DNA of 64,000 bases. Origin: Bacillus pumilus (GTDB taxonomy: Bacteria > Bacillota > Bacilli > Bacillales > Bacillaceae). A model generated the notes under the pieces. The model was not told the origin of the DNA, made no database searches, and was given only the letters and a program-made list of their open reading frames with translations. Below, one piece after another: positions 1-64,000 of the stretch. Position 1 is the first letter of the stretch. Each line of letters begins with the position of its first letter. The stretch lies in assembly GCF_003431975.1 (NCBI RefSeq), contig NZ_CP027116.1, positions 1,984,001-2,048,000 of the forward strand. Reading direction: 5' to 3'. Made by a program: the position numbers and the translations under genes.

Positions 1-57
1 CTTTTCATGCATACGCTACAAAAAACCCTCTAGTATGAAATAGAAAGGATTGATGAC

Positions 58-723
58 ATGCAGCAGCTCTTTTATGATGACTTTCCGTACCGGCCATTCA
101 CTGCGGATTACGAGCCACCTCAAAGCAGCACATCATCCAAAGCTATTATTCGGCTATTTCACGCAGCACCTGATCTCAGTGAGCTCGCTGTATATGTAAA
201 CCGTCAGCAGGTCATAAAAACGATATCTTATAGCCATCTGACAGCTTATATGGAGTGGAATGAAGGAATTTATGACATCGAAGTGTTCAAACAAGCAACA
301 AAAGAAAGAGTTCTTCATTCTCGCATGATGATTCAAAGCGGTGAGATTTACACACTATGTATCACTGGTGCTCATTCAGGTTTTGCACTTCTGACAGAGC
401 AGCAAGATGCTATGATCAAACATGAAGACCTGTCAGCACTTACATTTGTCCATCTGTCTCCAGACCTCCCTTCCATTGATATATATGAACGAGATCAAGG
501 AATGTTAACAAAGGAGCTTGACTATGTAAACGGTACTCACATCCATCATTTCTCCCCGAATAAATATCATTTTGAATTAAAAGCCGCCGGTACCCAAAGT
601 GTATTGCTTGATATCCCAAAAGTTCATCTGCAAACAAATCGTGCATACCTCATTCTCCTTCATGGCTTTGCTAACGGAGAGCCAGAGCTGATGGCGAAGG
701 TGGTTTTGTCTCGGCAAATATAA
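58..723 (+). CDS. DUF4397-domain protein
   Basis: The 221-residue protein carries the repeated DUF4397 pattern, seen as the related segments FHAAPDLSELAVYV near residue 35 and VHLSPDLPSIDIYE near residue 131. Such domains are beta-rich and usually found in envelope or extracellular proteins, but I see no signal peptide, so it is probably cytoplasmic or exported by another route. The start follows AAAGGATTGATGAC. It converges on ypmT and the two share a terminator. Biochemical role unknown. Confidence 0.75.
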   Translation: MQQLFYDDFPYRPFTADYEPPQSSTSSKAIIRLFHAAPDLSELAVYVNRQQVIKTISYSHLTAYMEWNEGIYDIEVFKQATKERVLHSRMMIQSGEIYTLCITGAHSGFALLTEQQDAMIKHEDLSALTFVHLSPDLPSIDIYERDQGMLTKELDYVNGTHIHHFSPNKYHFELKAAGTQSVLLDIPKVHLQTNRAYLILLHGFANGEPELMAKVVLSRQI

Positions 724-724
724 A

Positions 725-756
725 AAAGAGCCTTTCCTCGATGGAAAAGGCTCTTT
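725..756. terminator. Bidirectional rho-independent terminator
   Basis: Arms AAAGAGCCTTTCC and GGAAAAGGCTCTTT form a stem with a short loop. The T-run is best in the minus direction (TTTTTT), serving the ypmT operon; the plus-strand gene ends just upstream. The last codons of ypmT lie at the edge of the stem. Confidence 0.8.
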
Positions 757-952
757 ACGAGACATCTTCAGCTTTTTCTTGCTTTTGAAAATCAAAAGCA
801 AGAATCATAGTGCCTAGAAATAATGCACAGTAGGCAATATTTAAGTAAAACTGATCGATATTTTCTGCTCTTAAATCAGTGGCAGCTGTCATGCCAAAGT
901 ATGCAGCAAATAAAAGGGACAGTAAACTAAAATATTGATAGACTCGCTTCAT
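755..952 (-). CDS. ypmT: YpmT-like small membrane protein
   Basis: A 65-residue protein with two hydrophobic segments (about residues 8-24 and 38-54) and a charged C-terminus. Length and position next to ypmS match B. subtilis ypmT. The start has AGGAG seven bases upstream. It is the last gene of the ypmQ-ypmR-ypmS-ypmT run. No function is known. Confidence 0.75.
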   Translation of the reverse strand: MKRVYQYFSLLSLLFAAYFGMTAATDLRAENIDQFYLNIAYCALFLGTMILAFDFQKQEKAEDVS

Positions 953-975
953 GATTTCACTCCTGACTCACTCGT

Positions 976-1542
976 TTATTGCTTTGGATGATAATATGAG
1001 AACTCTATCTCATCGTTCTCTAGATCAATTTTGTTGGCTTTCACATACATATCATTTGTGAGTGGCATTTCTGATAGGCGCACCTCAACCGTTTTTTGAT
1101 CCGGTTTTACATGAACAAATTCTGGCAGTTCATAGAACTGACCCATGTAGCTTAAAACAAAACTAATCGGAATGCTTAATTGTCCAATTGAAAAGCCGTC
1201 CACTTTCAAAAGCACATCACCATTATCTTCGACAGTCGGCGTAAAAGAGACGTTTGCATCAATCGTCGAAGAGAAAGCTTTAATTGCACCTGTTACTTTC
1301 ACATCTTGATCAATCGCCACATGAAAATCTGGCATATCACTTGATCCTTGATTTTTTAAGTAATCATTGACGAAGCTGGTGAGCGATTCCTTTGAGCTAG
1401 ATATATTAAAAGCATACTCGCTTTTCACATCTTTACTTGAAGCGGATTGACCGCCTGGCAGCAGCATTAAAATACCGCAGGCAAGAACAATCAATAGATT
1501 GATTGCAAGTAAAATAAAAAATAAACTTTTCCACTTTTTCAT
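976..1542 (-). CDS. ypmS: YpmS family protein (DUF2140), membrane anchored
   Basis: One N-terminal transmembrane segment (about residues 6-28) is followed by an extracytoplasmic domain of the YpmS/DUF2140 type. The ATG at 1542 is preferred over the GTG one codon upstream because AGGGTGAAG then sits at better spacing. The gene starts just after ypmR (stop at 1552), consistent with co-transcription. Family role is unknown; it probably works with the YpmR lipoprotein at the cell surface. Confidence 0.8.
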   Translation of the reverse strand: MKKWKSLFFILLAINLLIVLACGILMLLPGGQSASSKDVKSEYAFNISSSKESLTSFVNDYLKNQGSSDMPDFHVAIDQDVKVTGAIKAFSSTIDANVSFTPTVEDNGDVLLKVDGFSIGQLSIPISFVLSYMGQFYELPEFVHVKPDQKTVEVRLSEMPLTNDMYVKANKIDLENDEIEFSYYHPKQ

Positions 1543-1551
1543 CACTTCACC

Positions 1552-2313
1552 CTATTCCTTCGGCAGTCCTTCTTTTTTCACTTTGGAGAATAAACGATTT
1601 GCCATAAGAGAGTACCCCTTTTGGTTTGGGTGGAAATCATCATCTGCCAGTAATTTTTCATCAGAATCTTCCTCAAATAAATCTGCTACATTGATCATAT
1701 CAGCATTGCCGTCCTTTTTTAGTTCCTTTTTGGCGGCTGCATTCCAGTCATTCACGACTTCATCAATATCCCGCAGCTCAGATAAACTAAACTTAAAGGG
1801 ATTGTACATGCTGACATACATGATCTTCGCATGATCATTTTGCTTTCTCAATTGAGCAAGAATCGTTTTAAAGCGATCCTCAAAAGGACCCTGCTCTTTT
1901 TGAAAAGGAGCAAACGTCAAATTGAGCACATTTTGACGGACAACATGCATTAAGTCATTGCCGCCGATTGTAAAGAAAATATAGTCAGCGTCTTTCAGTC
2001 CGTCTTGCACCTTTTTTTCTTTTAATCTTTTTAATAAATCTACCGTTCTACTGCCTTTAATAGCATAGTTTTTTAATGTGACAGATTGCACGCCGTCCAC
2101 CGCTTCTAACTTGTCACGGGTCATGCCTGCATATCCTTTTTTATTTTGATCTCCGATTCCTTCTGTTAAGGAATCTCCAACCGCTGCGATGGTAATATGT
2201 TCTTTTACGTTTTGTGTGTCTTCTAGTTTATCCTTTATGCCAGCCTCTTGCGTGGAACATGCAGAAAGAACAAAAGCTAGAGACATCACAATGAAAATCA
2301 AACGAGCCTTCAA
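1552..2313 (-). CDS. ypmR: YpmR, SGNH/GDSL-type esterase lipoprotein
   Basis: SGNH hydrolase blocks are visible: GDSLTEG carries the nucleophile serine, GGND is block III, and DDFHPNQKGY holds the catalytic Asp-His pair. I place the start at the TTG at 2313, behind GGAGG, because it gives a clean lipoprotein signal peptide ending in the lipobox LSAC. An in-frame ATG at 2367 would add 18 residues without purpose. The mature enzyme is expected to be anchored outside the membrane. Substrate unknown; the family acts on esters of lipids or glycans. Confidence 0.82.
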   Translation of the reverse strand: MKARLIFIVMSLAFVLSACSTQEAGIKDKLEDTQNVKEHITIAAVGDSLTEGIGDQNKKGYAGMTRDKLEAVDGVQSVTLKNYAIKGSRTVDLLKRLKEKKVQDGLKDADYIFFTIGGNDLMHVVRQNVLNLTFAPFQKEQGPFEDRFKTILAQLRKQNDHAKIMYVSMYNPFKFSLSELRDIDEVVNDWNAAAKKELKKDGNADMINVADLFEEDSDEKLLADDDFHPNQKGYSLMANRLFSKVKKEGLPKE

Positions 2314-2382
2314 ACGATGATGTCCCTCCTTTTTCTGATTAAAAAAGTGTATCATGTTTTCGCTCATTTGAACATCCTTATG

Positions 2383-2973
2383 CTAGCCTCTGTTCAGCGT
2401 TTTGATGTCCTTAATGATTTCATCATATGGTGTGTTTTGTACACCATCATAATTTTTCATCACTTTTCCTTCTTGATCGACGAGGAAAAACAGTGACTGA
2501 TGAATCACTTGATCTTCATCTTCAGGTTTCTTCACAATCGTTTTAAAGCTTTTCATCGCGAATTTCTCAATCGCAGACTGTGAATAGCCCGTGAGGAAAT
2601 CCCAATTTTTAAAGGACAATGGGTATGCTTTTGCAAATTCTTTTAGCTTTTTCGGTGAGTCTACCTCCGGGTCCACGCTAAAGGAAATGATATGCGCATC
2701 CAACTTTTCATCTTTTAACCGTTTTTGCAGCTCTGTCATATGAGCGGTCATCGGCGGACAAATCGTTTCACAGCTTGTGAATATAAAATCTGCTACCCAT
2801 ACCTTTCCCTTCAAATCATCCAATGACACCTTTTGACCATCCTGATTTTCATACTCAAACGGCTGAATTTGATAATTTAACGCATCTTTGATTTGTCCAT
2901 TTGAACATGAGACTAAAAGAAGCACGCTTATGAAAATAAGCGTACCAAGCGAGGCTCCCCTTTTACTAAGCAT
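2383..2973 (-). CDS. ypmQ: YpmQ, SCO1/SenC family lipoprotein
   Basis: A 196-residue thioredoxin-fold protein of the SCO1 family. The signal peptide ends in the lipobox VSCS, and the metal-binding CxxxC motif is present as CETIC, followed later by the conserved copper-ligand histidine in HQSLFF. SCO proteins deliver copper to cytochrome c oxidase or act as membrane thiol reductases. AAGGGGATGG precedes the ATG. It heads the ypmQRST cluster. Confidence 0.85.
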   Translation of the reverse strand: MLSKRGASLGTLIFISVLLLVSCSNGQIKDALNYQIQPFEYENQDGQKVSLDDLKGKVWVADFIFTSCETICPPMTAHMTELQKRLKDEKLDAHIISFSVDPEVDSPKKLKEFAKAYPLSFKNWDFLTGYSQSAIEKFAMKSFKTIVKKPEDEDQVIHQSLFFLVDQEGKVMKNYDGVQNTPYDEIIKDIKTLNRG

Positions 2974-2995
2974 GATACGTCCATCCCCTTTTCAA

Positions 2996-3838
2996 TCAAT
3001 CGGTATAAAAAGTAAAGCCTATTGCCCCTTTTCCAGTGTGACACGATATAATCGGTGTTGTGTACGCGATGTCCACAAGCGCTTCAGGTGTGTGATCAAG
3101 CAGCGAAGATTTGAGCTTTTCAGCGAGTTCTAATGCATCTGCATGCGCTATCCCAATGGCTTGAACTGTTTTTCCTTTCACCGCCTGTACATACTGTTTG
3201 GTCAAATAGCGGACAAGGGCAGAATAACTTCTCACATTCGCTTCCGGCGTGTATACTCCGTCTGTTAAGCTGGCAATTGGTTTGATGTGAAGCAGTGAGC
3301 CAATCAGCGCCTTTCCTCTTCCAATTCGGCCACCTTTCACGAGATTTTCTAATGTATCGATTGTCACAAATAGCTTTGTTTTAAGACGGATTTTATCCAT
3401 TTCTTTGATAATGTCTTCACGGCTTGCACCCTTTTTTGCAAGTTCTGCTGCTCTAGTGACTTGAAACCCTAATCCATAGGAAATAAAATTCGAATCGATG
3501 ACCGTGATGTTTCCATCCACCATTTTCGAAGCGCTTTCAGCAGTTTGAACCGTACCACTCATCCCACCAGTTAAATGAATACTCATCACTTCGCTTCCAT
3601 CTGCCGTCAGTTTTTCATATAATTCGACGAATTGACCGATCGCAGGTTGAGACGTTTTTGGCAGTTCCTCTGCGACCTCCATTTTTTCAATAAATTCATC
3701 TGGCTGTATATTCACTCGGTCAATATAATCAACCCCAGAAATGGAGATATTGAGCGGGATTACATGAATGGAAAGATCCTTGATTTTTTCTTGCGGAAGA
3801 TCCACAGTTGAATCTGTTACAATTTTAATTTGTTTCAC
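2996..3838 (-). CDS. DegV family fatty-acid-binding protein
   Basis: A 280-residue protein with the DegV N-terminal signature KIVTDSTVDLP, the loop SGTVQTAESA and the C-terminal HTGKGAIG. DegV/FakB proteins bind a fatty acid and present it to the kinase FakA for phospholipid synthesis. This copy is a separate gene between ypmQ and ypmP; the particular fatty acid cannot be told from sequence. A 180-base spacer separates it from ypmP. Confidence 0.85.
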   Translation of the reverse strand: MKQIKIVTDSTVDLPQEKIKDLSIHVIPLNISISGVDYIDRVNIQPDEFIEKMEVAEELPKTSQPAIGQFVELYEKLTADGSEVMSIHLTGGMSGTVQTAESASKMVDGNITVIDSNFISYGLGFQVTRAAELAKKGASREDIIKEMDKIRLKTKLFVTIDTLENLVKGGRIGRGKALIGSLLHIKPIASLTDGVYTPEANVRSYSALVRYLTKQYVQAVKGKTVQAIGIAHADALELAEKLKSSLLDHTPEALVDIAYTTPIISCHTGKGAIGFTFYTD

Positions 3839-4025
3839 TATCGTCTCATCCTTGCTGTCTTAGTCTTTACATATGATATTACCTTATTTCGTTCATACTT
3901 CAAAACAACAGTCAGAACGTTTTTGAAATTGTCACATTTTCTTCTTTTCAAGAAAAAAATCCTTGCCAAGCTGAGCAGCCTCCTTTTCAAAACGACCGCT
4001 CGCACTCCTTGACAAAGATTTTTAT

Positions 4026-4277
4026 TTACGCATTGTGTTTCAGTGTAGGCTCCTTATAGATCTGCTCATATGTGCTCCACTTGACGTTACGTTTCACATC
4101 CTCTCTGAAAGAGTACACAGCTCTCTTTCCTTTAGATACATAGACTTTTTTCATGAAAGCTTCAAGTCTAAAGGTGAGCATGAAACGATACGGCTCATCT
4201 CCCTTTAGAACAGGGACTTCTGTGACCTTGATCTGAGCTCCATCCATCCGTCTAAAACATATTGTTTTGAGCAGCAC
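4026..4277 (-). CDS. ypmP: YpmP (DUF2535)
   Basis: An 83-residue protein matching YpmP in length, position beside ilvA and the DUF2535 pattern (start LLKTICFRRMDG, basic C-terminal half). The start is GTG with AGAGGA about ten bases upstream. No function is known. Confidence 0.75.
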   Translation of the reverse strand: MLLKTICFRRMDGAQIKVTEVPVLKGDEPYRFMLTFRLEAFMKKVYVSKGKRAVYSFREDVKRNVKWSTYEQIYKEPTLKHNA

Positions 4278-4313
4278 AAACGATCAATCCTCTTTTCCAA
4301 TGTTCTGTTACGC

Positions 4314-5582
4314 CTAAATAAATAGGTGGAATAAATCTTGATCTTTATTCACTTCAACATAGTGGAAGCCTTTTTTATTCATCCGTTCAATCAGCGCAGC
4401 ATAGTCGTCTCTTTCTTTCAATTCGATGCCAACAAGCGCTGGGCCTTTGCTTCGGTTATTCTTTTTCGTATATTCAAAGCGTGAGATATCGTCATTTGGC
4501 CCTAACACTTCATCTAAGAATTCCCGTAGCGCTCCTGCTCTTTGCGGAAAATTGACGATGAAATAATGTTGAAGCCCTTCATAAATCATCGACCGTTCTT
4601 TTATTTCCTGCATTCTGCCAATGTCATTATTTCCTCCACTGACAATACAAACAACATTTTTCCCTTTAATTTCCTCGCGATGGGCTTCCAGCGCTGCAAT
4701 CGGCAGTGCCCCCGCCGGCTCTGCTACAATCGCACATTGATTATACAGCTCTAAAATGGTTGTACATACTTTTCCTTCTGGTACAAGACTGATTTTATCG
4801 ACAACGGACTGAAGCGCCGTAAACGTTTTTTCGCCTATCCGCTGAACCGCTGCCCCGTCTACAAATTTATCAATTGAATCAAGTGTCACAACCTCTCCCC
4901 TTTCATGGGAAGCATGGAGTGAAGCTGCGCCAAGCGGTTCGACTGCAATGATTTCGGTTTCTGGTGCGATATTTTTGATATATGTACCAACACCAGATAA
5001 CAAACCTCCACCACCAACACTTGCAAATAAAAAGTGAGGTTCCACTTCGATATCATTTAATATTTCTACAGCAGTCGTCCCTTGTCCTGCCATCACATCC
5101 AAATCATCAAACGGATGGATAAACTCTCGCTTTTCTTCATCTCCACATTTTACTGCTTCATGATACGAATCATCAAACGTATCTCCGGTTAAGATAATTT
5201 CAACATATTCTTTTCCGAAAAGCTCCACTTGAGATACTTTTTGCCTTGGTGTCGTGGCAGGCATAAAGATTTTTCCGTGGATACCTAAATATTTACAAGA
5301 ATAAGCAACACCCTGTGCGTGATTTCCTGCACTTGCACAGACAATGCCGTTTTCTAGTTTATCTTTTGGAAGCTGGCTCATTTTATTAAAAGCGCCTCTT
5401 AATTTAAAAGAACGAACTACTTGTAGGTCCTCTCTTTTTAAGTAAACATTACATTCATATCGTTCAGAAAGTCGCTCATTTTTTTGAAGAGGTGTATGAA
5501 TGACAACATCCTTCAAATTTTGATGGGCTTTTAAAATGTCTTTCACTTGAATTAGCGTGTGTTCTTTGAGCAACGGTTTCAT
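4314..5582 (-). CDS. ilvA: Threonine dehydratase (biosynthetic)
   Basis: A PLP enzyme converting threonine to 2-oxobutyrate, the first step of isoleucine synthesis. The PLP lysine lies in RSFKLRGAF (about residue 60), the phosphate-binding loop is GGGGLLSG, and a C-terminal ACT-like domain (EFLDEVLGPNDDISRFEY) follows. I place the start at the ATG at 5582, with AAAGGA eight bases upstream. It is monocistronic here, with an extended -10 upstream. Confidence 0.93.
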   Translation of the reverse strand: MKPLLKEHTLIQVKDILKAHQNLKDVVIHTPLQKNERLSERYECNVYLKREDLQVVRSFKLRGAFNKMSQLPKDKLENGIVCASAGNHAQGVAYSCKYLGIHGKIFMPATTPRQKVSQVELFGKEYVEIILTGDTFDDSYHEAVKCGDEEKREFIHPFDDLDVMAGQGTTAVEILNDIEVEPHFLFASVGGGGLLSGVGTYIKNIAPETEIIAVEPLGAASLHASHERGEVVTLDSIDKFVDGAAVQRIGEKTFTALQSVVDKISLVPEGKVCTTILELYNQCAIVAEPAGALPIAALEAHREEIKGKNVVCIVSGGNNDIGRMQEIKERSMIYEGLQHYFIVNFPQRAGALREFLDEVLGPNDDISRFEYTKKNNRSKGPALVGIELKERDDYAALIERMNKKGFHYVEVNKDQDLFHLFI

Positions 5583-5620
5583 GTACAAGATCCTTTCTCT
5601 TTAACCTTATTTAATTTGTC

Positions 5621-5629
5621 ATTATAACA
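5621..5629 (-). promoter_or_regulatory. Extended -10 promoter of ilvA
   Basis: On the minus strand TGTTATAAT (TGn plus a perfect TATAAT) lies about 40 bases before the ilvA start. A T-rich block with TTTTTTGAATATT just upstream resembles a degenerate CodY box, as expected for an ilv gene, but that is only suggestive. Confidence 0.55.
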
Positions 5630-5763
5630 TGAATATTCAAAAAATAAACCAATAGATCATGGATCAGATATAAATTTCATAAACTTTTTCGTTTTCCTGT
5701 ACATTTGGTTTAATTGGGTGTTACAATTGAACCAATTAGAACCACATAGAAAGGAATCACCCG

Positions 5764-6732
5764 ATGACCACACACTCGTTTACGTCTATATATGGAGAGC
5801 ATCAAGATATGAAGCGTGCCATTCATCTGGCAAAACAATTCACAAATAATGAGCAGCCGGTCTTGATAACCGGAGAAATCGGCACCGGCAAAACACGATT
5901 CGCCCAAGAAATGGCAAATGCAGCTGCTCCGCACGCTTCACTAACACACATATATTGTCCCATCTTAGATGAAGAAATCTTACAGAATGCCTTCACAGAA
6001 AAAACAAGCCAAACCCTTTATTTAGACGAAATCGCCGCATTAAGTATACCCTTGCAGCATCTGGTTATTCGTTTTCTAGAAACTTCTCCTGCAACAAAAG
6101 TCATTGCCTCTTCGTCTTTATCAATAGAGGCATTAAGGGTGTCATCTACCTTTTTACCTGAGCTGTTTTATCGCTTAAATGTGTTTCATTTGCCTCTGCC
6201 GTCATTAGCAGACCGAAAAACAGACATTCCAATATTAACAACTGCTTTCTTTCAGGAGCTGAACATGTCGCCCGATATTGATCCAAGTGTCTGGGAATCC
6301 TTGCAGCAGTATCCCTTTGAAGGAAACGTGCAGGAACTCAAAAATATTGTTCATTATGCCTCAGCTATCCTTGAGGGACAAACGGTATTTTTACACCACT
6401 TACCGCCTTTTGTATTAACACCCCTTTCGCCGGACATAAAAGGAAAAAAAGAAGAACACCAGCTCACACTGATGGAAAAGCAAGAGTTTGTTTTCCTCTT
6501 GGAAGCCATTAAATCTCTCAATGAGAAAGGAGAAGCAGCCAGCAGACGCATCTTGTCTGAATTAAGCAAACAAGGTGACATTCCACTTACTCCTCAGCAG
6601 GTGAGGAGCCGACTAGATGATCTTGAGAAAAAAGCATACGTGACGAAAGGAAAAGGCAGGGCCGGAACGAAGATTACACTTGAAGGTCTCTCATTCCTAA
6701 AGTCACTTGATGGTTATATACCGGTTCAATAA
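5764..6732 (+). CDS. yplP: YplP, AAA+ sigma-54-type activator without a receiver domain
   Basis: The 322-residue protein has an NtrC-type AAA+ domain: Walker A GEIGTGKT (37-44), Walker B LYLDEI (85-90) and an arginine-finger region near FYRLNVFHLPLPSLADRKTDI. No N-terminal sensor domain is present. The loop that normally reads GAFTGA and contacts sigma-54 reads NAFTEK (75-80). The C-terminus resembles a winged helix instead of a Fis-type HTH. YplP of B. subtilis has been linked to SigL-dependent cold adaptation. A short spacer separates it from yplQ, so they may be co-transcribed. Confidence 0.8.
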   Translation: MTTHSFTSIYGEHQDMKRAIHLAKQFTNNEQPVLITGEIGTGKTRFAQEMANAAAPHASLTHIYCPILDEEILQNAFTEKTSQTLYLDEIAALSIPLQHLVIRFLETSPATKVIASSSLSIEALRVSSTFLPELFYRLNVFHLPLPSLADRKTDIPILTTAFFQELNMSPDIDPSVWESLQQYPFEGNVQELKNIVHYASAILEGQTVFLHHLPPFVLTPLSPDIKGKKEEHQLTLMEKQEFVFLLEAIKSLNEKGEAASRRILSELSKQGDIPLTPQQVRSRLDDLEKKAYVTKGKGRAGTKITLEGLSFLKSLDGYIPVQ

Positions 6733-6746
6733 AAGGAGGCTATCCA

Positions 6747-7385
6747 TTGTTTACTGTAAAAGAAGAAATTGCAAACGCCATTACACACGGCATTGGCGTT
6801 ATATTATCCATACCAGCCATTGTTTTTCTTGTCTTATTCGCCGTTCAATACGGCACCGTCACAGACATTATCAGCTTTTCGATATTTGGTGCATCCATGC
6901 TACTGCTCTATTTAAGCTCAACCTTGCTCCATAGCATTCGGCACAAAAAAACAAAAGATGTATTTGAGATCCTCGATCATTCGGCTATTTATGTATTGAT
7001 TGCTGGTACATATACACCCTTTTTACTTGGACCATTAAAAGGCGCACTAGGCTATACGCTTCTTGCCATTGTCTGGGCGCTTGCTGCTGGCGGGATTGTC
7101 TTTAAAATCTTTTTCGTCAAACGGTTTATCATTGTATCCACCCTCGTTTATTTATTAATGGGCTGGATGATCATCATTGCCATCAAGCCACTTTACATTG
7201 GATTAACTGGCGCAGGATTTGGTCTCTTACTGTTAGGTGGTCTATTGTATTCAGTCGGCACCATCTTTTATATTTGGCGGAAGATCCCTTATCATCATGC
7301 CATCTGGCATAGTTTTGTTCTCGGCGGAAGTGCGTCGATGTTCTTCTGCATCCTCTTCTACTGTGTGAACATTCCTGCTGCATGA
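6747..7385 (+). CDS. yplQ: YplQ, hemolysin III / PAQR-family membrane protein
   Basis: Seven predicted hydrophobic segments and the family signatures EEIANAITHGIG at the N-terminus, ILDHSAIY and the C-terminal HAIWHSFVLGGS. Conserved histidines are those proposed to bind zinc in the PAQR/hemolysin III family. The start is TTG behind AAAGGAGG. The gene directly follows yplP. Substrate unknown. Confidence 0.85.
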   Translation: MFTVKEEIANAITHGIGVILSIPAIVFLVLFAVQYGTVTDIISFSIFGASMLLLYLSSTLLHSIRHKKTKDVFEILDHSAIYVLIAGTYTPFLLGPLKGALGYTLLAIVWALAAGGIVFKIFFVKRFIIVSTLVYLLMGWMIIIAIKPLYIGLTGAGFGLLLLGGLLYSVGTIFYIWRKIPYHHAIWHSFVLGGSASMFFCILFYCVNIPAA

Positions 7386-7387
7386 AA

Positions 7388-7420
7388 AAAACCAGCATCC
7401 ACTTTCGGATGCTGGTTTTT
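7388..7420. terminator. Bidirectional terminator between yplQ and ypkP
   Basis: ACCAGCATCC and GGATGCTGGT form a ten-base stem flanked by A-run and T-run, so it can stop transcription from both converging genes. Confidence 0.88.
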
Positions 7421-8044
7421 CTATGCGCGCTTTTGGGCGAATTCACTCATCATGACAGGTGCTTTAATATGAATATCAACATCAACAGGACGCAGCCTTT
7501 TCACAATTTTCCCAGTTAACAGACGATCTGTTCCACTAGTTTCAATCGGTACAAGCGGACAATCACAATCTTCAGCAATCGCCTCAGCCATTTGGCGATA
7601 CGTTTCTGAAAGCAATACACTCTGTCCAGACGAGATTCTTTCCTTTGCTTCTTCTAATAAGGCATCATCAGATTGATTCTGATGAATAACCGCCATCTTC
7701 TTCAGCCACTGTTTTAAAATAGGATATCGAAAGAGACCCCGCTTTGCCATGAAAGCAAATGGTTTCTCAAGATGACCAATCAGCAATGTTGTCGTGACTG
7801 GATTCAGCTCTTGTGTGATATAAATAACGGGTCCATCTGGCAGTTTCTTTTGCTGACGAATGGTCATGACTGATCCTGATTGATCAATACACCCTCGGGC
7901 AAACCGTTTTGCATGCTCATGAATGAGATGCATTCGTTTCGTATAGGAAATGCGCGGATCATTTAATTCATGATCGTACAAATGCCTCATACTTTTAAAA
8001 AAGGATACAACAACATAAATCGTTAAAAACCAATAACGAAACAA
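7421..8044 (-). CDS. ypkP: YpkP, PlsC-like putative acyltransferase
   Basis: A 207-residue protein with an N-terminal hydrophobic segment and a weak 1-acyl-glycerol-3-phosphate acyltransferase fold. The usual HX4D motif is not clear: the position reads GHLEKPFAF. It lies downstream of dfrA and may be part of the thyB-dfrA-ypkP unit, as in B. subtilis. Activity is inferred and not certain. Confidence 0.7.
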   Translation of the reverse strand: MFRYWFLTIYVVVSFFKSMRHLYDHELNDPRISYTKRMHLIHEHAKRFARGCIDQSGSVMTIRQQKKLPDGPVIYITQELNPVTTTLLIGHLEKPFAFMAKRGLFRYPILKQWLKKMAVIHQNQSDDALLEEAKERISSGQSVLLSETYRQMAEAIAEDCDCPLVPIETSGTDRLLTGKIVKRLRPVDVDIHIKAPVMMSEFAQKRA

Positions 8045-8063
8045 CCGTACTCCTCCTACTCAT

Positions 8064-8549
8064 TTATCCTTTTTTGTCATATACGACAAATTCATAATTG
8101 TAGGGGTTCTTTTCATCACGATGGCCTTTTTCGCGTGATACAACCGTCCAGTCGTCTTCATTGTAATCAGGAAAGTAGCGGTCTCCTTCAAATGTGTGGT
8201 GAATATGCGTGATATATAGACGATCTGCATATGGCATCATTTCTTCATACAGCTTAGACCCGCCGATGATAAATAACTCTGTCTCGTTCTCCCCGATCGC
8301 CAAAATATCAGCAATAGAATGAACAACCTCGCACCCTTCTGCTTCAAAGGAAGAACTTGTTGTGAGCACGATATTCCGGCGATTAGGCAGTGCTCGTCCA
8401 ATTGATTCAAATGTTTTTCTGCCCATGACAATCGTATGGCCGCCTGTGACTTTTTTAAAATACGCTAAATCAGCTGGTAAATGCCAAGGCATTTGATTAT
8501 CTTGACCAATGACTCTCTCTTTTCCTGTCGCCACAATCATTGAAATCAT
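8064..8549 (-). CDS. dfrA: Dihydrofolate reductase (chromosomal)
   Basis: A 161-residue DHFR reducing dihydrofolate with NADPH. It shows the active-site block [16 protein letters not shown] with the catalytic Asp, GRKTFESIG for NADPH, and [19 protein letters not shown] near the C-terminus. Its ATG overlaps the thyB stop (ATGA), which couples synthesis of the enzyme that regenerates the folate used by thymidylate synthase. A second, phage-borne DHFR lies at 43,981-44,496. Confidence 0.95.
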
Positions 8550-9340
8550 ACACTGACTTCTCCTTTAATATGTGGATGCGGATCATAGTTCTCAAGCACA
8601 AAATCATCAAACGTAAAATCAAAAATGCTCTTCACATCTCTTGTGATACGAAGCTTAGGAAGCGTGCGTTCCTCACGCTCAAGCTGCATTTTCACCTGCG
8701 GAAGATGATTCTGATAAATATGAGCATCTCCAAGCGTATGAATAAACTCACCTGGCTCAAGATTTGTGACTTTGGCAATCATCATCGTGAGAAGAGCATA
8801 TGAAGCAATATTAAATGGCACGCCTAAAAAGATATCTGCCGATCTTTGATAAAGCTGACAGGAGAGCTTCCCATTTGATACGTAGAATTGAAACAGACAA
8901 TGACATGGAGGCAGTGCCATTTGATCAATTTCAGCCGGGTTCCAAGCGCTGACGATCAGCCTTCTTGAATTCGGATTGTGCTCAATATCATGAATCAGCT
9001 TTGTGATCTGATCCACAGTCTCTCCGTCTCCACTAGCCCATGATCTCCACTGCGCCCCGTACACACGGCCCAGTTCGCCATTTTCATCTGCCCATTCATT
9101 CCAAATCCGGACACCGTTTTCTTGAAGATATTTGACATTTGTATCACCTTTTAAAAACCACAGTAACTCATGAATGATTGATTTCAGGTGTAATTTCTTT
9201 GTTGTTAAAAGAGGAAATCCTTCCTGTAAATCAAATCTCATCTGGTAACCGAACGTACTAATTGTACCTGTTCCCGTTCTGTCACCTTTTTCATCCCCGT
9301 TCTGTAATACATGACGGCATAACTCTTTGTATTGTTTCAT
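8546..9340 (-). CDS. thyB: Thymidylate synthase (chromosomal, ThyB)
   Basis: A 264-residue folate-dependent synthase converting dUMP to dTMP. The catalytic cysteine is in [11 protein letters not shown], the dUMP-binding block is [18 protein letters not shown], and the arginine block [11 protein letters not shown] is intact. The ATG at 9340 is chosen because AAAGGA then lies eight bases upstream and the length equals that of E. coli ThyA; the ATG at 9349 abuts the RBS. It overlaps dfrA by four bases. Confidence 0.95.
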
Positions 9341-9402
9341 TTTTTTCATCCTTTATTTATGTTCTTGTTGTAGTTTACCTTATTTCTGCTTTTGTTGAAA
9401 CC

Positions 9403-9439
9403 AAAAAAGCATGCCTGCATGATGAGCAGACATGTTTTT
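9403..9439 (-). terminator. Terminator of ypjQ
   Basis: CATGTCTGC and GCAGGCATG form a stem followed by TTTTTT in the minus direction, between ypjQ and thyB. Confidence 0.75.
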
Positions 9440-9443
9440 CTTT

Positions 9444-9983
9444 TTATACTTGATTCACTCGATCCTGCTCTTCGTCCTTAATATCTTGGTGTGAGTGAGC
9501 AATACGGCTTGCTGCTGCTGCTGCAAGCGCGGCGACAAGATCATCAAGGAAAGTATGCACTTCACCTGGACGACCTTCATCTAATTCCCTGATAATACCG
9601 AATTTCTCTTTATCTAAATAACCGAAGTTCGTCAAACCGATTGATCCATATACATTGACAATGGAAAGCGGAATAATTTCATCAATACCATATAGCGGCT
9701 CATCTGTTTCAACTAAGTGCTGCAATGGTTCTGGCAATAGCTTTTGTTCAGCCAGCTGATCCAGAGCAAGTCCAGTTAAAACCGCATGGACAATTTCCCT
9801 TTTATTCAACACTTTTTCAACATTTTCAATACAGACACTAAGTGGAAGGTTTGGATGATATTTTTCTTGGAGCTTTAGCACAATGTGTGCAATATCCTCA
9901 ATTTTCACTCCGCGTTCGTTTAACATTTGTTTTGTAATCTGCACCATTTCGTTCATTGTGTACTTTTTCAATTGGCATGACAT
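9444..9983 (-). CDS. ypjQ: YpjQ, PgpA-like phosphatidylglycerophosphatase family
   Basis: A 179-residue protein with the PgpA-type motifs LDDLVAALAAA and GLTNFGYLDKEKFGI. PgpA enzymes dephosphorylate phosphatidylglycerophosphate. The Bacillus paralogue is shorter in hydrophobic content and its activity is not certain. It follows ypjP after six bases, so the two are probably co-transcribed. Confidence 0.78.
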   Translation of the reverse strand: MSCQLKKYTMNEMVQITKQMLNERGVKIEDIAHIVLKLQEKYHPNLPLSVCIENVEKVLNKREIVHAVLTGLALDQLAEQKLLPEPLQHLVETDEPLYGIDEIIPLSIVNVYGSIGLTNFGYLDKEKFGIIRELDEGRPGEVHTFLDDLVAALAAAAASRIAHSHQDIKDEEQDRVNQV

Positions 9984-9989
9984 CTCCTT

Positions 9990-10607
9990 CTAGTGGCTCA
10001 TCCAGCTCGGCGGGGTGTTTTTGTCCCAGTAAATATTGCCGAGTTCATGATGCATCTGGAATCCATCTTCTGCTGTATGGTAGTGAAAGTTAAACCAATA
10101 CCCGCTGTGTGGCGGCTGATCTCTTCTCACATGGAATCGGAGCAAATCTTCTCCAGTCTTCCGGTTGTAGATGTGGAAGATTTTTTCGCCATTTCCGCTT
10201 GAAGGCTGATCAGTTAACACAACATCTTGAAATTTTTCGTCATCTTTGAAACTTGTTAAAACATCAGTTAACACTTGTTCAATTTTCGGTTGAATCTCTT
10301 CTCTGTACTCGTCTTCAATGACAGGTGTGATTTTACGGCCAAATTTGAGAAAGGATTGATCTTCAGCACTTGATAGTACCTCTTGCTTATATTGCTCAAA
10401 GGGATCTACCGACTCTTTGGTGTCCTCTTGTGATAGTTCCCAGCTGCGCAATTCATCTGATGTATCATAAACAGCTGTATAAGGCGTTTTATCAGGTGAA
10501 GAAAGTTCAGATGGCTTGTCTGTCATCAAAGCCGCCGGAGGAGAGACCAAACCAAAAGTTGCAATAGTAAAGAGCGCAACAAGCGTTTTTCTCATCCACA
10601 TCTTCAT
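9990..10607 (-). CDS. ypjP: YpjP, secreted or membrane-anchored protein of unknown function
   Basis: A 205-residue protein with an N-terminal signal-like segment (MRKTLVALFTIATFGLV) and a conserved C-terminal block with SGYWFNFHYHTAEDGFQ. Length and synteny match B. subtilis YpjP. AAGGAA precedes the ATG. It is the first gene of the ypjP-ypjQ pair. Role unknown. Confidence 0.78.
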   Translation of the reverse strand: MKMWMRKTLVALFTIATFGLVSPPAALMTDKPSELSSPDKTPYTAVYDTSDELRSWELSQEDTKESVDPFEQYKQEVLSSAEDQSFLKFGRKITPVIEDEYREEIQPKIEQVLTDVLTSFKDDEKFQDVVLTDQPSSGNGEKIFHIYNRKTGEDLLRFHVRRDQPPHSGYWFNFHYHTAEDGFQMHHELGNIYWDKNTPPSWMSH

Positions 10608-10760
10608 GATATCTAATTCCTTCCATAAGTTATCATACTGCTATTCTAGCATATAATGAATTTTCAGTCATTCAATTTGGTCACTGATTTGAGACTTTCT
10701 TTTTCATAATAAAACGTTTACAATGACAGTAATGGCAACTAAATTTTGGGAGGAATGGGT

Positions 10761-10835
10761 ATGCTTGAAGGGTTTTTCGTTACAGCTTCCTTGCTGACAC
10801 TGTTTTATTTTGTCTATATGGAAATTACGGATTAA
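10761..10835 (+). CDS. 24-residue hydrophobic peptide
   Basis: ATG at 10761 follows GGGAGGAATGGGT and opens 24 codons (MLEGFFVTASLLTLFYFVYM plus four residues) ending at TAA. The peptide is almost one transmembrane helix. A hairpin terminator begins at the stop codon. Strong RBS, short length and dedicated terminator support a real small membrane protein between ypjP and ypiP. Function unknown. Confidence 0.6.
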   Translation: MLEGFFVTASLLTLFYFVYMEITD

Positions 10836-10858
10836 AAGCCCTTAGAGAGGGCTTTTCT
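10835..10858. terminator. Bidirectional terminator
   Basis: AAAGCCCT and AGGGCTTT form an eight-base stem with T-runs on both sides. It ends the 24-codon gene on the plus strand and overlaps the last codons of ypiP on the minus strand. Confidence 0.78.
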
Positions 10859-11630
10859 CTTTCTCGATATACCCATAATGAAATTGGGCTGTTTTTCGTT
10901 TGATGACATGAAATTGGTAAGAGTCTGCTATAAATCGTGTGCTTTTCCAATGATCTTTTAACACCACTCTTTTTCTCGCCACCCTTAATGCTTCTTGCAC
11001 GGCTGCTTCGTGATCAAAGTCGTGCTCTGCCGCATGACGCAGCGGCGCTATACTTGTCGATTCTTGAATTGTTTCCTCAAACATCGGGTCAAAATAGACA
11101 ATATCAAATGAACAGTCAGGATACTTCTTTAGCTGCTCGATACTGTCTCCACTGATGACAGAGATCCGTTTCATCGCTTCATCTGCTTCTTCTATCCCTG
11201 TCTCCCATGTGTTCAGTCCTTCTCGCACCAGTAATGCCGTAATAGGATTCTTTTCGATCCCAACGACCCTTCCATTCCTGCCTGTCGCACAGCTTGCAGT
11301 CATTGCATCTGCCCCTAAGCCAAGTGTGCAATCTAAAAAGGAATCGCCCGGCTTCAGCTGTGCGGCTTCGATTAAAGGATCTTTTTCTCCGCGCAGGAGC
11401 CGCTTCACCCTGAACATCGCTGAGCTTGGATGGAAGAAGAACTTCTCTCCATTTGGCTGATACCATTCGAATCTTTCTTTCCCGACAACGAGGACGTCTC
11501 CTCTTTTCATCGCAAGCTGCTTGACGGATTGTTTGCGTCTTTCTACATAATCACCATGCAAATCCTTTGCAAGTGCCTTTGCTGTTTCAATCGTTTGTTC
11601 ATTTGCTCTAAAGCTTGTTGTAATGAGCAT
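10842..11630 (-). CDS. ypiP: YpiP, RsmJ-like SAM-dependent methyltransferase
   Basis: A 262-residue class I methyltransferase with the SAM-binding block LDCTLGLGADAMTAS, acidic loop VVGIEKNP and motif IV FDIVYFDPMFE. This combination resembles the RsmJ (16S rRNA m2G1516) family. The true Bacillus substrate is not shown by sequence. Start at ATG 11630 behind GGAGG. Confidence 0.8.
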   Translation of the reverse strand: MLITTSFRANEQTIETAKALAKDLHGDYVERRKQSVKQLAMKRGDVLVVGKERFEWYQPNGEKFFFHPSSAMFRVKRLLRGEKDPLIEAAQLKPGDSFLDCTLGLGADAMTASCATGRNGRVVGIEKNPITALLVREGLNTWETGIEEADEAMKRISVISGDSIEQLKKYPDCSFDIVYFDPMFEETIQESTSIAPLRHAAEHDFDHEAAVQEALRVARKRVVLKDHWKSTRFIADSYQFHVIKRKTAQFHYGYIEKEKSPL

Positions 11631-11654
11631 ATCGTTCCTCCATGATGGTCAAGA

Positions 11655-11684
11655 AAAAATGCCCTGATCTGGTCACAGGGCATT
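11655..11684 (-). terminator. Terminator of brxA
   Basis: AAATGCCCTG and CAGGGCATTT form a ten-base stem; the minus strand continues with TTTTTT. Confidence 0.85.
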
Positions 11685-11696
11685 TCAACACTTGTA

Positions 11697-12131
11697 TTAG
11701 CAATGTTTTTCAAATGCAGTTAAGACATTTTTCATGATCTCTTCCATGTCATGACCTTCAATTTCGTCGCGCGGGATAAAATGAACGAGTTCATTTCCTT
11801 TTAAGAGTGCCATAGAAGGCGATGATGGCTCTTCACCTGTGAAATATTCTCTCATTTTTGCGGTAGCTTCACGGTCCTGCCCAGCAAATACTGTGACGAT
11901 TTTGTCTGGTGCTTTTTCTGCCTTCATCACAGCTTGAGTCGCTGCTGGGCGTGCTAAGCCGGCAGCACATCCGCATACAGAATTAACGACAACAAATGTT
12001 GTTCCTTCAGCTTCTTGCATCGTTTGTTCTACTTCTTCTTCCGTTGTTAGTTCTTGGAATCCTGCACTTGTCAGCTCTTGACGCATAGGTACCACGAGCT
12101 GGCGCATATATTCTTCATATGCCATTGACAT
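11697..12131 (-). CDS. brxA: Bacilliredoxin BrxA (YphP)
   Basis: A 144-residue DUF1094 thiol protein with the CGC active site in VVNSVCGCAAGLARP. Bacilliredoxins remove bacillithiol from proteins after oxidative stress. The ATG at 12131 follows AGGGGGC; extending upstream to 12191 would run into the leader. It is monocistronic, downstream of ilvD. Confidence 0.92.
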   Translation of the reverse strand: MSMAYEEYMRQLVVPMRQELTSAGFQELTTEEEVEQTMQEAEGTTFVVVNSVCGCAAGLARPAATQAVMKAEKAPDKIVTVFAGQDREATAKMREYFTGEEPSSPSMALLKGNELVHFIPRDEIEGHDMEEIMKNVLTAFEKHC

Positions 12132-12213
12132 AAAAAAGCCCCCTCTATAAATCCTTATGTTGTGAATAAAGGATACTATAGAGAGAGCCAATTTTCAAAT
12201 GTTCCATATCAGA

Positions 12214-13890
12214 TTAAATTTTCATAATTCCGCCTGTATTGGCTGATGTCACAAGTTTTGAATATCTGGCAAGATAGCCAGTTTTCACTTTTGGCTCAAA
12301 GCCTTTCCAGTTCGCTTTTCTTTTTTCCCATTCTTCCTCTGGAACATCTACGCTTAAAATGCGCTGTTCAATATCCACTACAACATGGTCGCCATTTTCA
12401 ACAAAGGCAAGCGGGCCGCCCTCAGCTGCCTCTGGAGAGACGTGTCCAATGGACAAGCCGCGAGAAGCGCCGGAAAAACGTCCGTCCGTAATTAAAGCTA
12501 CCTTTGGTCCAAGACCCATTCCGACAATTTGTGAAGTAGGTGCAAGCATTTCTGGCATACCAGGTCCGCCTTTAGGCCCTTCGTAGCGAATAATGACAAC
12601 ATGGCCTGCTTCTACCTTTCTATTAATGATGCCTTCAAGGGCTTCTTCTTGTGATTCAAATACGATCGCAGGTCCCTCGTGGCGTGTGATCCCATCTTGA
12701 ACCCCGCCCGTTTTAATGATGGCTCCATCCGGCGCAAGGTTTCCAAATAAAACGGCTAAGCCGCCCTTTTCAGTAAATGGCTTGTCGATTGGATAGATGA
12801 CGTTATAGTCTTTGACCTCATGGCCTGCAATGTTCTCACCAAGCGTTTTCGCTGTGACGGTCATTGTGTCTAAATGAAGTGCTCCTTCTTTCTTGGACAA
12901 TTCATTTAGCGCAGCTGTGACACCGCCCGCTTCATGTAAATCTTCAATATATACATCTGAAGCTGGAGCAAGTTTTGATAAATGAGGTACACGCTCTGCT
13001 ACTTCATTTATACGTTCAAGTGAATATTCAACACCTGCTTCATTTGCAATCGCCAGAGTATGAAGAACTGTATTAGTTGAACCACCAAGTGCCATATCTA
13101 ATGCAAATGCGTTATCAATTGCTTTCTCTGTGACAATATCACGTGGTTTAATATCCTTTTTAATGAGCTCCATCAATTGTTTTGCTGACTTTTTCGCAAA
13201 TTCTCTTCGCTCTGGTGATGTCGCCAAAATCGTTCCATTTCCAGGAAGAGCAATCCCAAGCGCCTCAGCTAAACAGTTCATTGAGTTTGCTGTAAACATA
13301 CCTGAACAAGATCCGCAGGTTGGACAGCCAAACTGTTCTAATTCATTTAATTCTTCTTCATTAATTTTACCTGACTGGTATGCCCCAACGCCTTCAAATA
13401 CAGAAGAAAGAGAAATCTTTCTACCATCACTTGTTCTACCCGCTTCCATCGGACCGCCGCTGACAAAGACAGTCGGAATATTGACGCGCATCGCTGCCAT
13501 CATCATCCCTGGTGTGATTTTATCGCAGTTAGGAATACAAACCATTCCATCAAACCAGTGTGCAGATACAACGGTTTCTACAGAATCAGCAATGATTTCA
13601 CGGCTTGGCAATGAATATCTCATCCCAATATGCCCCATGGCAATACCGTCATCGACCCCAATTGTATTAAATTCAAATGGAACCCCGCCAGCTTCACGGA
13701 TGGCTTCTTTGACCACCTTCCCGAATTCCTGAAGATGGACATGTCCTGGGACGATATCAATATAGGAATTACATACGGCAATAAATGGCTTGCCAAAGTC
13801 CTCATCCTTTACCCCCGCCGCTCTTAGTAAGCTTCGGTGAGGTGCTCTATCAATTCCTTGTTTAATCATATTACTGCGTAGTTCTGCCAT
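12214..13890 (-). CDS. ilvD: Dihydroxy-acid dehydratase
   Basis: A 558-residue Fe-S enzyme making 2-oxo acids for valine, leucine and isoleucine. Cluster ligands are in [10 protein letters not shown] and [10 protein letters not shown], and the active-site region [20 protein letters not shown] is complete. The RBS is AGGAGGC. A 22-codon ORF and a clear sigma-A promoter lie upstream. Confidence 0.96.
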
Positions 13891-13972
13891 CTGTTTAAAA
13901 AGCCTCCTATACTACAAGTCTCGTTGACTGTATGATTTTGAGTTGATTTTATTTTACAAATTTTCTGTTTAT

Positions 13973-14041
13973 TTAGCCATCAATAAATGATTGATGACTA
14001 ACATGGCTGCTGAATCTAGCGCTCAGCAAGGTTTGTGTCAT
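13973..14041 (-). CDS. 22-codon upstream ORF before ilvD
   Basis: ATG at 14041 lies nine bases after GGAGG and opens a 22-residue peptide starting MTQTLLSARFSSH, ending 80 bases before ilvD. It is transcribed from the promoter at 14,075-14,103. The composition (two leucines, one isoleucine, many Ser/His) is not a classic branched-chain attenuator peptide. It may be a translated leader or a genuine microprotein. Confidence 0.55.
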   Translation of the reverse strand: MTQTLLSARFSSHVSHQSFIDG

Positions 14042-14074
14042 AAAATCTGACCTCCAATATTCTATATTGGTACT

Positions 14075-14103
14075 ACTATATAGAGTTTTTTTGCATATTT
14101 CAA
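14075..14103 (-). promoter_or_regulatory. Sigma-A promoter of the ilvD leader
   Basis: TTGAAA and TATAGT are separated by exactly 17 bases on the minus strand. Upstream A/T-rich blocks (AGAAAAATT repeats, 14,105-14,150) resemble CodY-box half sites AATTTTCWGAAAATT; CodY control of ilvD is known in B. subtilis, but the site here is inferred. Confidence 0.7.
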
Positions 14104-14158
14104 CAATATTCAAAATAATTTTTCTAAAAAAATTTTTCTGTCTATCACTTTTAGAAAA

Positions 14159-14187
14159 AACAAGCTGCCTTTCATTGGCAGCTTGTT
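14159..14187 (-). terminator. Terminator of ypgR
   Basis: AACAAGCTGCC and GGCAGCTTGTT make an eleven-base stem; on the minus strand the second arm ends in a T-run (TTTTTTC). It is positioned before the ilvD promoter. Confidence 0.88.
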
Positions 14188-14198
14188 CAAATGTCCCA

Positions 14199-15332
14199 TT
14201 ATTCTGAGGCATTCTTTCTACTTTCTGTCATTTGCTTCCACACAGAGCCTTTCGCTTCTTCTCCGTGCTCAATGCGTTCAATTGCCATTTTCACTTGAAG
14301 GCTGACTTCAAATTCAGGATCTTGCTCAGCTTCTTTTAATGCATCAAGTGCTATTTCATCACCTTCTTCATAAAGAAACATCGCTGCACGCCAGCGGACA
14401 AGTTTACTTGGGTCCTTTAATGATTCGATCATTGCTTCTATAGCGCTTGGGTCACCAAGGTCTGAAATGCAGTCTCCGGCTGTTCTGCGGACCGTGACTG
14501 TTTTGTCTTTGAGCCCCTTATATAAAATAGGCAGAATGGCAGGATCTTCAATCATTCCAGCATTCACAACAGCTTGTCTGCGAATGGATGTTTTAGGGTC
14601 CTCCATTGCTTTCATTAAAACAGGTATATCCTTTTGCTCTGGCTGCATTTGCTCTAGATGGGCAAAACGTTTTTTCCAATCTTCCTCGTGCAGCATTTCT
14701 TCTGTCACGTCATATGCCTTACGATTCACCTGTTGATCTACCGCTTCTTGCCCTTCTTTGACCGCCTCTGTTAAGCGGGCTAAACGCTCGTCATCATAGG
14801 CTGCCTGCAGCTCCTCTGTGACCTCCTGACCAATATCCGCAAAATCACCAAAACGAACGCCATGTTCTTTCCACACACGTTCAAACACGACATTGTCTGA
14901 ACTGCTTCTGAGCTTTAAAATGGCTGCTTGGAAGCGTTCAGGCATTCCGAACCGCTCTTCTCTTTCACCGTCCGTTAATTTGACTTGCATCGGGATTCCA
15001 TTAAACATTTGGACAAACACTTTGACTTCGCCAAATGTGTCACCGCCTGACTGTGATTCTTGCAGGCCTTCTGTTTCTTGACCAAAAGCTTCTCTGACCT
15101 GTTGTAAAATGCCCTGCCAATCAAACTTTGCATTACGCTCGACCGCTAAGAAATCTGCGACATGATAAACGCCTTTTACACCTTCAATATTCAAAATGCG
15201 CTTGATCATCTCCGGCGCTTCGTCTTTTTGATCCTTTTTGTAATTGTTGCTTTTACCACCGGCAAGTGCTTCTGTCAAAATAACCTTCATGGTATTCGGA
15301 CTTGGCGTCGGCTCTATCGCTGTTATTTTCAT
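14199..15332 (-). CDS. ypgR: YpgR, NifU-N/HEAT-repeat protein
   Basis: A 377-residue protein. The first about 85 residues resemble the scaffold Nfu/NifU N-terminal domain (TPSPNTMKVIL, GVKGVYHVADFLAVER). The C-terminal half holds HEAT-like repeats (ILPILYKGLKDKTVTVRRTA, AIEAMIESLKDPSKLVRWRA). No Fe-S ligand cysteines are visible, so a direct cluster role is doubtful. It is followed by ypgQ upstream on the same strand, as in B. subtilis. Confidence 0.82.
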   Translation of the reverse strand: MKITAIEPTPSPNTMKVILTEALAGGKSNNYKKDQKDEAPEMIKRILNIEGVKGVYHVADFLAVERNAKFDWQGILQQVREAFGQETEGLQESQSGGDTFGEVKVFVQMFNGIPMQVKLTDGEREERFGMPERFQAAILKLRSSSDNVVFERVWKEHGVRFGDFADIGQEVTEELQAAYDDERLARLTEAVKEGQEAVDQQVNRKAYDVTEEMLHEEDWKKRFAHLEQMQPEQKDIPVLMKAMEDPKTSIRRQAVVNAGMIEDPAILPILYKGLKDKTVTVRRTAGDCISDLGDPSAIEAMIESLKDPSKLVRWRAAMFLYEEGDEIALDALKEAEQDPEFEVSLQVKMAIERIEHGEEAKGSVWKQMTESRKNASE

Positions 15333-15362
15333 CTATACATCCTCCTTACACACATAAAGACC

Positions 15363-15986
15363 CTACTCATCTGTAAGGCCGCATTCTTCTTTCCACGTCT
15401 TAATAAATAAACTCATCAATTCATGACGCTTCTCGGCAAGCTGCTTCCCTGCACGAGTGTTCATCAGGTCTTTTAATTTGAGCAATTTTTCTTCCATATG
15501 CTTTAGCACGGAGCCATGCTGCTTGTCTTTTGTGTAGTGGGGTTCCCCTTTTGCGCCTGCATACGTAAACACTCTTGCGATCCCGCTTGCTCCTATCGCA
15601 TCGAGTCTATCTGCATCTTGAACAATGGCTCCTTCTAACGTCATTGGCCTATGCTGCTTATGTCGATGACGAAAAGACATCGTTGTAATGATGTCCATGA
15701 TATAACGAATATCCCGCGTATTGACTTCCCAAGAAAGAAGCTGAAGCTCAAGCCGATTTGGTGAAAGTCTCCATTCACTTGACAGCTTTTCATCAATGAC
15801 ATCATGAACAATCGCCGCCATTTCGATGATAAAAAGAGAGCCACCTTCCCGATAAGCAATATGGCAGGCAAGCCGCCGCACACGATCAATATGAGCTGCA
15901 TCGTGTCCAGTCGGTTCATTTTTCAACTGATCTGAAACAAAGGAGGCAGCTGCCTCCAATTGTTTTTTCTGCGTGATCGTCAGCAC
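15363..15986 (-). CDS. ypgQ: YpgQ, HD-domain phosphohydrolase
   Basis: A 207-residue HD-superfamily protein. Metal ligands are visible in GHDAAHIDRVRRLA, AAIVHDVIDEK and the later VQDADRLDAIGASGIAR. Related enzymes are metal-dependent pyrophosphatases acting on nucleotides. It lies one base from bsaA upstream and 30 bases before ypgR, suggesting an operon bsaA-ypgQ-ypgR. Confidence 0.85.
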   Translation of the reverse strand: MLTITQKKQLEAAASFVSDQLKNEPTGHDAAHIDRVRRLACHIAYREGGSLFIIEMAAIVHDVIDEKLSSEWRLSPNRLELQLLSWEVNTRDIRYIMDIITTMSFRHRHKQHRPMTLEGAIVQDADRLDAIGASGIARVFTYAGAKGEPHYTKDKQHGSVLKHMEEKLLKLKDLMNTRAGKQLAEKRHELMSLFIKTWKEECGLTDE

Positions 15987-15987
15987 C

Positions 15988-16470
15988 TTATTTGTCCAAA
16001 AGAGCGATGATAGAGCTTTCTAATTCTTTTGGTGGTGTTTTCGGAGAGAATCGTTCAGTGACTTCTCCGTTTTGATCCACGATAAATTTAGTAAAATTCC
16101 ATTTCACGGTTTTCGTTCCAAGTACACCTTTTGCATGATTTGTTAAATGTTTGAAAAGCGGATGCGCATTATCACCATTCACATCTACTTTCGCAAACAT
16201 AGGGAAGGTCACGCCATAATTCAAAGAACAGAATTCTTGAATGGCTTCTTCTCCTTCTGGTTCCTGGTTCATAAATTGGTTACATGGAAATCCTAAAATT
16301 TCAAGGCCCTTTTCATGATATTGATCATATAGCTCTTGCAATTGTTTAAATTGAGGAGTCAGTCCACATTTGCTTGCTGTGTTGACAATAATGAGTACTT
16401 TTCCTTTGTAATCTGCCATTGATTTTTCCTGACCGTTAATGGTCTTAACCTGAATATCATAAATTGACAT
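15988..16470 (-). CDS. bsaA: Glutathione peroxidase family thiol peroxidase BsaA
   Basis: A 160-residue thioredoxin-fold peroxidase. The peroxidatic cysteine is in NTASKCGLTPQF, with the partner motifs GFPCNQF and WNFTKF. As in most bacterial homologues, cysteine replaces selenocysteine and thioredoxin-like reductants are likely. The ATG at 16470 has GGAGG seven bases upstream. Confidence 0.92.
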   Translation of the reverse strand: MSIYDIQVKTINGQEKSMADYKGKVLIIVNTASKCGLTPQFKQLQELYDQYHEKGLEILGFPCNQFMNQEPEGEEAIQEFCSLNYGVTFPMFAKVDVNGDNAHPLFKHLTNHAKGVLGTKTVKWNFTKFIVDQNGEVTERFSPKTPPKELESSIIALLDK

Positions 16471-16544
16471 CACATAGCCTCCTAGGATTCACTTTTTCTT
16501 ATCGTAACATGCTTCTTTTAGAAAATCGCTTTTTATGCTTCCGG

Positions 16545-18227
16545 TTAAAAGAGTCCTGTCACACTGCCGTCTTCTAATAAATCCATCTCAAGCGCTGCAG
16601 GTTTTTTAGGTAATCCAGGCATTGTCAGAATGCTGCCAGTTAAAGCTACAATAAAGCCCGCCCCTACAGACGGTTTTAATTCGCGAATCGTAATGGTAAA
16701 GCCTTTAGGTCTACCAATTAAAGCTGGATCATCGGAAAGTGAATATTGCGTTTTTGCCATACAAACCGGTAAATGCCCCCAGCCGTTTTCCTCGATGGCT
16801 GCCAGCTGCTTTCTTGCTTTTGAAGTGAGGGTGACGCCATCTGCCCCGTAAACCACTTGAGCCACTTTAGATAACTTTTCTTCGATGGAATCATTTTCTT
16901 CATACAAATAGGAAAAGCTGTTTTTCTTCTTTTCAATAAGAGTCGTCAGTTCCTTAGCAAGTGCTGTCCCGCCTTCGCCACCTTCTTCCCATACATTCAC
17001 CGCTTTGACTGGATGACCATGTGCGTGGCACCAACCTTCTATCGCTTCAATCTCTTCTTTTGTATCTGTGATAAACCTGTTCACTGCGACGACGTATGGA
17101 AGTCCGAAAGCTTGCACAGTTTCAATATGCTTTTCTAAATTATGTATACCTTCTAATACCGCTTTTACATTCTCTTCTTTGAGTTCAGTTTTTTTCATTC
17201 CGCCATGCATTTTTAATGCTCTGACAGTCGCTACAATCACAACTGCACCAGGCTTGAAATCACCAGCTCTTGTTTTAATGTGAAGGAACTTTTCTGCACC
17301 AAGATCTGCTCCAAATCCAGCTTCTGTTACGACATAATCAGCTAATTTTGCTGCCATTTTAGTTGCAATTAAACTATTACATCCATGCGCAATATTAGCA
17401 AAAGGACCACCATGAACGAGGGCAGGAGTTCCTTCGATCGTTTGAACAAGATTCGGTTTGAGCGCGTCTTTTAAAAGTAACGTAAGAACCCCTTCATATC
17501 CTAGTCCTCCAACTGTGACTGGCTCTCCATCCTGATTATAAGCAACAACAATAGAAGAAAGACGTTTTTTTAAGTCCGTTAAGTCTTCTGCTAAACAAAG
17601 GATGGCCATCATTTCGGAGGCAACTGTAATGTCAAACCCGTCTTCTCTAGGATACCCATTTAACTGTCCGCCAAGTCCGACAACGACTTGTCTTAACGCA
17701 CGATCGTTTAAATCAAGCACTCGCTTCCACACAATGCGGCGCGCGTCGATACCGAGTTCATTCCCATGATGGATATGGTTATCAATGAACGCAGATAAAG
17801 CATTATGTGCGGATGTAATGGCATGAAAATCTCCTGTAAAATGAAGATTGATTTCTTCCATTGGCAAGACCTGTGAATATCCTCCACCTGCTGCACCGCC
17901 TTTAATGCCCATTGTAGGACCTAATGAAGGCTCCCGCATCGCAATGATTGCCTTTTTCCCGATTTTTTCGAAGGCTTGACCGAGGCCAACTGTTACGGTG
18001 GACTTCCCTTCACCTGCTGGCGTTGGATTGATCGAAGTAACAAGAATCACATGACCTTCCTTTTGTGCCTTTAAACGGTCAAAAATAGTCAAAGATATTT
18101 TCGCTTTTGTGAAACCATAGCATTCTAATTCTTCGTCATGTATTTGCAGCTTTGCTGCAATGTCTTGAATAGGTCTCAGCTTTGCCTTTTGGGCAATATC
18201 AATATCTGATAAATGCTTTGTGATCAT
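16545..18227 (-). CDS. fhs: Formate-tetrahydrofolate ligase
   Basis: A 560-residue enzyme that makes 10-formyl-THF from formate, ATP and THF. The P-loop [15 protein letters not shown] and the block [21 protein letters not shown] (split by Gly-rich loops) are diagnostic. The RBS is AAAGGAGG. I do not recall this gene in B. subtilis 168; its place beside metA fits one-carbon and methionine metabolism. It is transcribed away from metA. Confidence 0.96.
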
Positions 18228-18301
18228 GAATAAACGGCCTCCTTTTTTTACAGAAACAGCTTTATTTTTGCTCTATTTTTTATTGTAACATAATTGAAAC
18301 A

Positions 18302-18330
18302 TTGAAATATCGCCAGAAAGTTCCTATAAT
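18302..18330 (+). promoter_or_regulatory. Sigma-A promoter of metA
   Basis: TTGAAA and TATAAT are separated by 17 bases, with the metA start 35 bases downstream. The short leader leaves no room for an S-box riboswitch. Confidence 0.8.
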
Positions 18331-18365
18331 GAAGTGAAATTAGCTTTGGTTCAGGGGGTGGCGAG

Positions 18366-19274
18366 TTGCCTATTAACATACCAGTTCATCTGCCGGCAAA
18401 ACAAATACTAGAGAGCGAAAACATTTTCGTCATGGATGAGACAAGGGCATTCAAGCAAGATATCCGTCCTTTGAATATCGTGATCTTAAATTTAATGCCA
18501 AAAAAAATACAAACTGAAACGCAGCTGCTAAGAATGCTCGGAAATTCTCCTTTGCAAGTGTACTTTACGTTCTTGATTCCAAGTACACATACACCGAAAA
18601 ATACGTCGAGAGAGCATCTAGATGAATTTTATACGACCTTTGAATCGATTCGCCATAAAAAATTTGATGGAATGATTATCACCGGTGCACCAATTGAGCA
18701 TTTACCTTTTGAAGAAGTTTCCTATTGGAAAGAGCTGCAGGACATTTTAGACTGGAGTAAAACAAATGTGACGTCTACCCTTCATATTTGCTGGGGCGCA
18801 CAGGCCGGTCTATATCACCATTATGGGATTGAAAAAATCAAGCTTCCCGAGAAAAAATTTGGCGTATTTGAGCATCTTGTGAAAGAAAAAAAAGAAAGAT
18901 TAGTCAGAGGTTTCGATGAAGTATACTATGTCCCACATTCTAGGCATACAGATATTAATACAGAACAATTAAAAAACACACCGAATTTAAAAGTATTGAG
19001 TATATCTGAGGAAGCGGGTGTTTGTTTAATTGTTTCAGATGATGATAAACAAGTATTCTTAACTGGACATCCTGAATATGATACAGACACATTGAAGCAG
19101 GAATATGAAAGAGATTTGTTGAAACATGATAAAGTCGAAAAACCTGTCCACTATTTTATAGAAGATGGTGACACATTAGTCCCTGTGAATCGCTGGAAAG
19201 CTCATGCGACTTTACTGTTTATGAATTGGCTGAATTATTATGTTTATCAAGAAACACCATATGTTTGGGAATAA
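18366..19274 (+). CDS. metA: Homoserine O-acyltransferase MetA
   Basis: A 302-residue class I glutamine-amidotransferase-like enzyme that acylates homoserine for methionine synthesis. The nucleophile cysteine is in [16 protein letters not shown], the His-Glu pair in [12 protein letters not shown], and the N-terminal block [15 protein letters not shown] is intact. The start is TTG behind GGGGGTGG. Bacillus enzymes of this type use acetyl-CoA, despite the old succinyl name. Confidence 0.93.
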
Positions 19275-19381
19275 AATAGACTGTGGTCTGATGATAAATG
19301 ATCAAAATATGTTAAAATACAAATGGCTCTGTCTTCCATTATCAATTTAGTCTTGTTGTTTTTTAAAATTAGTTTAATTCT

Positions 19382-19465
19382 TTCGTAACGAACGATATGC
19401 TCTGACCGTTTATATGTTATCTTTATGTATATGTAGACCTATGAGATTAATAGTTTTCGTACGAA
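19382..19465. promoter_or_regulatory. Paired palindromes upstream of ugtP
   Basis: The 228-base metA-ugtP gap contains TTCGTAACGAA at 19,382-19,392 and TTCGTACGAA at 19,456-19,465. Two near-identical palindromes about 74 bases apart could be operators, but no regulator is identified. I see no other gene in this gap. Confidence 0.35.
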
Positions 19466-19502
19466 GTTTTGTTGTTGTTGATTACATTTGAGGTGAATAT
19501 TC

Positions 19503-20654
19503 TTGAATACCAATAAAAAAATATTAATCTTGACCGCAAATTATGGAAATGGACATATGCAGGTGGCAAAAACACTGTATGATGAATGCAAATCCCAAGG
19601 GTTTGATCATGTTGTAGTTTCTAATTTGTATCAAGAATCAAATCCCATCGTGTCGGAAGTGACTCAATATTTATACTTGAAGAGTTTCTCCATTGGGAAA
19701 CAATTTTATCGCTTGTTTTATTACGGTGTTGATAAAATTTACAATAAACGCAAATTTAACATTTATTTAAAAATGGGAAATAAGCGTTTAGATGAATTAA
19801 TTCAATTACACAATCCGGACATCATTATTATTACTTTCCCAATGATTGTTGTACCAGAATACCGGAACAAGACAGGGAAAGTCATCCCGACCTTTAATGT
19901 CATGACAGACTTCTGTCTTCATAAGATTTGGGTACATGAAAATATCGACCGATACTATGTTGCAACCGATTATGTGAAACAAAAATTAGTGGAAATCGGC
20001 ACACATCCAAGCGATGTCAAGGTGACAGGCATTCCTATTAGACCACAATTTGAAGCAGACGTGCCAAAATCGATGATTTATAAAAAATATGGATTATCGT
20101 CAGACAAAAAAGTACTTCTGATTATGTCCGGTGCTCATGGTGTACTTAAAAATGTGAAGGAATTATGCGAAGCACTGCTTCTCGACAGCGAAGTACAGAT
20201 TGTTGTTGTATGTGGGAAAAATGCAGCGCTGAAACAATCGCTAAGCGAACTTGAACAAGCACACCCAGATCAATTGAAGGCGCTTGGATATGTGGAACAA
20301 ATCGATGAATTGTTCAGAGTAACAGATTGTATGATTACAAAACCAGGCGGCATTACTTTAACAGAAGCAACAGCTATCGGTGTCCCAGTCATTCTTTACA
20401 AACCTGTCCCTGGACAAGAAAAAGAGAATGCCCTTTTCTTTGAAGATTATGGTGCGGCCATTGTCATCAACCGACATGAAGATATTTTAGAATCTGTGAC
20501 CAACTTACTGCAAGATGAAGAAAAGTTAGAAACGATGAAACAAAATATTAAAAAGCTGCATTTAAAACACTCTTCTCATACCATTTTAGAAGATATCGTC
20601 GAGCAATCAGATCTCATTATGAATAACAAAACTTATGCTCGTGCATTATCATAA
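19503..20654 (+). CDS. ugtP: Processive diacylglycerol beta-glucosyltransferase UgtP (YpfP)
   Basis: A 383-residue GT28-family enzyme that adds glucose from UDP-glucose to diacylglycerol, making the lipoteichoic acid anchor; in B. subtilis it also slows FtsZ assembly in rich medium. The N-terminal block LTANYGNGHMQVAKTL and the UDP-binding block ITKPGGITLTEATAIGVP are present. Start is TTG after GAGGTGAA. Monocistronic with a strong terminator. Confidence 0.95.
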   Translation: MNTNKKILILTANYGNGHMQVAKTLYDECKSQGFDHVVVSNLYQESNPIVSEVTQYLYLKSFSIGKQFYRLFYYGVDKIYNKRKFNIYLKMGNKRLDELIQLHNPDIIIITFPMIVVPEYRNKTGKVIPTFNVMTDFCLHKIWVHENIDRYYVATDYVKQKLVEIGTHPSDVKVTGIPIRPQFEADVPKSMIYKKYGLSSDKKVLLIMSGAHGVLKNVKELCEALLLDSEVQIVVVCGKNAALKQSLSELEQAHPDQLKALGYVEQIDELFRVTDCMITKPGGITLTEATAIGVPVILYKPVPGQEKENALFFEDYGAAIVINRHEDILESVTNLLQDEEKLETMKQNIKKLHLKHSSHTILEDIVEQSDLIMNNKTYARALS

Positions 20655-20655
20655 A

Positions 20656-20690
20656 AAGGTGTCCGTCAATGACGGACACCTTTTTTCTTT
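20656..20690. terminator. Bidirectional terminator after ugtP
   Basis: AAGGTGTCCGTC and GACGGACACCTT form a twelve-base stem with an AAT loop and a T-run on the plus strand. It also ends the converging AIM24 gene. Confidence 0.93.
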
Positions 20691-21387
20691 AACCTTGATT
20701 TCCACTTGATGTGTACACTTCTTCAAACGGCTGAACAACAACAAAGCCGCTTCCGCTAAACTTCATTTGAATAGATTCCCCGCTACCTCTGCCAATAAAG
20801 GTTTTGAATGACACATCTGTCACAAATTCAGTTTGTAAATCCCCTGACCATGCAACAGTCGCATTCGGATCTGTATAAACAGAGTCGCCCGGCTGAACAA
20901 TCAATGTGAGCGGTTCATAATGACTCGTGATTGCAACAAGACCTGGCCCTTCTAATTTGACATTAAATAATCCTCCTGCAAGCATGCCGGACACTTTTTT
21001 CATCAATTTGATATCCCAGCGGACTGACGGTTCAAATGCGAGCAGGTCATTTCCATTCACAAAAATGGATTCTCCTTGAGCCAAACGAAGAATGGAGATT
21101 TTCTTGCCTTGATCTGCCACATATAATTTCCCATCACCTGTTGCTTTCATGAGAGAGGTGCCTTCTCCTGATAACATTTTTTTGAACATCTTTGACACCC
21201 CATGTTCAAAAACACCCTCACGTTCAAACTTCATTTTACCTCGATATGAAACCATGGAACCTGTTTTTGCCCAAATGGTATCAGTTACATTAATTTCTAA
21301 CAGTCTTGATGTTTCAAGTTCGAAGACCCCTTCCCCTTTGTCTTCTTGCTGCGTATTCTGAACAAATTCTTCAAGTGTATAACGATT
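20689..21387 (-). CDS. AIM24 family protein
   Basis: A 232-residue beta-rich protein of the AIM24 (DUF124) family, with FELETSRLLEINV, GDSVYTDPNATVAW and FIGRGSGESIQMKFSG. The ATG at 21387 follows AGAGGTG; the 14 codons upstream are probably not translated. Bacterial members have no firm function; tryptophan RNA-binding-like folds are reported. Confidence 0.8.
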   Translation of the reverse strand, partial: NRYTLEEFVQNTQQEDKGEGVFELETSRLLEINVTDTIWAKTGSMVSYRGKMKFEREGVFEHGVSKMFKKMLSGEGTSLMKATGDGKLYVADQGKKISILRLAQGESIFVNGNDLLAFEPSVRWDIKLMKKVSGMLAGGLFNVKLEGPGLVAITSHYEPLTLIVQPGDSVYTDPNATVAWSGDLQTEFVTDVSFKTFIGRGSGESIQMKFSGSGFVVVQPFEEVYTSSGNQG

Positions 21388-21525
21388 CATGATTGCACCT
21401 CTTTCAGTATTTTTTTTATATACGGACAAGATGCATGTGAGGTTCCGAGAAAATGAGCTCTATCTTTGTTATTCGCCAAAAAAATAAAAAAATCAAACAT
21501 TCTGCTCAAAATTTGGCTCGCCTGC

Positions 21526-21554
21526 TTGACGCTTTACTTTTGATGGTGTATAGT
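21526..21554 (+). promoter_or_regulatory. Sigma-A promoter of cspD
   Basis: TTGACG and TATAGT are separated by 17 bases. Initiation near 21,561 gives a leader of about 90 bases, typical of cold-shock genes. Confidence 0.8.
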
Positions 21555-21606
21555 GGAACCATCATTTAACAACTTCAAAGTCGTTAGGTGATGAAAATTT
21601 TTTTTA

Positions 21607-21627
21607 GTATGCCCAAAAGGTATGCTA
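21607..21627 (+). promoter_or_regulatory. Hairpin in the cspD leader
   Basis: AGTATGCC and GGTATGCT can pair through eight positions including two wobble pairs, with a CAAAA loop, ending 10 bases before the GGAGG of cspD. Cold-shock mRNAs use leader structure for temperature-dependent translation; this hairpin is a candidate for that. Confidence 0.45.
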
Positions 21628-21650
21628 CAGTACTAGGAGGAAAAAGCAAT

Positions 21651-21851
21651 ATGCAAAACGGTAAAGTAAAATGGTTCAATAATGAAAAAGGTTTCGGCTT
21701 CATTGAAGTTGAAGGCGGAGACGATGTATTCGTTCACTTCACAGCTATCGAAGGTGACGGCTACAAGTCTTTAGAAGAAGGACAAGAAGTTTCTTTTGAA
21801 ATCGTTGAAGGTAATCGTGGACCTCAAGCTGCAAACGTAACAAAACTTTAA
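21651..21851 (+). CDS. cspD: Cold shock protein CspD
   Basis: A 66-residue OB-fold cold shock protein with RNP1 KGFGFIEV and RNP2 VFVHF. It binds single-stranded RNA and DNA and melts structure. The ATG at 21651 is behind AGGAGGAAAA; in-frame codons upstream belong to the leader. Its place next to degR matches B. subtilis cspD. Confidence 0.96.
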
Positions 21852-21877
21852 TCAACTAAATCAATGATGAAACGACA

Positions 21878-21908
21878 AAATAAAGAGAGGCATACGCCTC
21901 TCTTATTT
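21878..21908. terminator. Bidirectional terminator between cspD and degR
   Basis: AAATAAAGAGAGGC and GCCTCTCTTATTT form a stem with a four-base loop; both strands show T-rich tails. Confidence 0.85.
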
Positions 21909-22085
21909 GATTTTCAGCTGAATTTCTATTGCTAAAATATTTTGCTTCAGTCGTTGTTCAATTTCAGAGATATCTTTTTCGAGAAAAGGTCTTCCCTTCT
22001 TAGCTACATCTACTAGCTGCTCTAGATCGCTGTACACCTCTTGAAATGTTCGATGTAATACCGTTTCGAAATCCTTATTATCCAT
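21903..22085 (-). CDS. degR: DegR-like regulator of degradative enzymes
   Basis: A 60-residue acidic, coiled-coil-prone protein next to cspD and ypeQ, the same length and position as B. subtilis DegR, which stabilises phosphorylated DegU. The start follows AAGGGGAAGG. Identification rests on synteny and size, since the protein is too small for motifs. Confidence 0.65.
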   Translation of the reverse strand: MDNKDFETVLHRTFQEVYSDLEQLVDVAKKGRPFLEKDISEIEQRLKQNILAIEIQLKIK

Positions 22086-22255
22086 ACCGGCCTTCCCCTT
22101 TTCCTCTAATATCCGTCACTTAGTCAAAAAGTAACCCAACCAAAACTTTCTATAGTTATATCGGCTCATTTTTCGGAATATGTTCTTTTTTTACACATTC
22201 TATCCGTTTTTTTTCAAGAGCGAATGGTTGAGCTAGGGAAAACCGGTACATTCGC

Positions 22256-22438
22256 TTACTTTTTGAGTAGCGTCTGTCCATATTCTTTTATTTTCTCTCC
22301 GACTGTGCATTGCTGTATACAAAAGGAATGGGCGTATTTTTTCCCAAATTCTTTTCGAAAGTGCTTCTTTATCAAACAATCTGAACAATACGTGTCTTGG
22401 AGATCGGTTAATTCTTGAACTGCTGTTTTTTTATCCAC
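22256..22438 (-). CDS. ypeQ: YpeQ, small Cys-rich protein
   Basis: A 60-residue protein with CSDCLIKKHFRKEFG and a second pair in CIQQC, a probable zinc-binding arrangement. Synteny and length match YpeQ. It ends beside ypeP on the same strand, with the stop of ypeP one base away, suggesting co-transcription. Function unknown. Confidence 0.75.
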   Translation of the reverse strand: MDKKTAVQELTDLQDTYCSDCLIKKHFRKEFGKKYAHSFCIQQCTVGEKIKEYGQTLLKK

Positions 22439-22439
22439 A

Positions 22440-23111
22440 TTATTCAGCTCCGTCTGCCTCTAATTTCAATGTACTTTCGATTGGAACGTTTGCAAGAATT
22501 TGCCTTGCCAGCTGATCTGCTTCGGCATTTTGTTTACGATCGATGACCTGATATGTTGGCGTTAGCTTCAGCTCTTTTAAAGCCGCTTCAATTCGGTCAA
22601 GCCATTTGTTATGTACTTCATCATAACAAGGCCATTCTCCTTTTAACTGATTCATGACAACAAGTGAATCTCCTCTAATTGTGACAGAATTTCTGCTTGC
22701 TCCAAGATTCTTCAACGCTTCTACTGCTTCAAATAAAGCCGCATACTCTGCTTCATTGTTGGTGGTACCTTGGAAAGGATGATTTTTTCTGAATCGATAC
22801 GCATCTTCTCCGAGCTTGTAATAGACGACTGTACCAAGTCCAGCGTCACCCGTTTCTTTGTGAAAACTTGCATCAAAATAGACTTGAAGCTGATCAGGTT
22901 CAAGCTTTAATTCTTCATTGAGCTTTTCAAGTTCTTTTACAGACCACATGGCCCCTTTTTCATCTTCAAATGACAGAAGTGACTGCGGTTCTTTTTTGTC
23001 GATATATTTTGCTAACCTCAAGGCCTCTTTTAGCTCCATCCAATCTTCTTGAAAAAAAGCAATAGACCCAATCGATTTCACTTTCATTGTGTAGTGTGCT
23101 CTTAATTTCAT
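22440..23111 (-). CDS. ypeP: YpeP, RNase H-like protein
   Basis: A 223-residue protein whose C-terminal about 140 residues form an RNase H fold: YFDASFHKETGDAGLG, TTNNEAEYAALFEA, RGDSLVVMNQLKGEW and QNAEADQLARQ supply the D-E-D-D set. The N-terminal part is specific to this family. A second RNase H-like gene, ypdQ, is 800 bases away. Confidence 0.82.
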   Translation of the reverse strand: MKLRAHYTMKVKSIGSIAFFQEDWMELKEALRLAKYIDKKEPQSLLSFEDEKGAMWSVKELEKLNEELKLEPDQLQVYFDASFHKETGDAGLGTVVYYKLGEDAYRFRKNHPFQGTTNNEAEYAALFEAVEALKNLGASRNSVTIRGDSLVVMNQLKGEWPCYDEVHNKWLDRIEAALKELKLTPTYQVIDRKQNAEADQLARQILANVPIESTLKLEADGAE

Positions 23112-23205
23112 TGATCACATCGCCTTCCCGTGCTTTTAAGGTAAACATACGTTATGCTATAATCAAAAAGTTACATTTTACAATGAGAAAGGAAGTATAT
23201 GTCAC

Positions 23206-23895
23206 TTGTTTAATGAAGGTATTTGGATCTTATTTGCGATCATTAATTTTATCATTGTTCTTCTATTTTATAAAGGATTTGGCAAGATGGGCCTTTTCGT
23301 CTGGATTGGCTTTGCGACGGCTGCCGCTAATTTACAAGTAGTGAAAACCGTTGAATTGTTTGGCTTAACAGCAACACTTGGAAATATTTTGTACGGTAGT
23401 GTCTTTTTTGCAACGGACGTGTTGAATGAAAAATATGGTCAACATGAAGCGAGAAAAGCGGTTTGGATTGGTTTTACGACCCTTTTGACATTAACAGTTG
23501 TCATGCAGGAGGCTTTGCTTTTCCATCCCGCACCATCTGATATTTCACAAACATCACTGGAAACCATATTTGGCTTTATGCCAAGGGTGGCACTCGGCAG
23601 TCTCGCTGCTTATATCATCAGTCAAATGTTAGATGTTTATGTATATTCGTTTATTCGCCGGATATTTCCTTCTGATGGTGCGCTCTGGATGCGCAATGCT
23701 GGAAGTACGATGATTAGCCAGCTTCTTGATACACTGATTTTCACGACCATTGCCTTTCTCGGCACGTATCCAACTCAAGTATGGATTGAAATCTTCATCA
23801 CGACATATGTCATTAAATTTATCGTCGCTGCGATTTCCACACCATACGCATATGCAGCGAAAAAAATGGTTCCACTTGATGAAAGGGTGAAGTGA
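23206..23895 (+). CDS. ypdP: YpdP, queuosine-precursor transporter family (YhhQ/VUT)
   Basis: A 229-residue membrane protein with about six hydrophobic segments and the family signature [15 protein letters not shown]. YhhQ-family proteins import 7-deazaguanine precursors for queuosine. The start is TTG with AAAGGAAG about ten bases upstream. It ends one base before ypdQ, suggesting one transcript. Confidence 0.85.
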
Positions 23896-23896
23896 T

Positions 23897-24292
23897 TTGC
23901 CAGCTGAAATATACATTGATGGTGCTAGTGCAGGTAATCCAGGTCCTTCTGGCATCGGCATTTTCATCAAATATGATGGAAAGGCTGAATCCTTCTCCTT
24001 CCCTCTAGGGCAAATGAGCAATCATGAAGCAGAATTTTCCGCTCTGATTGAAGGAATGAAAATATGCGCAGGAAAAGGATTGCGTACCGTCTCATTTCGA
24101 ACCGATTCGCAAGTAGTCGACCGAGCGGCCAATTCGGGATTTGCTAAAAATCCAGCCTTTCAGCCTTTTATCAAAGAAATGATGGAGCTTCAAAGCCACT
24201 TTGATTTATTTTTCATTAAATGGATTCCGAGCAAGGAAAATCAAGTAGCTGATCAACTCGCTAGAAAAGCGATTCACCTTTCTAAAGGATGA
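23897..24292 (+). CDS. ypdQ: YpdQ, RNase HI-like protein
   Basis: A 131-residue single-domain RNase H fold with [38 protein letters not shown] and [12 protein letters not shown]. The acidic set looks complete, but B. subtilis YpdQ has been reported to lack clear RNase H activity, so the function stays open. TTG start behind AAAGGGTGAAG. Confidence 0.83.
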
Positions 24293-24302
24293 ATCGCTTT
24301 TT
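24264..24302 (+). terminator. Terminator of ypdPQ
   Basis: AAAGCGATTCA and TGAATCGCTTT pair and are followed by a long T-run. The left arm lies inside the end of ypdQ. Confidence 0.88.
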
Positions 24303-24336
24303 TTCGGTTATGCTAATGTGTGTGAGGTGATACTGA

Positions 24337-24462
24337 TTGGATAAAGAAAACAAAGGTCGTGTCACAAACGGGACAACCCCTCAAGGTGATGCGCAAACAA
24401 AAGATAAACAGCCACTATCTCAGCTGGAAAATCGAGCGAAAAAAAGCAATACAAAAAGATAA
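24337..24462 (+). CDS. sspL: Small acid-soluble spore protein L
   Basis: TTG at 24337 opens 41 codons behind GTGAGGTGA. The peptide has the SspL pattern KGRVTNGTTPQGDA and ends in ENRAKKSNTKR, which matches the C-terminus of B. subtilis SspL. It is a minor spore core protein made in the forespore. I did not find a clear sigma-G promoter in the short upstream gap. Confidence 0.88.
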   Translation: MDKENKGRVTNGTTPQGDAQTKDKQPLSQLENRAKKSNTKR

Positions 24463-24467
24463 ACCTT

Positions 24468-24493
24468 AGAGATCGGCTTTAGCTGATCTCTAT
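24468..24493. terminator. Palindromic terminator between sspL and ypcP
   Basis: AGAGATC and GATCTCT form a stem around GGCTTTAGCT between the converging genes; its T-rich tails are weak. It overlaps the end of ypcP. Confidence 0.5.
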
Positions 24494-25366
24494 TTGACTT
24501 AAACGATTCATCATCGGTTCGATTCCTTTAATTTGATGGTACCGAAGCATAGCAGCAGCACGCTCTTGGTTAATGTTCATTTCCGTCTCATCAATTGGGC
24601 AACTGAGCGGGACATCACATTTGATTTCTGCCAATAGACGAGAAAGCTTCAAATCTTCTAATCCTGCTTGCATTTTCTTTTGCTGTGCAGCCGTTAGTTC
24701 ATGGACATTTTCTAACAAACCGTCAATCGTTTGATAGGTTTGGATAAATTTCAATGCGGTTTTTTCTCCGATTCCTTTGACACCGGGATAATTATCACTT
24801 GCATCACCCATGAGTGCTTTCATATCAATGAGTGCCTTTGGCGAGATTCCCATTTCCTCTTCAAATAAGGTTTTTGTATAATGCTTATAATTCCCGATTC
24901 CTTTTTGCATCAAAGCAACCGTCACTTGTTCATTCAAAATCTGCAGTAAATCTTTGTCCCCAGTTAGGACGGTCACACGCGCTTCGTCTTGGTAGAGCGC
25001 AGCAAGTGTACCGATACAATCATCTGCTTCAAAGCCCTTTAAACCAACATTCATAATGCCTAGTTCTTCTGTCGCTTCTTTTGCTAAATCGAATTGTGGA
25101 ATGAGCTCGACAGGTGCTTCTCCTCGATTTGCTTTATAATCTTGAAATAATTCGTTTCGGTACGTTTGGCTCCCCATATCCCAGCAGCAAACAATGTGAG
25201 TCGGCTCAAATGTCTGTACAGCCGTTAATAAATGCTTCAAATAACCATTGACCCCATTTGTCGGCACACCGCGGTCATTTATCATGAAATTGCGATGGAC
25301 AGCCGTCGCATAAAACGATCTGAACAAAAGTGCCATTCCATCTACAAGCAGTACGTGTTTATTCAT
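24479..25366 (-). CDS. ypcP: YpcP, 5'-3' exonuclease of the PolA N-domain type
   Basis: A 295-residue stand-alone flap/5' nuclease. It shows LLVDGMALLFRSFYA, the metal site KGFEADDCIGTLA, VLTGDKDLLQIL and the helix-hairpin-helix region DNYPGVKGIGEKTALKFIQ. It is expected to remove RNA primers with RNase H and PolA. The start is an ATG with GGGAG nine bases upstream. Confidence 0.93.
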   Translation of the reverse strand: MNKHVLLVDGMALLFRSFYATAVHRNFMINDRGVPTNGVNGYLKHLLTAVQTFEPTHIVCCWDMGSQTYRNELFQDYKANRGEAPVELIPQFDLAKEATEELGIMNVGLKGFEADDCIGTLAALYQDEARVTVLTGDKDLLQILNEQVTVALMQKGIGNYKHYTKTLFEEEMGISPKALIDMKALMGDASDNYPGVKGIGEKTALKFIQTYQTIDGLLENVHELTAAQQKKMQAGLEDLKLSRLLAEIKCDVPLSCPIDETEMNINQERAAAMLRYHQIKGIEPMMNRLSQIEIS

Positions 25367-25432
25367 TCTTATAAACTCCCTTTTTTCAAAAACAATACTC
25401 CTATTCTATCACAGAACACAGAATTCGACATA

Positions 25433-25473
25433 AAAAAGGCGCCTTCTTCTTTTGGAAAAGAAGAGGCTGCCCA
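25433..25473 (-). terminator. Strong terminator after the 36-codon gene
   Basis: On the minus strand GGCAGCCTCTTCTTTT pairs with AAAAGAAGAAGGCGCC, with a two-base loop and TTTTTT. It lies directly after the 25,475-25,585 gene. Confidence 0.88.
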
Positions 25474-25474
25474 T

Positions 25475-25585
25475 TTACTTTTGACCGTATTGCATTTTTT
25501 TCGACTCTGCTTCTGCATAGGACGGCATGTCTTTTTGTTTAGGATCACGCTCATTGTGCTGCTTTGCCTGTTGCTTTTTTTTCAT
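25475..25585 (-). CDS. 36-residue Lys/Gln-rich small protein
   Basis: The ATG at 25585 lies seven bases after AAAGGGGA and opens 36 codons starting MKKKQQAKQHNERDPKQ. An ATG two codons earlier is also possible. Highly charged and without cysteine, it looks like a small Bacillus protein possibly linked to sporulation. Strong RBS and terminator support it; function unknown. Confidence 0.6.
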   Translation of the reverse strand: MKKKQQAKQHNERDPKQKDMPSYAEAESKKMQYGQK

Positions 25586-25643
25586 CGTCATTCCCCTTTC
25601 TCGGTACATTCATTAAGATGACCAAAAAAGAGAAAGTTACTCT

Positions 25644-25907
25644 TTACTTCTGTTTCCGCTCGACATACTCTCTGACCATGTCAGCCGTGACAAGCTTACG
25701 CAGCGAGACAATGCCGCCTCGCGCAAGCTCATTCATTTTCGACGTAATGGCATTGATGTCATCTGTTGTAAATGGCTCATTTTGCTCACACTTGATGACA
25801 GCCATCTCTATTGCTTGTTCTCTTTTCTGTTCAAGCTCAAGAAAGGATTGAATATGAGCATGCTGTTTTTGTGAATGCGCGGATATCTCTTCATGTACGC
25901 TCGTCAT
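25644..25907 (-). CDS. ypbS: YpbS (DUF2533)
   Basis: An 87-residue soluble protein with the DUF2533 sequence INAITSKMNELARGG and position downstream of dynA, as B. subtilis ypbS. Function unknown. Only about 40 bases separate it from dynA, so they may share a transcript. Confidence 0.8.
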   Translation of the reverse strand: MTSVHEEISAHSQKQHAHIQSFLELEQKREQAIEMAVIKCEQNEPFTTDDINAITSKMNELARGGIVSLRKLVTADMVREYVERKQK

Positions 25908-25947
25908 TTTGTATCAACTGCTTTCTTTTTTTCTAGTCTACCATGAA

Positions 25948-28900
25948 TCAAATCGTTTTCAACTGTTTCTTCCATTCGTTTGTTTGTCCATAGACTTGCT
26001 TAATAACCGCCTGCTCTTTGGCATCTGTCGTTAAGCTCTTGATATATGTTTGCTTTTGTTCACTTAGCTGCTCAAGTGCTTCTCTTTCATAACCTTCCGT
26101 AAACGTCTTCACCATCATGTCGTACCTGCTCAGTAATTCTTCTTTTTCTTTATCAGCCCATTTCGTGGTTAACTGATGAAGAATGTCTCGAATCGCTTCA
26201 ATAAATGCAGCCTTTCCATTCTGTTCAAAGAAAACTTTCGCTGATTTTTGCTTCTTTAAGAGCGGTTCGAATGGTGTTAGTTCAGCTTCAACTTCAATTT
26301 GTTTCAGCTCAGCATTTTTCTCTTCTGGCGGTGACAGTCTAAGAGAAAAGTACGGATCTTCTGCACATGCTGTTTGCAATCCTTTCTCCCACTCTTCTTG
26401 GAAGTATCGCTGTATAAACGATTCCATTCGGATATCAAGCGCCTTTAACTCCTGTACAAATTCAAATTCATAATCCTTCAGCGCCTGTTCAAGCGCCTTT
26501 TTTAGCTGCTGCCTGAAGTCCCCTTGAGAAATCCCAGGATAAAAGGCTGTCTTTAACAGATCATTTGCAAATAGTGATAGACGCTGAACAATGTGATAAA
26601 GCTGTTCATGTAAGTCCTTTTTCACACTTTCTGTCACTAGCTTAGATCGTTTAATCTGACTCATTTGATTAACAATTGCTTCATAGGATGTAGCTACCTT
26701 TGCCTTTTCCGCTTGCTTCTCATCCTCTGACTGATGAAGGGTCGCATACAGCTTGTCGACAGTCCTACACAACGAGCTCGCTTCAAAATACAAAAGCTCG
26801 ATCGCATCTTTCGTTAATTCTTCTTCAATAAAATAGTCGAGCTGCTTTCTAAGTTTTGCATATTGATTATAAGCTGTCTGCCCCTTTCCTTCGATCTCTT
26901 CCTTACTGGACACATGATGGAGGTTTGGGTTTCGAATGCCTTCTTTTGTGAGCTCATTTTTCACATAGTCAAAAACGGTGTCAAGCTCTGTTTGATCCTT
27001 TGCGAGGTCCGCAGCATTGATAATAAAGAACATTTTATCCATGCTAAACGAATCTTTTACAAGCCCGAGTTTACGTAAAAATGATCGATCTGCCTTCGAA
27101 AAAGAGTGCTGGTAGTAAGTTAAATAAAGAAGTGCATCTGCGTCCTTCATATATTGAAAGGCAATCTCTGTATGGCGCTTATTCATACTGCTAGCGCCCG
27201 GCGTATCAACAATCGTCAGCCCTTTATCTGTTAGAGGTGTACTCAAATACACCGTCACTTCCTTCACCACACAAGAAATAGCTTCTTCTGCGACATATGG
27301 CCTCAGTTCCGGAAGGGTCACATGCAGTGGCGTTTGCTGACGAATGTGATCAAGAAAACGGGCATGGGCTTTCAAAAAATGTTCCACAATGATGCGGTGA
27401 TCTTGGTCAAGCTGTCTTTTTTTCAACGTTCGTTCGAGTTTAGATGTAAACGTTTCTCCTTTTTCTTCTGTGATCGAAAATCCGAGAATTTGATTGAGCT
27501 CTTCTACGATATCCTGCTCTGTTTTGAACACCACTTTTACACTTTCATGTGGGTGACCTTCCGTCGGCCGCGTCAGCTTATTAATCGTTGCCGTTGTTGG
27601 CGTTGGAGATGATGGCAGTACCTTTCTCCCAACAAGGGCATTTGCAAAGGACGATTTCCCAGAACTAAAAGCACCGAATAAAGCAAGTGTGAATTCTTTT
27701 GCTTGAAGCCGCTTTGTTCGTTTTTCAAAGGACTTCCTTTGAGAATGAAGCGCATTTAATGGTAATAAAATCTGAGAAAGTTGTTCAAACTGGTCAATCG
27801 ACTGTGCCGTCGTGACATGCTGTGACTGACGCATTTGATCTTGGTCTGTCTGCTTGTGCGATTTTTCTAGTCCATTCTCTTCAGCGTCAATTGACGCATG
27901 ATCTTGCGTGAGCTGATCATGCTGCATTTGCCTCTTTTTAGCATAAAACCAATCTTCTTCGATCTGTTCATCCGTTCCATTTTGCCATATATCCCATACA
28001 TGCTGAATATCACGCTTCATTTGTTCATTTTTTTCGATGTACTGCTCAAGCGTTTGGAGTTCTTTTGCAGCATGAGCCCATTTTTCTTGCTGCTCGCTCT
28101 TTTCTTTCAAAAGTTTGGTTTTCAGCGTGTCGATCATTTGTTCAATCAATGGGATTGCTTGCTGTTTCGCCTGTCTTTTCAAGGCTTCACCTGCATCTTT
28201 CGCATATTGCAGTACGTATTCATTGGAGAATGTCGCACCGTGATGAATAACGTTCTCAAGCAGAGATTCCTGCACAGGTGTTTCAAATGCCATCACTTGA
28301 TTCAACAACTCTTCACCAAGTTGATGCTTCTTGACTTCATTTTTGAAGAGCTCAGCAATATGCCAGTCCACTTCCGCTTTCATTCTCTTTTTGACATCTG
28401 CTAAGAAATCGTTTGCTCGTTTTTCTTTTTCCTGCTCGGTTTTATTTTTAGCAAAGAGCAGTCCCACTTTAAAGCCAGGTGCTTTTGATTCAATATAGTC
28501 GCTGGCGAGTTCTCTCATTTTAAATGGGGTGAGGTTGGCATTTTTTAAAATGTTCTCAACTTCAGAAGATACTTCATCTTCTACCTGTTTTGCTCCATTT
28601 TCAATAAAGTTGATTTTCGCTTCAAATTCCTTTACTTCTTTTCTTTTTTCTTGAAGCTGCGAATGAATCTCTTCCCCTTGCAGCTCTTCTTTTAACGAAT
28701 CTATATGTTCTTTTAAAACATGCTCAATTTTTTGCTCTGTGTAAGCCCGAAGTGATGCTTTCGGCAAAGTTTGTAATTCTTGCAGTTTCTCGATTAGACG
28801 AATCATTTCGTTTCTTGGATGCGCCTCATCGGTGACGGATGTAAAGTATAGATGTTCCTTTTCAATGCCCTCTTTGCGGAGCATGTCAACCACTTGATTT

Positions 28901-29547
28901 TTGTAGTCTTCAAACGCTGTCTCTTGCTCATCATGCCGGTCCACTTGATTCACGATGAAATAGAGATTTGGCACTTTCTCTTGAATGGAGCGAATGAAAC
29001 GAATGTTTTCTTCAGAATGAACATGGTTGTAGTGAACGACATAAAAAAGAGCATCTGCTTGATGAAGAATAGACGCAGCAGATAAAAAGTGGGCATGATC
29101 CGTTGAATCAATACCTGGTGTATCAATGAGTGCCACTTTTTCTTCAAGTCCTCTATAGTTACCACTAATTTCGACCATGTCAATCTGTTCTCCATCCTTA
29201 CAAAAACGCTTAACCGCTTCTTTATCATAAGAACCACTCATTTTCGCAAAACGACCATCAGAGGTGTGAAGCTGCACTTCACTTTCCCCTTTCCTCACGA
29301 CGACCAAGTTTGCACTTGTTGGGATTGGGCTCGTTGGCAAAATGTGATCATGAAGCAGATGATTCACAAGTGATGACTTTCCAGCAGAATAGTGGCCGGT
29401 AAATGCGATATATACTTCTTCTTCTGCTTCCTTTTTAATAATCGATGCCAGTTTGGCTGCCCGCTCATGATCATTCCTTTTGAGAAAGCTTTGATATAAA
29501 GCCCCTGTAGTTTGAACGAGCGAATCTCGAATAGACAAGTCTTTCAT
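25948..29547 (-). CDS. dynA: Tandem bacterial dynamin DynA (YpbR)
   Basis: A 1199-residue protein of two fused dynamin units. The first GTPase has G1 GHYSAGKSSL (51-60), G3 IDTPGIDS and G4 NQVDR; the second has G1 GAFSSGKSSF (about 630), G3 DTPGASSM and NAAD. Helical stalk and paddle regions lie between. DynA fuses and protects membranes, including against pores and phage lysis. Length matches the full B. subtilis protein. Confidence 0.95.
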   Translation of the reverse strand: MKDLSIRDSLVQTTGALYQSFLKRNDHERAAKLASIIKKEAEEEVYIAFTGHYSAGKSSLVNHLLHDHILPTSPIPTSANLVVVRKGESEVQLHTSDGRFAKMSGSYDKEAVKRFCKDGEQIDMVEISGNYRGLEEKVALIDTPGIDSTDHAHFLSAASILHQADALFYVVHYNHVHSEENIRFIRSIQEKVPNLYFIVNQVDRHDEQETAFEDYKNQVVDMLRKEGIEKEHLYFTSVTDEAHPRNEMIRLIEKLQELQTLPKASLRAYTEQKIEHVLKEHIDSLKEELQGEEIHSQLQEKRKEVKEFEAKINFIENGAKQVEDEVSSEVENILKNANLTPFKMRELASDYIESKAPGFKVGLLFAKNKTEQEKEKRANDFLADVKKRMKAEVDWHIAELFKNEVKKHQLGEELLNQVMAFETPVQESLLENVIHHGATFSNEYVLQYAKDAGEALKRQAKQQAIPLIEQMIDTLKTKLLKEKSEQQEKWAHAAKELQTLEQYIEKNEQMKRDIQHVWDIWQNGTDEQIEEDWFYAKKRQMQHDQLTQDHASIDAEENGLEKSHKQTDQDQMRQSQHVTTAQSIDQFEQLSQILLPLNALHSQRKSFEKRTKRLQAKEFTLALFGAFSSGKSSFANALVGRKVLPSSPTPTTATINKLTRPTEGHPHESVKVVFKTEQDIVEELNQILGFSITEEKGETFTSKLERTLKKRQLDQDHRIIVEHFLKAHARFLDHIRQQTPLHVTLPELRPYVAEEAISCVVKEVTVYLSTPLTDKGLTIVDTPGASSMNKRHTEIAFQYMKDADALLYLTYYQHSFSKADRSFLRKLGLVKDSFSMDKMFFIINAADLAKDQTELDTVFDYVKNELTKEGIRNPNLHHVSSKEEIEGKGQTAYNQYAKLRKQLDYFIEEELTKDAIELLYFEASSLCRTVDKLYATLHQSEDEKQAEKAKVATSYEAIVNQMSQIKRSKLVTESVKKDLHEQLYHIVQRLSLFANDLLKTAFYPGISQGDFRQQLKKALEQALKDYEFEFVQELKALDIRMESFIQRYFQEEWEKGLQTACAEDPYFSLRLSPPEEKNAELKQIEVEAELTPFEPLLKKQKSAKVFFEQNGKAAFIEAIRDILHQLTTKWADKEKEELLSRYDMMVKTFTEGYEREALEQLSEQKQTYIKSLTTDAKEQAVIKQVYGQTNEWKKQLKTI

Positions 29548-29640
29548 GACGATAAACCCCTTTGTTTTTAGAAAAGTCAGTTATGTATGTGATACCATTT
29601 TACACAAAATGAAGAGATTTTTCTTCTGATCTTAGGAAAT

Positions 29641-29699
29641 AAAAAAAATCTGCTGCCCGATCAGTCGTAATTGACTGAGATCAGGAAGCAGATTTTTTG
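29641..29699 (-). terminator. Long hairpin terminator
   Basis: AAATCTGCT...GATC...CAGTC pairs with GACTGATCGGGCAGCAGATTT on the minus strand and runs into eight Ts. The stop codon of the 30-codon gene lies inside the stem. Confidence 0.8.
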
Positions 29700-29773
29700 G
29701 AGACACCTTTTAATACGAAGCCAATTAATAGGCTGTATACACAGACCGTACCGAGTAAAAAAATCATTGTCAT
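29681..29773 (-). CDS. 30-residue single-pass membrane peptide
   Basis: ATG at 29773 follows GGTGATCAC and opens 30 codons with one hydrophobic helix (MIFLLGTVCVYSLLIGFVL) and a basic tail. The gene sits alone between dynA and ypbQ with a terminator overlapping its end. No function recognised. Confidence 0.55.
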   Translation of the reverse strand: MTMIFLLGTVCVYSLLIGFVLKGVSKKSAS

Positions 29774-29852
29774 GTGATCACCGTCCATCCTTCATGATTG
29801 AGAATGCTTATCATTAATGAAAGTGTAGCACAATTGATAATGATTTTCAATA

Positions 29853-30362
29853 TTAATTTAGCAAATACTCATTTAAAGCTTTCTCCTCTGTTTGAATTCT
29901 TACAGTCATCATCCATGCATTTAAACACGTAAACAAAATGGCTGTCACATACGCCTCAAACAATAGCGGGATCAGCAAAAGCTCAATCGCTACGACTACA
30001 TAGTTAGGATGTTTCAACCAGCGATACGGCCCTTTTTTGACAATTCTCGCGTTCGGTACGACTAAAATCTTTGTATTCCAGTATGTCCCAAGAGAGCATA
30101 ACGCCCAGTATCGAATGATTTGTGTAGCAATGAGGAAAACGAGTAGCACAAGAAAATAGCCCGATGGCTCCTTATGCAACAGCCGTATCTCAACGATGAG
30201 TGAGAGAAAAAAAGCTGAATGCATAGCGACCATAAAAGGATAATGGCTTGCACCAAATTCAATGGCACCTATCGCTTTTACCTTCTTTTCATTTCTTTTG
30301 GCCACAAGCATTTCAATGAGCCGCTGACAAATGAAGAAACCAATAACCAGCCAAATGATCAT
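29853..30362 (-). CDS. ypbQ: YpbQ/BpsB, isoprenylcysteine-carboxyl-methyltransferase-like membrane enzyme
   Basis: A 169-residue ICMT-family membrane protein with four hydrophobic segments and the SAM-binding signature GPYRWLKHPNYVVV. In B. subtilis the product (BpsB) methylates the alkylpyrones made by BpsA. The ATG at 30362 overlaps the bpsA stop (ATGA) with GGGAGGAG upstream, so the pair is translationally coupled. Confidence 0.85.
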   Translation of the reverse strand: MIIWLVIGFFICQRLIEMLVAKRNEKKVKAIGAIEFGASHYPFMVAMHSAFFLSLIVEIRLLHKEPSGYFLVLLVFLIATQIIRYWALCSLGTYWNTKILVVPNARIVKKGPYRWLKHPNYVVVAIELLLIPLLFEAYVTAILFTCLNAWMMTVRIQTEEKALNEYLLN

Positions 30363-31459
30363 GACAAGAGCTCCTCCCATTGCATGAGTAGCAGCTCTGA
30401 GGAAAAGCCCGGACCAAGCGCCCCGCAAAGGCCCATATCCCCCGTTTCAACCGTTTGATGTTCAAGAAAATGCTTGATGACATACAAAACTGTGGCAGAG
30501 GACATATTTCCGTGTTGTTTGAGTACTTCTTTTGAAGAAAATAGCTGATCCTCTTGTAAGGATAAACTTTCAACATAGGCATCAATTACTTTTTTCCCTC
30601 CAGGATGGGCAAGAAAAACGGATAAGTCTTCAGTTGAACATCCTAGCTCCTTTAAAAATTGATCCACCTGCTCTTTTAACCAGCCAGAAATGATAGACGG
30701 AATGTCACGGGAGAAAATAACCCGAAAGCCGTCACTTGTAAAATCCCAGCCCATTACATCCTCCGAATCTTTCATCGTGACGGATTGGGTGCTTAGTACT
30801 TTAGGGACTGTTTTGAAACGGGCATATTCAAGCGCTGCTTTTTCTCCAGTTAACAGAACCGCAGCCGTCCCGTCTCCAAATAAGGAGGTGCCGATTAAAT
30901 TGCTTTTTGATTGGTCCTGCGGCTGAAAGGTTAAACTGCACAGTTCACAGGCAACGACGACTACCTTTGCGTCTGGAAATGCCCTTATGTATTCATAAGC
31001 CCGAGACAACCCTGCCGCTCCGCCTCCGCACCCAAGCCCCCAGATCGGCACTCGCTTCGTATAAGGAGAAAATGGAAGGACGTTCATCAGTTTTGCATCA
31101 AGGCTTGGTGTTGAAAGTCCGGTACTTGAAATAAAAAACAGTGCATCAATCTCTTCAACAGGCATCGGCTTTTTTAAAAATGCCTCCTCATGAAGACAAT
31201 GTATAATCGCTTCTTTTGCATGAGCCAGTGCCTTTTCCAAATAAATATTGTTTTTCTCTTCAAAAGAGTGGTGTGATTGATACCATTCAATAGGCTGCAC
31301 AAACTGCCTGCTTTCAATTTCTCCATTTTGAAAAGCTCTCAGCAGCCGGTCAATATCTTTAAACGATCGTTTAAATTGAGATCTAGCAAAATCAGCAGCT
31401 GTTTTCTGATTCACATCATTCTTAGGGAGACTCGTTCCAACTGAAAGAATGTACGCCAT
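30359..31459 (-). CDS. bpsA: BpsA (BcsA), type III polyketide synthase
   Basis: A chalcone/stilbene-synthase-like enzyme of 366 residues making aliphatic alkylpyrones. The catalytic cysteine lies in GLGCGGGAAGLSRA, the histidine in FLAHPGGKKVIDAY and the asparagine in KQHGNMSSATVLY. The ATG at 31459 follows GAGGTG; the GTG three codons earlier overlaps that RBS. Operon with ypbQ. Confidence 0.92.
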   Translation of the reverse strand: MAYILSVGTSLPKNDVNQKTAADFARSQFKRSFKDIDRLLRAFQNGEIESRQFVQPIEWYQSHHSFEEKNNIYLEKALAHAKEAIIHCLHEEAFLKKPMPVEEIDALFFISSTGLSTPSLDAKLMNVLPFSPYTKRVPIWGLGCGGGAAGLSRAYEYIRAFPDAKVVVVACELCSLTFQPQDQSKSNLIGTSLFGDGTAAVLLTGEKAALEYARFKTVPKVLSTQSVTMKDSEDVMGWDFTSDGFRVIFSRDIPSIISGWLKEQVDQFLKELGCSTEDLSVFLAHPGGKKVIDAYVESLSLQEDQLFSSKEVLKQHGNMSSATVLYVIKHFLEHQTVETGDMGLCGALGPGFSSELLLMQWEELLS

Positions 31460-31564
31460 CGGCTTCACCTCTTTTTTTGGTTAATATCCCCTATCGAAAA
31501 AAGGATATACATGCCAAACCGTCACAATTCAGTCAAAACATTTTCCTCCGTCTAACTTTTTGTC

Positions 31565-31593
31565 TTGACGACAATTGATAAATATTGGATAAT
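31565..31593 (+). promoter_or_regulatory. Sigma-A promoter of a candidate small RNA
   Basis: TTGACG and GATAAT are separated by exactly 17 bases on the plus strand. No ORF with an RBS follows; a terminator lies 35 bases after the expected start. Confidence 0.65.
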
Positions 31594-31599
31594 ATAGGT

Positions 31600-31663
31600 G
31601 AAAACATGATGTAGTTTTCCTCCTTCACAGGTTCGTTCCAAGCCAAGCGAACCTGCTTTTTTT
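31600..31663 (+). ncRNA. Candidate small RNA of about 65 nt
   Basis: Transcription from the promoter just upstream would give an RNA of about 65 nt ending at a terminator whose arms CAGGTTCG and CGAACCTG precede seven Ts. The single-stranded middle contains TTTTCCTCCTT, complementary to Shine-Dalgarno sequences, as in Gram-positive sRNAs such as FsrA. It lies between the divergent bpsA and converging grpB-like genes. I cannot match it to a named family. Confidence 0.55.
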
Positions 31664-31708
31664 ATGCATACTATGCAAGAATTATGTTGAATTAATGAAA
31701 AAATAAAA

Positions 31709-31730
31709 GGACTCCGTTAATTGGGAGTCC
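31709..31730 (-). terminator. Terminator of the GrpB-family gene
   Basis: GGACTCCC and GGAGTCC pair on the minus strand, followed by TTTTATTTT. Confidence 0.75.
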
Positions 31731-31777
31731 CACTATGAATGACCTCTCTTCCGTACACCTAAAGCGCAAAGCTTCAC

Positions 31778-32284
31778 CTAAATCTTTTCAAGGATTGACT
31801 TAATAAAATCAGTTTTTTCATCTGCGTATTTGTGTTTGTCATTTCCATGTAATCTTGATAATTTAAGTTTAAGCTGTTGGTATTCACTTCTAGCTTGCTC
31901 GTTATTGCTCAAGTAATCTCTGAAATTTAACTGTTCAAGTAAATACTTATTGTCTCTTTGGTACATATGGATTTGATGTGTTCTTGGTTCTCCTTTATTA
32001 AAGTAGTGTCTTTCAGGTAATACATTTGTTCCTTTATATGAGTAACCGAGTCTTTCCAAAGCTACTACACATTTTTCTCCATCAAAAAAATGATCTATTT
32101 CAATTGCAATATCAATAATTGGCTTAGCACTTAATCCTTTTACTGCTGTACTTCCAATATGGTGTACATTGATTATGTATTGACCAATATCACCTATTAT
32201 CTTGCGCTTTTCTCTTTCAAATTCTTTTGTCCACTCAATAGACCAAGGGACTAAAAAGACTTCCCCTCTTGGTAATCCAAGCAT
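31778..32284 (-). CDS. GrpB family protein (UPF0157 nucleotidyltransferase-like)
   Basis: A 168-residue protein with HHIGSTAVKGLSAKPIIDIA, the signature of the GrpB/UPF0157 group, whose fold is nucleotidyltransferase-like. The ATG at 32284 follows AAAGGTGGG; the 35 codons upstream are in frame but lack an RBS. Partner and substrate unknown. AT-rich composition compared with neighbours may mean recent acquisition. Confidence 0.78.
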   Translation of the reverse strand: MLGLPRGEVFLVPWSIEWTKEFEREKRKIIGDIGQYIINVHHIGSTAVKGLSAKPIIDIAIEIDHFFDGEKCVVALERLGYSYKGTNVLPERHYFNKGEPRTHQIHMYQRDNKYLLEQLNFRDYLSNNEQARSEYQQLKLKLSRLHGNDKHKYADEKTDFIKSILEKI

Positions 32285-32960
32285 TTGCTTATCCCACCTT
32301 TTTAATTTCAACGTCCATTTGGAAAATTTTAATAAACCAAGTTTATCATAGGTCTCATTTGTAGAGAGCAGACAGATTTCAATAATCATCCTATTCGTTT
32401 AGATCTATTTCTTGGTTGATGTCATTCAATACGATTCTTAACAATTCACTCTCATCTTATTTTATATCTAAAGAAATGACTTTTCACGTTCACCTTTTAC
32501 ATAGTAGCCAATCTCTGATTCAGTTGTACTGACTTTGATTTCTTTTGTTTCTTCTTTATTTTGTAGGGGTAAGAGCTTTTCTCTATGTATTTCGCGATTG
32601 ATAGCCTCTATCTCCAATATCCCACATGAGCATCCTTTTTTTCAATGAAATCGTCATTTTACAACACACGGAATCTCCCTTCACTTCGCATTAATGGTTA
32701 AAACTGTTGCTATCTTAGCGTATAAATATCAACGTTTCGATCATTATTCAGAATGATTTCATTTAAACATGAATGGATCACCTTTTATTCTGATCAACAC
32801 AAAGAAATAACCATAAAATGCTAATTTATTTGATTATTATATATGAAAAGGTGTTTTTTTCCTGTATACTTAATCAATATGAACACCATGAAAAACAGTG
32901 AAAAAAGACAGAATCTACTACATGATTCGGCACAAAATTTAATTGACTGGAGTGATTGTA
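32285..32960. other. Gene-poor gap with a possible coding remnant
   Basis: No convincing gene fills this stretch of about 680 bases. On the minus strand 32,468-32,617 is open for 49 codons with a coding-like composition (it reads ...EIKVSTTESEIGYYVKGE...), beginning at TTG without a good RBS and preceded by CSCG. It may be the tail of a decayed gene. The rest is AT-rich and holds the deacetylase leader. Confidence 0.35.
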
Positions 32961-33815
32961 ATGAAAAAGGTGTCCCAAAAACAGACACCCTACAACACGG
33001 TACTTCTCTCGAAGATAATTGGTTTAGTGCTTCTTACACTGTTTCTCTTTTTTATCTGGGATATGTCTAAACCCCATTTGCAGGCGACAAATGGGCAAGC
33101 AAAAATTGTTGCTAGCAGTGACTTCCGAGACACAAGCATCAGTCTGAAAGCAAAAGATCATTCTACAAGAACATTGGATACACATTTTAAGACCAATCCA
33201 AACCAACAGACAACGAATAAAACGGTCTTTTTAACATTTGATGATGGCCCTTCTGCTACATCAAATCAGCTGTTAAATGTATTAAAAGCACATCACGTGA
33301 AGGCGACATTCTTCATGCTTGGACCGCAAATCCAAGCTCACCAAGCAGCTGTGAAAAGACTTTATCAAGAAGGACATCAATTAGGGCTTCATGGCATGAC
33401 GCATGATATAAACCGCTTTTATCAGAACAGTGAGTCTCCCGCAAATGAAATGAGAGAAGCTCAGCGCATTCTTGCTTCTGTTACAGGCGTTTACACCCGT
33501 CTTGTGAGAACACCCTATGGCAGTGTTCCAAATTTAACATATCATCAAAAAGTACGTTTAATCCAAAATGGCTTTATTTACTGGGATTGGACGATTGATA
33601 GCCTTGACTGGAGATATAAAAACTCACAATATGTTCCAGAGGTATTGAATCAACTGCAAATGTTTGAGATAAATAAACCATGGGAACCAAAAGTGATTTT
33701 AATGCATGATCAACCCTCTACCACGAACGATTTAGATAGCCTGATTACACAACTAAAAGCAAGGGGCTATACATTTGCAGTCATTAACGAAACAATGCAG
33801 CCGGTACAACATTAA
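32961..33815 (+). CDS. Membrane-anchored polysaccharide deacetylase (NodB domain)
   Basis: A 284-residue protein with one N-terminal transmembrane segment (KIIGLVLLTLFLFFIWDM) and a NodB homology domain: motif 1 TFDDGPS, motif 2 HGMTHD, motif 3 RTPYGSVPN, motif 4 DWTIDSLDW and motif 5 VILMHD. It probably deacetylates peptidoglycan or another cell-wall glycan outside the membrane. The ATG at 32961 has GGAG eight bases upstream. The next chromosomal gene is the broken pbuX. Confidence 0.85.
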   Translation: MKKVSQKQTPYNTVLLSKIIGLVLLTLFLFFIWDMSKPHLQATNGQAKIVASSDFRDTSISLKAKDHSTRTLDTHFKTNPNQQTTNKTVFLTFDDGPSATSNQLLNVLKAHHVKATFFMLGPQIQAHQAAVKRLYQEGHQLGLHGMTHDINRFYQNSESPANEMREAQRILASVTGVYTRLVRTPYGSVPNLTYHQKVRLIQNGFIYWDWTIDSLDWRYKNSQYVPEVLNQLQMFEINKPWEPKVILMHDQPSTTNDLDSLITQLKARGYTFAVINETMQPVQH

Positions 33816-33959
33816 TAGCACTAATCACAACAAGCCCATATCCAAAAGATGCGGGCTTTCAGCGTGTAGACAAATCCTCACACGCTCCTTCCTAGAACTT
33901 CAAAGGTTTTCTATCAAGCTGATTTGTCAACAATCTGAACACCTCTCCAAGAGAGATGT

Positions 33960-34900
33960 TTACATAACAGATTGCTTAGGCTCTTCCATCAGGTCCTGCC
34001 TGGTTTCTTTTTTAAAAGGGATCATGTGATAAATAATATGAAGCAAAATAGCAGTAAAACTGCCTGCCACGATGCCATTACTTGTTAATAATTTGATTGA
34101 TTCTGGCAGATGCTCAAACATTTGCGGCACGACGGTGACACCTAAGCCGATCCCTACTGAACATGCAACAATGAGTAGGTTTTCCTGTTTGGCAAAATCC
34201 ACACGCGAGAGCATTTTAATACCGTAGGCAATAACCATCCCAAACATGGCAACCATTGCGCCGCCAAGAACGGACTTTGGAATAATCGTCGTAAATGCAG
34301 CAATTTTAGGAAAAAGTCCAAATAACATGAGCAAGGCGCCTGTCACAACAATGACCTGGTTTTTCTTGACTCCTGTCAACTGGATCAACCCAACGTTTTG
34401 CGAGTAGGCTGTGTAAGGAAAGGCATTGAAGATACCACCTAATAACACAGCAATTCCCTCTGCACGATAGCCTTTCGCTAAATCCTTCTCTTTTAATGAC
34501 CGGTTTGTTAAATCACCTAATGCGAAATAAACACCTGTTGATTCGACTAATGACACAACCGCAACTAACGTCATCGTCACGATGGGTGCAAATTCAAAGG
34601 TAGGCATACCAAAATAAAATGGTTCAATCATGCGGAAAACTTGAGCATTCGCCACTTCAGCTGTTTCCACTTTCCCCATTATGGCAGCGACTGCTGTCCC
34701 AAGAAGAATACCGATTAAAATGGCGATCGCCTTCATAAATCCTGTCGTGAATCGATAGAGCAGCACAATGATAAACAGCACAAGGAAAGCGAGACCAAGA
34801 TTTTCAAAAGAACCATAATCAGCACTTCCTTCTCCTCCTGCCATATTGTTCATCGCTACTGGAATAAGGGTTATGCCAATAATGGTGACGACAGATATAG
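33960..34900 (-). pseudogene. pbuX: pbuX 3' part, xanthine permease split by the prophage
   Basis: The reading frame matches the C-terminal two thirds of xanthine permease PbuX (NCS2 family), with VVTIIGITLIPVAMNN, STGVYFALGDLTNR, FNAFPYTAYSQNVGL and a hydrophobic C-terminal half. The N-terminal about 120 residues are missing: upstream of the codons for SVVTII the sequence is phage DNA, with no RBS. In the uninterrupted gene those codons follow a VVTG motif. The remaining 5' part and xpt should lie at the far end of the prophage. Confidence 0.9.
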
Positions 34901-34902
34901 TT
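34890..34902. other. Prophage attachment junction in pbuX
   Basis: Homology to PbuX stops here and the integrase gene ends 25 bases away at 34,925. On the minus strand the junction reads ACTATATCTGTCGTC. The crossover core must lie within the last shared bases. Only one end is in the window, so the exact core cannot be defined. Confidence 0.75.
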
Positions 34903-34924
34903 TGGGTACAACAAAGAACACACC

Positions 34925-36412
34925 TTAATTATAATAGACTTTTACACTCAACTCAGGCTGCTTCCCATCTTCATCTTTAACTTTATATGAGATATGGCTA
35001 ATAAGCTTTTTGAGTACTATATTGATTTCTGTATCTGACATCCCTTCATCTGATTCTAATAATGCCTGAACGTCTTCTTCTTGCCATAGGGAGGTTCTTT
35101 TTTCTAATGCTTTCGCTTTTTGATATTCAATTGATGAGTATAATTCTCCGAGTTCTTTTTCGGATTTCATTAAATTCCCTTGAGCTTTTTCTAGCTTTTC
35201 TTTGTATTCATTTTTGTCTAAATCACCGTCTAAATAGAGTTCTTTTAATCGTTCGATTCTTCCCCTCAATTTTTTAATTGCTTTTTCTTTTAGCTCGATT
35301 AGATGAACTGAAATAGTAGTTGTTTCGGCAGATTCTCTATTTTCGTTCCTTTTAAATATTTCAGAACTGTACTGTTTCATTTCTTGTAGGATAGCACTGT
35401 ATAGAATGTCTTCATTAATTCCTTTTGTGGTTTCACACATTGGTTCACGTGCAGATGATTTTCTAAGACATTTCCTAACGTGTTTTTGTCTCCCTTTTGG
35501 TTGATGTACGTTTTGAACTTTCAAACAATAAGGGCATCTAACTATTCCTGAAAGTTTGTGCGAATTCATGTTCAAACGCCTTCCAACATCTGGGTATGTC
35601 CTTAGTTTAGTTATTCGTTCTACAATTTGAGTGTGTTCTTCCTCTGTTTTTGTTGGTTGATGAACGCCTTTATTCTTTTCATCATTCCCATACCATACAT
35701 AGCCTCTATGAAAATCATTTAACAAAAGATAGGTTACAACTTCGCCATACCACATCTTACCTCTGCTTGAAGGAGGTGGAATCTCCAATTGATTTAGCCT
35801 GTCTGCAATTGCAGCTGAAGACATTTCCTCCTTTAGGAACCAATCAATCATCATACGATAAATTTTTATTTTTTCCTCATTAACCTTTGCAGTCTTGTCA
35901 TTCTTGTCCCATTTAAACCCGAATGGAACAGATCCAGAATGAGGTCTCCCCTCTTTAACAGCACCTTTTCGACCATTTAACAGCCTTCTCTTAATAGCTC
36001 TATATTCATTTCTAGCAATAACCAATTCAAACTCTGAGAGCATTTCATCACTCTCATTAGACATGTTGTATATTTTTTGTGGGGTTATTAGTAGGGTGTT
36101 GCTTTCTTTAAAGGCTTCCATGATACGTCCTGAGTCGATCTGTGAACCCCTAGAAAGTCTATCATTCGCTATTACACATACAACGTCGAATTCACCTGAT
36201 CTGATTCTAGGCAATAATCTAGAAAAAATAGGTCTATTATCAATAGAATCGGAAGAAACAACTTCTTCGAACCACTCTACATCTGTAAAACTGTACCTAG
36301 TTAAGAGTGCTTTTAGCTGTTCTCTATGTTTCAGTAAAGTGTCCTCTGTGTCTGGGTCTTCTCTTGATTTTCTTGAATAGACTGCTACTTTTGAATTTTT
36401 ATCAATATTCAT
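34925..36412 (-). CDS. Large serine recombinase (phage integrase)
   Basis: A 495-residue large serine integrase. The resolvase domain has the YSRKS signature with catalytic Ser16 and the later IANDRLSRGSQIDSGRI; then come a recombinase domain (KEGRPHSGSVPFGFKWD), a zinc ribbon with CPYC...CLRKS...C, and a long coiled coil. This architecture is shared with SPbeta SprA, which needs a directionality factor for excision. The ATG at 36412 follows GTGGTGAT. It lies directly beside the pbuX junction. Confidence 0.93.
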   Translation of the reverse strand: MNIDKNSKVAVYSRKSREDPDTEDTLLKHREQLKALLTRYSFTDVEWFEEVVSSDSIDNRPIFSRLLPRIRSGEFDVVCVIANDRLSRGSQIDSGRIMEAFKESNTLLITPQKIYNMSNESDEMLSEFELVIARNEYRAIKRRLLNGRKGAVKEGRPHSGSVPFGFKWDKNDKTAKVNEEKIKIYRMMIDWFLKEEMSSAAIADRLNQLEIPPPSSRGKMWYGEVVTYLLLNDFHRGYVWYGNDEKNKGVHQPTKTEEEHTQIVERITKLRTYPDVGRRLNMNSHKLSGIVRCPYCLKVQNVHQPKGRQKHVRKCLRKSSAREPMCETTKGINEDILYSAILQEMKQYSSEIFKRNENRESAETTTISVHLIELKEKAIKKLRGRIERLKELYLDGDLDKNEYKEKLEKAQGNLMKSEKELGELYSSIEYQKAKALEKRTSLWQEEDVQALLESDEGMSDTEINIVLKKLISHISYKVKDEDGKQPELSVKVYYN

Positions 36413-36445
36413 TTTAATCACCACACATTTTTATTCATTATAAAT

Positions 36446-36454
36446 ATTATAGCA
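36446..36454 (-). promoter_or_regulatory. Extended -10 promoter of the integrase
   Basis: TGCTATAAT (TGn plus consensus -10) lies about 35 bases upstream of the integrase ATG on the minus strand. No good -35 is seen, as usual for extended -10 promoters. Confidence 0.6.
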
Positions 36455-36469
36455 AATAAAGACAGAGAC

Positions 36470-37021
36470 TTATCCCTGCCTATGTTTTGCATCACCTCCC
36501 TGAATTAATTCTTCGCACATCTTATTTATGTAATATGTATAATTGACTTTCTTCTTCATCCACCTTACTTCTGTTCCAATTTCTTCGCAGATGCCAATAG
36601 GTATGCTGGATTTATTAACCTTGCTTATGTATGTATGTGCTAATTGCTTTTCTGCAATATTTTTATATGTAAGAAAGTCTTTAATATGTATAAAGAATAC
36701 TCTGTTCTCAGGCTCTCTAAAATTAAACAGAAAACCAGGTAAGACTCCTTCATATTTAGAAGCTGCTTCTAAATGTTTAATCTGTTGCGCTTTAATCATA
36801 CTTTCCGAAAACGATATAGACTTGCTTTTAGTTGATTTTAATTCTAAAGGGAATAAAACTCCTTTAGCGTAAAGGAAACAATCATAATTGTTTTTTGATA
36901 CTCCAAAGTTACGTTTTATGGCCATTGGATTTACATCTTTAATTCGGTAAAAGAATAAACCTTGATCCTTTGCTGATTGTTGTATATTTGCTTCAAAAAC
37001 TTTTCCTAGGTTTGTGCTCAA
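36470..37021 (-). CDS. recU: RecU-type Holliday junction resolvase
   Basis: A 183-residue RecU-fold nuclease: LGKVFEANIQQSA near the start, the metal-binding DCFLYAKGVLFPLELKST, and KAQQIKHL. RecU resolves Holliday junctions in Firmicutes and many phages carry a copy. I choose the TTG at 37021 behind AAAGGATTGG, because the family starts close to this point; an in-frame codon at 37150 would add 43 unrelated residues. Confidence 0.85.
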   Translation of the reverse strand: MSTNLGKVFEANIQQSAKDQGLFFYRIKDVNPMAIKRNFGVSKNNYDCFLYAKGVLFPLELKSTKSKSISFSESMIKAQQIKHLEAASKYEGVLPGFLFNFREPENRVFFIHIKDFLTYKNIAEKQLAHTYISKVNKSSIPIGICEEIGTEVRWMKKKVNYTYYINKMCEELIQGGDAKHRQG

Positions 37022-37097
37022 TGAACCAATCCTTTCTTTGTGTTTAATAATTAAATGGGGTATTCTATGATTATCAATATCTAGGAGAGTGTTCCAA

Positions 37098-37367
37098 TTG
37101 ACTGAACTCATCAACCAGCACAACGAACTAACTGAATATCTAAAATCCAAGGGATTTACAGTTAAATTTCATGTAGACATGTCGAATAATCATTTATTTG
37201 AAAAACATTATGTTGTTTACAAGGAGTCAGAAACTATAAATACTGAACTCGTATTCAAAGCAAACGCTAAAACTAATGAAGTTGAATACTCATTCGTTGA
37301 TAACAACCAATACCCAGATTTAGTTGAAGAAGTGAATACTTTAATAAAAAACTTCAAAGCTTCTTGA
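37098..37367 (+). CDS. Small hypothetical phage protein
   Basis: An 89-residue protein divergent from recU. TTG at 37098 lies behind AGGAGAG; a GTG three codons upstream is possible. Charged, beta-rich and ending in a helix, with no recognised domain. One of very few plus-strand genes in this part of the prophage. Confidence 0.6.
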   Translation: MTELINQHNELTEYLKSKGFTVKFHVDMSNNHLFEKHYVVYKESETINTELVFKANAKTNEVEYSFVDNNQYPDLVEEVNTLIKNFKAS

Positions 37368-37370
37368 TGT

Positions 37371-37395
37371 TTACCCTTGTCATTAGACAGGGGTT
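37371..37395. terminator. Bidirectional terminator
   Basis: CCCTTGTC and GACAGGGG form a stem with a four-base loop between two converging genes; the flanks are T-rich on both strands. Confidence 0.65.
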
Positions 37396-37793
37396 TAAAA
37401 TTCTAAAAATTTTAATTCGATTGCTTCTCCATTAATTAGCTTCACATACTTCTTATCAAACTTGTAATCATCTAAAACAGTGTTCTCCAACTCAATCAAA
37501 TCTAAGTGATACAAGTCTTTACCATTGACTCCTTCAATTAGAATATAGTCACTTGAATCAAATTCAGTTTTATACCAAATGACAGTTAAATTCGTTTCAA
37601 TGTTAAGCTTATTTGTTAAGTACATGTAAGCATCCAGTGATGTACCGTCTGTAACATCTCTAATTTCTTCTTCATCAATGTTATTAATTACAATTAGATT
37701 GTTTGACTTCTCATTATAAAAATAAGCAAAATCATCTCCTTGATTTTTTAATTGATAAGCGCCTTTTAAGTTATGTAAGTTAAGCATATGTAT
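37395..37793 (-). CDS. Hypothetical phage protein, possible AUA start
   Basis: About 132 residues, acidic, no recognised domain. The first ATG (37787) lies 14 bases from the only RBS (GGGAG), whereas the in-frame ATA at 37793 lies eight bases from it. The upstream gene ends inside this start region, so the two overlap. Start assignment is therefore uncertain by two codons. Confidence 0.6.
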   Translation of the reverse strand: MHMLNLHNLKGAYQLKNQGDDFAYFYNEKSNNLIVINNIDEEEIRDVTDGTSLDAYMYLTNKLNIETNLTVIWYKTEFDSSDYILIEGVNGKDLYHLDLIELENTVLDDYKFDKKYVKLINGEAIELKFLEF

Positions 37794-37986
37794 TTACGTA
37801 TCTCCCTTTTTCATTGTTAGACAAGTCTCTTGCTTCTTGCATTAATTCTTCATTATTATTGCTCAGGCTCATTCCTAGTCGATTTACTTTTGAAAAATCT
37901 TTGTTATGTATCGCTTCTTCAATTGAATCCATTTGTTTTTTCATTTTGTTGTGCAATTTAATCAAACTCAAACTATTTTCTTCTAT
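37780..37986 (-). CDS. Hypothetical phage protein, probable AUA start
   Basis: A 68-codon gene. The stop of tdk and an in-frame ATA share a base (TAATA), and GGGGAG ends seven bases before the ATA. The next canonical start is a TTG five codons on, which lacks an RBS at normal distance. The protein is helical with a charged N-terminal half. Coupling with tdk is likely. Confidence 0.6.
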   Translation of the reverse strand: MEENSLSLIKLHNKMKKQMDSIEEAIHNKDFSKVNRLGMSLSNNNEELMQEARDLSNNEKGRYVNTYA

Positions 37987-38546
37987 TATTTAACTCCCCT
38001 TTCATAAGCGCATTGTCTACATGCTGGCTTATAATCGTTCCCAACTTTAACTTGAGTATTTGAATCATTAGAAACTTCAAGTGAAACCCATGCATCCTCG
38101 CCACAGAACACACAGACTGCATGATGTTTAATTACGTGATCAGCTTTGGCCATAAGATAAGGTACAATTCCAAATGGTTTACCGTACCTGTCCATGTCTA
38201 ATCCAGCAGCAAACACTTTCTTACCTTGTTCAATTAATCGTTCAATGTGGTCAATCATTTGACTTGGGAAAAATTGAACTTCATCGATACAAACAACATC
38301 AGCTTCATTTAATAAATGAAATGGTATACACATCTCGCCTTTGTTTGTTATTTTTATATTAATAGCCTCAACTTTCTTGCCATCATGTGTCACAATAAAG
38401 TCTTCTGAGTATCTATTATCTAAGGACGGTTTGAGAAACATCACTTTCTTTCCAGCCAACATATAACGTTTACCATGACGCTGTAGTGCCGTTGATTTCT
38501 CCGCAAACATACTTCCTACATCAATTGTTAATGATCCTACTGGTAT
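37986..38546 (-). CDS. tdk: Thymidine kinase (type II), non-AUG start
   Basis: Thymidine kinase with the P-loop region DVGSMFAEKST, the Walker B CIDEVQFF and a zinc site CVFCG...CRQC. The first ATG (38510) falls inside the P-loop, so the gene must start upstream. An in-frame TGA lies four codons before the proposed ATA at 38546, and GGAGG is nine bases from it (an ATC at 38549 is six bases away). No ATG, GTG or TTG is available. The usual Gly before Lys in the P-loop is Glu. Confidence 0.85.
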   Translation of the reverse strand: MPVGSLTIDVGSMFAEKSTALQRHGKRYMLAGKKVMFLKPSLDNRYSEDFIVTHDGKKVEAINIKITNKGEMCIPFHLLNEADVVCIDEVQFFPSQMIDHIERLIEQGKKVFAAGLDMDRYGKPFGIVPYLMAKADHVIKHHAVCVFCGEDAWVSLEVSNDSNTQVKVGNDYKPACRQCAYERGVK

Positions 38547-38710
38547 GATTCCTCACCTCCTAATAGAAGCTGTCTATATTTCTTGTAATCTTCTTCATTA
38601 TTAAATGAGAATACAGGCGTTTTGCCTTTTTGAAATGAAATTGTACCACCAACTTGAGTTAGATAGGCTTGTTTCAAAGCGTCTTGTTCAAAAGGAATTC
38701 TAATAACCAT
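38537..38710 (-). CDS. 57-residue hypothetical protein before tdk
   Basis: ATG at 38710 follows AAAGGGGAAA and opens 57 codons (MVIRIPFEQDALKQAY...) whose end overlaps the start of tdk by ten bases; the tdk RBS lies inside it. Translation of the two is probably coupled. No domain recognised. Confidence 0.6.
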   Translation of the reverse strand: MVIRIPFEQDALKQAYLTQVGGTISFQKGKTPVFSFNNEEDYKKYRQLLLGGEESYQ

Positions 38711-38724
38711 ATGTAATTTCCCCT

Positions 38725-39201
38725 TTATTTTAATTTGTATAAAGTCACATCACAATCTCCCAGGATATCATCAATCATTCGTCCAACGATTCGCCAATCC
38801 CCGCCTGCTAAACCGCAGCCTATGCCATGCGGAATTGCGATAGAGCAGTCTTTGTATTTACTATAATCATCACTGACCACATGTTTTAAACTTTTCAAAC
38901 AAAGTTCCATAGCTTCATAATCTGTTTGTCTTGATTTCACACCATAGTTATCTTGAGCAAACAAATTTGCGACTGTTTTACTCTTACTTACATCTACAAA
39001 CTGAGTAGCCCCTAGTAAACCATTTTTACTATTTTTAATTTTTTCATCATCACATAAACGTTTATAGTCTTTATACACATTTGGATATTTACTTTTGATC
39101 TGCTTTGCTAACCCTGCTCCCATGACACCCTTACAATTCACTTGATGGCAGATGATGTCTTTTGTTGTGTCTAATATGTTACCTTCTACAGTCCTGATCA
39201 C
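38725..39201 (-). CDS. Macro-domain protein (ADP-ribose binding)
   Basis: A 158-residue single macro domain with VEGNILDTTKDIICHQVNC, GVMGAGLAKQIK, and the loop IPHGIGCGLAGGDW. Close relatives hydrolyse ADP-ribose-1''-phosphate or remove ADP-ribose from macromolecules. In a phage it could reverse host ADP-ribosylation defence, which is an inference. GTG start behind GGGAGGAGG. Confidence 0.85.
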   Translation of the reverse strand: MIRTVEGNILDTTKDIICHQVNCKGVMGAGLAKQIKSKYPNVYKDYKRLCDDEKIKNSKNGLLGATQFVDVSKSKTVANLFAQDNYGVKSRQTDYEAMELCLKSLKHVVSDDYSKYKDCSIAIPHGIGCGLAGGDWRIVGRMIDDILGDCDVTLYKLK

Positions 39202-39312
39202 TTCAAACCCCTCCTCCCAATTTGATTAAAAGACCGATTTTATTTAGAAATATTTGATGTGTTCAGATTACCATGCAGAATAATCTGTAATGTCTTTATC
39301 AACACCACATTC

Positions 39313-39651
39313 TCAACACTTTACATCTACAGCTATTCCTAAATCAGTTGCTTCGAAAAAGTGATAAATACCTGAATCACATTTCTCTCGATGCTCTTTC
39401 TTAAATTTAATTTCTTCCTTTCTCTCCTTTTCATTTAAAATAAATACGCTGCTCACTCTTAGTCGCTCAATTTCATTTTCAAGCTCTGCGATCTTTTCAT
39501 TGGACTGATACTTTTTTAATTCAATTCTTAAGTTGTCACGTTGACGTTTGATTTTATTGATATAGGATTTAACATTATCAAACATTCGTTCTTCTTCATT
39601 TCTTTCTGCAAAAGTAATTACATCTTTAATAACTCTTTCTTGTTCAGTCAA
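39313..39651 (-). CDS. Hypothetical coiled-coil protein, end possibly interrupted by TGA
   Basis: A 112-residue protein from the TTG at 39651 with a central coiled coil (INKIKRQRDNLRIELKKYQ). It stops at TGA right after ...AVDVKC. The same frame continues for 14 codons, reading ECGVDKDITDYSAW and then TAA at 39,268, which looks like the second half of a CxxC zinc motif. Either the TGA is a nonsense change or it is read through. Function unknown. Confidence 0.6.
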   Translation of the reverse strand: MTEQERVIKDVITFAERNEEERMFDNVKSYINKIKRQRDNLRIELKKYQSNEKIAELENEIERLRVSSVFILNEKERKEEIKFKKEHREKCDSGIYHFFEATDLGIAVDVKC

Positions 39652-39653
39652 AT

Positions 39654-39866
39654 TTAGCGCTCCTCTGATTCCATTGAATTGATAATACTTTTTAATGTAT
39701 AGAATGCTCTTAAGTGATCCCAATCAGATAAGTTACCTGTGTCATTTTCTAATTCACGTTGGTAACTGTTAAGTTCATCACTCGTCATGTAATTAAATTC
39801 ATCAATTTCTGCAGCTGTAAATGCAGATAAATTCGATGTTAGTTTTTTAAAATGTTTTAAATCCAA
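39654..39866 (-). CDS. Small hypothetical phage protein
   Basis: A 70-residue acidic helical protein. TTG at 39866 overlaps the end of the preceding gene, whose last codons carry the RBS GGAAG. It is part of the tight minus-strand gene run. No domain recognised. Confidence 0.55.
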   Translation of the reverse strand: MDLKHFKKLTSNLSAFTAAEIDEFNYMTSDELNSYQRELENDTGNLSDWDHLRAFYTLKSIINSMESEER

Positions 39867-40385
39867 TTAACTCGCTTCCTTTCCCTTTGCCATCTCTAAT
39901 TTCATTTCAAGTAATTCTCTTTCAGTGATAGGTATCAAAGATTTGTTTTCCTGCTCTGTTTTCGATTCTAAATAGAATGTATCGTTGTATGTGATAAACT
40001 CAATAGCACCAGTAAGGTCGTATACAAATACTAAGAAATTTAAACTTTGCATTCTAATGGCATGTGTCAGATTATTTTCTTTAATAAATTTATCCCATTT
40101 TTTAAAGTAGTTTGAACTTTTCTTAAACTGTTTGAAAATATGACCGTCTAATTCTTGTTCTTTTTTGATGAAATGCTTATCATCAATCTCATCAGAATAT
40201 GCTTCATTTATTAAAAGACCTCCATGAAAATCATATGCTGCTTTACTCGCTAAGTCTTCGATCCCAACTAAACTTGAAATTTCCTCGTTCCTATCTTGCA
40301 TAAATTGTCCTTTGATGAAAAATCCATATTCTAGATCTCTGTGTAAGTTAGAAGTTTTCTCCACTTTGTAATAATATTTATCCAT
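39867..40385 (-). CDS. Hypothetical phage protein
   Basis: A 172-residue protein with ATG behind AGGAG at eight bases. It has aromatic-rich segments (YYYKVEKTSN, FLVFVYDLTGAIEFITYND) and a charged C-terminus, with no recognised family. The AT-rich sequence before the RBS belongs to the ACAAATAACATA repeat class. Confidence 0.6.
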   Translation of the reverse strand: MDKYYYKVEKTSNLHRDLEYGFFIKGQFMQDRNEEISSLVGIEDLASKAAYDFHGGLLINEAYSDEIDDKHFIKKEQELDGHIFKQFKKSSNYFKKWDKFIKENNLTHAIRMQSLNFLVFVYDLTGAIEFITYNDTFYLESKTEQENKSLIPITERELLEMKLEMAKGKEAS

Positions 40386-40432
40386 TTTCTATTCTCCTTT
40401 ATATATGTTATTTGTTATTTAAAGAACTTTCT

Positions 40433-41191
40433 TTACCATTCTAAAGCTTCTTCATTTAGCTCAATTAGCAATCTATTTACCGTATCGTAGTCTGGTCTTT
40501 CAGGAATACGTGACACATGAACAGCATCTTTCAACTCTTGATCATAGGCCTCGATCATCTCAAGCGCTTCTTCAAAACTAAACTTTCCTGACCTGCAATC
40601 AATAAGAAAATTTCGATTTGGTCGGAACGTACTAAAGTCCCCAGTCTTAAGAATTTCAATAGCGCTTGTAAGAAGTCTAATGCAATGCATGAAAAATTTT
40701 GTATCGTACCCATGAGCATCTACTAGGTCTTTTCTTGCTGCACCGTTTGAGTTGGTGTTTTTTAGTTTCTGCATTTGAGAATGTGCGTAACCGCCAAATT
40801 TCTTTTGAATGTTCTTAGTTAAAAACAAATGTCTGTTATCGATTAATTTTTGGCCAAGAGATGTTACTCTAAGATAATCTTGATTTCTAACAAATAGTAG
40901 CTCAATGTTATTAGGCACACCTTCCATTGCATCCTTAACAAATTTGTTGATATGAATAATATTGATATCAACATCATCCTTAGTGTTTTTAAAATTCTTT
41001 CCTCCACTGTTGTTATACTCATTGAAGGATTCAAGTCCTAAGTAATACTCCTTTGGCGGGATACAGATACCTTTAAAATCTTTGTCAGACTCTGCTGTAT
41101 TTGTTCCATAAGCATAACTGCCAGTTGGAGCTAAGATAATCGTTCTTTCTTCTAACCAGTTGATATTCGAATTGATTTTTAATTGACTCAT
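40433..41191 (-). CDS. Nucleotidyltransferase of the DNA polymerase beta superfamily (YcgL/RlaP type)
   Basis: A 252-residue protein whose first part carries the nucleotidyltransferase motif GSYAYGTNTAESDKDFKGI (GS and paired Asp). The rest is helical. Such proteins occur in phages and some RNA-processing or toxin systems; substrate unknown. The ATG overlaps the stop of the 51-residue membrane gene upstream (ATGA). Confidence 0.82.
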   Translation of the reverse strand: MSQLKINSNINWLEERTIILAPTGSYAYGTNTAESDKDFKGICIPPKEYYLGLESFNEYNNSGGKNFKNTKDDVDINIIHINKFVKDAMEGVPNNIELLFVRNQDYLRVTSLGQKLIDNRHLFLTKNIQKKFGGYAHSQMQKLKNTNSNGAARKDLVDAHGYDTKFFMHCIRLLTSAIEILKTGDFSTFRPNRNFLIDCRSGKFSFEEALEMIEAYDQELKDAVHVSRIPERPDYDTVNRLLIELNEEALEW

Positions 41192-41343
41192 CTGTTAATG
41201 ACTCCCCATATATGGAATAGTGTTAATACAAGCACAGGCAATACGATTAAGTTTGTGTAGAATGCTCCTGAATAGAATCCTTTGACATATTCAGCAGACA
41301 ACTCTTCGTCTTTTTTAATCTTTGACTTCAATATTTTAATCAT
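41188..41343 (-). CDS. 51-residue single-pass membrane protein
   Basis: ATG at 41343 with GGAGGG upstream. A charged N-terminal half is followed by one transmembrane helix (FYTNLIVLPVLVLTLFHIW). The stop overlaps the nucleotidyltransferase start by four bases, so they are coupled. Function unknown. Confidence 0.62.
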   Translation of the reverse strand: MIKILKSKIKKDEELSAEYVKGFYSGAFYTNLIVLPVLVLTLFHIWGVINR

Positions 41344-41347
41344 AAAT

Positions 41348-41830
41348 TTAATCCCTCCAATCATCACTAGCCTCGATCACCGTAAATCCATTCACATCTC
41401 TTTTTGTATTTTTCTCAGCAATCAGATACATGTTATTAAGCATACTTAATCTTTTAATTTCTTCATTTATCATATTGAAAAAGGTGATTATTGTATCTCT
41501 ACTACTTTCAGGATATACACAGTCGATTTCTGGTTCATAAATATATAAAGCATATTCTAATCTTAAGATGAATTCTCTGTCACAGATGCCAATATTTTTG
41601 ATTTCTTTCCTAAGAGATATTAGTTCACTCTGGAGAAAAGGGACAATTCTTTTTTCATACTCTGGAATCGCACTTTCCAAATCTTCTATGGCAGAATCAA
41701 ATGTAGAGCGTTTAACTTTATAAAGGTTCTCAAATGTTTGTTTAATCGTTCTAAATAGTTTTATTAACAAAACATTAGAAGATTCATCTTTCATATTTAA
41801 CTCAATGCCCCACCATTCTAATTCATCCAC
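41348..41830 (-). CDS. Hypothetical helical phage protein
   Basis: A 160-residue, mostly helical protein from GTG at 41830 behind AAGGAG. Ends just before the membrane-protein gene. No recognised domain. Confidence 0.6.
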   Translation of the reverse strand: MDELEWWGIELNMKDESSNVLLIKLFRTIKQTFENLYKVKRSTFDSAIEDLESAIPEYEKRIVPFLQSELISLRKEIKNIGICDREFILRLEYALYIYEPEIDCVYPESSRDTIITFFNMINEEIKRLSMLNNMYLIAEKNTKRDVNGFTVIEASDDWRD

Positions 41831-41869
41831 CGTACCACTCCTTCGAAATAAATATAATTTATTTTTTAT

Positions 41870-42028
41870 TTAATATCCTCTGCCGTACGAAGTTGTCTGT
41901 ATTCGATATGTATACTCTTCGTTCCCTTGAAATAGTGGAACGATCTTTACTGTCTTGCCTTTTTTCAGGTACTCTTCTACAAGTGCCATTGCTTTATAGA
42001 AACTCTTAACTTCTGTAACGCTTTCCAT
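41870..42028 (-). CDS. 52-residue hypothetical protein
   Basis: ATG at 42028, AGGAG eight bases upstream, 52 codons starting MESVTEVKSFYKAMALVEEY and ending in a Tyr/Arg-rich tail. Good RBS and tight packing support it. No domain. Confidence 0.6.
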   Translation of the reverse strand: MESVTEVKSFYKAMALVEEYLKKGKTVKIVPLFQGNEEYTYRIQTTSYGRGY

Positions 42029-42089
42029 TAATCAAACTCCTTTCAATAAAATCAACGTTTTAAACTAAAGGGGCAATAGCCCCACAGTT

Positions 42090-42578
42090 TTAATTAGAGT
42101 CGTAAACAATTTTATATTTCAGATCCGCTGCCCAACTTGTGTCAATGTCTTCTAGGTCTGTGATATAAATGATTTTTTCAACCGCTCCTATTTCATTTAA
42201 CTCTTGGAATATAGCCTTTCTCATTGCTTCGTTTTCTACGTGACCCTTTATTGGATAAATTAAAGCAATATCAATCCCTTCGGCATAAACGTCTCTACAT
42301 TTCATTTTAATAGTGTCTAAAATAAACACGTTTTCACCACAATTAAACCTCTGTCCTATCACAAAGTTTCTGTTATTCAAACAACTAATGTTTGATCTTT
42401 TCAGGATATTTTTATCCATTGTTCTAAGTAGAACTTTGACATCTTTGAAGTTCTTTTGAATTAGATCGAAAACCATAGGAAACTTTTGGTGATAATGATT
42501 CCCTGTAAGAATCGCTTCACTTTCCTCAGATTCTAAAAACTCAAGAATTTTGTCCTCTGCTTGACCTCTTCCATTCAT
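42090..42578 (-). CDS. Hypothetical phage protein
   Basis: A 162-residue protein. The ATG at 42578 is nine bases after GGAGG; a TTG three codons earlier abuts the RBS. An alternating beta/alpha pattern (VKVLLRTMDK, IDIALIYPIKGHV, KIIYITDLED) suggests a Rossmann-like fold, perhaps a nuclease or phosphodiesterase, but I do not recognise a family. Confidence 0.55.
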   Translation of the reverse strand: MNGRGQAEDKILEFLESEESEAILTGNHYHQKFPMVFDLIQKNFKDVKVLLRTMDKNILKRSNISCLNNRNFVIGQRFNCGENVFILDTIKMKCRDVYAEGIDIALIYPIKGHVENEAMRKAIFQELNEIGAVEKIIYITDLEDIDTSWAADLKYKIVYDSN

Positions 42579-42651
42579 TAGTATCAACCTCCATAATTTG
42601 TTGCATATCCAGTATAGAGTTTATTGGTATTAAATTAACAGCTAAATGAAC

Positions 42652-43071
42652 TTAAAAAGGAAACATTTCTTCATCTGACATTTTAATAATAAAATCTTTT
42701 CTGTAATCGGCCATAGTAATAAAGTGAAAGCAAAGTTGGTTTTGACAAATATAATTAAAGTAAAGGGTTCTATCTTCATAATCAGCCAGGCTATCCAGTT
42801 CATTAAATATGTTTTTCGCTAATACCGTATGCCAATTCTCTTCGTCTGTTGTATTCCATAACCAACCGTACCCGTAACCTTCAATATCAATCCATGGTAA
42901 TTCATATGGAAACTCTTCATCATCATACACATGGTATTGAAATTCAAGATGCTCGTATAAGCTTGTAGTCATTTTTATTCGCATTGGAATTTTGCTGTTC
43001 AACTGACCGTATTCTAATAATTTAGCACCTTTGGGCAGAACATGATTTAGAATTTTATCTATGCCAATCAT
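42652..43071 (-). CDS. Hypothetical phage protein
   Basis: A 139-residue protein rich in aromatic residues and acidic loops. The ATG at 43071 directly abuts AAAGGAG; the in-frame ATA four codons later lies nine bases from it, so this may be another non-AUG start. No domain recognised. Confidence 0.55.
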   Translation of the reverse strand: MIGIDKILNHVLPKGAKLLEYGQLNSKIPMRIKMTTSLYEHLEFQYHVYDDEEFPYELPWIDIEGYGYGWLWNTTDEENWHTVLAKNIFNELDSLADYEDRTLYFNYICQNQLCFHFITMADYRKDFIIKMSDEEMFPF

Positions 43072-43079
43072 CTCCTTTT

Positions 43080-43418
43080 TTAAATGTTGTTCTGCTCAAA
43101 CTTTATTCTGACAAACTCTTCATGTAGCCTATTAAACTCTTTTTTGTTTATGTATGCTTTACCGTCATCTTTGACATCGAATAGCTTTAGGAATTCTTTA
43201 TTGGCCTTTACTGCTTCAATGGCAATTGATGAGCTGACCCATTCACATTCCTCAGTCAGTTGTAACACTTCACTTAATTCAAAGAGTCGCTCCAGCGCAA
43301 GTGGATTTTGATTTGTTTTAATATGTAACAGGTCTCTTTTTTTCTCTAAGATGTCTGATTTAAGCTTGTATTTGCTTTTCTCTAATTCATTTAGTCGTTG
43401 GTGCGCTTCACTCTTTAT
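43080..43418 (-). CDS. Hypothetical phage protein, probable AUA start
   Basis: The frame is open for 112 codons from the ATA at 43418, which is eight bases after GGAGG and one codon after an in-frame TAG. It gives a protein with a basic coiled-coil N-terminus (KSEAHQRLNELEKSKYKLK). Starting at the first conventional start (GTG, 43268) would lose 50 residues and has no RBS. The RBS lies in the end of the upstream gene. Confidence 0.6.
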   Translation of the reverse strand: MKSEAHQRLNELEKSKYKLKSDILEKKRDLLHIKTNQNPLALERLFELSEVLQLTEECEWVSSSIAIEAVKANKEFLKLFDVKDDGKAYINKKEFNRLHEEFVRIKFEQNNI

Positions 43419-43421
43419 GGT

Positions 43422-43616
43422 CTACACCTCCATTAGTTTAAGATCTTTAAGTTTATTTAAGGTGTACTCATCGACATTTCTTATGCACGAGCAATAATCA
43501 CATCTAATTTCATAGATGTCTTCAATATCTAATGCTGGAGTATAAGTGTAATAGTAATCAACCAAAGAATATTTATGAGAGCAGTCTACCTTTTTCTTTT
43601 TCTTGAACCATAACAA
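43422..43616 (-). CDS. Small zinc-ribbon-like protein
   Basis: A 64-residue protein from TTG at 43616 with GGAGGG upstream. CSHKYSL and RCDYCSCI suggest a zinc-binding pair. A similar arrangement (CPHEDTYLVN...KCRNCYG) occurs in the gene at 47,667-47,861, so the two are probable paralogues. Function unknown. Confidence 0.6.
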   Translation of the reverse strand: MLWFKKKKKVDCSHKYSLVDYYYTYTPALDIEDIYEIRCDYCSCIRNVDEYTLNKLKDLKLMEV

Positions 43617-43677
43617 GTCGAACCCTCCAATGAATTTATTATTTATTAGTTTAAAATTCAGATTTTATGTAGTCATT

Positions 43678-43896
43678 TCACATAGTTGAAAGCACTTTAT
43701 CAATCTCTAGCCTAATTTTCTTTTCATTTACTCCATCACGTATATTTAACTCTACCTGGAATCCACATTTACATGTTCGTTTAAATGAATCATCTTCCAC
43801 TTCTAATGTCCCTTGCCCATTACCAATTAGATGATTGCTACAATTAGGACAATCGTTTATTAATTTTGAAATCTTTAAAAAATCTAAAGCGTTCAT
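43678..43896 (-). CDS. Small Cys-rich zinc-binding protein
   Basis: A 72-residue protein with CPNCSNH and CKCGFQVELN, a four-cysteine zinc ribbon. ATG lies six bases after GGAGG. It is the first gene after the promoter at 43,946-43,974. Function unknown. Confidence 0.65.
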   Translation of the reverse strand: MNALDFLKISKLINDCPNCSNHLIGNGQGTLEVEDDSFKRTCKCGFQVELNIRDGVNEKKIRLEIDKVLSTM

Positions 43897-43918
43897 TGAA
43901 TTCCTCCCTTTAAATAAA

Positions 43919-43945
43919 AAAGATAAACCTCATTGGCTTATCTTT
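43919..43945 (-). terminator. Terminator hairpin overlapping a promoter
   Basis: AAAGATAAGCC and GGTTTATCTTT pair over eleven positions (one wobble) around a five-base loop, followed by TTTTTATTT on the minus strand. It would end the thyA-dfr transcript. It lies immediately downstream of a -10 box, at or just past the start point of the next unit. Confidence 0.7.
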
Positions 43946-43974
43946 ATAGTATATGTAATTTGTGTTTTAGTCAA
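43946..43974 (-). promoter_or_regulatory. Phage promoter with the conserved 17-bp spacer
   Basis: TTGACT and TACTAT are separated by AAAACACAAATTACATA. The same spacer recurs between -35 and -10 at 57,161 and 62,189 and in an element at 55,671. It drives the minus-strand genes from 43,896 onward. Confidence 0.72.
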
Positions 43975-43980
43975 TATAAA

Positions 43981-44496
43981 TTATGTGTTATTTGTATTTT
44001 TATAATGAATGAAACTGTACCCTATAGGTGCCCCTTTCTCTTTGTAGTGATGTTCACTACTATTTCTTAGCCAGTTGTCATCAAGACTAGGGAAATATGA
44101 ATCTGCTTCATACACATCATGAAACATTGTTAAATAAACATTGCTTGCATGATCAAGAAATTGTTTGTATATCTCACTGCCTCCTATAACCATGACTTCA
44201 TCTCCATGATTAGATTGACCGTTTATTAATTTCAATACTTCCTCAATTGAATGATAAACAAATGTCCCTGGTAAGGCTTTATATGACTTATCCTTTGTTA
44301 AAACAACATTTGTTCTGTTAGACAGAGGCTTGCCGTTAAGCTCAATAATTGATTCATATGTTTTGCGACCCTGTATACATCGTTTACCTTCAGTTAGTTC
44401 TTTGAACCTTTTCATATCTTCTTTAACAGAATTTAAGAGTTTGCCGTTCAATCCAATTCCCATGTTCATGTCGCACGCTGCAACTATATTGATCAA
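43981..44496 (-). CDS. dfrA: Dihydrofolate reductase (phage)
   Basis: A 171-residue DHFR with INIVAACDMNMGIGLNGKL, GRKTYESIIE and the C-terminal GGSEIYKQFLDHASNVYLT. It is only distantly similar to the host DfrA in this window and has an altered active-site loop (NSVKEDM instead of the HLPADL region). The start is TTG at 44496, overlapping the thyA stop (TTGA). The last codons (KNTNNT) are formed by the AAAATACAAATAACA repeat. Confidence 0.9.
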   Translation of the reverse strand: MINIVAACDMNMGIGLNGKLLNSVKEDMKRFKELTEGKRCIQGRKTYESIIELNGKPLSNRTNVVLTKDKSYKALPGTFVYHSIEEVLKLINGQSNHGDEVMVIGGSEIYKQFLDHASNVYLTMFHDVYEADSYFPSLDDNWLRNSSEHHYKEKGAPIGYSFIHYKNTNNT

Positions 44497-45302
44497 ATTG
44501 CTACATCTCCTTTGATCAATGGATGGTGTTTATAATCAACCACTTCAAAGTCTTTTAAGCTATACTCAAAGATTGATTCAGGCTTCCGTTTAACATTAAG
44601 CTTTGGTGCCTGATATGGAGATCTGGTTAGTTGTTCTTTAACTTGATCTAAATGGTTGTGATAGATATGAGCTACACCAATTGTGTGTTTCATGATACCA
44701 GGCTTTAGATTACATTGCTGAGCAATCATCGTCAGTAATGTTGCATATGAAGCGATATTGACTGGAACACCTAGAAACATGTCTCCTGAACGTTGATAAT
44801 GATACATATGAAGATAATCACCTTCCACGTAAAACTGAACAACAGTACTGTGACAACAAGGCAATGCTGTATCTTCCCATTGCATCTCTGGAGCGTTCCA
44901 TCCAGTGAACAAGATACGTCTGCTTGTTGGGTTGTTTTTAATTTGGTCAATCACATACTCAACCTGATTAAAAATGTTCCCACGGCCATCTTCCCATCTA
45001 GTCCATTGCTTGCCGTAGATGTTTGGCAGCTGCCCAGCTTCATCCGCCCATTCCTTCCAAAACTTGATTCCATACTTCTCTTCTAATTCTTTATTTGAAG
45101 TTGAACCGCTTAAAAACCATAGCAGCTCACCAAAGACACCTCTAGTAAACATTTTCTTAGTTGTAACCAATGGAAACCCTTCAGACAAATTAAACTCCAT
45201 TGTCTCTCCGAAAAGGCTTCTCATGCCCGTTTCCGTTCTGTCTCCTGAGTCATGACCAAATGTATAGATTTTTTGTAATAATTTCAAATATTCTTTTTCC
45301 AA
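44493..45302 (-). CDS. thyA: Thymidylate synthase (phage)
   Basis: A 269-residue folate-dependent thymidylate synthase. Catalytic Cys is in TALPCCHSTVVQF, the dUMP block is QRSGDMFLGVPVNIASYA, and the arginine block TSRRILFTGWN is intact. It is a different lineage from host ThyB and not the ThyP3 type. TTG start six bases after GGAGG. It overlaps dfrA by four bases, the same layout as the host pair. Confidence 0.92.
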   Translation of the reverse strand: MEKEYLKLLQKIYTFGHDSGDRTETGMRSLFGETMEFNLSEGFPLVTTKKMFTRGVFGELLWFLSGSTSNKELEEKYGIKFWKEWADEAGQLPNIYGKQWTRWEDGRGNIFNQVEYVIDQIKNNPTSRRILFTGWNAPEMQWEDTALPCCHSTVVQFYVEGDYLHMYHYQRSGDMFLGVPVNIASYATLLTMIAQQCNLKPGIMKHTIGVAHIYHNHLDQVKEQLTRSPYQAPKLNVKRKPESIFEYSLKDFEVVDYKHHPLIKGDVAI

Positions 45303-45319
45303 TATAAACCTCCATATTG

Positions 45320-45325
45320 TATAAT
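45320..45325 (+). promoter_or_regulatory. -10 box in the divergent thyA / DUF1643 gap
   Basis: TATAAT on the plus strand lies 26 bases upstream of the DUF1643 gene; a weak -35 (TTTCCA) is 18 bases away. The 48-base gap must also hold the thyA promoter, so the two probably overlap. Confidence 0.45.
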
Positions 45326-45350
45326 TAAAGTAAAAGGGGGCGATTTAGCA

Positions 45351-45941
45351 GTGTATGCTCAAGTCAATTTTGATAAACAATTTTATCAACATACAATTAT
45401 TAGCGATAATGTCCAAGTTCAAAGCAACCTATGGAAAAGGAACCTTCTAAGCGTAAGCACACATAAATCAAATGATATTAAGTATACTTTTCTTTTGATG
45501 AATCCTAGTGCTGCCGTATATGACAAATCTGACAGAACAGTAAATAAAGTAATAAAAGATGCATACAATGACGGTGCTGGTATAGTCGATGTTGTAAACA
45601 TCTTTCCCTTTTATGAAACAGATTCGAAAAAGCTTGGCAAAGTTATGTCTAAAATCAATGAAGCCCAACTAAATACAATTACAGAGGAAAACCTCAGAGT
45701 AATTAAAAGGTCAATCGAGTCAAGCGTGAAAAGCGGAGGCAAAGTTATTTGCGGATGGGGGAATCGTCCAACCAAACTAAATAAAAGCAACTTGCGAATA
45801 TATTGTAGCAACTTAGAGTTTATAAAAAGTATCCTTAGCAGTTATTCAGAAATACTACTTTGCTACAGAACTAATATTACTGGAATGCCTTCTCATCCAC
45901 TCTACAACTACAATGATTTTAGACGATACACACTCATATAA
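45351..45941 (+). CDS. DUF1643 family protein
   Basis: A 196-residue protein with the DUF1643 blocks LLMNPSAA, VDVVNIFPF, CGWGNRP and GMPSHPLYN. The family occurs in phages and near nucleotide-processing genes and its biochemistry is not established. GTG start behind GGGGG. It is transcribed opposite to the main gene run. Confidence 0.82.
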   Translation: MYAQVNFDKQFYQHTIISDNVQVQSNLWKRNLLSVSTHKSNDIKYTFLLMNPSAAVYDKSDRTVNKVIKDAYNDGAGIVDVVNIFPFYETDSKKLGKVMSKINEAQLNTITEENLRVIKRSIESSVKSGGKVICGWGNRPTKLNKSNLRIYCSNLEFIKSILSSYSEILLCYRTNITGMPSHPLYNYNDFRRYTLI

Positions 45942-45959
45942 GAGAGGTCTTCCTCTCTT
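45940..45959. terminator. Bidirectional terminator
   Basis: AAGAGAGG and CCTCTCTT form a perfect stem with a TCTT loop between the converging DUF1643 gene and the 79-residue gene. Confidence 0.75.
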
Positions 45960-46197
45960 AGTTTATTTCTGTAAGTTTCTCAATTCTCTCCGCAACATCA
46001 TCGCTACCTATTTTCTTCAACAAAGCGGTAGCATTTTTAATACCCTCTAATGCCCCATCCCCAATTGAATCAAACTCTCTAATCATGTTTTCCAATGCTT
46101 TCATCTTCATTTCTGGATCATCGTCAATTAGCTCGTATACTTTCATTTGCTTATCTATCTTATCTAATGAGGCATATAATGCATCGATTTTAATCAT
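45958..46197 (-). CDS. Small helical hypothetical protein
   Basis: A 79-residue, acidic, helix-rich protein from ATG at 46197 behind GGGGG. No recognised domain. Divergent from the 148-residue gene at 46,330. Confidence 0.6.
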   Translation of the reverse strand: MIKIDALYASLDKIDKQMKVYELIDDDPEMKMKALENMIREFDSIGDGALEGIKNATALLKKIGSDDVAERIEKLTEIN

Positions 46198-46281
46198 ATT
46201 TTCCCCCTTTCTTATAAAAGTCTTCTTTTATTGAGAATCCTTTGGTGCCGATGGTTATCATTACCTTTAATTCTGTTCATT

Positions 46282-46290
46282 TGTTATAAT
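46282..46290 (+). promoter_or_regulatory. Extended -10 promoter
   Basis: TGTTATAAT lies 40 bases before the TTG start at 46330, giving a short leader with AAGGTGG. Confidence 0.55.
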
Positions 46291-46329
46291 TTAATTATTG
46301 TTAAAATTCATAAAAAGGTGGTTAAACAG

Positions 46330-46776
46330 TTGCAAGTAATTAAAGCTAATCCTAATAAAACTACTGTCGAAGGTGTTATCTACGAAACAGGTTTTGAAAA
46401 GAAAAGTCAATTTAGATATCTCTATGAAGCAGAAAAAAAGATACTTCATATTTATGATGATTTATCACATAACCACACCAGTGCCGTCAACTCAGTTGGA
46501 GAAATCATTGCTGGGATTGATAAAATCATCACAAGCGAAGATAAGGGATTAAAAAAATTCACTCAAAATTTTGTTTCACTATTCTCTAAGAATGAGCCTT
46601 CAAAAATTATCTTTTACACTGAAACTAAAATGCTTGGTAGTTCAGGCACAAGTAGGTATGGTGAACCATTACGTATCCAAGCTTACGACCTTCAAATGAA
46701 AGATTACACAGGCTACACAAAAGAAGAGCTTAATGCTAACTTTGTGGATATTAATTCCGTTGTAGTGCCAAACTAA
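46330..46776 (+). CDS. Hypothetical phage protein
   Basis: A 148-residue protein. The TTG at 46330 lies eight bases after AAGGTGG. An upstream in-frame stretch looks like a membrane segment but overlaps the promoter, so it is not used. Beta-rich central part, no recognised domain. One of the few plus-strand genes here. Confidence 0.6.
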   Translation: MQVIKANPNKTTVEGVIYETGFEKKSQFRYLYEAEKKILHIYDDLSHNHTSAVNSVGEIIAGIDKIITSEDKGLKKFTQNFVSLFSKNEPSKIIFYTETKMLGSSGTSRYGEPLRIQAYDLQMKDYTGYTKEELNANFVDINSVVVPN

Positions 46777-46782
46777 TTAAAT

Positions 46783-46846
46783 CACTTGGCTGTGATACTC
46801 CATAGTATAAAATCATTAGAAATCACACCATGCAAACAGCCAAGTG
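46783..46846. terminator. Long inverted repeat between converging genes
   Basis: Arms CACTTGGCTGT and ACAGCCAAGTG are perfect over eleven bases, with a 42-base loop. It lies between the plus-strand gene ending at 46,776 and the dUTPase. The loop is long for a terminator, and the T-tract is weak. Confidence 0.5.
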
Positions 46847-46852
46847 TCATTC

Positions 46853-47281
46853 TTACTTAGTGCCCGTTGATCCATGTCCTCCACGATCATCGTTACCCAA
46901 ATGATCCACTTCGATTAATTCAACTTTAGGCATTTTCTCCATGATTCTAAATTGACAGATACGTTCTCCCTTTTTAATTTCTGTGTTTCGTAGGGCATAG
47001 GCTGGGAAGAACCAGAAATCATTGTCCCCTTTATATGATTCATCAATAACACCCATTGAATTTGTTTCAATGATTCCGAAGTTCTTAAATGTGCTTGAAC
47101 GTGGGACAACGTGTGCTTCATACCCTCCTGGCAGCTCCATTGCGACACCTAATGGAATAAGTCTAAATTCTTCCTTTTTCATTGCAACATCCTCTGCTGC
47201 ACGAAGATCAATCCAATCTCCTTTTTCAATTTTGCTGATTTTTGTTTGTGTTTCGTCTAGATATTTGATTTTAATTTGCAT
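46853..47281 (-). CDS. dut: dUTPase (trimeric)
   Basis: A 142-residue dUTPase hydrolysing dUTP to dUMP. All five motifs are seen: the Asp region near [36 protein letters not shown] and the C-terminal [12 protein letters not shown] that closes over the active site. The product feeds thymidylate synthase. AGGAG is 12 bases from the ATG (47281) and nine from an ATA directly before it, so the start is uncertain by one codon. Confidence 0.93.
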
Positions 47282-47314
47282 TATGTAGCATTTCTCCTTA
47301 ATTATATTTGTTAT

Positions 47315-47674
47315 TTATTTTTTCTTCTTCTGATTTTTTTGTTTTTTCCACTCATCTCTGAATTCCTTATATTCTTTACTTACTTTAAACTTTACATAGA
47401 GTTCATCCAATGACGGATTTTCATCGTCCCCAAAATCATTTAAATCGAATTTCCTATCTTCACTAAGTGGGATCAGTTTTTCTTTGTTACCATCTTTTTG
47501 TTCCCAAACTAAGAAAGCATCGAGCTTAGATTGAGAAACTAAATAAAATAATCTCTCAAATGTAGTTTTTATGTCTATATCCAAACTATTCATTATCGTT
47601 TCACCATTAAACATGTTCTCTGCTAGGTAGTCTATATTCTCATTGATGAAATCATCGATTAGCCACTTATCCAT
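47315..47674 (-). CDS. Hypothetical phage protein with basic tail
   Basis: A 119-residue protein from ATG at 47674, which overlaps the stop of the upstream gene (ATGGATAA). It ends in a Lys-rich run (KKQKNQKKKK). An earlier in-frame ATG (47707) would overlap the zinc-ribbon gene by 41 bases and has no RBS. No recognised domain. Confidence 0.55.
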   Translation of the reverse strand: MDKWLIDDFINENIDYLAENMFNGETIMNSLDIDIKTTFERLFYLVSQSKLDAFLVWEQKDGNKEKLIPLSEDRKFDLNDFGDDENPSLDELYVKFKVSKEYKEFRDEWKKQKNQKKKK

Positions 47675-47861
47675 TACTGCATTCTTTTTCTTTTGTAATA
47701 TATCCATAGCAATTGCGACATTTGTATCTAATTTCGTCCCATGAATTAACTAAGTAGGTATCTTCATGGGGACATACAGCGTTTAATTGCTTTCTAATCT
47801 CATTTTTAACAGTTCCTAGATCGTTTATTTTTTTCTCAATGGCTGTTAGTTCATTTTTAAT
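47667..47861 (-). CDS. Small zinc-ribbon-like protein, start uncertain
   Basis: The frame is open for up to 64 codons. The C-terminal half has CPHEDTYLVN and KCRNCYGYI, resembling the gene at 43,422-43,616. No ATG, GTG or TTG is available upstream; the given limit is an ATT without a good RBS. It begins where the 47,846-48,193 gene ends, so reinitiation is possible. Confidence 0.5.
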   Translation of the reverse strand: MKNELTAIEKKINDLGTVKNEIRKQLNAVCPHEDTYLVNSWDEIRYKCRNCYGYITKEKECSNG

Positions 47862-48193
47862 TTTACATGAGTTTTAATTTGACCCACTTCTTGTAAGCTT
47901 CTCTGAAGGTTTTTAATAGCTTCTTGACCAATTTTGGTGAACATGTCGTGCCTAATGATTACATTTGAACCCAGCAAGTCTCTAACAGTCCATTTTGACG
48001 CTTCACCAATAGTGTTAAACCAAGTAATGTCGGAACAGTTCCACCTGTCCTTTAAAACCACTTTCTGCCCTCCAACTTCAATTGCCCCAACTGAAACGAT
48101 TTCAAGTAAGTGCTTATGTATTAAATGACCTCTGATAATATCGATTAAATCTGATTGTGTTGTTGTTAATTCACTTTGTCTAATTACGTTCAT
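47846..48193 (-). CDS. Hypothetical phage protein
   Basis: A 115-residue protein. The ATG at 48193 lies six bases after GGAGAG; six more codons upstream are in frame but lie in the RBS region. Contains QKVVLKDRWNCSDITWF and a basic C-terminus. No recognised domain. Confidence 0.6.
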   Translation of the reverse strand: MNVIRQSELTTTQSDLIDIIRGHLIHKHLLEIVSVGAIEVGGQKVVLKDRWNCSDITWFNTIGEASKWTVRDLLGSNVIIRHDMFTKIGQEAIKNLQRSLQEVGQIKTHVKLKMN

Positions 48194-48245
48194 TGTTAAC
48201 TCTCCTCTCACATTGCGATAAAATTACCATTTCATATAGATAAAT

Positions 48246-48983
48246 TCAGCTTTTCTTTTGTCTCCAGTTGGATTCTCTTATTAATTCAAATTTCCACCCA
48301 TCATAATCTGAACGATGTCCCATTAGACAATTCTTTATTGCTTTTCTATGTAATTTATATTTTTCTGCAAAAGGACGCAACCCCGCTACATAAAAGCTAT
48401 CTCCTTTGGGCGGTATAGCTATAAAATGCAGTTTTGCATTAGTTAAATCTCTATTCCTATTGTTTACTTCTCTACTTACAAAACAACAAGTCGAGAGGGA
48501 ATACACTTTTTGATTCTTTGGTACCCCTTTTTGTTTAATATCTTTATCTAAAAATATTTTTCTTTGTTCAAATGCGTCTTTCTCATAACCTTCAATTAAC
48601 TCTATATCTTCCAAGAAATATTCAAAGCAGTGCCACCTTTCACAAACTCTTACACCAGCAGCTCCATAGTCTGGATATCTCTCGCATTTTGTATCATAGC
48701 ATCGCTCTAGCATTCCATTCCATACAGTATAAGCAGCCTTATTAGAAACCATTTTAGTATTCCCTAAATAACCAACATTGAACACTGATTTCTCAAACCT
48801 GTCTTTTATAGTACCTCTTAAAATATGAACTTTTTCCGCTGTACTTCTATACCCCGTGGCTTTGAACTCTAGCAAATATCTGTTTGATTTGCCTGGTTTA
48901 GTCATGATTTTATCTATAATTGTGAAAGTTTGTCCCTTCTTATTGTTAAAAGTTCGACCAATAAAATCGTCAATTTTAGTCAA
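48246..48983 (-). CDS. HNH/AP2-type homing-endonuclease-like protein after nrdF
   Basis: A 245-residue protein with [20 protein letters not shown] and [18 protein letters not shown], the core of phage HNH/AP2 homing-type endonucleases. Its TTG start lies in the last codons of nrdF. SPbeta has an HNH gene (yosQ) at the matching place, in an intron-bearing nrd operon; here the nrd genes are uninterrupted, so it looks like a free-standing endonuclease. Confidence 0.78.
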
Positions 48984-49962
48984 ATAGAAAGTCCTCGTCT
49001 CTCAATTTTTCCACTTGTGCTTTTTTGTAGCCGTTCCCTTGCATTGAGAAGAAGTCATGTGACTTTGTTTTTGTATTAAGTCCGTTCAATACAATTGGGT
49101 TAATCTCTTCTTCTTCAAAGTAAGGGGCAAATCCAAGGTTCATTAACGCTTTATTGGCATTGTAACGAATGAACTTTTTCACATCATGCGATAAATTGAC
49201 TTGGTCATAAATATCTTCCGTATAATGAAGCTCATTTTCATAAAGCTCGTTCAAAAGGTCAATTGAGAAATCATATAGCTCTTTTTGCGTTTCAGGTGTT
49301 TGTTTGTTGTAAATTTCTTGCGCTAATAATCCAACGTACACACCGTGAATCGCTTCATCACGCAAAATCAAGTTAATGATTTCACCGCTTTGCATGAGCT
49401 TTCCTTGTCCATAGAAATAAAGCGGGTAGTAAAAACCACTGTAAAATAGGAAGCTTTCTAAATAGACAGAAGCAACCATTGCTTTAAAGAGGGAAATCGG
49501 ATCGTCCTTTTGAATCGAACGGTATAAACTGACAATCATATCTGCTTTCTTTTGCAGGAATTTATTCTTCTTGACCCATTCAAACACTTCACTGATCGTT
49601 TCAGTTGGTGCGAGTGTCATGAAGATATTGGAGTATGATTTCGCATGCACCGCATTTTCCATCATTGCCATAAAGTTGAGTACCGCTTTACGCTGATGGC
49701 CGTCCACATGTTCAGCAACAATCGGCATCCCTGTATTTCCTTGTTCTGTATCAAGTAAAGTCAGTCCAGCAAGCACCTTCATGTACGTATCTCGCTCTTT
49801 TTCACCAATTATTCTCCAAGGTAACAAGTCTCCTTGTAATGAGATTTCCTCAGGAAGCCAGAATTGCTTCACATTTTGGTTGTAAAACATCTGTGTGAAT
49901 TCATCCTCGTGTTTTGACCAATCTGCAGCTGTGTATGTAGAATTTTTGTTTAAATTTGTTAT
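48976..49962 (-). CDS. nrdF: Ribonucleotide reductase beta subunit NrdF, AUA start
   Basis: A 328-residue class Ib small subunit carrying the dimetal-tyrosyl cofactor, with [21 protein letters not shown] and [11 protein letters not shown]. Homology to Bacillus NrdF extends upstream of the first ATG (49890): the codons there read [13 protein letters not shown], a conserved NrdF N-terminus. The frame begins at ATA 49962, eight bases after GGAGG, with an in-frame TAA two codons earlier. No ATG, GTG or TTG is possible. Partner of NrdE upstream. Confidence 0.93.
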
Positions 49963-50033
49963 TTTTTATTCCTCCAAACGAAAAAATTTAAAAATTTACG
50001 TTTCAGTACTTGTAAAACACCTATGTTTGTTGT

Positions 50034-50077
50034 GCCTCTATATGAGGCGATATTGACGCCTCAAAAAAATATTGAGG
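50034..50077 (+). promoter_or_regulatory. Leader with mutually exclusive hairpins before a small ORF
   Basis: On the plus strand GCCTC (50034-50038) can pair with GAGGC (50044-50048). GAGGCG (50044-50049) can instead pair with CGCCTC (50057-50062). CCTCAA (50059-50064) can pair with TTGAGG (50072-50077), which contains the RBS of the 50-codon ORF. Only compatible sets can form together, which is the logic of a translational attenuator. Confidence 0.45.
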
Positions 50078-50086
50078 TGAGTAATA

Positions 50087-50239
50087 TTGAAAGAAAAAAT
50101 TATTGTTGCATTGGTTGAAAAATTATTTAACATAGGGTTAACTGCTCTTTCAAGCAGCAACCTTAATGAATTTATTTTTCAGATACTTATAGATTCTTTT
50201 ATTGGCTTCGGTTTTTGGTATCTAAAAAAAGAAAATTAA
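50087..50239 (+). CDS. 50-residue amphipathic peptide antisense between nrdE and nrdF
   Basis: TTG at 50087 lies nine bases after GAGG and opens 50 codons (MKEKIIVALVEKLFNIGLTA...), with hydrophobic stretches and a Lys-rich C-terminus. It runs opposite to nrdEF and its end overlaps the nrdE stop by four bases. A small membrane-active or regulatory peptide is possible; no homologue recognised. Confidence 0.5.
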   Translation: MKEKIIVALVEKLFNIGLTALSSSNLNEFIFQILIDSFIGFGFWYLKKEN

Positions 50240-52344
50240 ACAAGACAGCTTAGGCAACTATCCTGGCCAGTATCTTTTGTGCGTGCATAGTAAAGTGTCT
50301 TGATTCCTTTGTGATGTGCATATAGATCAATTCTATTCAAATCTCGTGTTGTCATAGTGTCTTTGAGGAACAATGTAAACGAGATGCCTTGATCAACATG
50401 GGTTTGAATAGTGGATATTAAGTCAATAACCTTGAACATATCCATGTCATATGCTTCTTTGTATAGGAACCAATTGTTCGGAGACAGTCCAGGCATAGGA
50501 TAATAAGTCTTACTGTTTCCGTAGGTTCTTTCCTCAATTCTTTCCATGATAGGCATTACGCCTGCGGTAGATGACTGTACATACGAAATGCTTCCAGTAG
50601 GTGCTACAGCTTGTCTGTAGCTGTGATAAAGTCCATATTTCTGTACAACACTCTTTAATTGTTTCCAATCTTCAATTGATGGGATATGCTGCTCCTTAAA
50701 CAGTTTCGCTACCTTATCAAACTTCGGTGAATAATCAATGCTTAAATACTTATCAAAATAGCTTCCTGATTTGTATGTAGATCCTTCATACATGTAATAC
50801 GTTTCACCAGTCTCTTTTGCAATTTCCATTGAACGCTTCAGAGAATAAAAATTGACCATCATAAAATATGTATTAGCAAAATCAATTGCTGCTTCTGATT
50901 CATAAGGGATACCGTTTTGAGCTAGATATCCATGTAAATTCATCTGACCTAAACCAATTGATTTCATTGTTTTATTAGCTTTATTAACTGCTGGAGCATT
51001 AACGATATTAGTTGCATCAGAAACCCTTGTAAGAGCGTCTACTGCGGTTCTAACTGTCTTCTCGATTGATTGGTTATTCATGACATTCAGGATGTTCATT
51101 GATCCTAAGTTGCATGAAATATCGAGTCCAATTTCATCATCTTGATCGTAGTCTGTATAAGTCGAAACTTCAGATGCCTGTAATACTTCAGAGCACAAAT
51201 TTGAAAATTTAACCATAGAGATATGATTATTAGCATGTTCGTTATTCACATTATCCTGGAACATAATATAGGGATAACCTGATTCATATCTAAGAATGGC
51301 CAGCTTCTCAAGAAGTTTACGAGCACTTCCTTTAGCTTTTCTTACATTTGGATTATTAACTAATTCATCATACATTTCATTGATGTTCATCTCGTCTAAG
51401 TGTTGTACATATTCCTTATAGACCGTATGAGGATAGAACATATAATAATCTTTGTCTTCTCTTGCAAGCTCAATGAATTTGTCTGGAACAACTACTCCAA
51501 TGGACAAGGTTTTAGCTCTCACATCTTCATCTGCTGATATTTTTTTCGTATCTAAGAAATCATTAATATCAGGATGAAATACTGTTAAATATGTTGCTCC
51601 GCTCCCATTACGTGCGCCCATCTGATCTGCATATCTAAAGGCATTATCAAGAAGTTTCATAACACCAACAACACCTTTTGTTACATTCTCAATACCTTTG
51701 ATATCCTCACCTTTAGCTCTAATTTTGCTCAAATTAAGTGCTACGCCACCGCCTAATTTAGATAGTTGCATTGAGATATCTACGGCTTTTGAGATATCAT
51801 TCAAACTATCCCCAACTTCAATTAAGAAGCAGCTAACCATTTCACCTCTTCGCTTTCGTCCAGCATTCATAAATGTAGGAGTTGCTGGTTGATACTCTTG
51901 CTTAATCATGGATTCAACATATCTTAGAGCTTTTTCAGTGTTTCCTTTAGCTAAAAATAACGCAACAATTGAGATTCGATCTTCATATCGTTCTAAGATT
52001 TTCATCTTATCGTTAGTCTTAAGTGCATAGTCATTGTAAAACTTAAATGCACTCATAAATGATGGGAATCTAAATTTAAAACTATAAGCAAACTCGAATA
52101 CCTTTTTGATATCACCGATACTATATAGGTTTAAAAATTCTTCTTCGTAATAATCATATTTACGTAAGTAGTTTAATTTTTCTTCCAGATCATGAAAGAA
52201 GAACATATTCTGATTCACGTAATCTACGAAATAACTATGTACAGCTTCCTTGTCCTTCTCAAATTGGAACTTTCCATCCTTCTGAATCATGATCTCGTTG
52301 TTCAATTGAATCCACTTAGGAATATTGTTTGTGCTGATTGTCAA
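50236..52344 (-). CDS. nrdE: Ribonucleotide reductase alpha subunit NrdE
   Basis: A 702-residue class Ib large subunit that reduces NDPs. Visible are the ATP/substrate loop PATPTFMNAG, FSNLCSEVLQ with a redox Cys and the catalytic region, ISCNLGSMN, and the C-terminal thiol pair CLSCLV that accepts electrons from NrdH/thioredoxin. No intein or intron interrupts it, unlike SPbeta copies. TTG start nine bases after GGAGG; it overlaps nrdI by 29 bases. Confidence 0.96.
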   Translation of the reverse strand: MTISTNNIPKWIQLNNEIMIQKDGKFQFEKDKEAVHSYFVDYVNQNMFFFHDLEEKLNYLRKYDYYEEEFLNLYSIGDIKKVFEFAYSFKFRFPSFMSAFKFYNDYALKTNDKMKILERYEDRISIVALFLAKGNTEKALRYVESMIKQEYQPATPTFMNAGRKRRGEMVSCFLIEVGDSLNDISKAVDISMQLSKLGGGVALNLSKIRAKGEDIKGIENVTKGVVGVMKLLDNAFRYADQMGARNGSGATYLTVFHPDINDFLDTKKISADEDVRAKTLSIGVVVPDKFIELAREDKDYYMFYPHTVYKEYVQHLDEMNINEMYDELVNNPNVRKAKGSARKLLEKLAILRYESGYPYIMFQDNVNNEHANNHISMVKFSNLCSEVLQASEVSTYTDYDQDDEIGLDISCNLGSMNILNVMNNQSIEKTVRTAVDALTRVSDATNIVNAPAVNKANKTMKSIGLGQMNLHGYLAQNGIPYESEAAIDFANTYFMMVNFYSLKRSMEIAKETGETYYMYEGSTYKSGSYFDKYLSIDYSPKFDKVAKLFKEQHIPSIEDWKQLKSVVQKYGLYHSYRQAVAPTGSISYVQSSTAGVMPIMERIEERTYGNSKTYYPMPGLSPNNWFLYKEAYDMDMFKVIDLISTIQTHVDQGISFTLFLKDTMTTRDLNRIDLYAHHKGIKTLYYARTKDTGQDSCLSCLV

Positions 52345-52702
52345 TAAATTTAACCTCCTGTAAAAACTTAGCTACATCAGAATCTGTCCCAGCTAATTCA
52401 AATTTGAGCAAGATTGGAACATTGTATTGTTTTGCTATCTTATCTGCAGCCAGTCCAAAATTATTTCCCCAAATTTTATTGCCACTAGAACAAATTCCTC
52501 TCAGCATTTCTTTGTTGTTATGTATGAATATCTGAGTTAACTTTGGCACCTCACCAAATCCGATTGTGTATGTAATATGTATGAATGGTTCAGTAATCAA
52601 CATGTCCTCAGTTATTTTCTTAACAATGTAATATTTGTTATTTGTAATTTTATGAACGAATCGTTGAACGTTTCCTGTCAAGCTCTCATAAGTAATTAAC
52701 AT
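52316..52702 (-). CDS. nrdI: NrdI flavodoxin
   Basis: A 128-residue flavodoxin-like activator of class Ib reductase, with YESLTGNVQRF (FMN phosphate loop), YTIGFGEVP and SSGNKIWGNNFG. It supplies oxidant for assembly of the manganese cofactor in NrdF. The ATG overlaps the stop of the upstream gene (TAATG) and lacks a strong RBS, so coupling is expected. Confidence 0.93.
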   Translation of the reverse strand: MLITYESLTGNVQRFVHKITNNKYYIVKKITEDMLITEPFIHITYTIGFGEVPKLTQIFIHNNKEMLRGICSSGNKIWGNNFGLAADKIAKQYNVPILLKFELAGTDSDVAKFLQEVKFIDNQHKQYS

Positions 52703-53061
52703 TATAAGTGGTTTTTACCTGTTACAAACTTTGCTATTGTAAATTCAGATTCTGATTCTAAATATTCACTCTCTTTAGAAATTCCAGAATTAATCTTTGC
52801 CATTTCTTCATATCCCTTGGCCATCTCTTCATAAAAACTTGTATCTTCAAGTTTCCCAACCTCAAAGTAATGTAATAAGTGATTTTTAGGTACAAGATTT
52901 TTTTCTCCAAATTCATTAACAGATAGCACATCACCAGGTTCTACGATGTAAGATGTTCCATCAGGATTATGAACAGTTGTCACTGTTTCAACTACTTCAA
53001 GGTCTACTAGATGTCTGGTATGTACATACGGTTTTTTTAATTTTCTTACAGCTGCTCCCAT
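52702..53061 (-). CDS. Hypothetical phage protein before nrdI
   Basis: A 119-residue protein with ATG behind GGGGGAA. It has a beta-rich core (DGTSYIVEPGDVLSVNEFG) and an acidic C-terminal helix. Coupled to nrdI by a one-base overlap. No recognised domain. Confidence 0.6.
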   Translation of the reverse strand: MGAAVRKLKKPYVHTRHLVDLEVVETVTTVHNPDGTSYIVEPGDVLSVNEFGEKNLVPKNHLLHYFEVGKLEDTSFYEEMAKGYEEMAKINSGISKESEYLESESEFTIAKFVTGKNHL

Positions 53062-53100
53062 TATATTTCCCCCAATTTTTATTTATATGAAACTGTGATT

Positions 53101-53412
53101 TTATAGTAAATCTCCATCAGTAAGCAATACCATTTCTTCATCGCTTGTGATATCTTTTAATACCTCTTTAAGTGGAACTAAATTTCTGTCTTCTCCAGGT
53201 GCTCTTCCATACCTCATAGCAGCGTAAATCTCTCCAACTTCAATCAGTTCTTTAGATAAATCTCCTTCATCATCTGCAGTATCCTTTTTATAAAGTTCCA
53301 TAGCCTTTCCCTTTGTATTTGCTTTAATTAACGAATAATAAGGATCATGTACCTCATAAAACTTCATTTTGCGTTTGAAAATTCGCTTAAAAAAGCTCAG
53401 TAATAATTTCAT
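53101..53412 (-). CDS. Small phage protein with basic N-terminus
   Basis: A 103-residue protein with a basic N-terminus (KLLLSFFKRIFKRKMKF). The second of two adjacent ATGs (53412) lies seven bases after GGAGG and is preferred. Acidic C-terminal part. No recognised domain. Confidence 0.6.
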   Translation of the reverse strand: MKLLLSFFKRIFKRKMKFYEVHDPYYSLIKANTKGKAMELYKKDTADDEGDLSKELIEVGEIYAAMRYGRAPGEDRNLVPLKEVLKDITSDEEMVLLTDGDLL

Positions 53413-53457
53413 CATATATCCTCCATTTTCTAATTTATATAAAATCAAATCAATATC

Positions 53458-53485
53458 TTGTATTCTCTCAATAAATCCGTATACT
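53458..53485 (+). promoter_or_regulatory. Plus-strand promoter of the Ser/Lys-rich peptide
   Basis: TTGTAT and TATACT are separated by 16 bases, about 50 bases before the small ORF at 53,534. Confidence 0.5.
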
Positions 53486-53533
53486 ATATTTAGTTATACA
53501 GAACACATTTTCCCTCGATAGGTGGTGATTCCC

Positions 53534-53677
53534 TTGGCAAAGTCTAGCAGCAGAAGAGTTTCATCTTCAAAACTTGCAACTAAAGCTTCTAAAGTACTTA
53601 ATTCTAAATCTTCAAGTAAGACAGCTAAGAGTTTAACTGGATCAGTTCTTTCTCAAGCAAAGGCTAAAAGAAAGTAA
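53534..53677 (+). CDS. 47-residue Ser/Lys-rich basic peptide
   Basis: TTG at 53534 behind GGTGGTGAT opens 47 codons beginning MAKSSSRRVSSSKLATKAS and rich in Ser, Lys, Ala and Thr, with no acidic residue that I can see. Composition resembles nucleic-acid-binding tails. It has its own promoter and opposes the neighbouring genes. A DNA-binding or packaging accessory role is conceivable but unproven. Confidence 0.6.
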   Translation: MAKSSSRRVSSSKLATKASKVLNSKSSSKTAKSLTGSVLSQAKAKRK

Positions 53678-53727
53678 CTGTATTGAGGTATGTTGGTTAG
53701 GAGATGGCTTAAGTCATCTTCAATCCT

Positions 53728-53952
53728 TCATATCTTCTTATTGATTTTTGTGAACCTGTCGATCTCTTTCCCATCAACAACAACTTTTCCAAAGAACCTC
53801 TCTTTAGGTCTTGCCCATAATACAGTGCCGTCCATATCATGGTAAACAACAAGCTCTTCTTCTGTTTCTGTATGAATGACTTCTCCAACGAGTTTATAGG
53901 TTCCGCCCTTATAATGTTTGAAGTCACACATGATATGCTCAAATATGTCTAT
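53728..53952 (-). CDS. DUF1653 family protein, possible AUA start
   Basis: The core HYKGGTYKLVG...EELVVYHD...LWARPKERF is the DUF1653 (SH3-like) pattern. The family-typical ATG is at 53931 but has only TTGAG as RBS. An in-frame ATA at 53952 lies six bases after GGGGGAG, with an in-frame TAA immediately upstream. Either start is possible; the longer form adds seven residues. Confidence 0.72.
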   Translation of the reverse strand: MDIFEHIMCDFKHYKGGTYKLVGEVIHTETEEELVVYHDMDGTVLWARPKERFFGKVVVDGKEIDRFTKINKKI

Positions 53953-54105
53953 TTAATTCTCCCCCTCAAACTTCAATTTCAATCGTTCATAGTCAAGTCT
54001 TTCTCGCTCTTCTTTTTCCTTCCGGAACTCAATCCTACGAGCTTCTTCTGCTTCCTTAAGTTGCAGCTCATATTCAGCCCAGTCATTCTCAGTAATTATT
54101 CCCAA
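53953..54105 (-). CDS. Charged coiled-coil peptide
   Basis: About 50 residues from TTG at 54105, very rich in Glu, Lys and Arg (EAEEARRIEFRKEKEERER), a clear coiled coil. The frame is open further upstream, so the start is uncertain. It overlaps no other gene on this strand. Function unknown. Confidence 0.45.
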   Translation of the reverse strand: MGIITENDWAEYELQLKEAEEARRIEFRKEKEERERLDYERLKLKFEGEN

Positions 54106-54122
54106 CTTATCAAGCTCATTCT

Positions 54123-54329
54123 TTACATAGCTGTCCTCATAAATCTTTTTTTGGCTTGGTGCTCGTTATAAACAATAGTGCTTGGCTCTTCTTCAAAATC
54201 AAAAACTTGTTTAACAATTAATATGCCACCATCTTTAGTCACGATTGTAGTTGCATCGTAAAATTGATTAGCATGAATGAACCCAACCTCTTTGTCAATT
54301 AAATCAGTTGGTTCTGTTATAAAGTACAT
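54123..54329 (-). CDS. Small hypothetical protein
   Basis: A 68-residue protein from ATG six bases after GGAGG. Beta-rich; no recognised domain. First in a run of small genes (53,728-54,532). Confidence 0.6.
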   Translation of the reverse strand: MYFITEPTDLIDKEVGFIHANQFYDATTIVTKDGGILIVKQVFDFEEEPSTIVYNEHQAKKRFMRTAM

Positions 54330-54340
54330 GAGATACCTCC

Positions 54341-54532
54341 TTAATTTTCCTCTAAATTCAACACAAGAACATTTTTATATGGATCTAGTTGAATTTCATC
54401 GCTTGTCTCTTCTCCATCAATTCTGAAACTAACTCTTGTGTCTCCGTTAAAATCAAGTTGATCTTGTAATGCTTTGATTACATCACTTACTTTGGGCTTA
54501 CTTAGCTTTCCTTTAAACTCATCATATGCCAT
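54341..54532 (-). CDS. Small hypothetical protein
   Basis: A 63-residue acidic protein with ATG behind AAAGGAGG. Contains DTRVSFRIDGEETS. No recognised domain. Confidence 0.6.
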   Translation of the reverse strand: MAYDEFKGKLSKPKVSDVIKALQDQLDFNGDTRVSFRIDGEETSDEIQLDPYKNVLVLNLEEN

Positions 54533-54553
54533 TTAGAATTTCCTCCTTTTGTT

Positions 54554-54916
54554 TTACATCTTCTTATCTAGAATATCTTTAATACTTTTTAAAGTTTCTT
54601 TATACTCACTATCTAATCCACTTACATCAAGATTTGTTGAGATTCGATAACTTCCTGAGTTGTCATACATTATGATGAAAGCCTCCGTGTCGTCATCTTT
54701 AGCACTGAAAGTGATATCGTGAAGTTCAACCTGCTCTGCATCATTTTCTTGTTTTAGTTGCTCAATATAATCAGGCTGCATCATGTTGAATAGCTCGTTA
54801 ACTGTGGTGAATCTTACTTGTTCCAATATGCTATCCTCTTTATAATCAAATGAATGAAAATAAAGATTAAATGTTATGTAACCTTCTACTGAATTTCCAT
54901 GCTTGGTGTATTGCAT
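54554..54916 (-). CDS. Hypothetical phage protein
   Basis: A 120-residue acidic protein behind GAGGAGG. Beta-strand N-terminus (GYITFNLYFHSFDY) and helical C-terminus. No recognised domain. Confidence 0.6.
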   Translation of the reverse strand: MQYTKHGNSVEGYITFNLYFHSFDYKEDSILEQVRFTTVNELFNMMQPDYIEQLKQENDAEQVELHDITFSAKDDDTEAFIIMYDNSGSYRISTNLDVSGLDSEYKETLKSIKDILDKKM

Positions 54917-54959
54917 CCTATCCTCCTCATCTGATTTCTCTTTGAAATCATCCTTTTAT

Positions 54960-55253
54960 TTAAAAATTAACAACCCCATCCCACTCTTCTAATTCTTCAA
55001 TTTCTTTATCAATTTCTCTATTACTCAATAAATGATCCTTAACTGTAATAGCAATTTTCTTAAAAACACCCTTAAGCGATAATTGGGTAGTTCCATTAAA
55101 TGGGTTAACGCTTCGATAAACAATTTTGTTTGTTTGATTGTTTTTTACACTAACTTGAGTTATTGACCAGCCTAAACTACTTTTTTTAGCAAAAAAAGTG
55201 ATTACTAGAGTGTAATCATCAATTACAACTAGCTTTTTAAAATTCTCCATCAT
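54960..55253 (-). CDS. Hypothetical phage protein
   Basis: A 97-residue protein with ATG behind AGGAG. Two adjacent ATGs. Beta-rich first half, acidic end. No recognised domain. Confidence 0.58.
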   Translation of the reverse strand: MMENFKKLVVIDDYTLVITFFAKKSSLGWSITQVSVKNNQTNKIVYRSVNPFNGTTQLSLKGVFKKIAITVKDHLLSNREIDKEIEELEEWDGVVNF

Positions 55254-55282
55254 TTAACACTCCTTACTTTAAAATAAAACTT

Positions 55283-55648
55283 TTATTTATCTATCTTGCT
55301 AAATAATTCAATTTGGGTTGGTGAACATTTGGCTAAAGTAAGAGTAAATTCAAATTTTTTATCAATCAAACTTTTGGAAATTTCAATTGTTTTCGTTTTT
55401 AATATCTTGTAATGCTTTGTTTGTCCTTCAGTTTCAATGTGAACAAAACATTCTTTAGGATGTTCATTTTTAAACATCAGTAATAATCGATCTTCTGGTT
55501 TTAGTGTGTAAGTATTATCACTACGAAATTTCAACCCTTCTTCTACCTCTTCAACATCAATCTTATTACCCACAAGAATATCTTCAATCTTATTAGGCAA
55601 CCATCTGTTACCATCAATAGACGTGATTCTAAGTTCGTTGATAATCAT
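55283..55648 (-). CDS. Hypothetical phage protein
   Basis: A 121-residue protein with ATG seven bases after GGAG. Mixed alpha/beta, several cysteines near the C-terminus are isolated. It lies directly downstream of the conserved-spacer element at 55,665-55,687. Confidence 0.6.
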   Translation of the reverse strand: MIINELRITSIDGNRWLPNKIEDILVGNKIDVEEVEEGLKFRSDNTYTLKPEDRLLLMFKNEHPKECFVHIETEGQTKHYKILKTKTIEISKSLIDKKFEFTLTLAKCSPTQIELFSKIDK

Positions 55649-55664
55649 CCTTTATCTCCACCTT

Positions 55665-55687
55665 TAAATATATGTAATTTGTATTTT
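55665..55687 (-). promoter_or_regulatory. Conserved 17-bp spacer element with weak promoter
   Basis: The sequence AAAATACAAATTACATA is identical to the promoter spacer at 57,167 and is followed by TATTTA as a -10. The -35 position (CAAAAT) is poor. It overlaps the stop of the 43-codon membrane gene. Confidence 0.5.
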
Positions 55688-55817
55688 ATTTTGATAGAAT
55701 TGTAGTAGGTAGCAGAAAGCCACCCAAGTATCCTGCTAAGAATGCAACTAATGCCCATTTAATTAATGTTAGCCAGAATTTCTTATCAAGTTGTTTACTC
55801 TTTTTCAATTTTTTCAA
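55686..55817 (-). CDS. 43-residue single-pass membrane protein
   Basis: TTG at 55817 is seven bases after AAGGTG and opens 43 codons with a basic start (KKLKKSKQLDKKF) and one helix (LIKWALVAFLAGYLGGFLLP). It overlaps the end of the upstream gene. Function unknown. Confidence 0.58.
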   Translation of the reverse strand: MKKLKKSKQLDKKFWLTLIKWALVAFLAGYLGGFLLPTTILSK

Positions 55818-56091
55818 TGATGTACACCTTACCTTCTTCTATGGCAATATTCACAAGAATTTGAGTCCCGTTATACTCGAAAAGATATTCATTTGATCCA
55901 GCAAGTGCTGCAATTTCTTCTTTTAATTCTTCACCAACAACCTCTAATTTTCTTGGAAATCGTGGAATTTTTCCAACACCTTTGGATAGGTTAATAGGAG
56001 CTGTCGATAATCGTTGTTCTCCATAAAACTTACCGTCTTTCCCTCTAAATGTAACTGTAACGAAATCTTCTTTAACATTAGCTTTACTCAA
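55795..56091 (-). CDS. Hypothetical phage protein
   Basis: A 98-residue protein from TTG at 56091, overlapping the preceding stop; AAGGTG six bases upstream. Beta-rich with FRGKDGKFYGEQRLS. No recognised domain. Confidence 0.58.
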   Translation of the reverse strand: MSKANVKEDFVTVTFRGKDGKFYGEQRLSTAPINLSKGVGKIPRFPRKLEVVGEELKEEIAALAGSNEYLFEYNGTQILVNIAIEEGKVYIIEKIEKE

Positions 56092-56362
56092 CTATTACAC
56101 CTTCCTTTTTAAGCTTATCAATTATTTCTTCAACACCCTCTTTAACAATAGAAGACGCTTCATTTTGCATAGTCTCGTATGGGTAAGGTTGGAGACAAAG
56201 TTCGTCTAAAACATCAATTTTTCCCTTTAAAGACTTCTTTGAGATTGTAAGATTGAAAGTGATTTTATCCCTTAGCCGTTTACATAGATACCAACGTGTC
56301 TTTGCATGATCAGTAAATCCAAGCTCTCTCATCTTCTCTTCTTCTAAAATATTAAACTTCAT
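56084..56362 (-). CDS. Hypothetical phage protein
   Basis: A 92-residue, mostly helical protein with ATG eight bases after GGAG. Contains DHAKTRWYLCKRLRDK. No recognised domain. Confidence 0.58.
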   Translation of the reverse strand: MKFNILEEEKMRELGFTDHAKTRWYLCKRLRDKITFNLTISKKSLKGKIDVLDELCLQPYPYETMQNEASSIVKEGVEEIIDKLKKEGVIVE

Positions 56363-56388
56363 TCATCATGCTCCATTCCATTTTAGGC

Positions 56389-56427
56389 TTATGCTGCGTG
56401 ACTAAAACCATATAATTTAACAGGCAT
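56389..56427 (-). CDS. Possible 12-residue ORF
   Basis: ATG at 56427 follows AGAGGGTGAAAAAC and encodes MPVKLYGFSHAA before TAA. The RBS is convincing and the gap is otherwise empty, but the ORF is too short to prove. Confidence 0.3.
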   Translation of the reverse strand: MPVKLYGFSHAA

Positions 56428-56442
56428 GTTTTTCACCCTCTT

Positions 56443-56565
56443 CTATTTACTATCTTTATTTAGTCTATCTAATGCCTTTAAAAGCATATTAAGTGATTCC
56501 TTGTCGCCCATTTCATTTCGATTTGCCTCAATAAAGCCTACGGCTGTAATTAATTTTTCTTTCAT
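56443..56565 (-). CDS. 40-residue hypothetical protein
   Basis: ATG at 56565 is seven bases after GGAGG and opens 40 codons forming an acidic-basic helix (LITAVGFIEANRNEMGDKES). No domain recognised. Confidence 0.58.
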   Translation of the reverse strand: MKEKLITAVGFIEANRNEMGDKESLNMLLKALDRLNKDSK

Positions 56566-56598
56566 TTCATATCCTCCATTCTCTATAAAACTTGAATT

Positions 56599-56712
56599 TT
56601 ATTTCAAAATTTCGCCCAAGATAGCAAGCAAAAACATTCCAGCGCTGCCAACTGCACCAAACCACTTTGAAGCATCTAATGACTTTATGAATATGATATT
56701 TTTACTTATCAT
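56599..56712 (-). CDS. 37-residue hydrophobic peptide
   Basis: ATG at 56712 overlaps the previous stop (ATGA). The C-terminal half is one helix (WFGAVGSAGMFLLAILGEIL). No separate RBS; coupled translation likely. Function unknown. Confidence 0.5.
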   Translation of the reverse strand: MISKNIIFIKSLDASKWFGAVGSAGMFLLAILGEILK

Positions 56713-56891
56713 AGATCAATTAAATGCAGGCCATCCATTCCATAGACCTTTCCACTTTCGGTTATTTTGCCATTGTTCTTCATTACCCTCAATGCGTTTT
56801 CAGCTTGTTTTTGATTAGAGTAAATTTTGGGATGATAGTAATTTAGGTAATTGCCAACACCACTCTTAGAAGCGATAACGAACATATTCAT
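56709..56891 (-). CDS. 60-residue hypothetical protein
   Basis: ATG at 56891 is seven bases after GGAGAG; an earlier in-frame ATG lies in the RBS region. Basic, mixed secondary structure, no recognised domain. Confidence 0.57.
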   Translation of the reverse strand: MNMFVIASKSGVGNYLNYYHPKIYSNQKQAENALRVMKNNGKITESGKVYGMDGLHLIDL

Positions 56892-56908
56892 TTTTGCTCT
56901 CTCCATTC

Positions 56909-57136
56909 TCATTTTTTATAGGGCTTAATATGTTCAATCCCAAGTACTTTCAGCGTCTTCTTTATATTCATCCCCTCACATTTTTCTCGAATTTTCTCGC
57001 TCAATTCTTCAGCGCATTTACCGCAGCAATTAAACTCAATTCTGTCTTCCGAGCTTTTTGCATTTTCTTCTGTTAATCTTAAACATAAGGGGTATTTCTC
57101 AACCCCTTCGCTACAAATTTCGCATATGTAGTTCAT
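56909..57136 (-). CDS. Small Cys-rich zinc-binding protein
   Basis: A 75-residue protein with CEICSEG and FNCCGKCAEE, a likely four-cysteine zinc site. ATG behind AGGAG. First gene after the strong promoter at 57,161-57,189. Function unknown. Confidence 0.65.
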   Translation of the reverse strand: MNYICEICSEGVEKYPLCLRLTEENAKSSEDRIEFNCCGKCAEELSEKIREKCEGMNIKKTLKVLGIEHIKPYKK

Positions 57137-57160
57137 TGATTCTCCTTAGCTGTTACATCG

Positions 57161-57189
57161 ATTATATATGTAATTTGTATTTTAATCAA
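57161..57189 (-). promoter_or_regulatory. Strong phage promoter with the conserved 17-bp spacer
   Basis: TTGATT and a perfect TATAAT flank AAAATACAAATTACATA. The start point would lie about 20 bases before the zinc-protein gene. The same spacer occurs at 43,946 and 62,189 (one or two changes). Confidence 0.8.
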
Positions 57190-57222
57190 TACTTTTTATA
57201 TGTTATTTTTAATTTATTATGA

Positions 57223-57402
57223 TCATATGTTCTTTTTTATTTCCTCTAACAAAACCCATGACTTAACAATCTTAGGTTCTATCAATTTCCACATTTCATC
57301 GTCAATTGAAGCTGCTTCTTCAAGAGTCGTATGTATATAATTCAGATTGCTATGTACAGTCTCCAGATCATCTTCCATCCTAGCTTTTTCCCGTTCGCTC
57401 AG
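57223..57402 (-). CDS. Hypothetical protein, start uncertain (CUG or AUG)
   Basis: The frame is open from an in-frame TAA before GGCGGTG. CTG at 57402 lies seven bases after GGTGA; an ATG at 57378 has GGGA ten bases away. The protein of 51-59 residues is acidic and helical (MEDDLETVHSNLNYIHTTLE). Confidence 0.48.
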   Translation of the reverse strand: MSEREKARMEDDLETVHSNLNYIHTTLEEAASIDDEMWKLIEPKIVKSWVLLEEIKKNI

Positions 57403-57417
57403 AATTGTTTCACCGCC

Positions 57418-57594
57418 TTAATGCAAGGGAATGTGGTACGTCCAGCTATCTACAAATTTGTTATCATATGTACGTTCTTGAATCTCACAGGTGAATCCTT
57501 TCCTACGTCTAACAAACACTTCTGCTTTTACTTTGGTATCAAACTTCTTTGGAACTCTTGTTCCGTTCCATAATACTCTAAAATAATTCTCTAT
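57418..57594 (-). CDS. 58-residue basic protein, only AUA start available
   Basis: The frame begins at ATA directly after the TAG of the upstream gene and reads ENYFRVLWNGTRVPKKFDTK, ending SWTYHIPLH. The first conventional start codon would be about 27 codons in. RBS placement (GTGGAG three bases away) is poor, so translation may rely on coupling. Function unknown. Confidence 0.48.
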   Translation of the reverse strand: MENYFRVLWNGTRVPKKFDTKVKAEVFVRRRKGFTCEIQERTYDNKFVDSWTYHIPLH

Positions 57595-57912
57595 CTACTC
57601 CACTAACCCTTCTTCTAAAGTTTTTCTTTGTTGAATTAAATCATCAAACCAATCCTTATCTCTTGTGTCCAATGCTTGATCAATTAGTGAATTTACTTCA
57701 GCTATTTGAATCTTCTTAGACTCTTTATCTTCATATGTAAGTAATGTTTCATCAAATTCCTGGGCGTACAAAAGCCCATCCACTTCAACTTTATATTTAA
57801 TAACACTCAGTTCTTTTCCTTTTTCAATTGACACATAGTGTGTTGCTTTAATAACTTTACCAACAACACCCCTAGATGAAATCAGAACACTCTGACCAAT
57901 TTTAAATTTCAT
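57595..57912 (-). CDS. Hypothetical protein with SH3-like N-terminus
   Basis: A 105-residue protein. The N-terminal KFKIGQSVLISSRGVVGKV resembles small SH3-like beta barrels; the rest is helical. ATG behind GAGG at nine bases. Function unknown. Confidence 0.6.
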   Translation of the reverse strand: MKFKIGQSVLISSRGVVGKVIKATHYVSIEKGKELSVIKYKVEVDGLLYAQEFDETLLTYEDKESKKIQIAEVNSLIDQALDTRDKDWFDDLIQQRKTLEEGLVE

Positions 57913-57926
57913 TCCTTTCTTCCTCT

Positions 57927-58298
57927 CTAATGGATTAGGTTGTTTTCGTTTACTATTTGCATGTTAGGATGGCCGCCAAGTGAAACCACCAACTTCTCAA
58001 GATATTCAATCCTGCTATCCAGTTCATAGCACTGCTTCATGTAGAATCGCTTTGTTTCGGATACAAAGCCTTCTCCTTGTTTATATCCATCAGCTAATCC
58101 TGTTCCTATTACAGCTGGTATCAGATCGATTAAATCATCTTTCATAAAGCTTTTTATGTATTCTTCAACAGTCATGTCCTTAACCAATGTATGAAGCAGT
58201 TGAATCACTTGCTCATTTCGTTTAACGTAAATTGCGTAGTTGTCTAAATCAATATGTACGACTTTCAATGAGTTGATTTGCTCTAAGATACTTTTCAT
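57927..58298 (-). CDS. Hypothetical phage protein
   Basis: A 123-residue protein, mostly helical. The ATG overlaps the previous stop (ATGA) and abuts GGGAG, so coupling is likely. No recognised domain. Confidence 0.58.
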   Translation of the reverse strand: MKSILEQINSLKVVHIDLDNYAIYVKRNEQVIQLLHTLVKDMTVEEYIKSFMKDDLIDLIPAVIGTGLADGYKQGEGFVSETKRFYMKQCYELDSRIEYLEKLVVSLGGHPNMQIVNENNLIH

Positions 58299-58504
58299 CT
58301 CCCTGTGCCAAGTTTTTTCAAGTCAGCGTTAATAATATTCATGCCTTCTTGGTAAGCTTCCTTCAAATTGTTTAAAGCCTGAATTTCAGTTGCTAAATAC
58401 TTAATAAATTTTTCTGGATGCGCCTCTCTTCCAGAAGCCAGTTTAATTCGAAATTCTTCAACACTCTTTTTAAAATTTGCAATAATAATTTCGCTTTCAG
58501 ACAT
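58295..58504 (-). CDS. 69-residue helical hypothetical protein
   Basis: ATG at 58504 with GGCGGGAG four bases upstream. Helical, basic C-terminus. Overlaps the next gene by four bases. Confidence 0.58.
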   Translation of the reverse strand: MSESEIIIANFKKSVEEFRIKLASGREAHPEKFIKYLATEIQALNNLKEAYQEGMNIINADLKKLGTGR

Positions 58505-58541
58505 ACTTCTCCCGCCTTTCTATGTATGTAATATATGTAAT

Positions 58542-59330
58542 TTATGTTATTGTATTACGATTCAGTTCGATGTGGTTCTTGATCCACTGTACTGAGGGGT
58601 TGTAATATTGCTGTGGGCATTCTTCATTCCACTCAAAACCTATGTAATTTCTACCTGTATTAATACAAGCAATAGCAACAGTACCCGCACCACTGCAATT
58701 GTCTAATACTACTTGATTTTGGTTTGAAAATGTTTTGATAATTCTTTCATATAACTCAATCGGTTTTTGTGTTGGGTGGAATTTTCTTGGATCATCATTA
58801 TTCATTACAGGAATCTTCCAAACACTGGTTGGGTATCTATCAGTTTGTCCACCCCCTGCAATTCCTTGCTTAGTTTTACCGTAATTTGTTCCATCGCTTG
58901 TGTGTTTTGTATATGTATTAGCTGGTTTATGCCCAGTTGTTTTCTGGGGATTATATGTAGGCAATTTTTTATAGAATACTAGAATTTCTTCATGGGATCT
59001 CAATGGCATCTTTTTAGCATTCAGAAAACCAGTGCTCTTATTTTTCTCCCAAATAATATCGTATCTATACATTTTAGGGTTACTCGTAATCAACATTGAT
59101 GAAAATGGCTTAACTGCCGTTAAAACAATTGCTCCGTTGTCTTTTATTACTCTGTTATATTGTTCCCACAATTCATTTAAGGGGAGTATTTGATCCCATT
59201 TGTTTTGATTGGTTACTCCGTAGGGAAGATCGCATAATATAAGATCAACAGATTTATCAGGAATTCGATTCATTCCTTTGTTTTTTTCTTTGCTTAAACA
59301 GTTTTCATTGTAAACCCTATTTAACTCCAA
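58542..59330 (-). CDS. DNA methyltransferase (beta class, adenine or N4-cytosine)
   Basis: A 262-residue beta-class amino-methyltransferase. Motif IV is CDLPYG (instead of DPPY), then after a target-recognition stretch comes HPTQKPIELYERIIK and motif I DNCSGAGTVAIA. The order IV-TRD-I defines the beta class. TTG start four bases after GAGGAGG. No restriction enzyme is nearby, so it probably protects phage DNA or regulates. Tandem paralogue at 59,362. Confidence 0.85.
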   Translation of the reverse strand: MELNRVYNENCLSKEKNKGMNRIPDKSVDLILCDLPYGVTNQNKWDQILPLNELWEQYNRVIKDNGAIVLTAVKPFSSMLITSNPKMYRYDIIWEKNKSTGFLNAKKMPLRSHEEILVFYKKLPTYNPQKTTGHKPANTYTKHTSDGTNYGKTKQGIAGGGQTDRYPTSVWKIPVMNNDDPRKFHPTQKPIELYERIIKTFSNQNQVVLDNCSGAGTVAIACINTGRNYIGFEWNEECPQQYYNPSVQWIKNHIELNRNTIT

Positions 59331-59361
59331 TTAACCTCCTCCTTCTCAATAAAATTGATCT

Positions 59362-60159
59362 TTATTTGAAACTGTCTACACTTCGCAATTCTTTCAGCCT
59401 ATTATTCACAACTTCTATGTATTTACTTTCAATTTCAAAGCCAATCCATTGTCGATTTAAGTTCTCACAAGCTACTGCAGTTGTTCCAGATCCCATACAA
59501 TTATCTAGTACAACATCCCTTTCGTTTGAGTAAGTTTTAATTAGATACTCAAATAATCCGACTGGTTTTTGAGTTGGGTGTGGTGGGTTATGAACCGAAT
59601 TAAACTTCAAGACAGATGATGGATACCCCTCTTGTTTTATATTTCGAACGCTTTTATGGGAAGGCCTCTTAAACTGATGTTCCGACTCGTACACACGGGG
59701 TCTAATCCATTTTTTATCGACTTCTTTTACCCCTTGGGGATTATAATTCATTCTTCGGTCAGATTGACCCTTATGAATCACTACTCCCTTTGAAAAAACA
59801 CAAATATCTTCGTGTAATTTTAGGGGCATGTTTTTTGCTTGAATAAAGTTTCCAGCCTTAGTTTTCTCCCAAACCCAACAATACTTAAACCATTCTAAGT
59901 TGCTATTTACTAATGTTGTCGTAAAAGGTTGACTTGCAGTTAAAACAATTGCGCCATTATCTTTTATAATTCTTTTATATTGCTCCCAAAGTGCTTCTAA
60001 CGGAATAATCGTATCCCATTTGCATTTTGTTGTTCCATAAGGTAAATCACATAAAATCATATCAATTGATTTATTTGGAATAAGCTTCATACCTTCTAAG
60101 CAATCCATTTGATAAACTTTGTTTTTCTCAAGCGTAGTTTTTTGCTCAATAATTTTCAC
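59362..60159 (-). CDS. DNA methyltransferase (beta class), paralogue
   Basis: A 265-residue protein with CDLPYGTTKCKW, HPTQKPVGLFEYLIK and motif I DNCMGSGTTAVA. It shares the frame design of the gene at 58,542 but its central recognition region differs, so the two probably modify different sites. GTG start behind GGAGAG. Orphan in this window. Confidence 0.87.
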   Translation of the reverse strand: MKIIEQKTTLEKNKVYQMDCLEGMKLIPNKSIDMILCDLPYGTTKCKWDTIIPLEALWEQYKRIIKDNGAIVLTASQPFTTTLVNSNLEWFKYCWVWEKTKAGNFIQAKNMPLKLHEDICVFSKGVVIHKGQSDRRMNYNPQGVKEVDKKWIRPRVYESEHQFKRPSHKSVRNIKQEGYPSSVLKFNSVHNPPHPTQKPVGLFEYLIKTYSNERDVVLDNCMGSGTTAVACENLNRQWIGFEIESKYIEVVNNRLKELRSVDSFK

Positions 60160-60201
60160 TCAATCTCTCCTTTTTATATTATTCTCTTTAAAAGAGATAT
60201 T

Positions 60202-60723
60202 TTAAAGCAATTTAAATCCAATTTCTGACCAATTCTTTACACGGACAAATCTGTTATCATTTTCATTATGTGGAGCATCAAATACCATGCCTACACCTTC
60301 AAATGTCTCCAAGTTATGTATTCCATCATCAATCATGTAATCAGCTTTAATGATCTTTTTATTTCCACATAGAACAACATGGTCATACGAGATAAATGGA
60401 AAGTGTTCCTTGAGCCATTCTAATTTAGCTTTTAATGATTCTGGATGTGCTGTTGCAGTAGTAACAACATACACTTCGTAGAAATCAAATAGATTCTTAA
60501 CAACTTTTTGACTATCTTTCTTAACTGATAAACCTTTAAAAAAGTCATACGTTAAATGCCTGAAAACATCATTTTTTGTATTCACATAATTTAAGATGTT
60601 CCAAGATTTTATGTTTTCACATTTTAAAGTTGGGTCATCATGTTGATTGATTGCTTTTACCCAAGCTGGTAAGAAATCAGCCAATACATCATCCATATCA
60701 ATTGCAATTACTTTTCTTTTCAT
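60202..60723 (-). CDS. 5'(3')-deoxyribonucleotidase family (HAD)
   Basis: A 173-residue HAD phosphatase with the nucleophile motif AIDMDDVLADF (DxD), the Thr motif VVTTATAHPESL and the metal motif ADYMIDDGIHN. NT5C-type enzymes dephosphorylate deoxynucleoside monophosphates. It overlaps the kinase gene by four bases (ATGA). Pairing of a kinase and a nucleotidase suggests control over specific dNMPs, perhaps to exclude or recycle a base. Confidence 0.85.
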   Translation of the reverse strand: MKRKVIAIDMDDVLADFLPAWVKAINQHDDPTLKCENIKSWNILNYVNTKNDVFRHLTYDFFKGLSVKKDSQKVVKNLFDFYEVYVVTTATAHPESLKAKLEWLKEHFPFISYDHVVLCGNKKIIKADYMIDDGIHNLETFEGVGMVFDAPHNENDNRFVRVKNWSEIGFKLL

Positions 60724-61226
60724 GAACCTTCCTCACTGACCAAGTAGATAATGTCATCAACAATTTCATCGCTGTTGTACTTCACTGTGTCAAATGAGTA
60801 TGTATGTAATTTTGATTTTGGTATCACATCATTGTATAGTTTTACAATTGGTTCAACGTCTTTCGTGTTAACCTGATCATCTCCTCTACTAAGAATCCTT
60901 TCTTTAATTGCTTCAGGTCTTGCATACAGATAGATTAACTTGGCCTTGCCCAGCAATTTGTTCTCAATAATGCTTACTTGCTCTTCTGAAAGCTTTGCAT
61001 GGCCAGGAAACGTCGTTGCATAAACAAGGTTGGAATATATGTATCTATCGATAATTATTTTTTCATGTTTTGTAAGTTCAAAACAATAATCATATAGGCT
61101 GCCCTGGCTTCCTTTAGCTAATTCAAACGATGAACCTCGTAGTATCTTGTAATCTAGCTTTTTTGACAGCTGCTTTGCTACTGTAGATTTATAGCAGCAG
61201 TCACATCCCTCTAAAATAATGATCAT
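60720..61226 (-). CDS. dNMP kinase-like protein (thymidylate kinase fold)
   Basis: A 168-residue P-loop kinase like SPbeta YorS, with EGCDCCYKSTVAKQLSKKL, the DRYIYSN (DRY) motif and a lid region IKERILSRGDDQ. The P-loop glycine before Lys is replaced by Tyr. It is expected to phosphorylate dNMPs. It overlaps the YorP-like gene by four bases. Confidence 0.8.
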   Translation of the reverse strand: MIIILEGCDCCYKSTVAKQLSKKLDYKILRGSSFELAKGSQGSLYDYCFELTKHEKIIIDRYIYSNLVYATTFPGHAKLSEEQVSIIENKLLGKAKLIYLYARPEAIKERILSRGDDQVNTKDVEPIVKLYNDVIPKSKLHTYSFDTVKYNSDEIVDDIIYLVSEEGS

Positions 61227-61381
61227 TTATCATCCTCCTTTGTAACTTTGTGAAAACCCATTACTTCATAAGAACCATCGATATACTGAACTTCAAGTTG
61301 TGAATATCTAGCGTCCACTGTAGTCACTATTGCCCTCTCTTTGTTGTGGTTGACTATTACTGAATCGTTTACCTTAAACAT
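61223..61381 (-). CDS. YorP-like SH3-fold small protein
   Basis: ATG at 61381 behind GGGGGTGAGG opens 52 codons (MFKVNDSVIVNHNKERAIV...), resembling the N-terminal barrel of SPbeta YorP. Its stop overlaps the kinase start. Function unknown. Confidence 0.62.
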   Translation of the reverse strand: MFKVNDSVIVNHNKERAIVTTVDARYSQLEVQYIDGSYEVMGFHKVTKEDDK

Positions 61382-61385
61382 GACC

Positions 61386-61541
61386 TCACCCCCTTAATTG
61401 AGCTAATTCATCTCTATCGTAAATCTCCACCAAGTTATATTGATCATCCGCAACTCCATATTGATTGTTCTTATGTACTTCCACTACTGTTCCTACTCCG
61501 TATAAAGTAAGAACTCTTTGTCCTAAAGTAAGCTTGTTCAA
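61386..61541 (-). CDS. 51-residue SH3-like protein
   Basis: TTG at 61541 with AGAGTG six bases upstream; the barrel-like pattern LTLGQRVLTLYGVGTVVEV resembles the neighbouring YorP-like protein, so the two are probable paralogues. Function unknown. Confidence 0.58.
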   Translation of the reverse strand: MNKLTLGQRVLTLYGVGTVVEVHKNNQYGVADDQYNLVEIYDRDELAQLRG

Positions 61542-61558
61542 TCAATTCACTCTCTTCT

Positions 61559-62239
61559 TTATGTGTTATTTTTAACTTCTTGGACTGTTAATGTTTTTCG
61601 TCCAAACTCCCTAGCCTTTTTTAAGTTATCAATGAAGACATCTAATCTGTTTCCTTTTATATCTCCACCTCTATCCTGACATACTCTTAGTCCGACATCT
61701 TCTATGTATAATTTTGTTCCGAATTTCATATAGGGTGGACAAGCAATTGTAATGCCCTGCCTTGTAGTCACACCGCTCGCTGTTGTTCCATATTCAGAGT
61801 CTCCTGGATGCTTACCTGTGCTTTCAAAACCGTTTGTGTAAGCTGTAACAACCATTTTGCGTGTTTGACTCTTTTGTTCCACAGTTTTCTTTGTTTGTTT
61901 GACATTTTTATCTCCTTTCTTTATTTTTACCTTTTTAACTTTCTCTCGAACTGGTTCAACTTTGATTTTCAGGTATTTCTTTTGTAATTCCTCAGTTATT
62001 TCTTTTTTGCTATCTTGTTTTGGCAATGGTGTATGTAGCTGGATATGTTTCATTGGAAAATCTTCAGCTAACTTTGTCTTATTTACCTTTTCAGTCGGCT
62101 TGTCCTTGATTAAACTCGTTTCCATCTTAATAAACGAGAATGTTAGCAGCCATCCTGTTAAAACTATTAAGACCTTCGAGTTAACTTTATAATATATGTT
62201 ATTTGTATTTTTGTCTACAAATTTTTTGATAATTCTCAT
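61559..62239 (-). CDS. 3D-domain protein, YorM-like
   Basis: A 226-residue protein with an N-terminal transmembrane anchor (VLIVLTGWLLTFSFI), a Lys-rich linker and a C-terminal 3D domain with TAYTNGFESTGKHPGD, GTTASGVTTRQG and the triad CQDRGGDIKGNRLDVF. 3D domains fold like lytic transglycosylases/RlpA and act on cell wall. Same neighbour relation to the polymerase as yorM to yorL. ATG at 62239 follows TG of the polymerase stop. The last codons (VKNNT) come from the repeat. Confidence 0.82.
   Translation of the reverse strand: MRIIKKFVDKNTNNIYYKVNSKVLIVLTGWLLTFSFIKMETSLIKDKPTEKVNKTKLAEDFPMKHIQLHTPLPKQDSKKEITEELQKKYLKIKVEPVREKVKKVKIKKGDKNVKQTKKTVEQKSQTRKMVVTAYTNGFESTGKHPGDSEYGTTASGVTTRQGITIACPPYMKFGTKLYIEDVGLRVCQDRGGDIKGNRLDVFIDNLKKAREFGRKTLTVQEVKNNT
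62189..62217 (-). promoter_or_regulatory. Internal promoter with the conserved 17-bp spacer
   Basis: TAGACA and TATTAT flank AAAATACAAATAACATA within the first codons of the YorM-like gene. It may start transcripts for the downstream kinase/methyltransferase genes or a shorter YorM-like product. Confidence 0.55.
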
Positions 62240-62418
62240 CACTCCTCAGTATTTTTTCTTTGGGTTGTAAGGATAAGAGAACCGTCCTCATTGATTTGAT
62301 CGATTTTTGAAATTGTATGGTTGTACACACTGTTTTTATATACTTTTGGAATGAAGTTATTCCCTCTTCTAAACCCAGTAACCATTAAAAGCGTACCTCT
62401 GGTATACCAAGATTTTTC
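62239..62418 (-). other. Out-of-frame C-terminal segment of the DnaE-like polymerase
   Basis: The -1 frame continues from the polymerase stop to TGA at 62,239, reading EIVEKSWYTRGTLLMVTG and FRRGNNFIPKVYKNSVYN, which is the expected OB-domain ending of YorL-type polymerases. It has no RBS or start codon. It becomes fused to the polymerase if one base is lost or slipped at the A6 run at 62,428-62,433. Confidence 0.75.
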
Positions 62419-63998
62419 TACAATCTCTTTTTTCCATTCCCTATAGGTTTCGATATTTGTTTATTATAGTGGCCGAATGAACCGCTCCATTGCTTAACAT
62501 TTACCACTCCATCCTTAGTGAGTAGTGTAATGGTGTGCTTATTCTTATCTCTATCTAATACAGTTCCAGCAATTCTACATAACTCATGCTCATATAATGT
62601 TTTGCCTTTCCACTGATATGGTCTTCCCTTGACAGGCTCTTCTGGAAGATCAAAGAAATTTTTGATGCCGTACTTTATCTCGTCTGCATGTTTCAATTCA
62701 TGATCACCGTAATAGAAGCTTAGCGACTCCATTTCCCATTTGCTATACGAGCCGTCAGCATACTTAATCCATTCAAACTCAAGCAGAGCATTATTTAATC
62801 GCAATAGTGCCTCTTCTGATGTTATCCAATCTTTTAAGGGTTGTATCTTTTTTTCTTGCTGCTTATCAAACTTTTGCAAAGATACTATTGGCAGACCGTT
62901 ATCAAAATCAACTATGCATGATTCATCGTAATGATTGTTTAGAAATTCCGCTGCCACGTCATCTAAAAGAAGTAATTTGTCCTTAGGCTTATTAATTGTC
63001 TTATAAACGCTCTTCATTATGTAATCTCTGAATTTGAAGAAGCGTGCCTCTGTGTAATACTCTTTTGGGATAAGATTATGATTTAGAAGCATTTTTGTGT
63101 TTGCCATCGTTAGCTTTGTCTTAGGTTCTGATATTAGCGTAATAAATTCCTTCATCAGTTGTTTTCTTTTACCAAAAGAATCAAATGCGCCACCTTTAAT
63201 AAGTTGTATAATCTGTCCTTTTTTTAGTTCTCCTTCAATGAACATTCTCTTTACAAAGTCATCAAAGCTTTTGTATGGTCTAGCTGCAACAATTTTATGA
63301 ACAACATCATCTCCAATGCCATTCATACCTTTCAAGCCGAAAAGGATGCTTCCTGAGTCTCTGTCCGCTTTAAAACTAAACTTAGCTTTATTAATATCAG
63401 GCAGATCAACTTTAACTCCTCTTTGCCTCATATTGCCGATAGCGCTTGCTATCTTCCCATAATTAGTTGAAGCTTTTTTGTCATCTTCCTCGGAATCAAT
63501 GCCACCACTGTTTACTGTGAGACAAGCAGTGTTCCAATATAATGGATCATATTTGTAATTTAAATTTTGTTCTTGTAGAGCAATCACTGAATATGCCAAA
63601 GTGTGAAGCAGTGAGAAAGAATATCCAAATTGTCTCTTAAATTGAACATTCCAGACATAATCAAGCATGACTCTTCTAGTGCCTAGTTTTTCGCCTTTTT
63701 CAAAAAATAAAGATTGAACTTTCTTTAAAACATCGTCTTTCTTTTTTGCAATTGCTTTTCGCAGATAGTTACTTTCTTCAATTGAAAATCCTGATATTTC
63801 TTGATCCATTGACATTTGCATAACTACTTCTTGGGTATCAGCAACTCCATATATGCTTTTGAGATGCCTTGAGAGAACCTGGATTTCATTTTCATGTAGA
63901 CCATATTTTTTCATTTCACTTATCCAAATCTCAATGTTTAACTTATGTTTTGTATAAACATCTACAGGTTGTTCTTCACCATCTGACATTAGTCTCAT
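62418..63998 (-). CDS. DnaE/YorL-like DNA polymerase III alpha, 3' part (window edge)
   Basis: The last about 526 residues of a C-family DNA polymerase whose 5' end lies beyond the window. Visible are the region VMLDYVWNVQFKRQFGYSFSLLHTLAYS, helix-hairpin-helix GLKGMNGIGDDVVHKI, a long linker and the start of the OB domain (RIAGTVLDRDKNKHTITLLT). The catalytic palm is upstream. The frame ends after NGKKRL at TAG; the true ending is in the -1 frame at a slippery AAAAAAG. Confidence 0.85.
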   Translation of the reverse strand: MRLMSDGEEQPVDVYTKHKLNIEIWISEMKKYGLHENEIQVLSRHLKSIYGVADTQEVVMQMSMDQEISGFSIEESNYLRKAIAKKKDDVLKKVQSLFFEKGEKLGTRRVMLDYVWNVQFKRQFGYSFSLLHTLAYSVIALQEQNLNYKYDPLYWNTACLTVNSGGIDSEEDDKKASTNYGKIASAIGNMRQRGVKVDLPDINKAKFSFKADRDSGSILFGLKGMNGIGDDVVHKIVAARPYKSFDDFVKRMFIEGELKKGQIIQLIKGGAFDSFGKRKQLMKEFITLISEPKTKLTMANTKMLLNHNLIPKEYYTEARFFKFRDYIMKSVYKTINKPKDKLLLLDDVAAEFLNNHYDESCIVDFDNGLPIVSLQKFDKQQEKKIQPLKDWITSEEALLRLNNALLEFEWIKYADGSYSKWEMESLSFYYGDHELKHADEIKYGIKNFFDLPEEPVKGRPYQWKGKTLYEHELCRIAGTVLDRDKNKHTITLLTKDGVVNVKQWSGSFGHYNKQISKPIGNGKKRL

Positions 63999-64000
63999 TA

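What the first reader, a model, noticed from the sequence alone, without database searches (positions are those of the whole stretch)
37395..57594. Recurrent AUA (non-AUG) start codons in prophage genes
In at least four genes the only in-frame start at the right distance from a Shine-Dalgarno sequence is ATA. nrdF (49962): GGAGG plus 8 bases, in-frame TAA two codons upstream, and conserved NrdF residues before the first ATG. tdk (38546): GGAGG plus 9, in-frame TGA upstream, and the P-loop precedes the first ATG. 43418: GGAGG plus 8, directly after an in-frame TAG. 37986: TAATA stop-start overlap, GGGGAG plus 7. Weaker cases are 37793, 53952, 57594 and possibly 43062 and 47284. AUA starts are very rare in bacteria because IF3 rejects them. 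A cluster in one prophage suggests tolerated or deliberate AUA initiation, perhaps to keep these genes low in the lysogen or through a phage factor.
Basis: partly seen in the sequence, partly recalled or inferred. Interest (0 to 1): 0.85.

Follow-up and report, generated by a model that had tools for sequence, protein, structure and literature searches.

The report
Phage genes starting without AUG
A Bacillus virus lying dormant in its host's genome appears to start several of its genes with AUA-type codons that ribosomes normally reject, and related viruses keep this unusual choice in some of the same genes, which suggests that weak starting is a feature and not an error.

Summary
The window carries part of an SPbeta-like prophage (about 128 kb by its low GC). 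ATA stands at Shine-Dalgarno (SD) distance, with no usable ATG/GTG/TTG, at tdk (38546), a yotK homologue (37986), a DUF1653 gene (53952), nrdF (49962), 43062 and 43418. At SD spacing 6-10 ATA is in excess in this prophage (10 of 58 non-standard sites, 1.7 expected), but not at spacing 13-17, in host DNA, or in three Herelleviridae phages. It is not sequencing error: separate genomes share it. The yotK start is ATA or ATT in 36 of 38 loci; tdk is ATA in 4 genomes and ATT in 1; of five close homologues of the 53952 gene four have ATA and one ATG at the same codon. Two SPbeta families outside the window behave alike: yorY (ATT, 14 of 14 read) and an ORF without annotation in the SPBc2 record (ATT or ATC, 16 of 16 read). 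nrdF and 43418 are not conserved; 47284 is an ordinary ATG; 37793 and 57594 stay ambiguous. Best reading: SD-anchored, IF3-discriminated ('AUU-class') initiation that keeps output low, as in infC and ccpN. No phage tRNA or second IF3 was found. Expression and IF3 response are untested.

The parts
37986..38546 (-). tdk (thymidine kinase), starts at ATA 38546 (or the adjacent ATC 38549); SD GGAGG 38556-38560
   Evidence: ATA in window, G020, G081, G082; ATT in G080; Pfam TK from residue 4
37780..37986 (-). yotK homologue (68 aa), start ATA 37986 overlapping the tdk stop (TAATA); an ATA also precedes it directly
   Evidence: start ATA or ATT in 36 of 38 loci
37395..37793 (-). unknown gene, ATA 37793 at SD spacing 8 or ATG 37787 two codons downstream (ambiguous)
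   Evidence: from the SD to the ATG identical in 5 genomes (window included), but it overlaps the coding end of the yotK homologue
42652..43062 (-). unknown gene, start ATA 43062; the upstream ATG 43071 abuts the SD
   Evidence: no homologue in the phages compared; weak PHROG matches
43080..43418 (-). yosX-like gene, start ATA 43418 after GGAGG; relatives start elsewhere
48976..49962 (-). nrdF, start ATA 49962 after GGAGG; relatives have other starts
53728..53952 (-). DUF1653 gene, start ATA 53952
   Evidence: ATA in 4 of 5 close IMG/VR homologues, ATG at the same codon in 1
57418..57594 (-). 58-aa ORF, ATA 57594 directly after the in-frame TAG of the upstream gene, poor SD
   Evidence: same arrangement in 4 of 4 phages with a match; start or stop read-through undecided
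38556..38560 (-). SD GGAGG of tdk (spacing 9 to ATA)
49971..49975 (-). SD GGAGG of nrdF (spacing 8)
43427..43431 (-). SD GGAGG of the 43418 gene (spacing 8)
43072..43078 (-). SD AAAGGAG of the 43062 gene
53959..53965 (-). SD GGGGGAG of the DUF1653 gene (spacing 6)
37994..37999 (-). SD GGGGAG of the yotK homologue (spacing 7)

Best explanation
These are real translation starts of the AUU class: AUA here, AUU or AUC in orthologues. A Shine-Dalgarno sequence places the 30S subunit, and the host's initiator tRNA (anticodon CAU) pairs with a codon mismatched at its third base. IF3 works against such pairing, so each gene makes far less protein than an AUG version would. In part of the set (yotK, tdk, and in SPbeta yorY and ORF 128118) selection holds the third base at A, T or C, so low output, possibly responsive to the IF3 level, is a maintained trait of SPbeta-like phages. 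In others (nrdF, 43418) AUA looks like a recent, tolerated local change. Shown: positions, enrichment, conservation, codon exchange. Inferred: initiation at these codons, low yield, IF3 dependence, benefit.
For: ATA enriched at SD spacing 6-10 in the prophage, not at spacing 13-17, and not in host DNA, EZ-2018a or three Herelleviridae phages. Genes with a strong SD and no standard start: best codon ATA in 12 of 30 in the prophage and its three closest relatives (orthologues counted repeatedly), ATA/ATT/ATC/CTG in 0 of 19 in host stretches. yotK: 30 of 30 IMG/VR loci ATT (13) or ATA (17), 24 distinct contexts; 10 of 30 have no ATG/GTG/TTG between the in-frame stop and this codon; tree: one change to ATT needed, ATA in both distant clades; two distant homologues start with TTG and ATG at about the same place. 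tdk ATA in 4 genomes, ATT in 1. 53952: ATA or ATG at one codon, the ATG with a weaker SD. yorY ATT 14 of 14 read, no standard start. ORF 128118 ATT 10, ATC 6 of 16 read, no standard start. youA: ATT in SPBc2, TTG in 3 relatives at the same column. Host infC itself reads as ATT after GGAGG+9, at the only IF3_C match. AUA/AUU reporters in S. aureus give about 10-30% of AUG, with extended SDs.
Against: No protein or ribosome data. nrdF and 43418 ATA are not conserved. SPBc2 (ATA 3 of 61, 1.8 expected) and EZ-2018a (3 of 81, 1.9) show no clear ATA excess. The controls are not all flat: in the four related phages ATA is mildly high at spacing 13-17 (19 of 429 against 12.5, p=0.048; 15 of 287 against 8.3, p=0.02, frames of 60 aa or more), ATT is high at spacing 0-3 (16 of 190 against 7.4, p=0.004; window alone 6 of 50 against 2.0) and 18-22 (35 of 646 against 25.3, p=0.04), and ATC at 13-17 (9 of 152 against 3.4, p=0.007). 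20 of 30 yotK loci have an in-frame standard codon upstream, 15 of them 2-3 codons away, in or next to the SD. SD strength at the eight window ATA sites (-9.0 to -16.1 kcal) overlaps that of 31 standard ORF starts (mean -9.9; first-start calls, not all certain).
Confidence: 0.8

Rival explanations
1. Sequencing or assembly error (ATG misread as ATA).
For: None found beyond the rarity of ATA starts.
Against: Separate assemblies (B. pumilus 36R_ATNSAL = G020, three IMG/VR prophages) have ATA or ATT at the tdk and yotK codons, and G081 and G082 at 53952; SPBc2 RefSeq itself lists 6 ATT and 3 CTG starts in 185 CDS.
Confidence: 0.02
2. Neutral tolerance: strong SDs make AUA good enough, so AUA drifts in and out without selection for weakness.
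For: nrdF and 43418 ATA are local; 53952 has ATG in one relative.
Against: In yotK, yorY and ORF 128118 G never appears at the third base in the 30, 14 and 16 IMG/VR loci read, although A/T or T/C exchange in two of them. These loci are related, so independent events are few (one change to ATT in the yotK tree), and no formal test was made.
Confidence: 0.3
3. Translational coupling: ribosomes finishing the upstream gene re-initiate at the nearby AUA, whatever the codon.
For: tdk, the yotK homologue, 37793, 43418, 53952 (window) and 57594 lie at or over the upstream stop.
Against: nrdF lies 273 nt after nrdE; SPBc2 yotK starts 83 nt after yotJ, and ORF 128118 follows a gene on the other strand; in G081 and G082 the 53952 start has other upstream sequence.
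Confidence: 0.25
4. Start lies elsewhere: an upstream codon abutting the SD (GTG/ATG) or a downstream ATG; or, for 57594, TAG read-through.
For: 20 of 30 yotK loci have an upstream in-frame standard codon, 15 of them 2-3 codons away; 47284 and SPbeta nrdI are cases of this kind.
Against: 10 yotK, 14 yorY and 16 ORF 128118 loci have none; tdk's and nrdF's Pfam domains begin before the first ATG.
Confidence: 0.12

Closest known systems
AUU/AUA-started infC, ccpN, cvfC1, citZ (PMC13009471) and E. coli infC/pcnB (recalled; cited in that paper)
   Same: AUU-class start, SD at normal spacing, conservation of the non-canonical codon among orthologues, low yield expected; host infC here reads as ATT after GGAGG+9
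   Different: those are single host genes; here several genes of one phage lineage, with the codon moving among ATA, ATT and ATC
SPbeta (SPBc2, NC_001884) annotated ATT and CTG starts
   Same: 6 ATT and 3 CTG of 185 CDS in the record; yotK is the orthologue of the window's 37986 gene
   Different: no ATA is annotated there; bnrdI ATT is doubtful because GTG or TTG lies two codons upstream in 40 of 40 IMG/VR loci; ORF 128118 has no annotation in that record

Membership tests
AUU-class (IF3-discriminated) start-codon genes | ATA/ATT/ATC at SD distance, no usable ATG/GTG/TTG | tested here: met
   for tdk, nrdF, 43062, 43418, 53952, 10 of 30 yotK loci, yorY, ORF 128118; not met for 47284
AUU-class (IF3-discriminated) start-codon genes | non-canonical codon conserved among orthologues | tested here: met
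   met for yotK (36 of 38), tdk (5 of 5 close homologues; a 35%-identical one in EZ-2018a has ATG), yorY (14 of 14), ORF 128118 (16 of 16); not met for nrdF and 43418; mixed for 53952
AUU-class (IF3-discriminated) start-codon genes | strong or extended SD | tested here: inconclusive
   eight ATA sites -9.0 to -16.1 kcal; 31 standard starts mean -9.9; sites were noticed partly for their SD
AUU-class (IF3-discriminated) start-codon genes | initiation shown at the codon; lower yield than AUG; IF3 dependence | not testable with these tools
   needs reporters, initiation profiling, N-terminal peptides
SPbeta-like prophage | SPbeta gene content in a large low-GC prophage | tested here: met
   low GC over about 36-164 kb of the joined region (ends not mapped); homologues of SPBc2 yotK, yosX, nrdF, yomF, youA, yorM, yomS and the dUTPase in it

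The most novel reading that the evidence does not exclude
SPbeta-like phages keep a set of genes under AUU-class starts as a translational circuit tied to the host's IF3-to-ribosome ratio: the same control that governs infC, borrowed so that tdk, yotK, yorY and others rise when start-codon proofreading relaxes, for example on entry into slow growth or on induction.
Probability: 0.2. Interest if true: 0.82.

Novelty: new variant of a known kind. Interest (0 to 1): 0.6.

Why it matters
AUU-class starts are treated as rare exceptions (infC, pcnB, ccpN). Here a phage lineage uses them repeatedly and keeps them through changes between ATA, ATT and ATC, which makes 'selection for a weak start' testable. 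Gene finders that allow only ATG/GTG/TTG shorten or miss such genes: tdk would lose the start of its P-loop domain, and ORF 128118 has no feature under the match in 10 of 23 phage records, 2 of the other 13 being records without annotation.

Tried and rejected
Phage initiator tRNA or other tRNA: none in the window, the prophage, SPBc2, G080 or G081. Phage IF3: one IF3_C match in the genome, the host's. Greedy orphan listing and the first SD tallies were too noisy or counted one SD more than once; replaced. The six-phage family scan is noisy: 71 mixed families with many chance codons (TTA 10, ATA 8, GCA 6, ATT 5 and others); only hand-checked families are used, and the output was cut. nrdI and 47284 as AUU-class starts rejected. 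yorM left open: ATT at the start column in 14 of 14 IMG/VR loci and in 4 distant homologues, but an ATG lies two codons upstream next to the SD in 5 of 6 loci checked. Region gene 87909 (ATC) left open: two relatives have ATG next to the SD. Genome searches gave few loci: tdk region in 2 of 44 genomes, yotK in 5 of 80, the genome-contig scan one locus. The 18 phage records with yotK were not read one by one, apart from SPBc2 and Goe11. Ten literature searches: one useful paper (PMC13009471: passages and section 10 seen). The six aimed at non-AUG starts in phages (four of them returned nothing, being strict) and two on SPbeta (10 of 288 listed in the latter) showed, in listings only, no description of AUA starts in SPbeta-like phages. 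The SPbeta review PMC8270828 has no 'start codon' in its text (passages). The SPBc2 genome paper and two ribonucleotide reductase papers by Lazarevic are not held, so they may mention unusual starts.
Full report
What is there. The window (G000:C1:1984001-2048000) holds, from about 36 kb on, one end of a large low-GC prophage that continues to about 164 kb of the joined region (the ends were not mapped). Its genes match the SPbeta phage SPBc2.

The codons. Six are solid as reading-frame starts with an SD and no usable standard start: 38546 (tdk), 37986, 43062, 43418, 49962 (nrdF), 53952. In tdk an ATC, and in 37986 another ATA, directly precedes the named ATA, so the exact codon is open; both are AUU-class. 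37793 has an ATG two codons on. 57594 has a poor SD and follows an in-frame TAG. 47284 is followed by ATG, which SPBc2 and Goe11 also have.

More than chance. I took every codon 6-10 bases from a 6-base or longer SD match, with an in-frame stop within 45 bases upstream, an open frame of 40 aa or more, and no standard codon in reach of the same SD. In this prophage ATA takes 10 of 58 non-standard sites, 1.7 expected from trinucleotide frequency (p=6e-6). At spacing 13-17 it takes 4 of 108 (3.1 expected); in 284.5 kb of host DNA 3 of 163 (3.3); in EZ-2018a 3 of 81 (1.9); in SPBc2 3 of 61 (1.8). In 150 kb of three Herelleviridae phages of Bacillus (two of which share nrdE similarity with the window): 2 of 49 (1.2). 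Five of the ten prophage sites have frames of only 44-58 aa and some may be chance; with 100 aa or more the figure is 5 of 17 against 0.5 (p=1e-4). Pooling the prophage with its three closest relatives (G080, G081, G082) gives 21 of 225 against 6.5, but these are related, so the p value is not to be trusted, and the controls of the pool are not flat: ATA 19 of 429 against 12.5 at spacing 13-17, ATT 16 of 190 against 7.4 at 0-3 and 35 of 646 against 25.3 at 18-22, ATC 9 of 152 against 3.4 at 13-17 for long frames. By gene: of 844 greedy genes in these four phages, 30 had a strong SD and no standard start; the best codon was ATA in 12, ATT 1, ATC 1, CTG 1. Orthologues are counted repeatedly (tdk alone gives three of the ATA), and two of the twelve are a doubtful 104-aa frame. 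In host stretches 19 of 401 genes were of this kind, none with those codons; in EZ-2018a 4 of 161, none; in SPBc2 7 of 220, two with ATT.

Relatives. tdk: ATA in the window, G020, G081 and G082; ATT in G080; a 35%-identical homologue in EZ-2018a has ATG. The window's 37986 gene is the orthologue of SPbeta yotK. A scan of IMG/VR with SPBc2 yotK gave 30 loci: 13 ATT, 17 ATA, 24 distinct contexts. Ten of the 30 have no ATG/GTG/TTG between the in-frame stop and this codon; in the other 20 there is one, in 15 of them 2-3 codons upstream, inside or next to the SD, in 5 of them further upstream. With the window, SPBc2, G020, G080-G082 and two distant homologues the total is 38: ATA 22, ATT 14, ATG 1, TTG 1. 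The tree needs one change to ATT, and ATA stands in both distant clades (root drawn at the midpoint). So ATA is likely old, and independent events are few. The two distant homologues start with ATG (G007) and TTG (G017) at about the same place: one codon off in an ungapped alignment, in register with a one-residue gap once their starts are chosen by hand.

The DUF1653 gene (53952): 8 IMG/VR loci; of the 5 close ones 4 have ATA and 1 (G080) has ATG at the same codon, there with a weaker SD; 3 distant ones could not be aligned at the start. nrdF: ATA only in the window; the phage relatives start otherwise, and the host copy starts with GTG (starts read by eye). 43418: relatives start elsewhere. 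43062: no homologue in the phages compared, weak PHROG matches only.

Beyond the window. SPBc2's own record has 6 ATT and 3 CTG among 185 CDS. yorY: 15 loci found, 14 read (L129 dropped, match begins inside): all ATT, no standard start upstream. An ORF with no annotation at SPBc2 128118-128327: 18 loci found, 16 read (L197 and L198 dropped, matches begin inside): ATT 10, ATC 6, 7 contexts, no standard start. Of 23 phage records with this ORF, 10 have no feature under it, 2 have no annotation at all, and 11 call it hypothetical protein; the matching PHROG begins at residue 15. youA is ATT in SPBc2 and TTG in three relatives; yotH is CTG in SPBc2 and ATG in G081, G082 and Goe11. The SPBc2 annotation of bnrdI as ATT is doubtful: GTG or TTG lies two codons upstream in 40 of 40 loci. 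In the window's prophage and its three relatives a yomS homologue outside the window (region 130162) has ATA in 4 of 4, with a GTG three codons upstream inside the SD, while SPBc2 has TTG, and a 393-aa gene with a P-loop motif (region 87593) has ATA close to a strong SD in the 3 phages where it was found.

How it most likely works. Shown: position, enrichment, conservation, exchange among ATA/ATT/ATC and with ATG or TTG. Inferred: the SD holds the 30S subunit, the host initiator tRNA pairs with AUN, IF3 discriminates against it, and little protein results. The nearest measured case is S. aureus, where AUA of infC and ccpN and AUU of cvfC1 were seen as starts, and reporters of cvfC1, ccpN and citZ gave about 10% of AUG in poor medium, up to 30% for ccpN in rich medium (PMC13009471, passages and section 10 read); the paper also states that the ccpN non-canonical start is conserved in B. 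subtilis. The host's own infC reads as ATT after GGAGG+9 (my reading of the frame). No phage tRNA or IF3 was found. Coupling to the upstream gene is possible for several window genes but not likely for nrdF, SPBc2 yotK or ORF 128118.

Selection or drift. In yotK, yorY and ORF 128118 the third base is A, T or C and never G in the IMG/VR loci read (30, 14, 16). This favours selection against AUG, but the loci are related and no formal test was made. nrdF and 43418 fit drift.

Novelty. AUU-class starts are known, and ATT starts were already annotated in SPbeta. New here, as far as the library searched shows (listings only, and key SPbeta papers not held), is ATA used repeatedly in an SPbeta lineage, the conservation with third-base exchange, and the link to the same genes across phages.

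Noticed in passing
L061:28118-28327 (NC_001884.1 128118-128327): A 69-aa ORF in SPBc2 with an ATT start and a strong SD has no annotation in that record; matches in 23 phage records (SPBc2 included) and 18 IMG/VR loci.
   Followed up: yes
L061:20481-20870 (bnrdI of SPBc2): Annotated with an ATT start, but GTG or TTG lies two codons upstream in 40 of 40 IMG/VR loci; the annotation is probably off.
   Followed up: yes
57418-57912: An in-frame TAG directly followed by ATA separates two ORFs in the 4 related phages with a match: a weak start or stop read-through.
   Followed up: partly
region 73036 (outside the window, minus strand); 37787-37793: The string ATACATATG follows an SD in two different genes, with ATA at normal spacing and ATG too far; in one relative of the first it reads ATACTTATG.
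   Followed up: no
48976-49962 and G000:C1:1727855-1728765 (L002): The prophage nrdF is 96% identical in DNA to a second nrdF copy in the genome over 911 bases, but the two starts differ (ATA against GTG).
   Followed up: partly
region 87593 downwards (outside the window, minus strand): A 393-aa gene with a P-loop motif has ATA 5 bases after AAGGAGG in the 3 phages where it was found.
   Followed up: partly
L061:10881-11597 (yorM): ATT at the start column is kept between SPbeta and four phages at about 27-28% protein identity, while the ATG two codons upstream has changed to ATA in SPBc2 and ACG in L116.
   Followed up: partly
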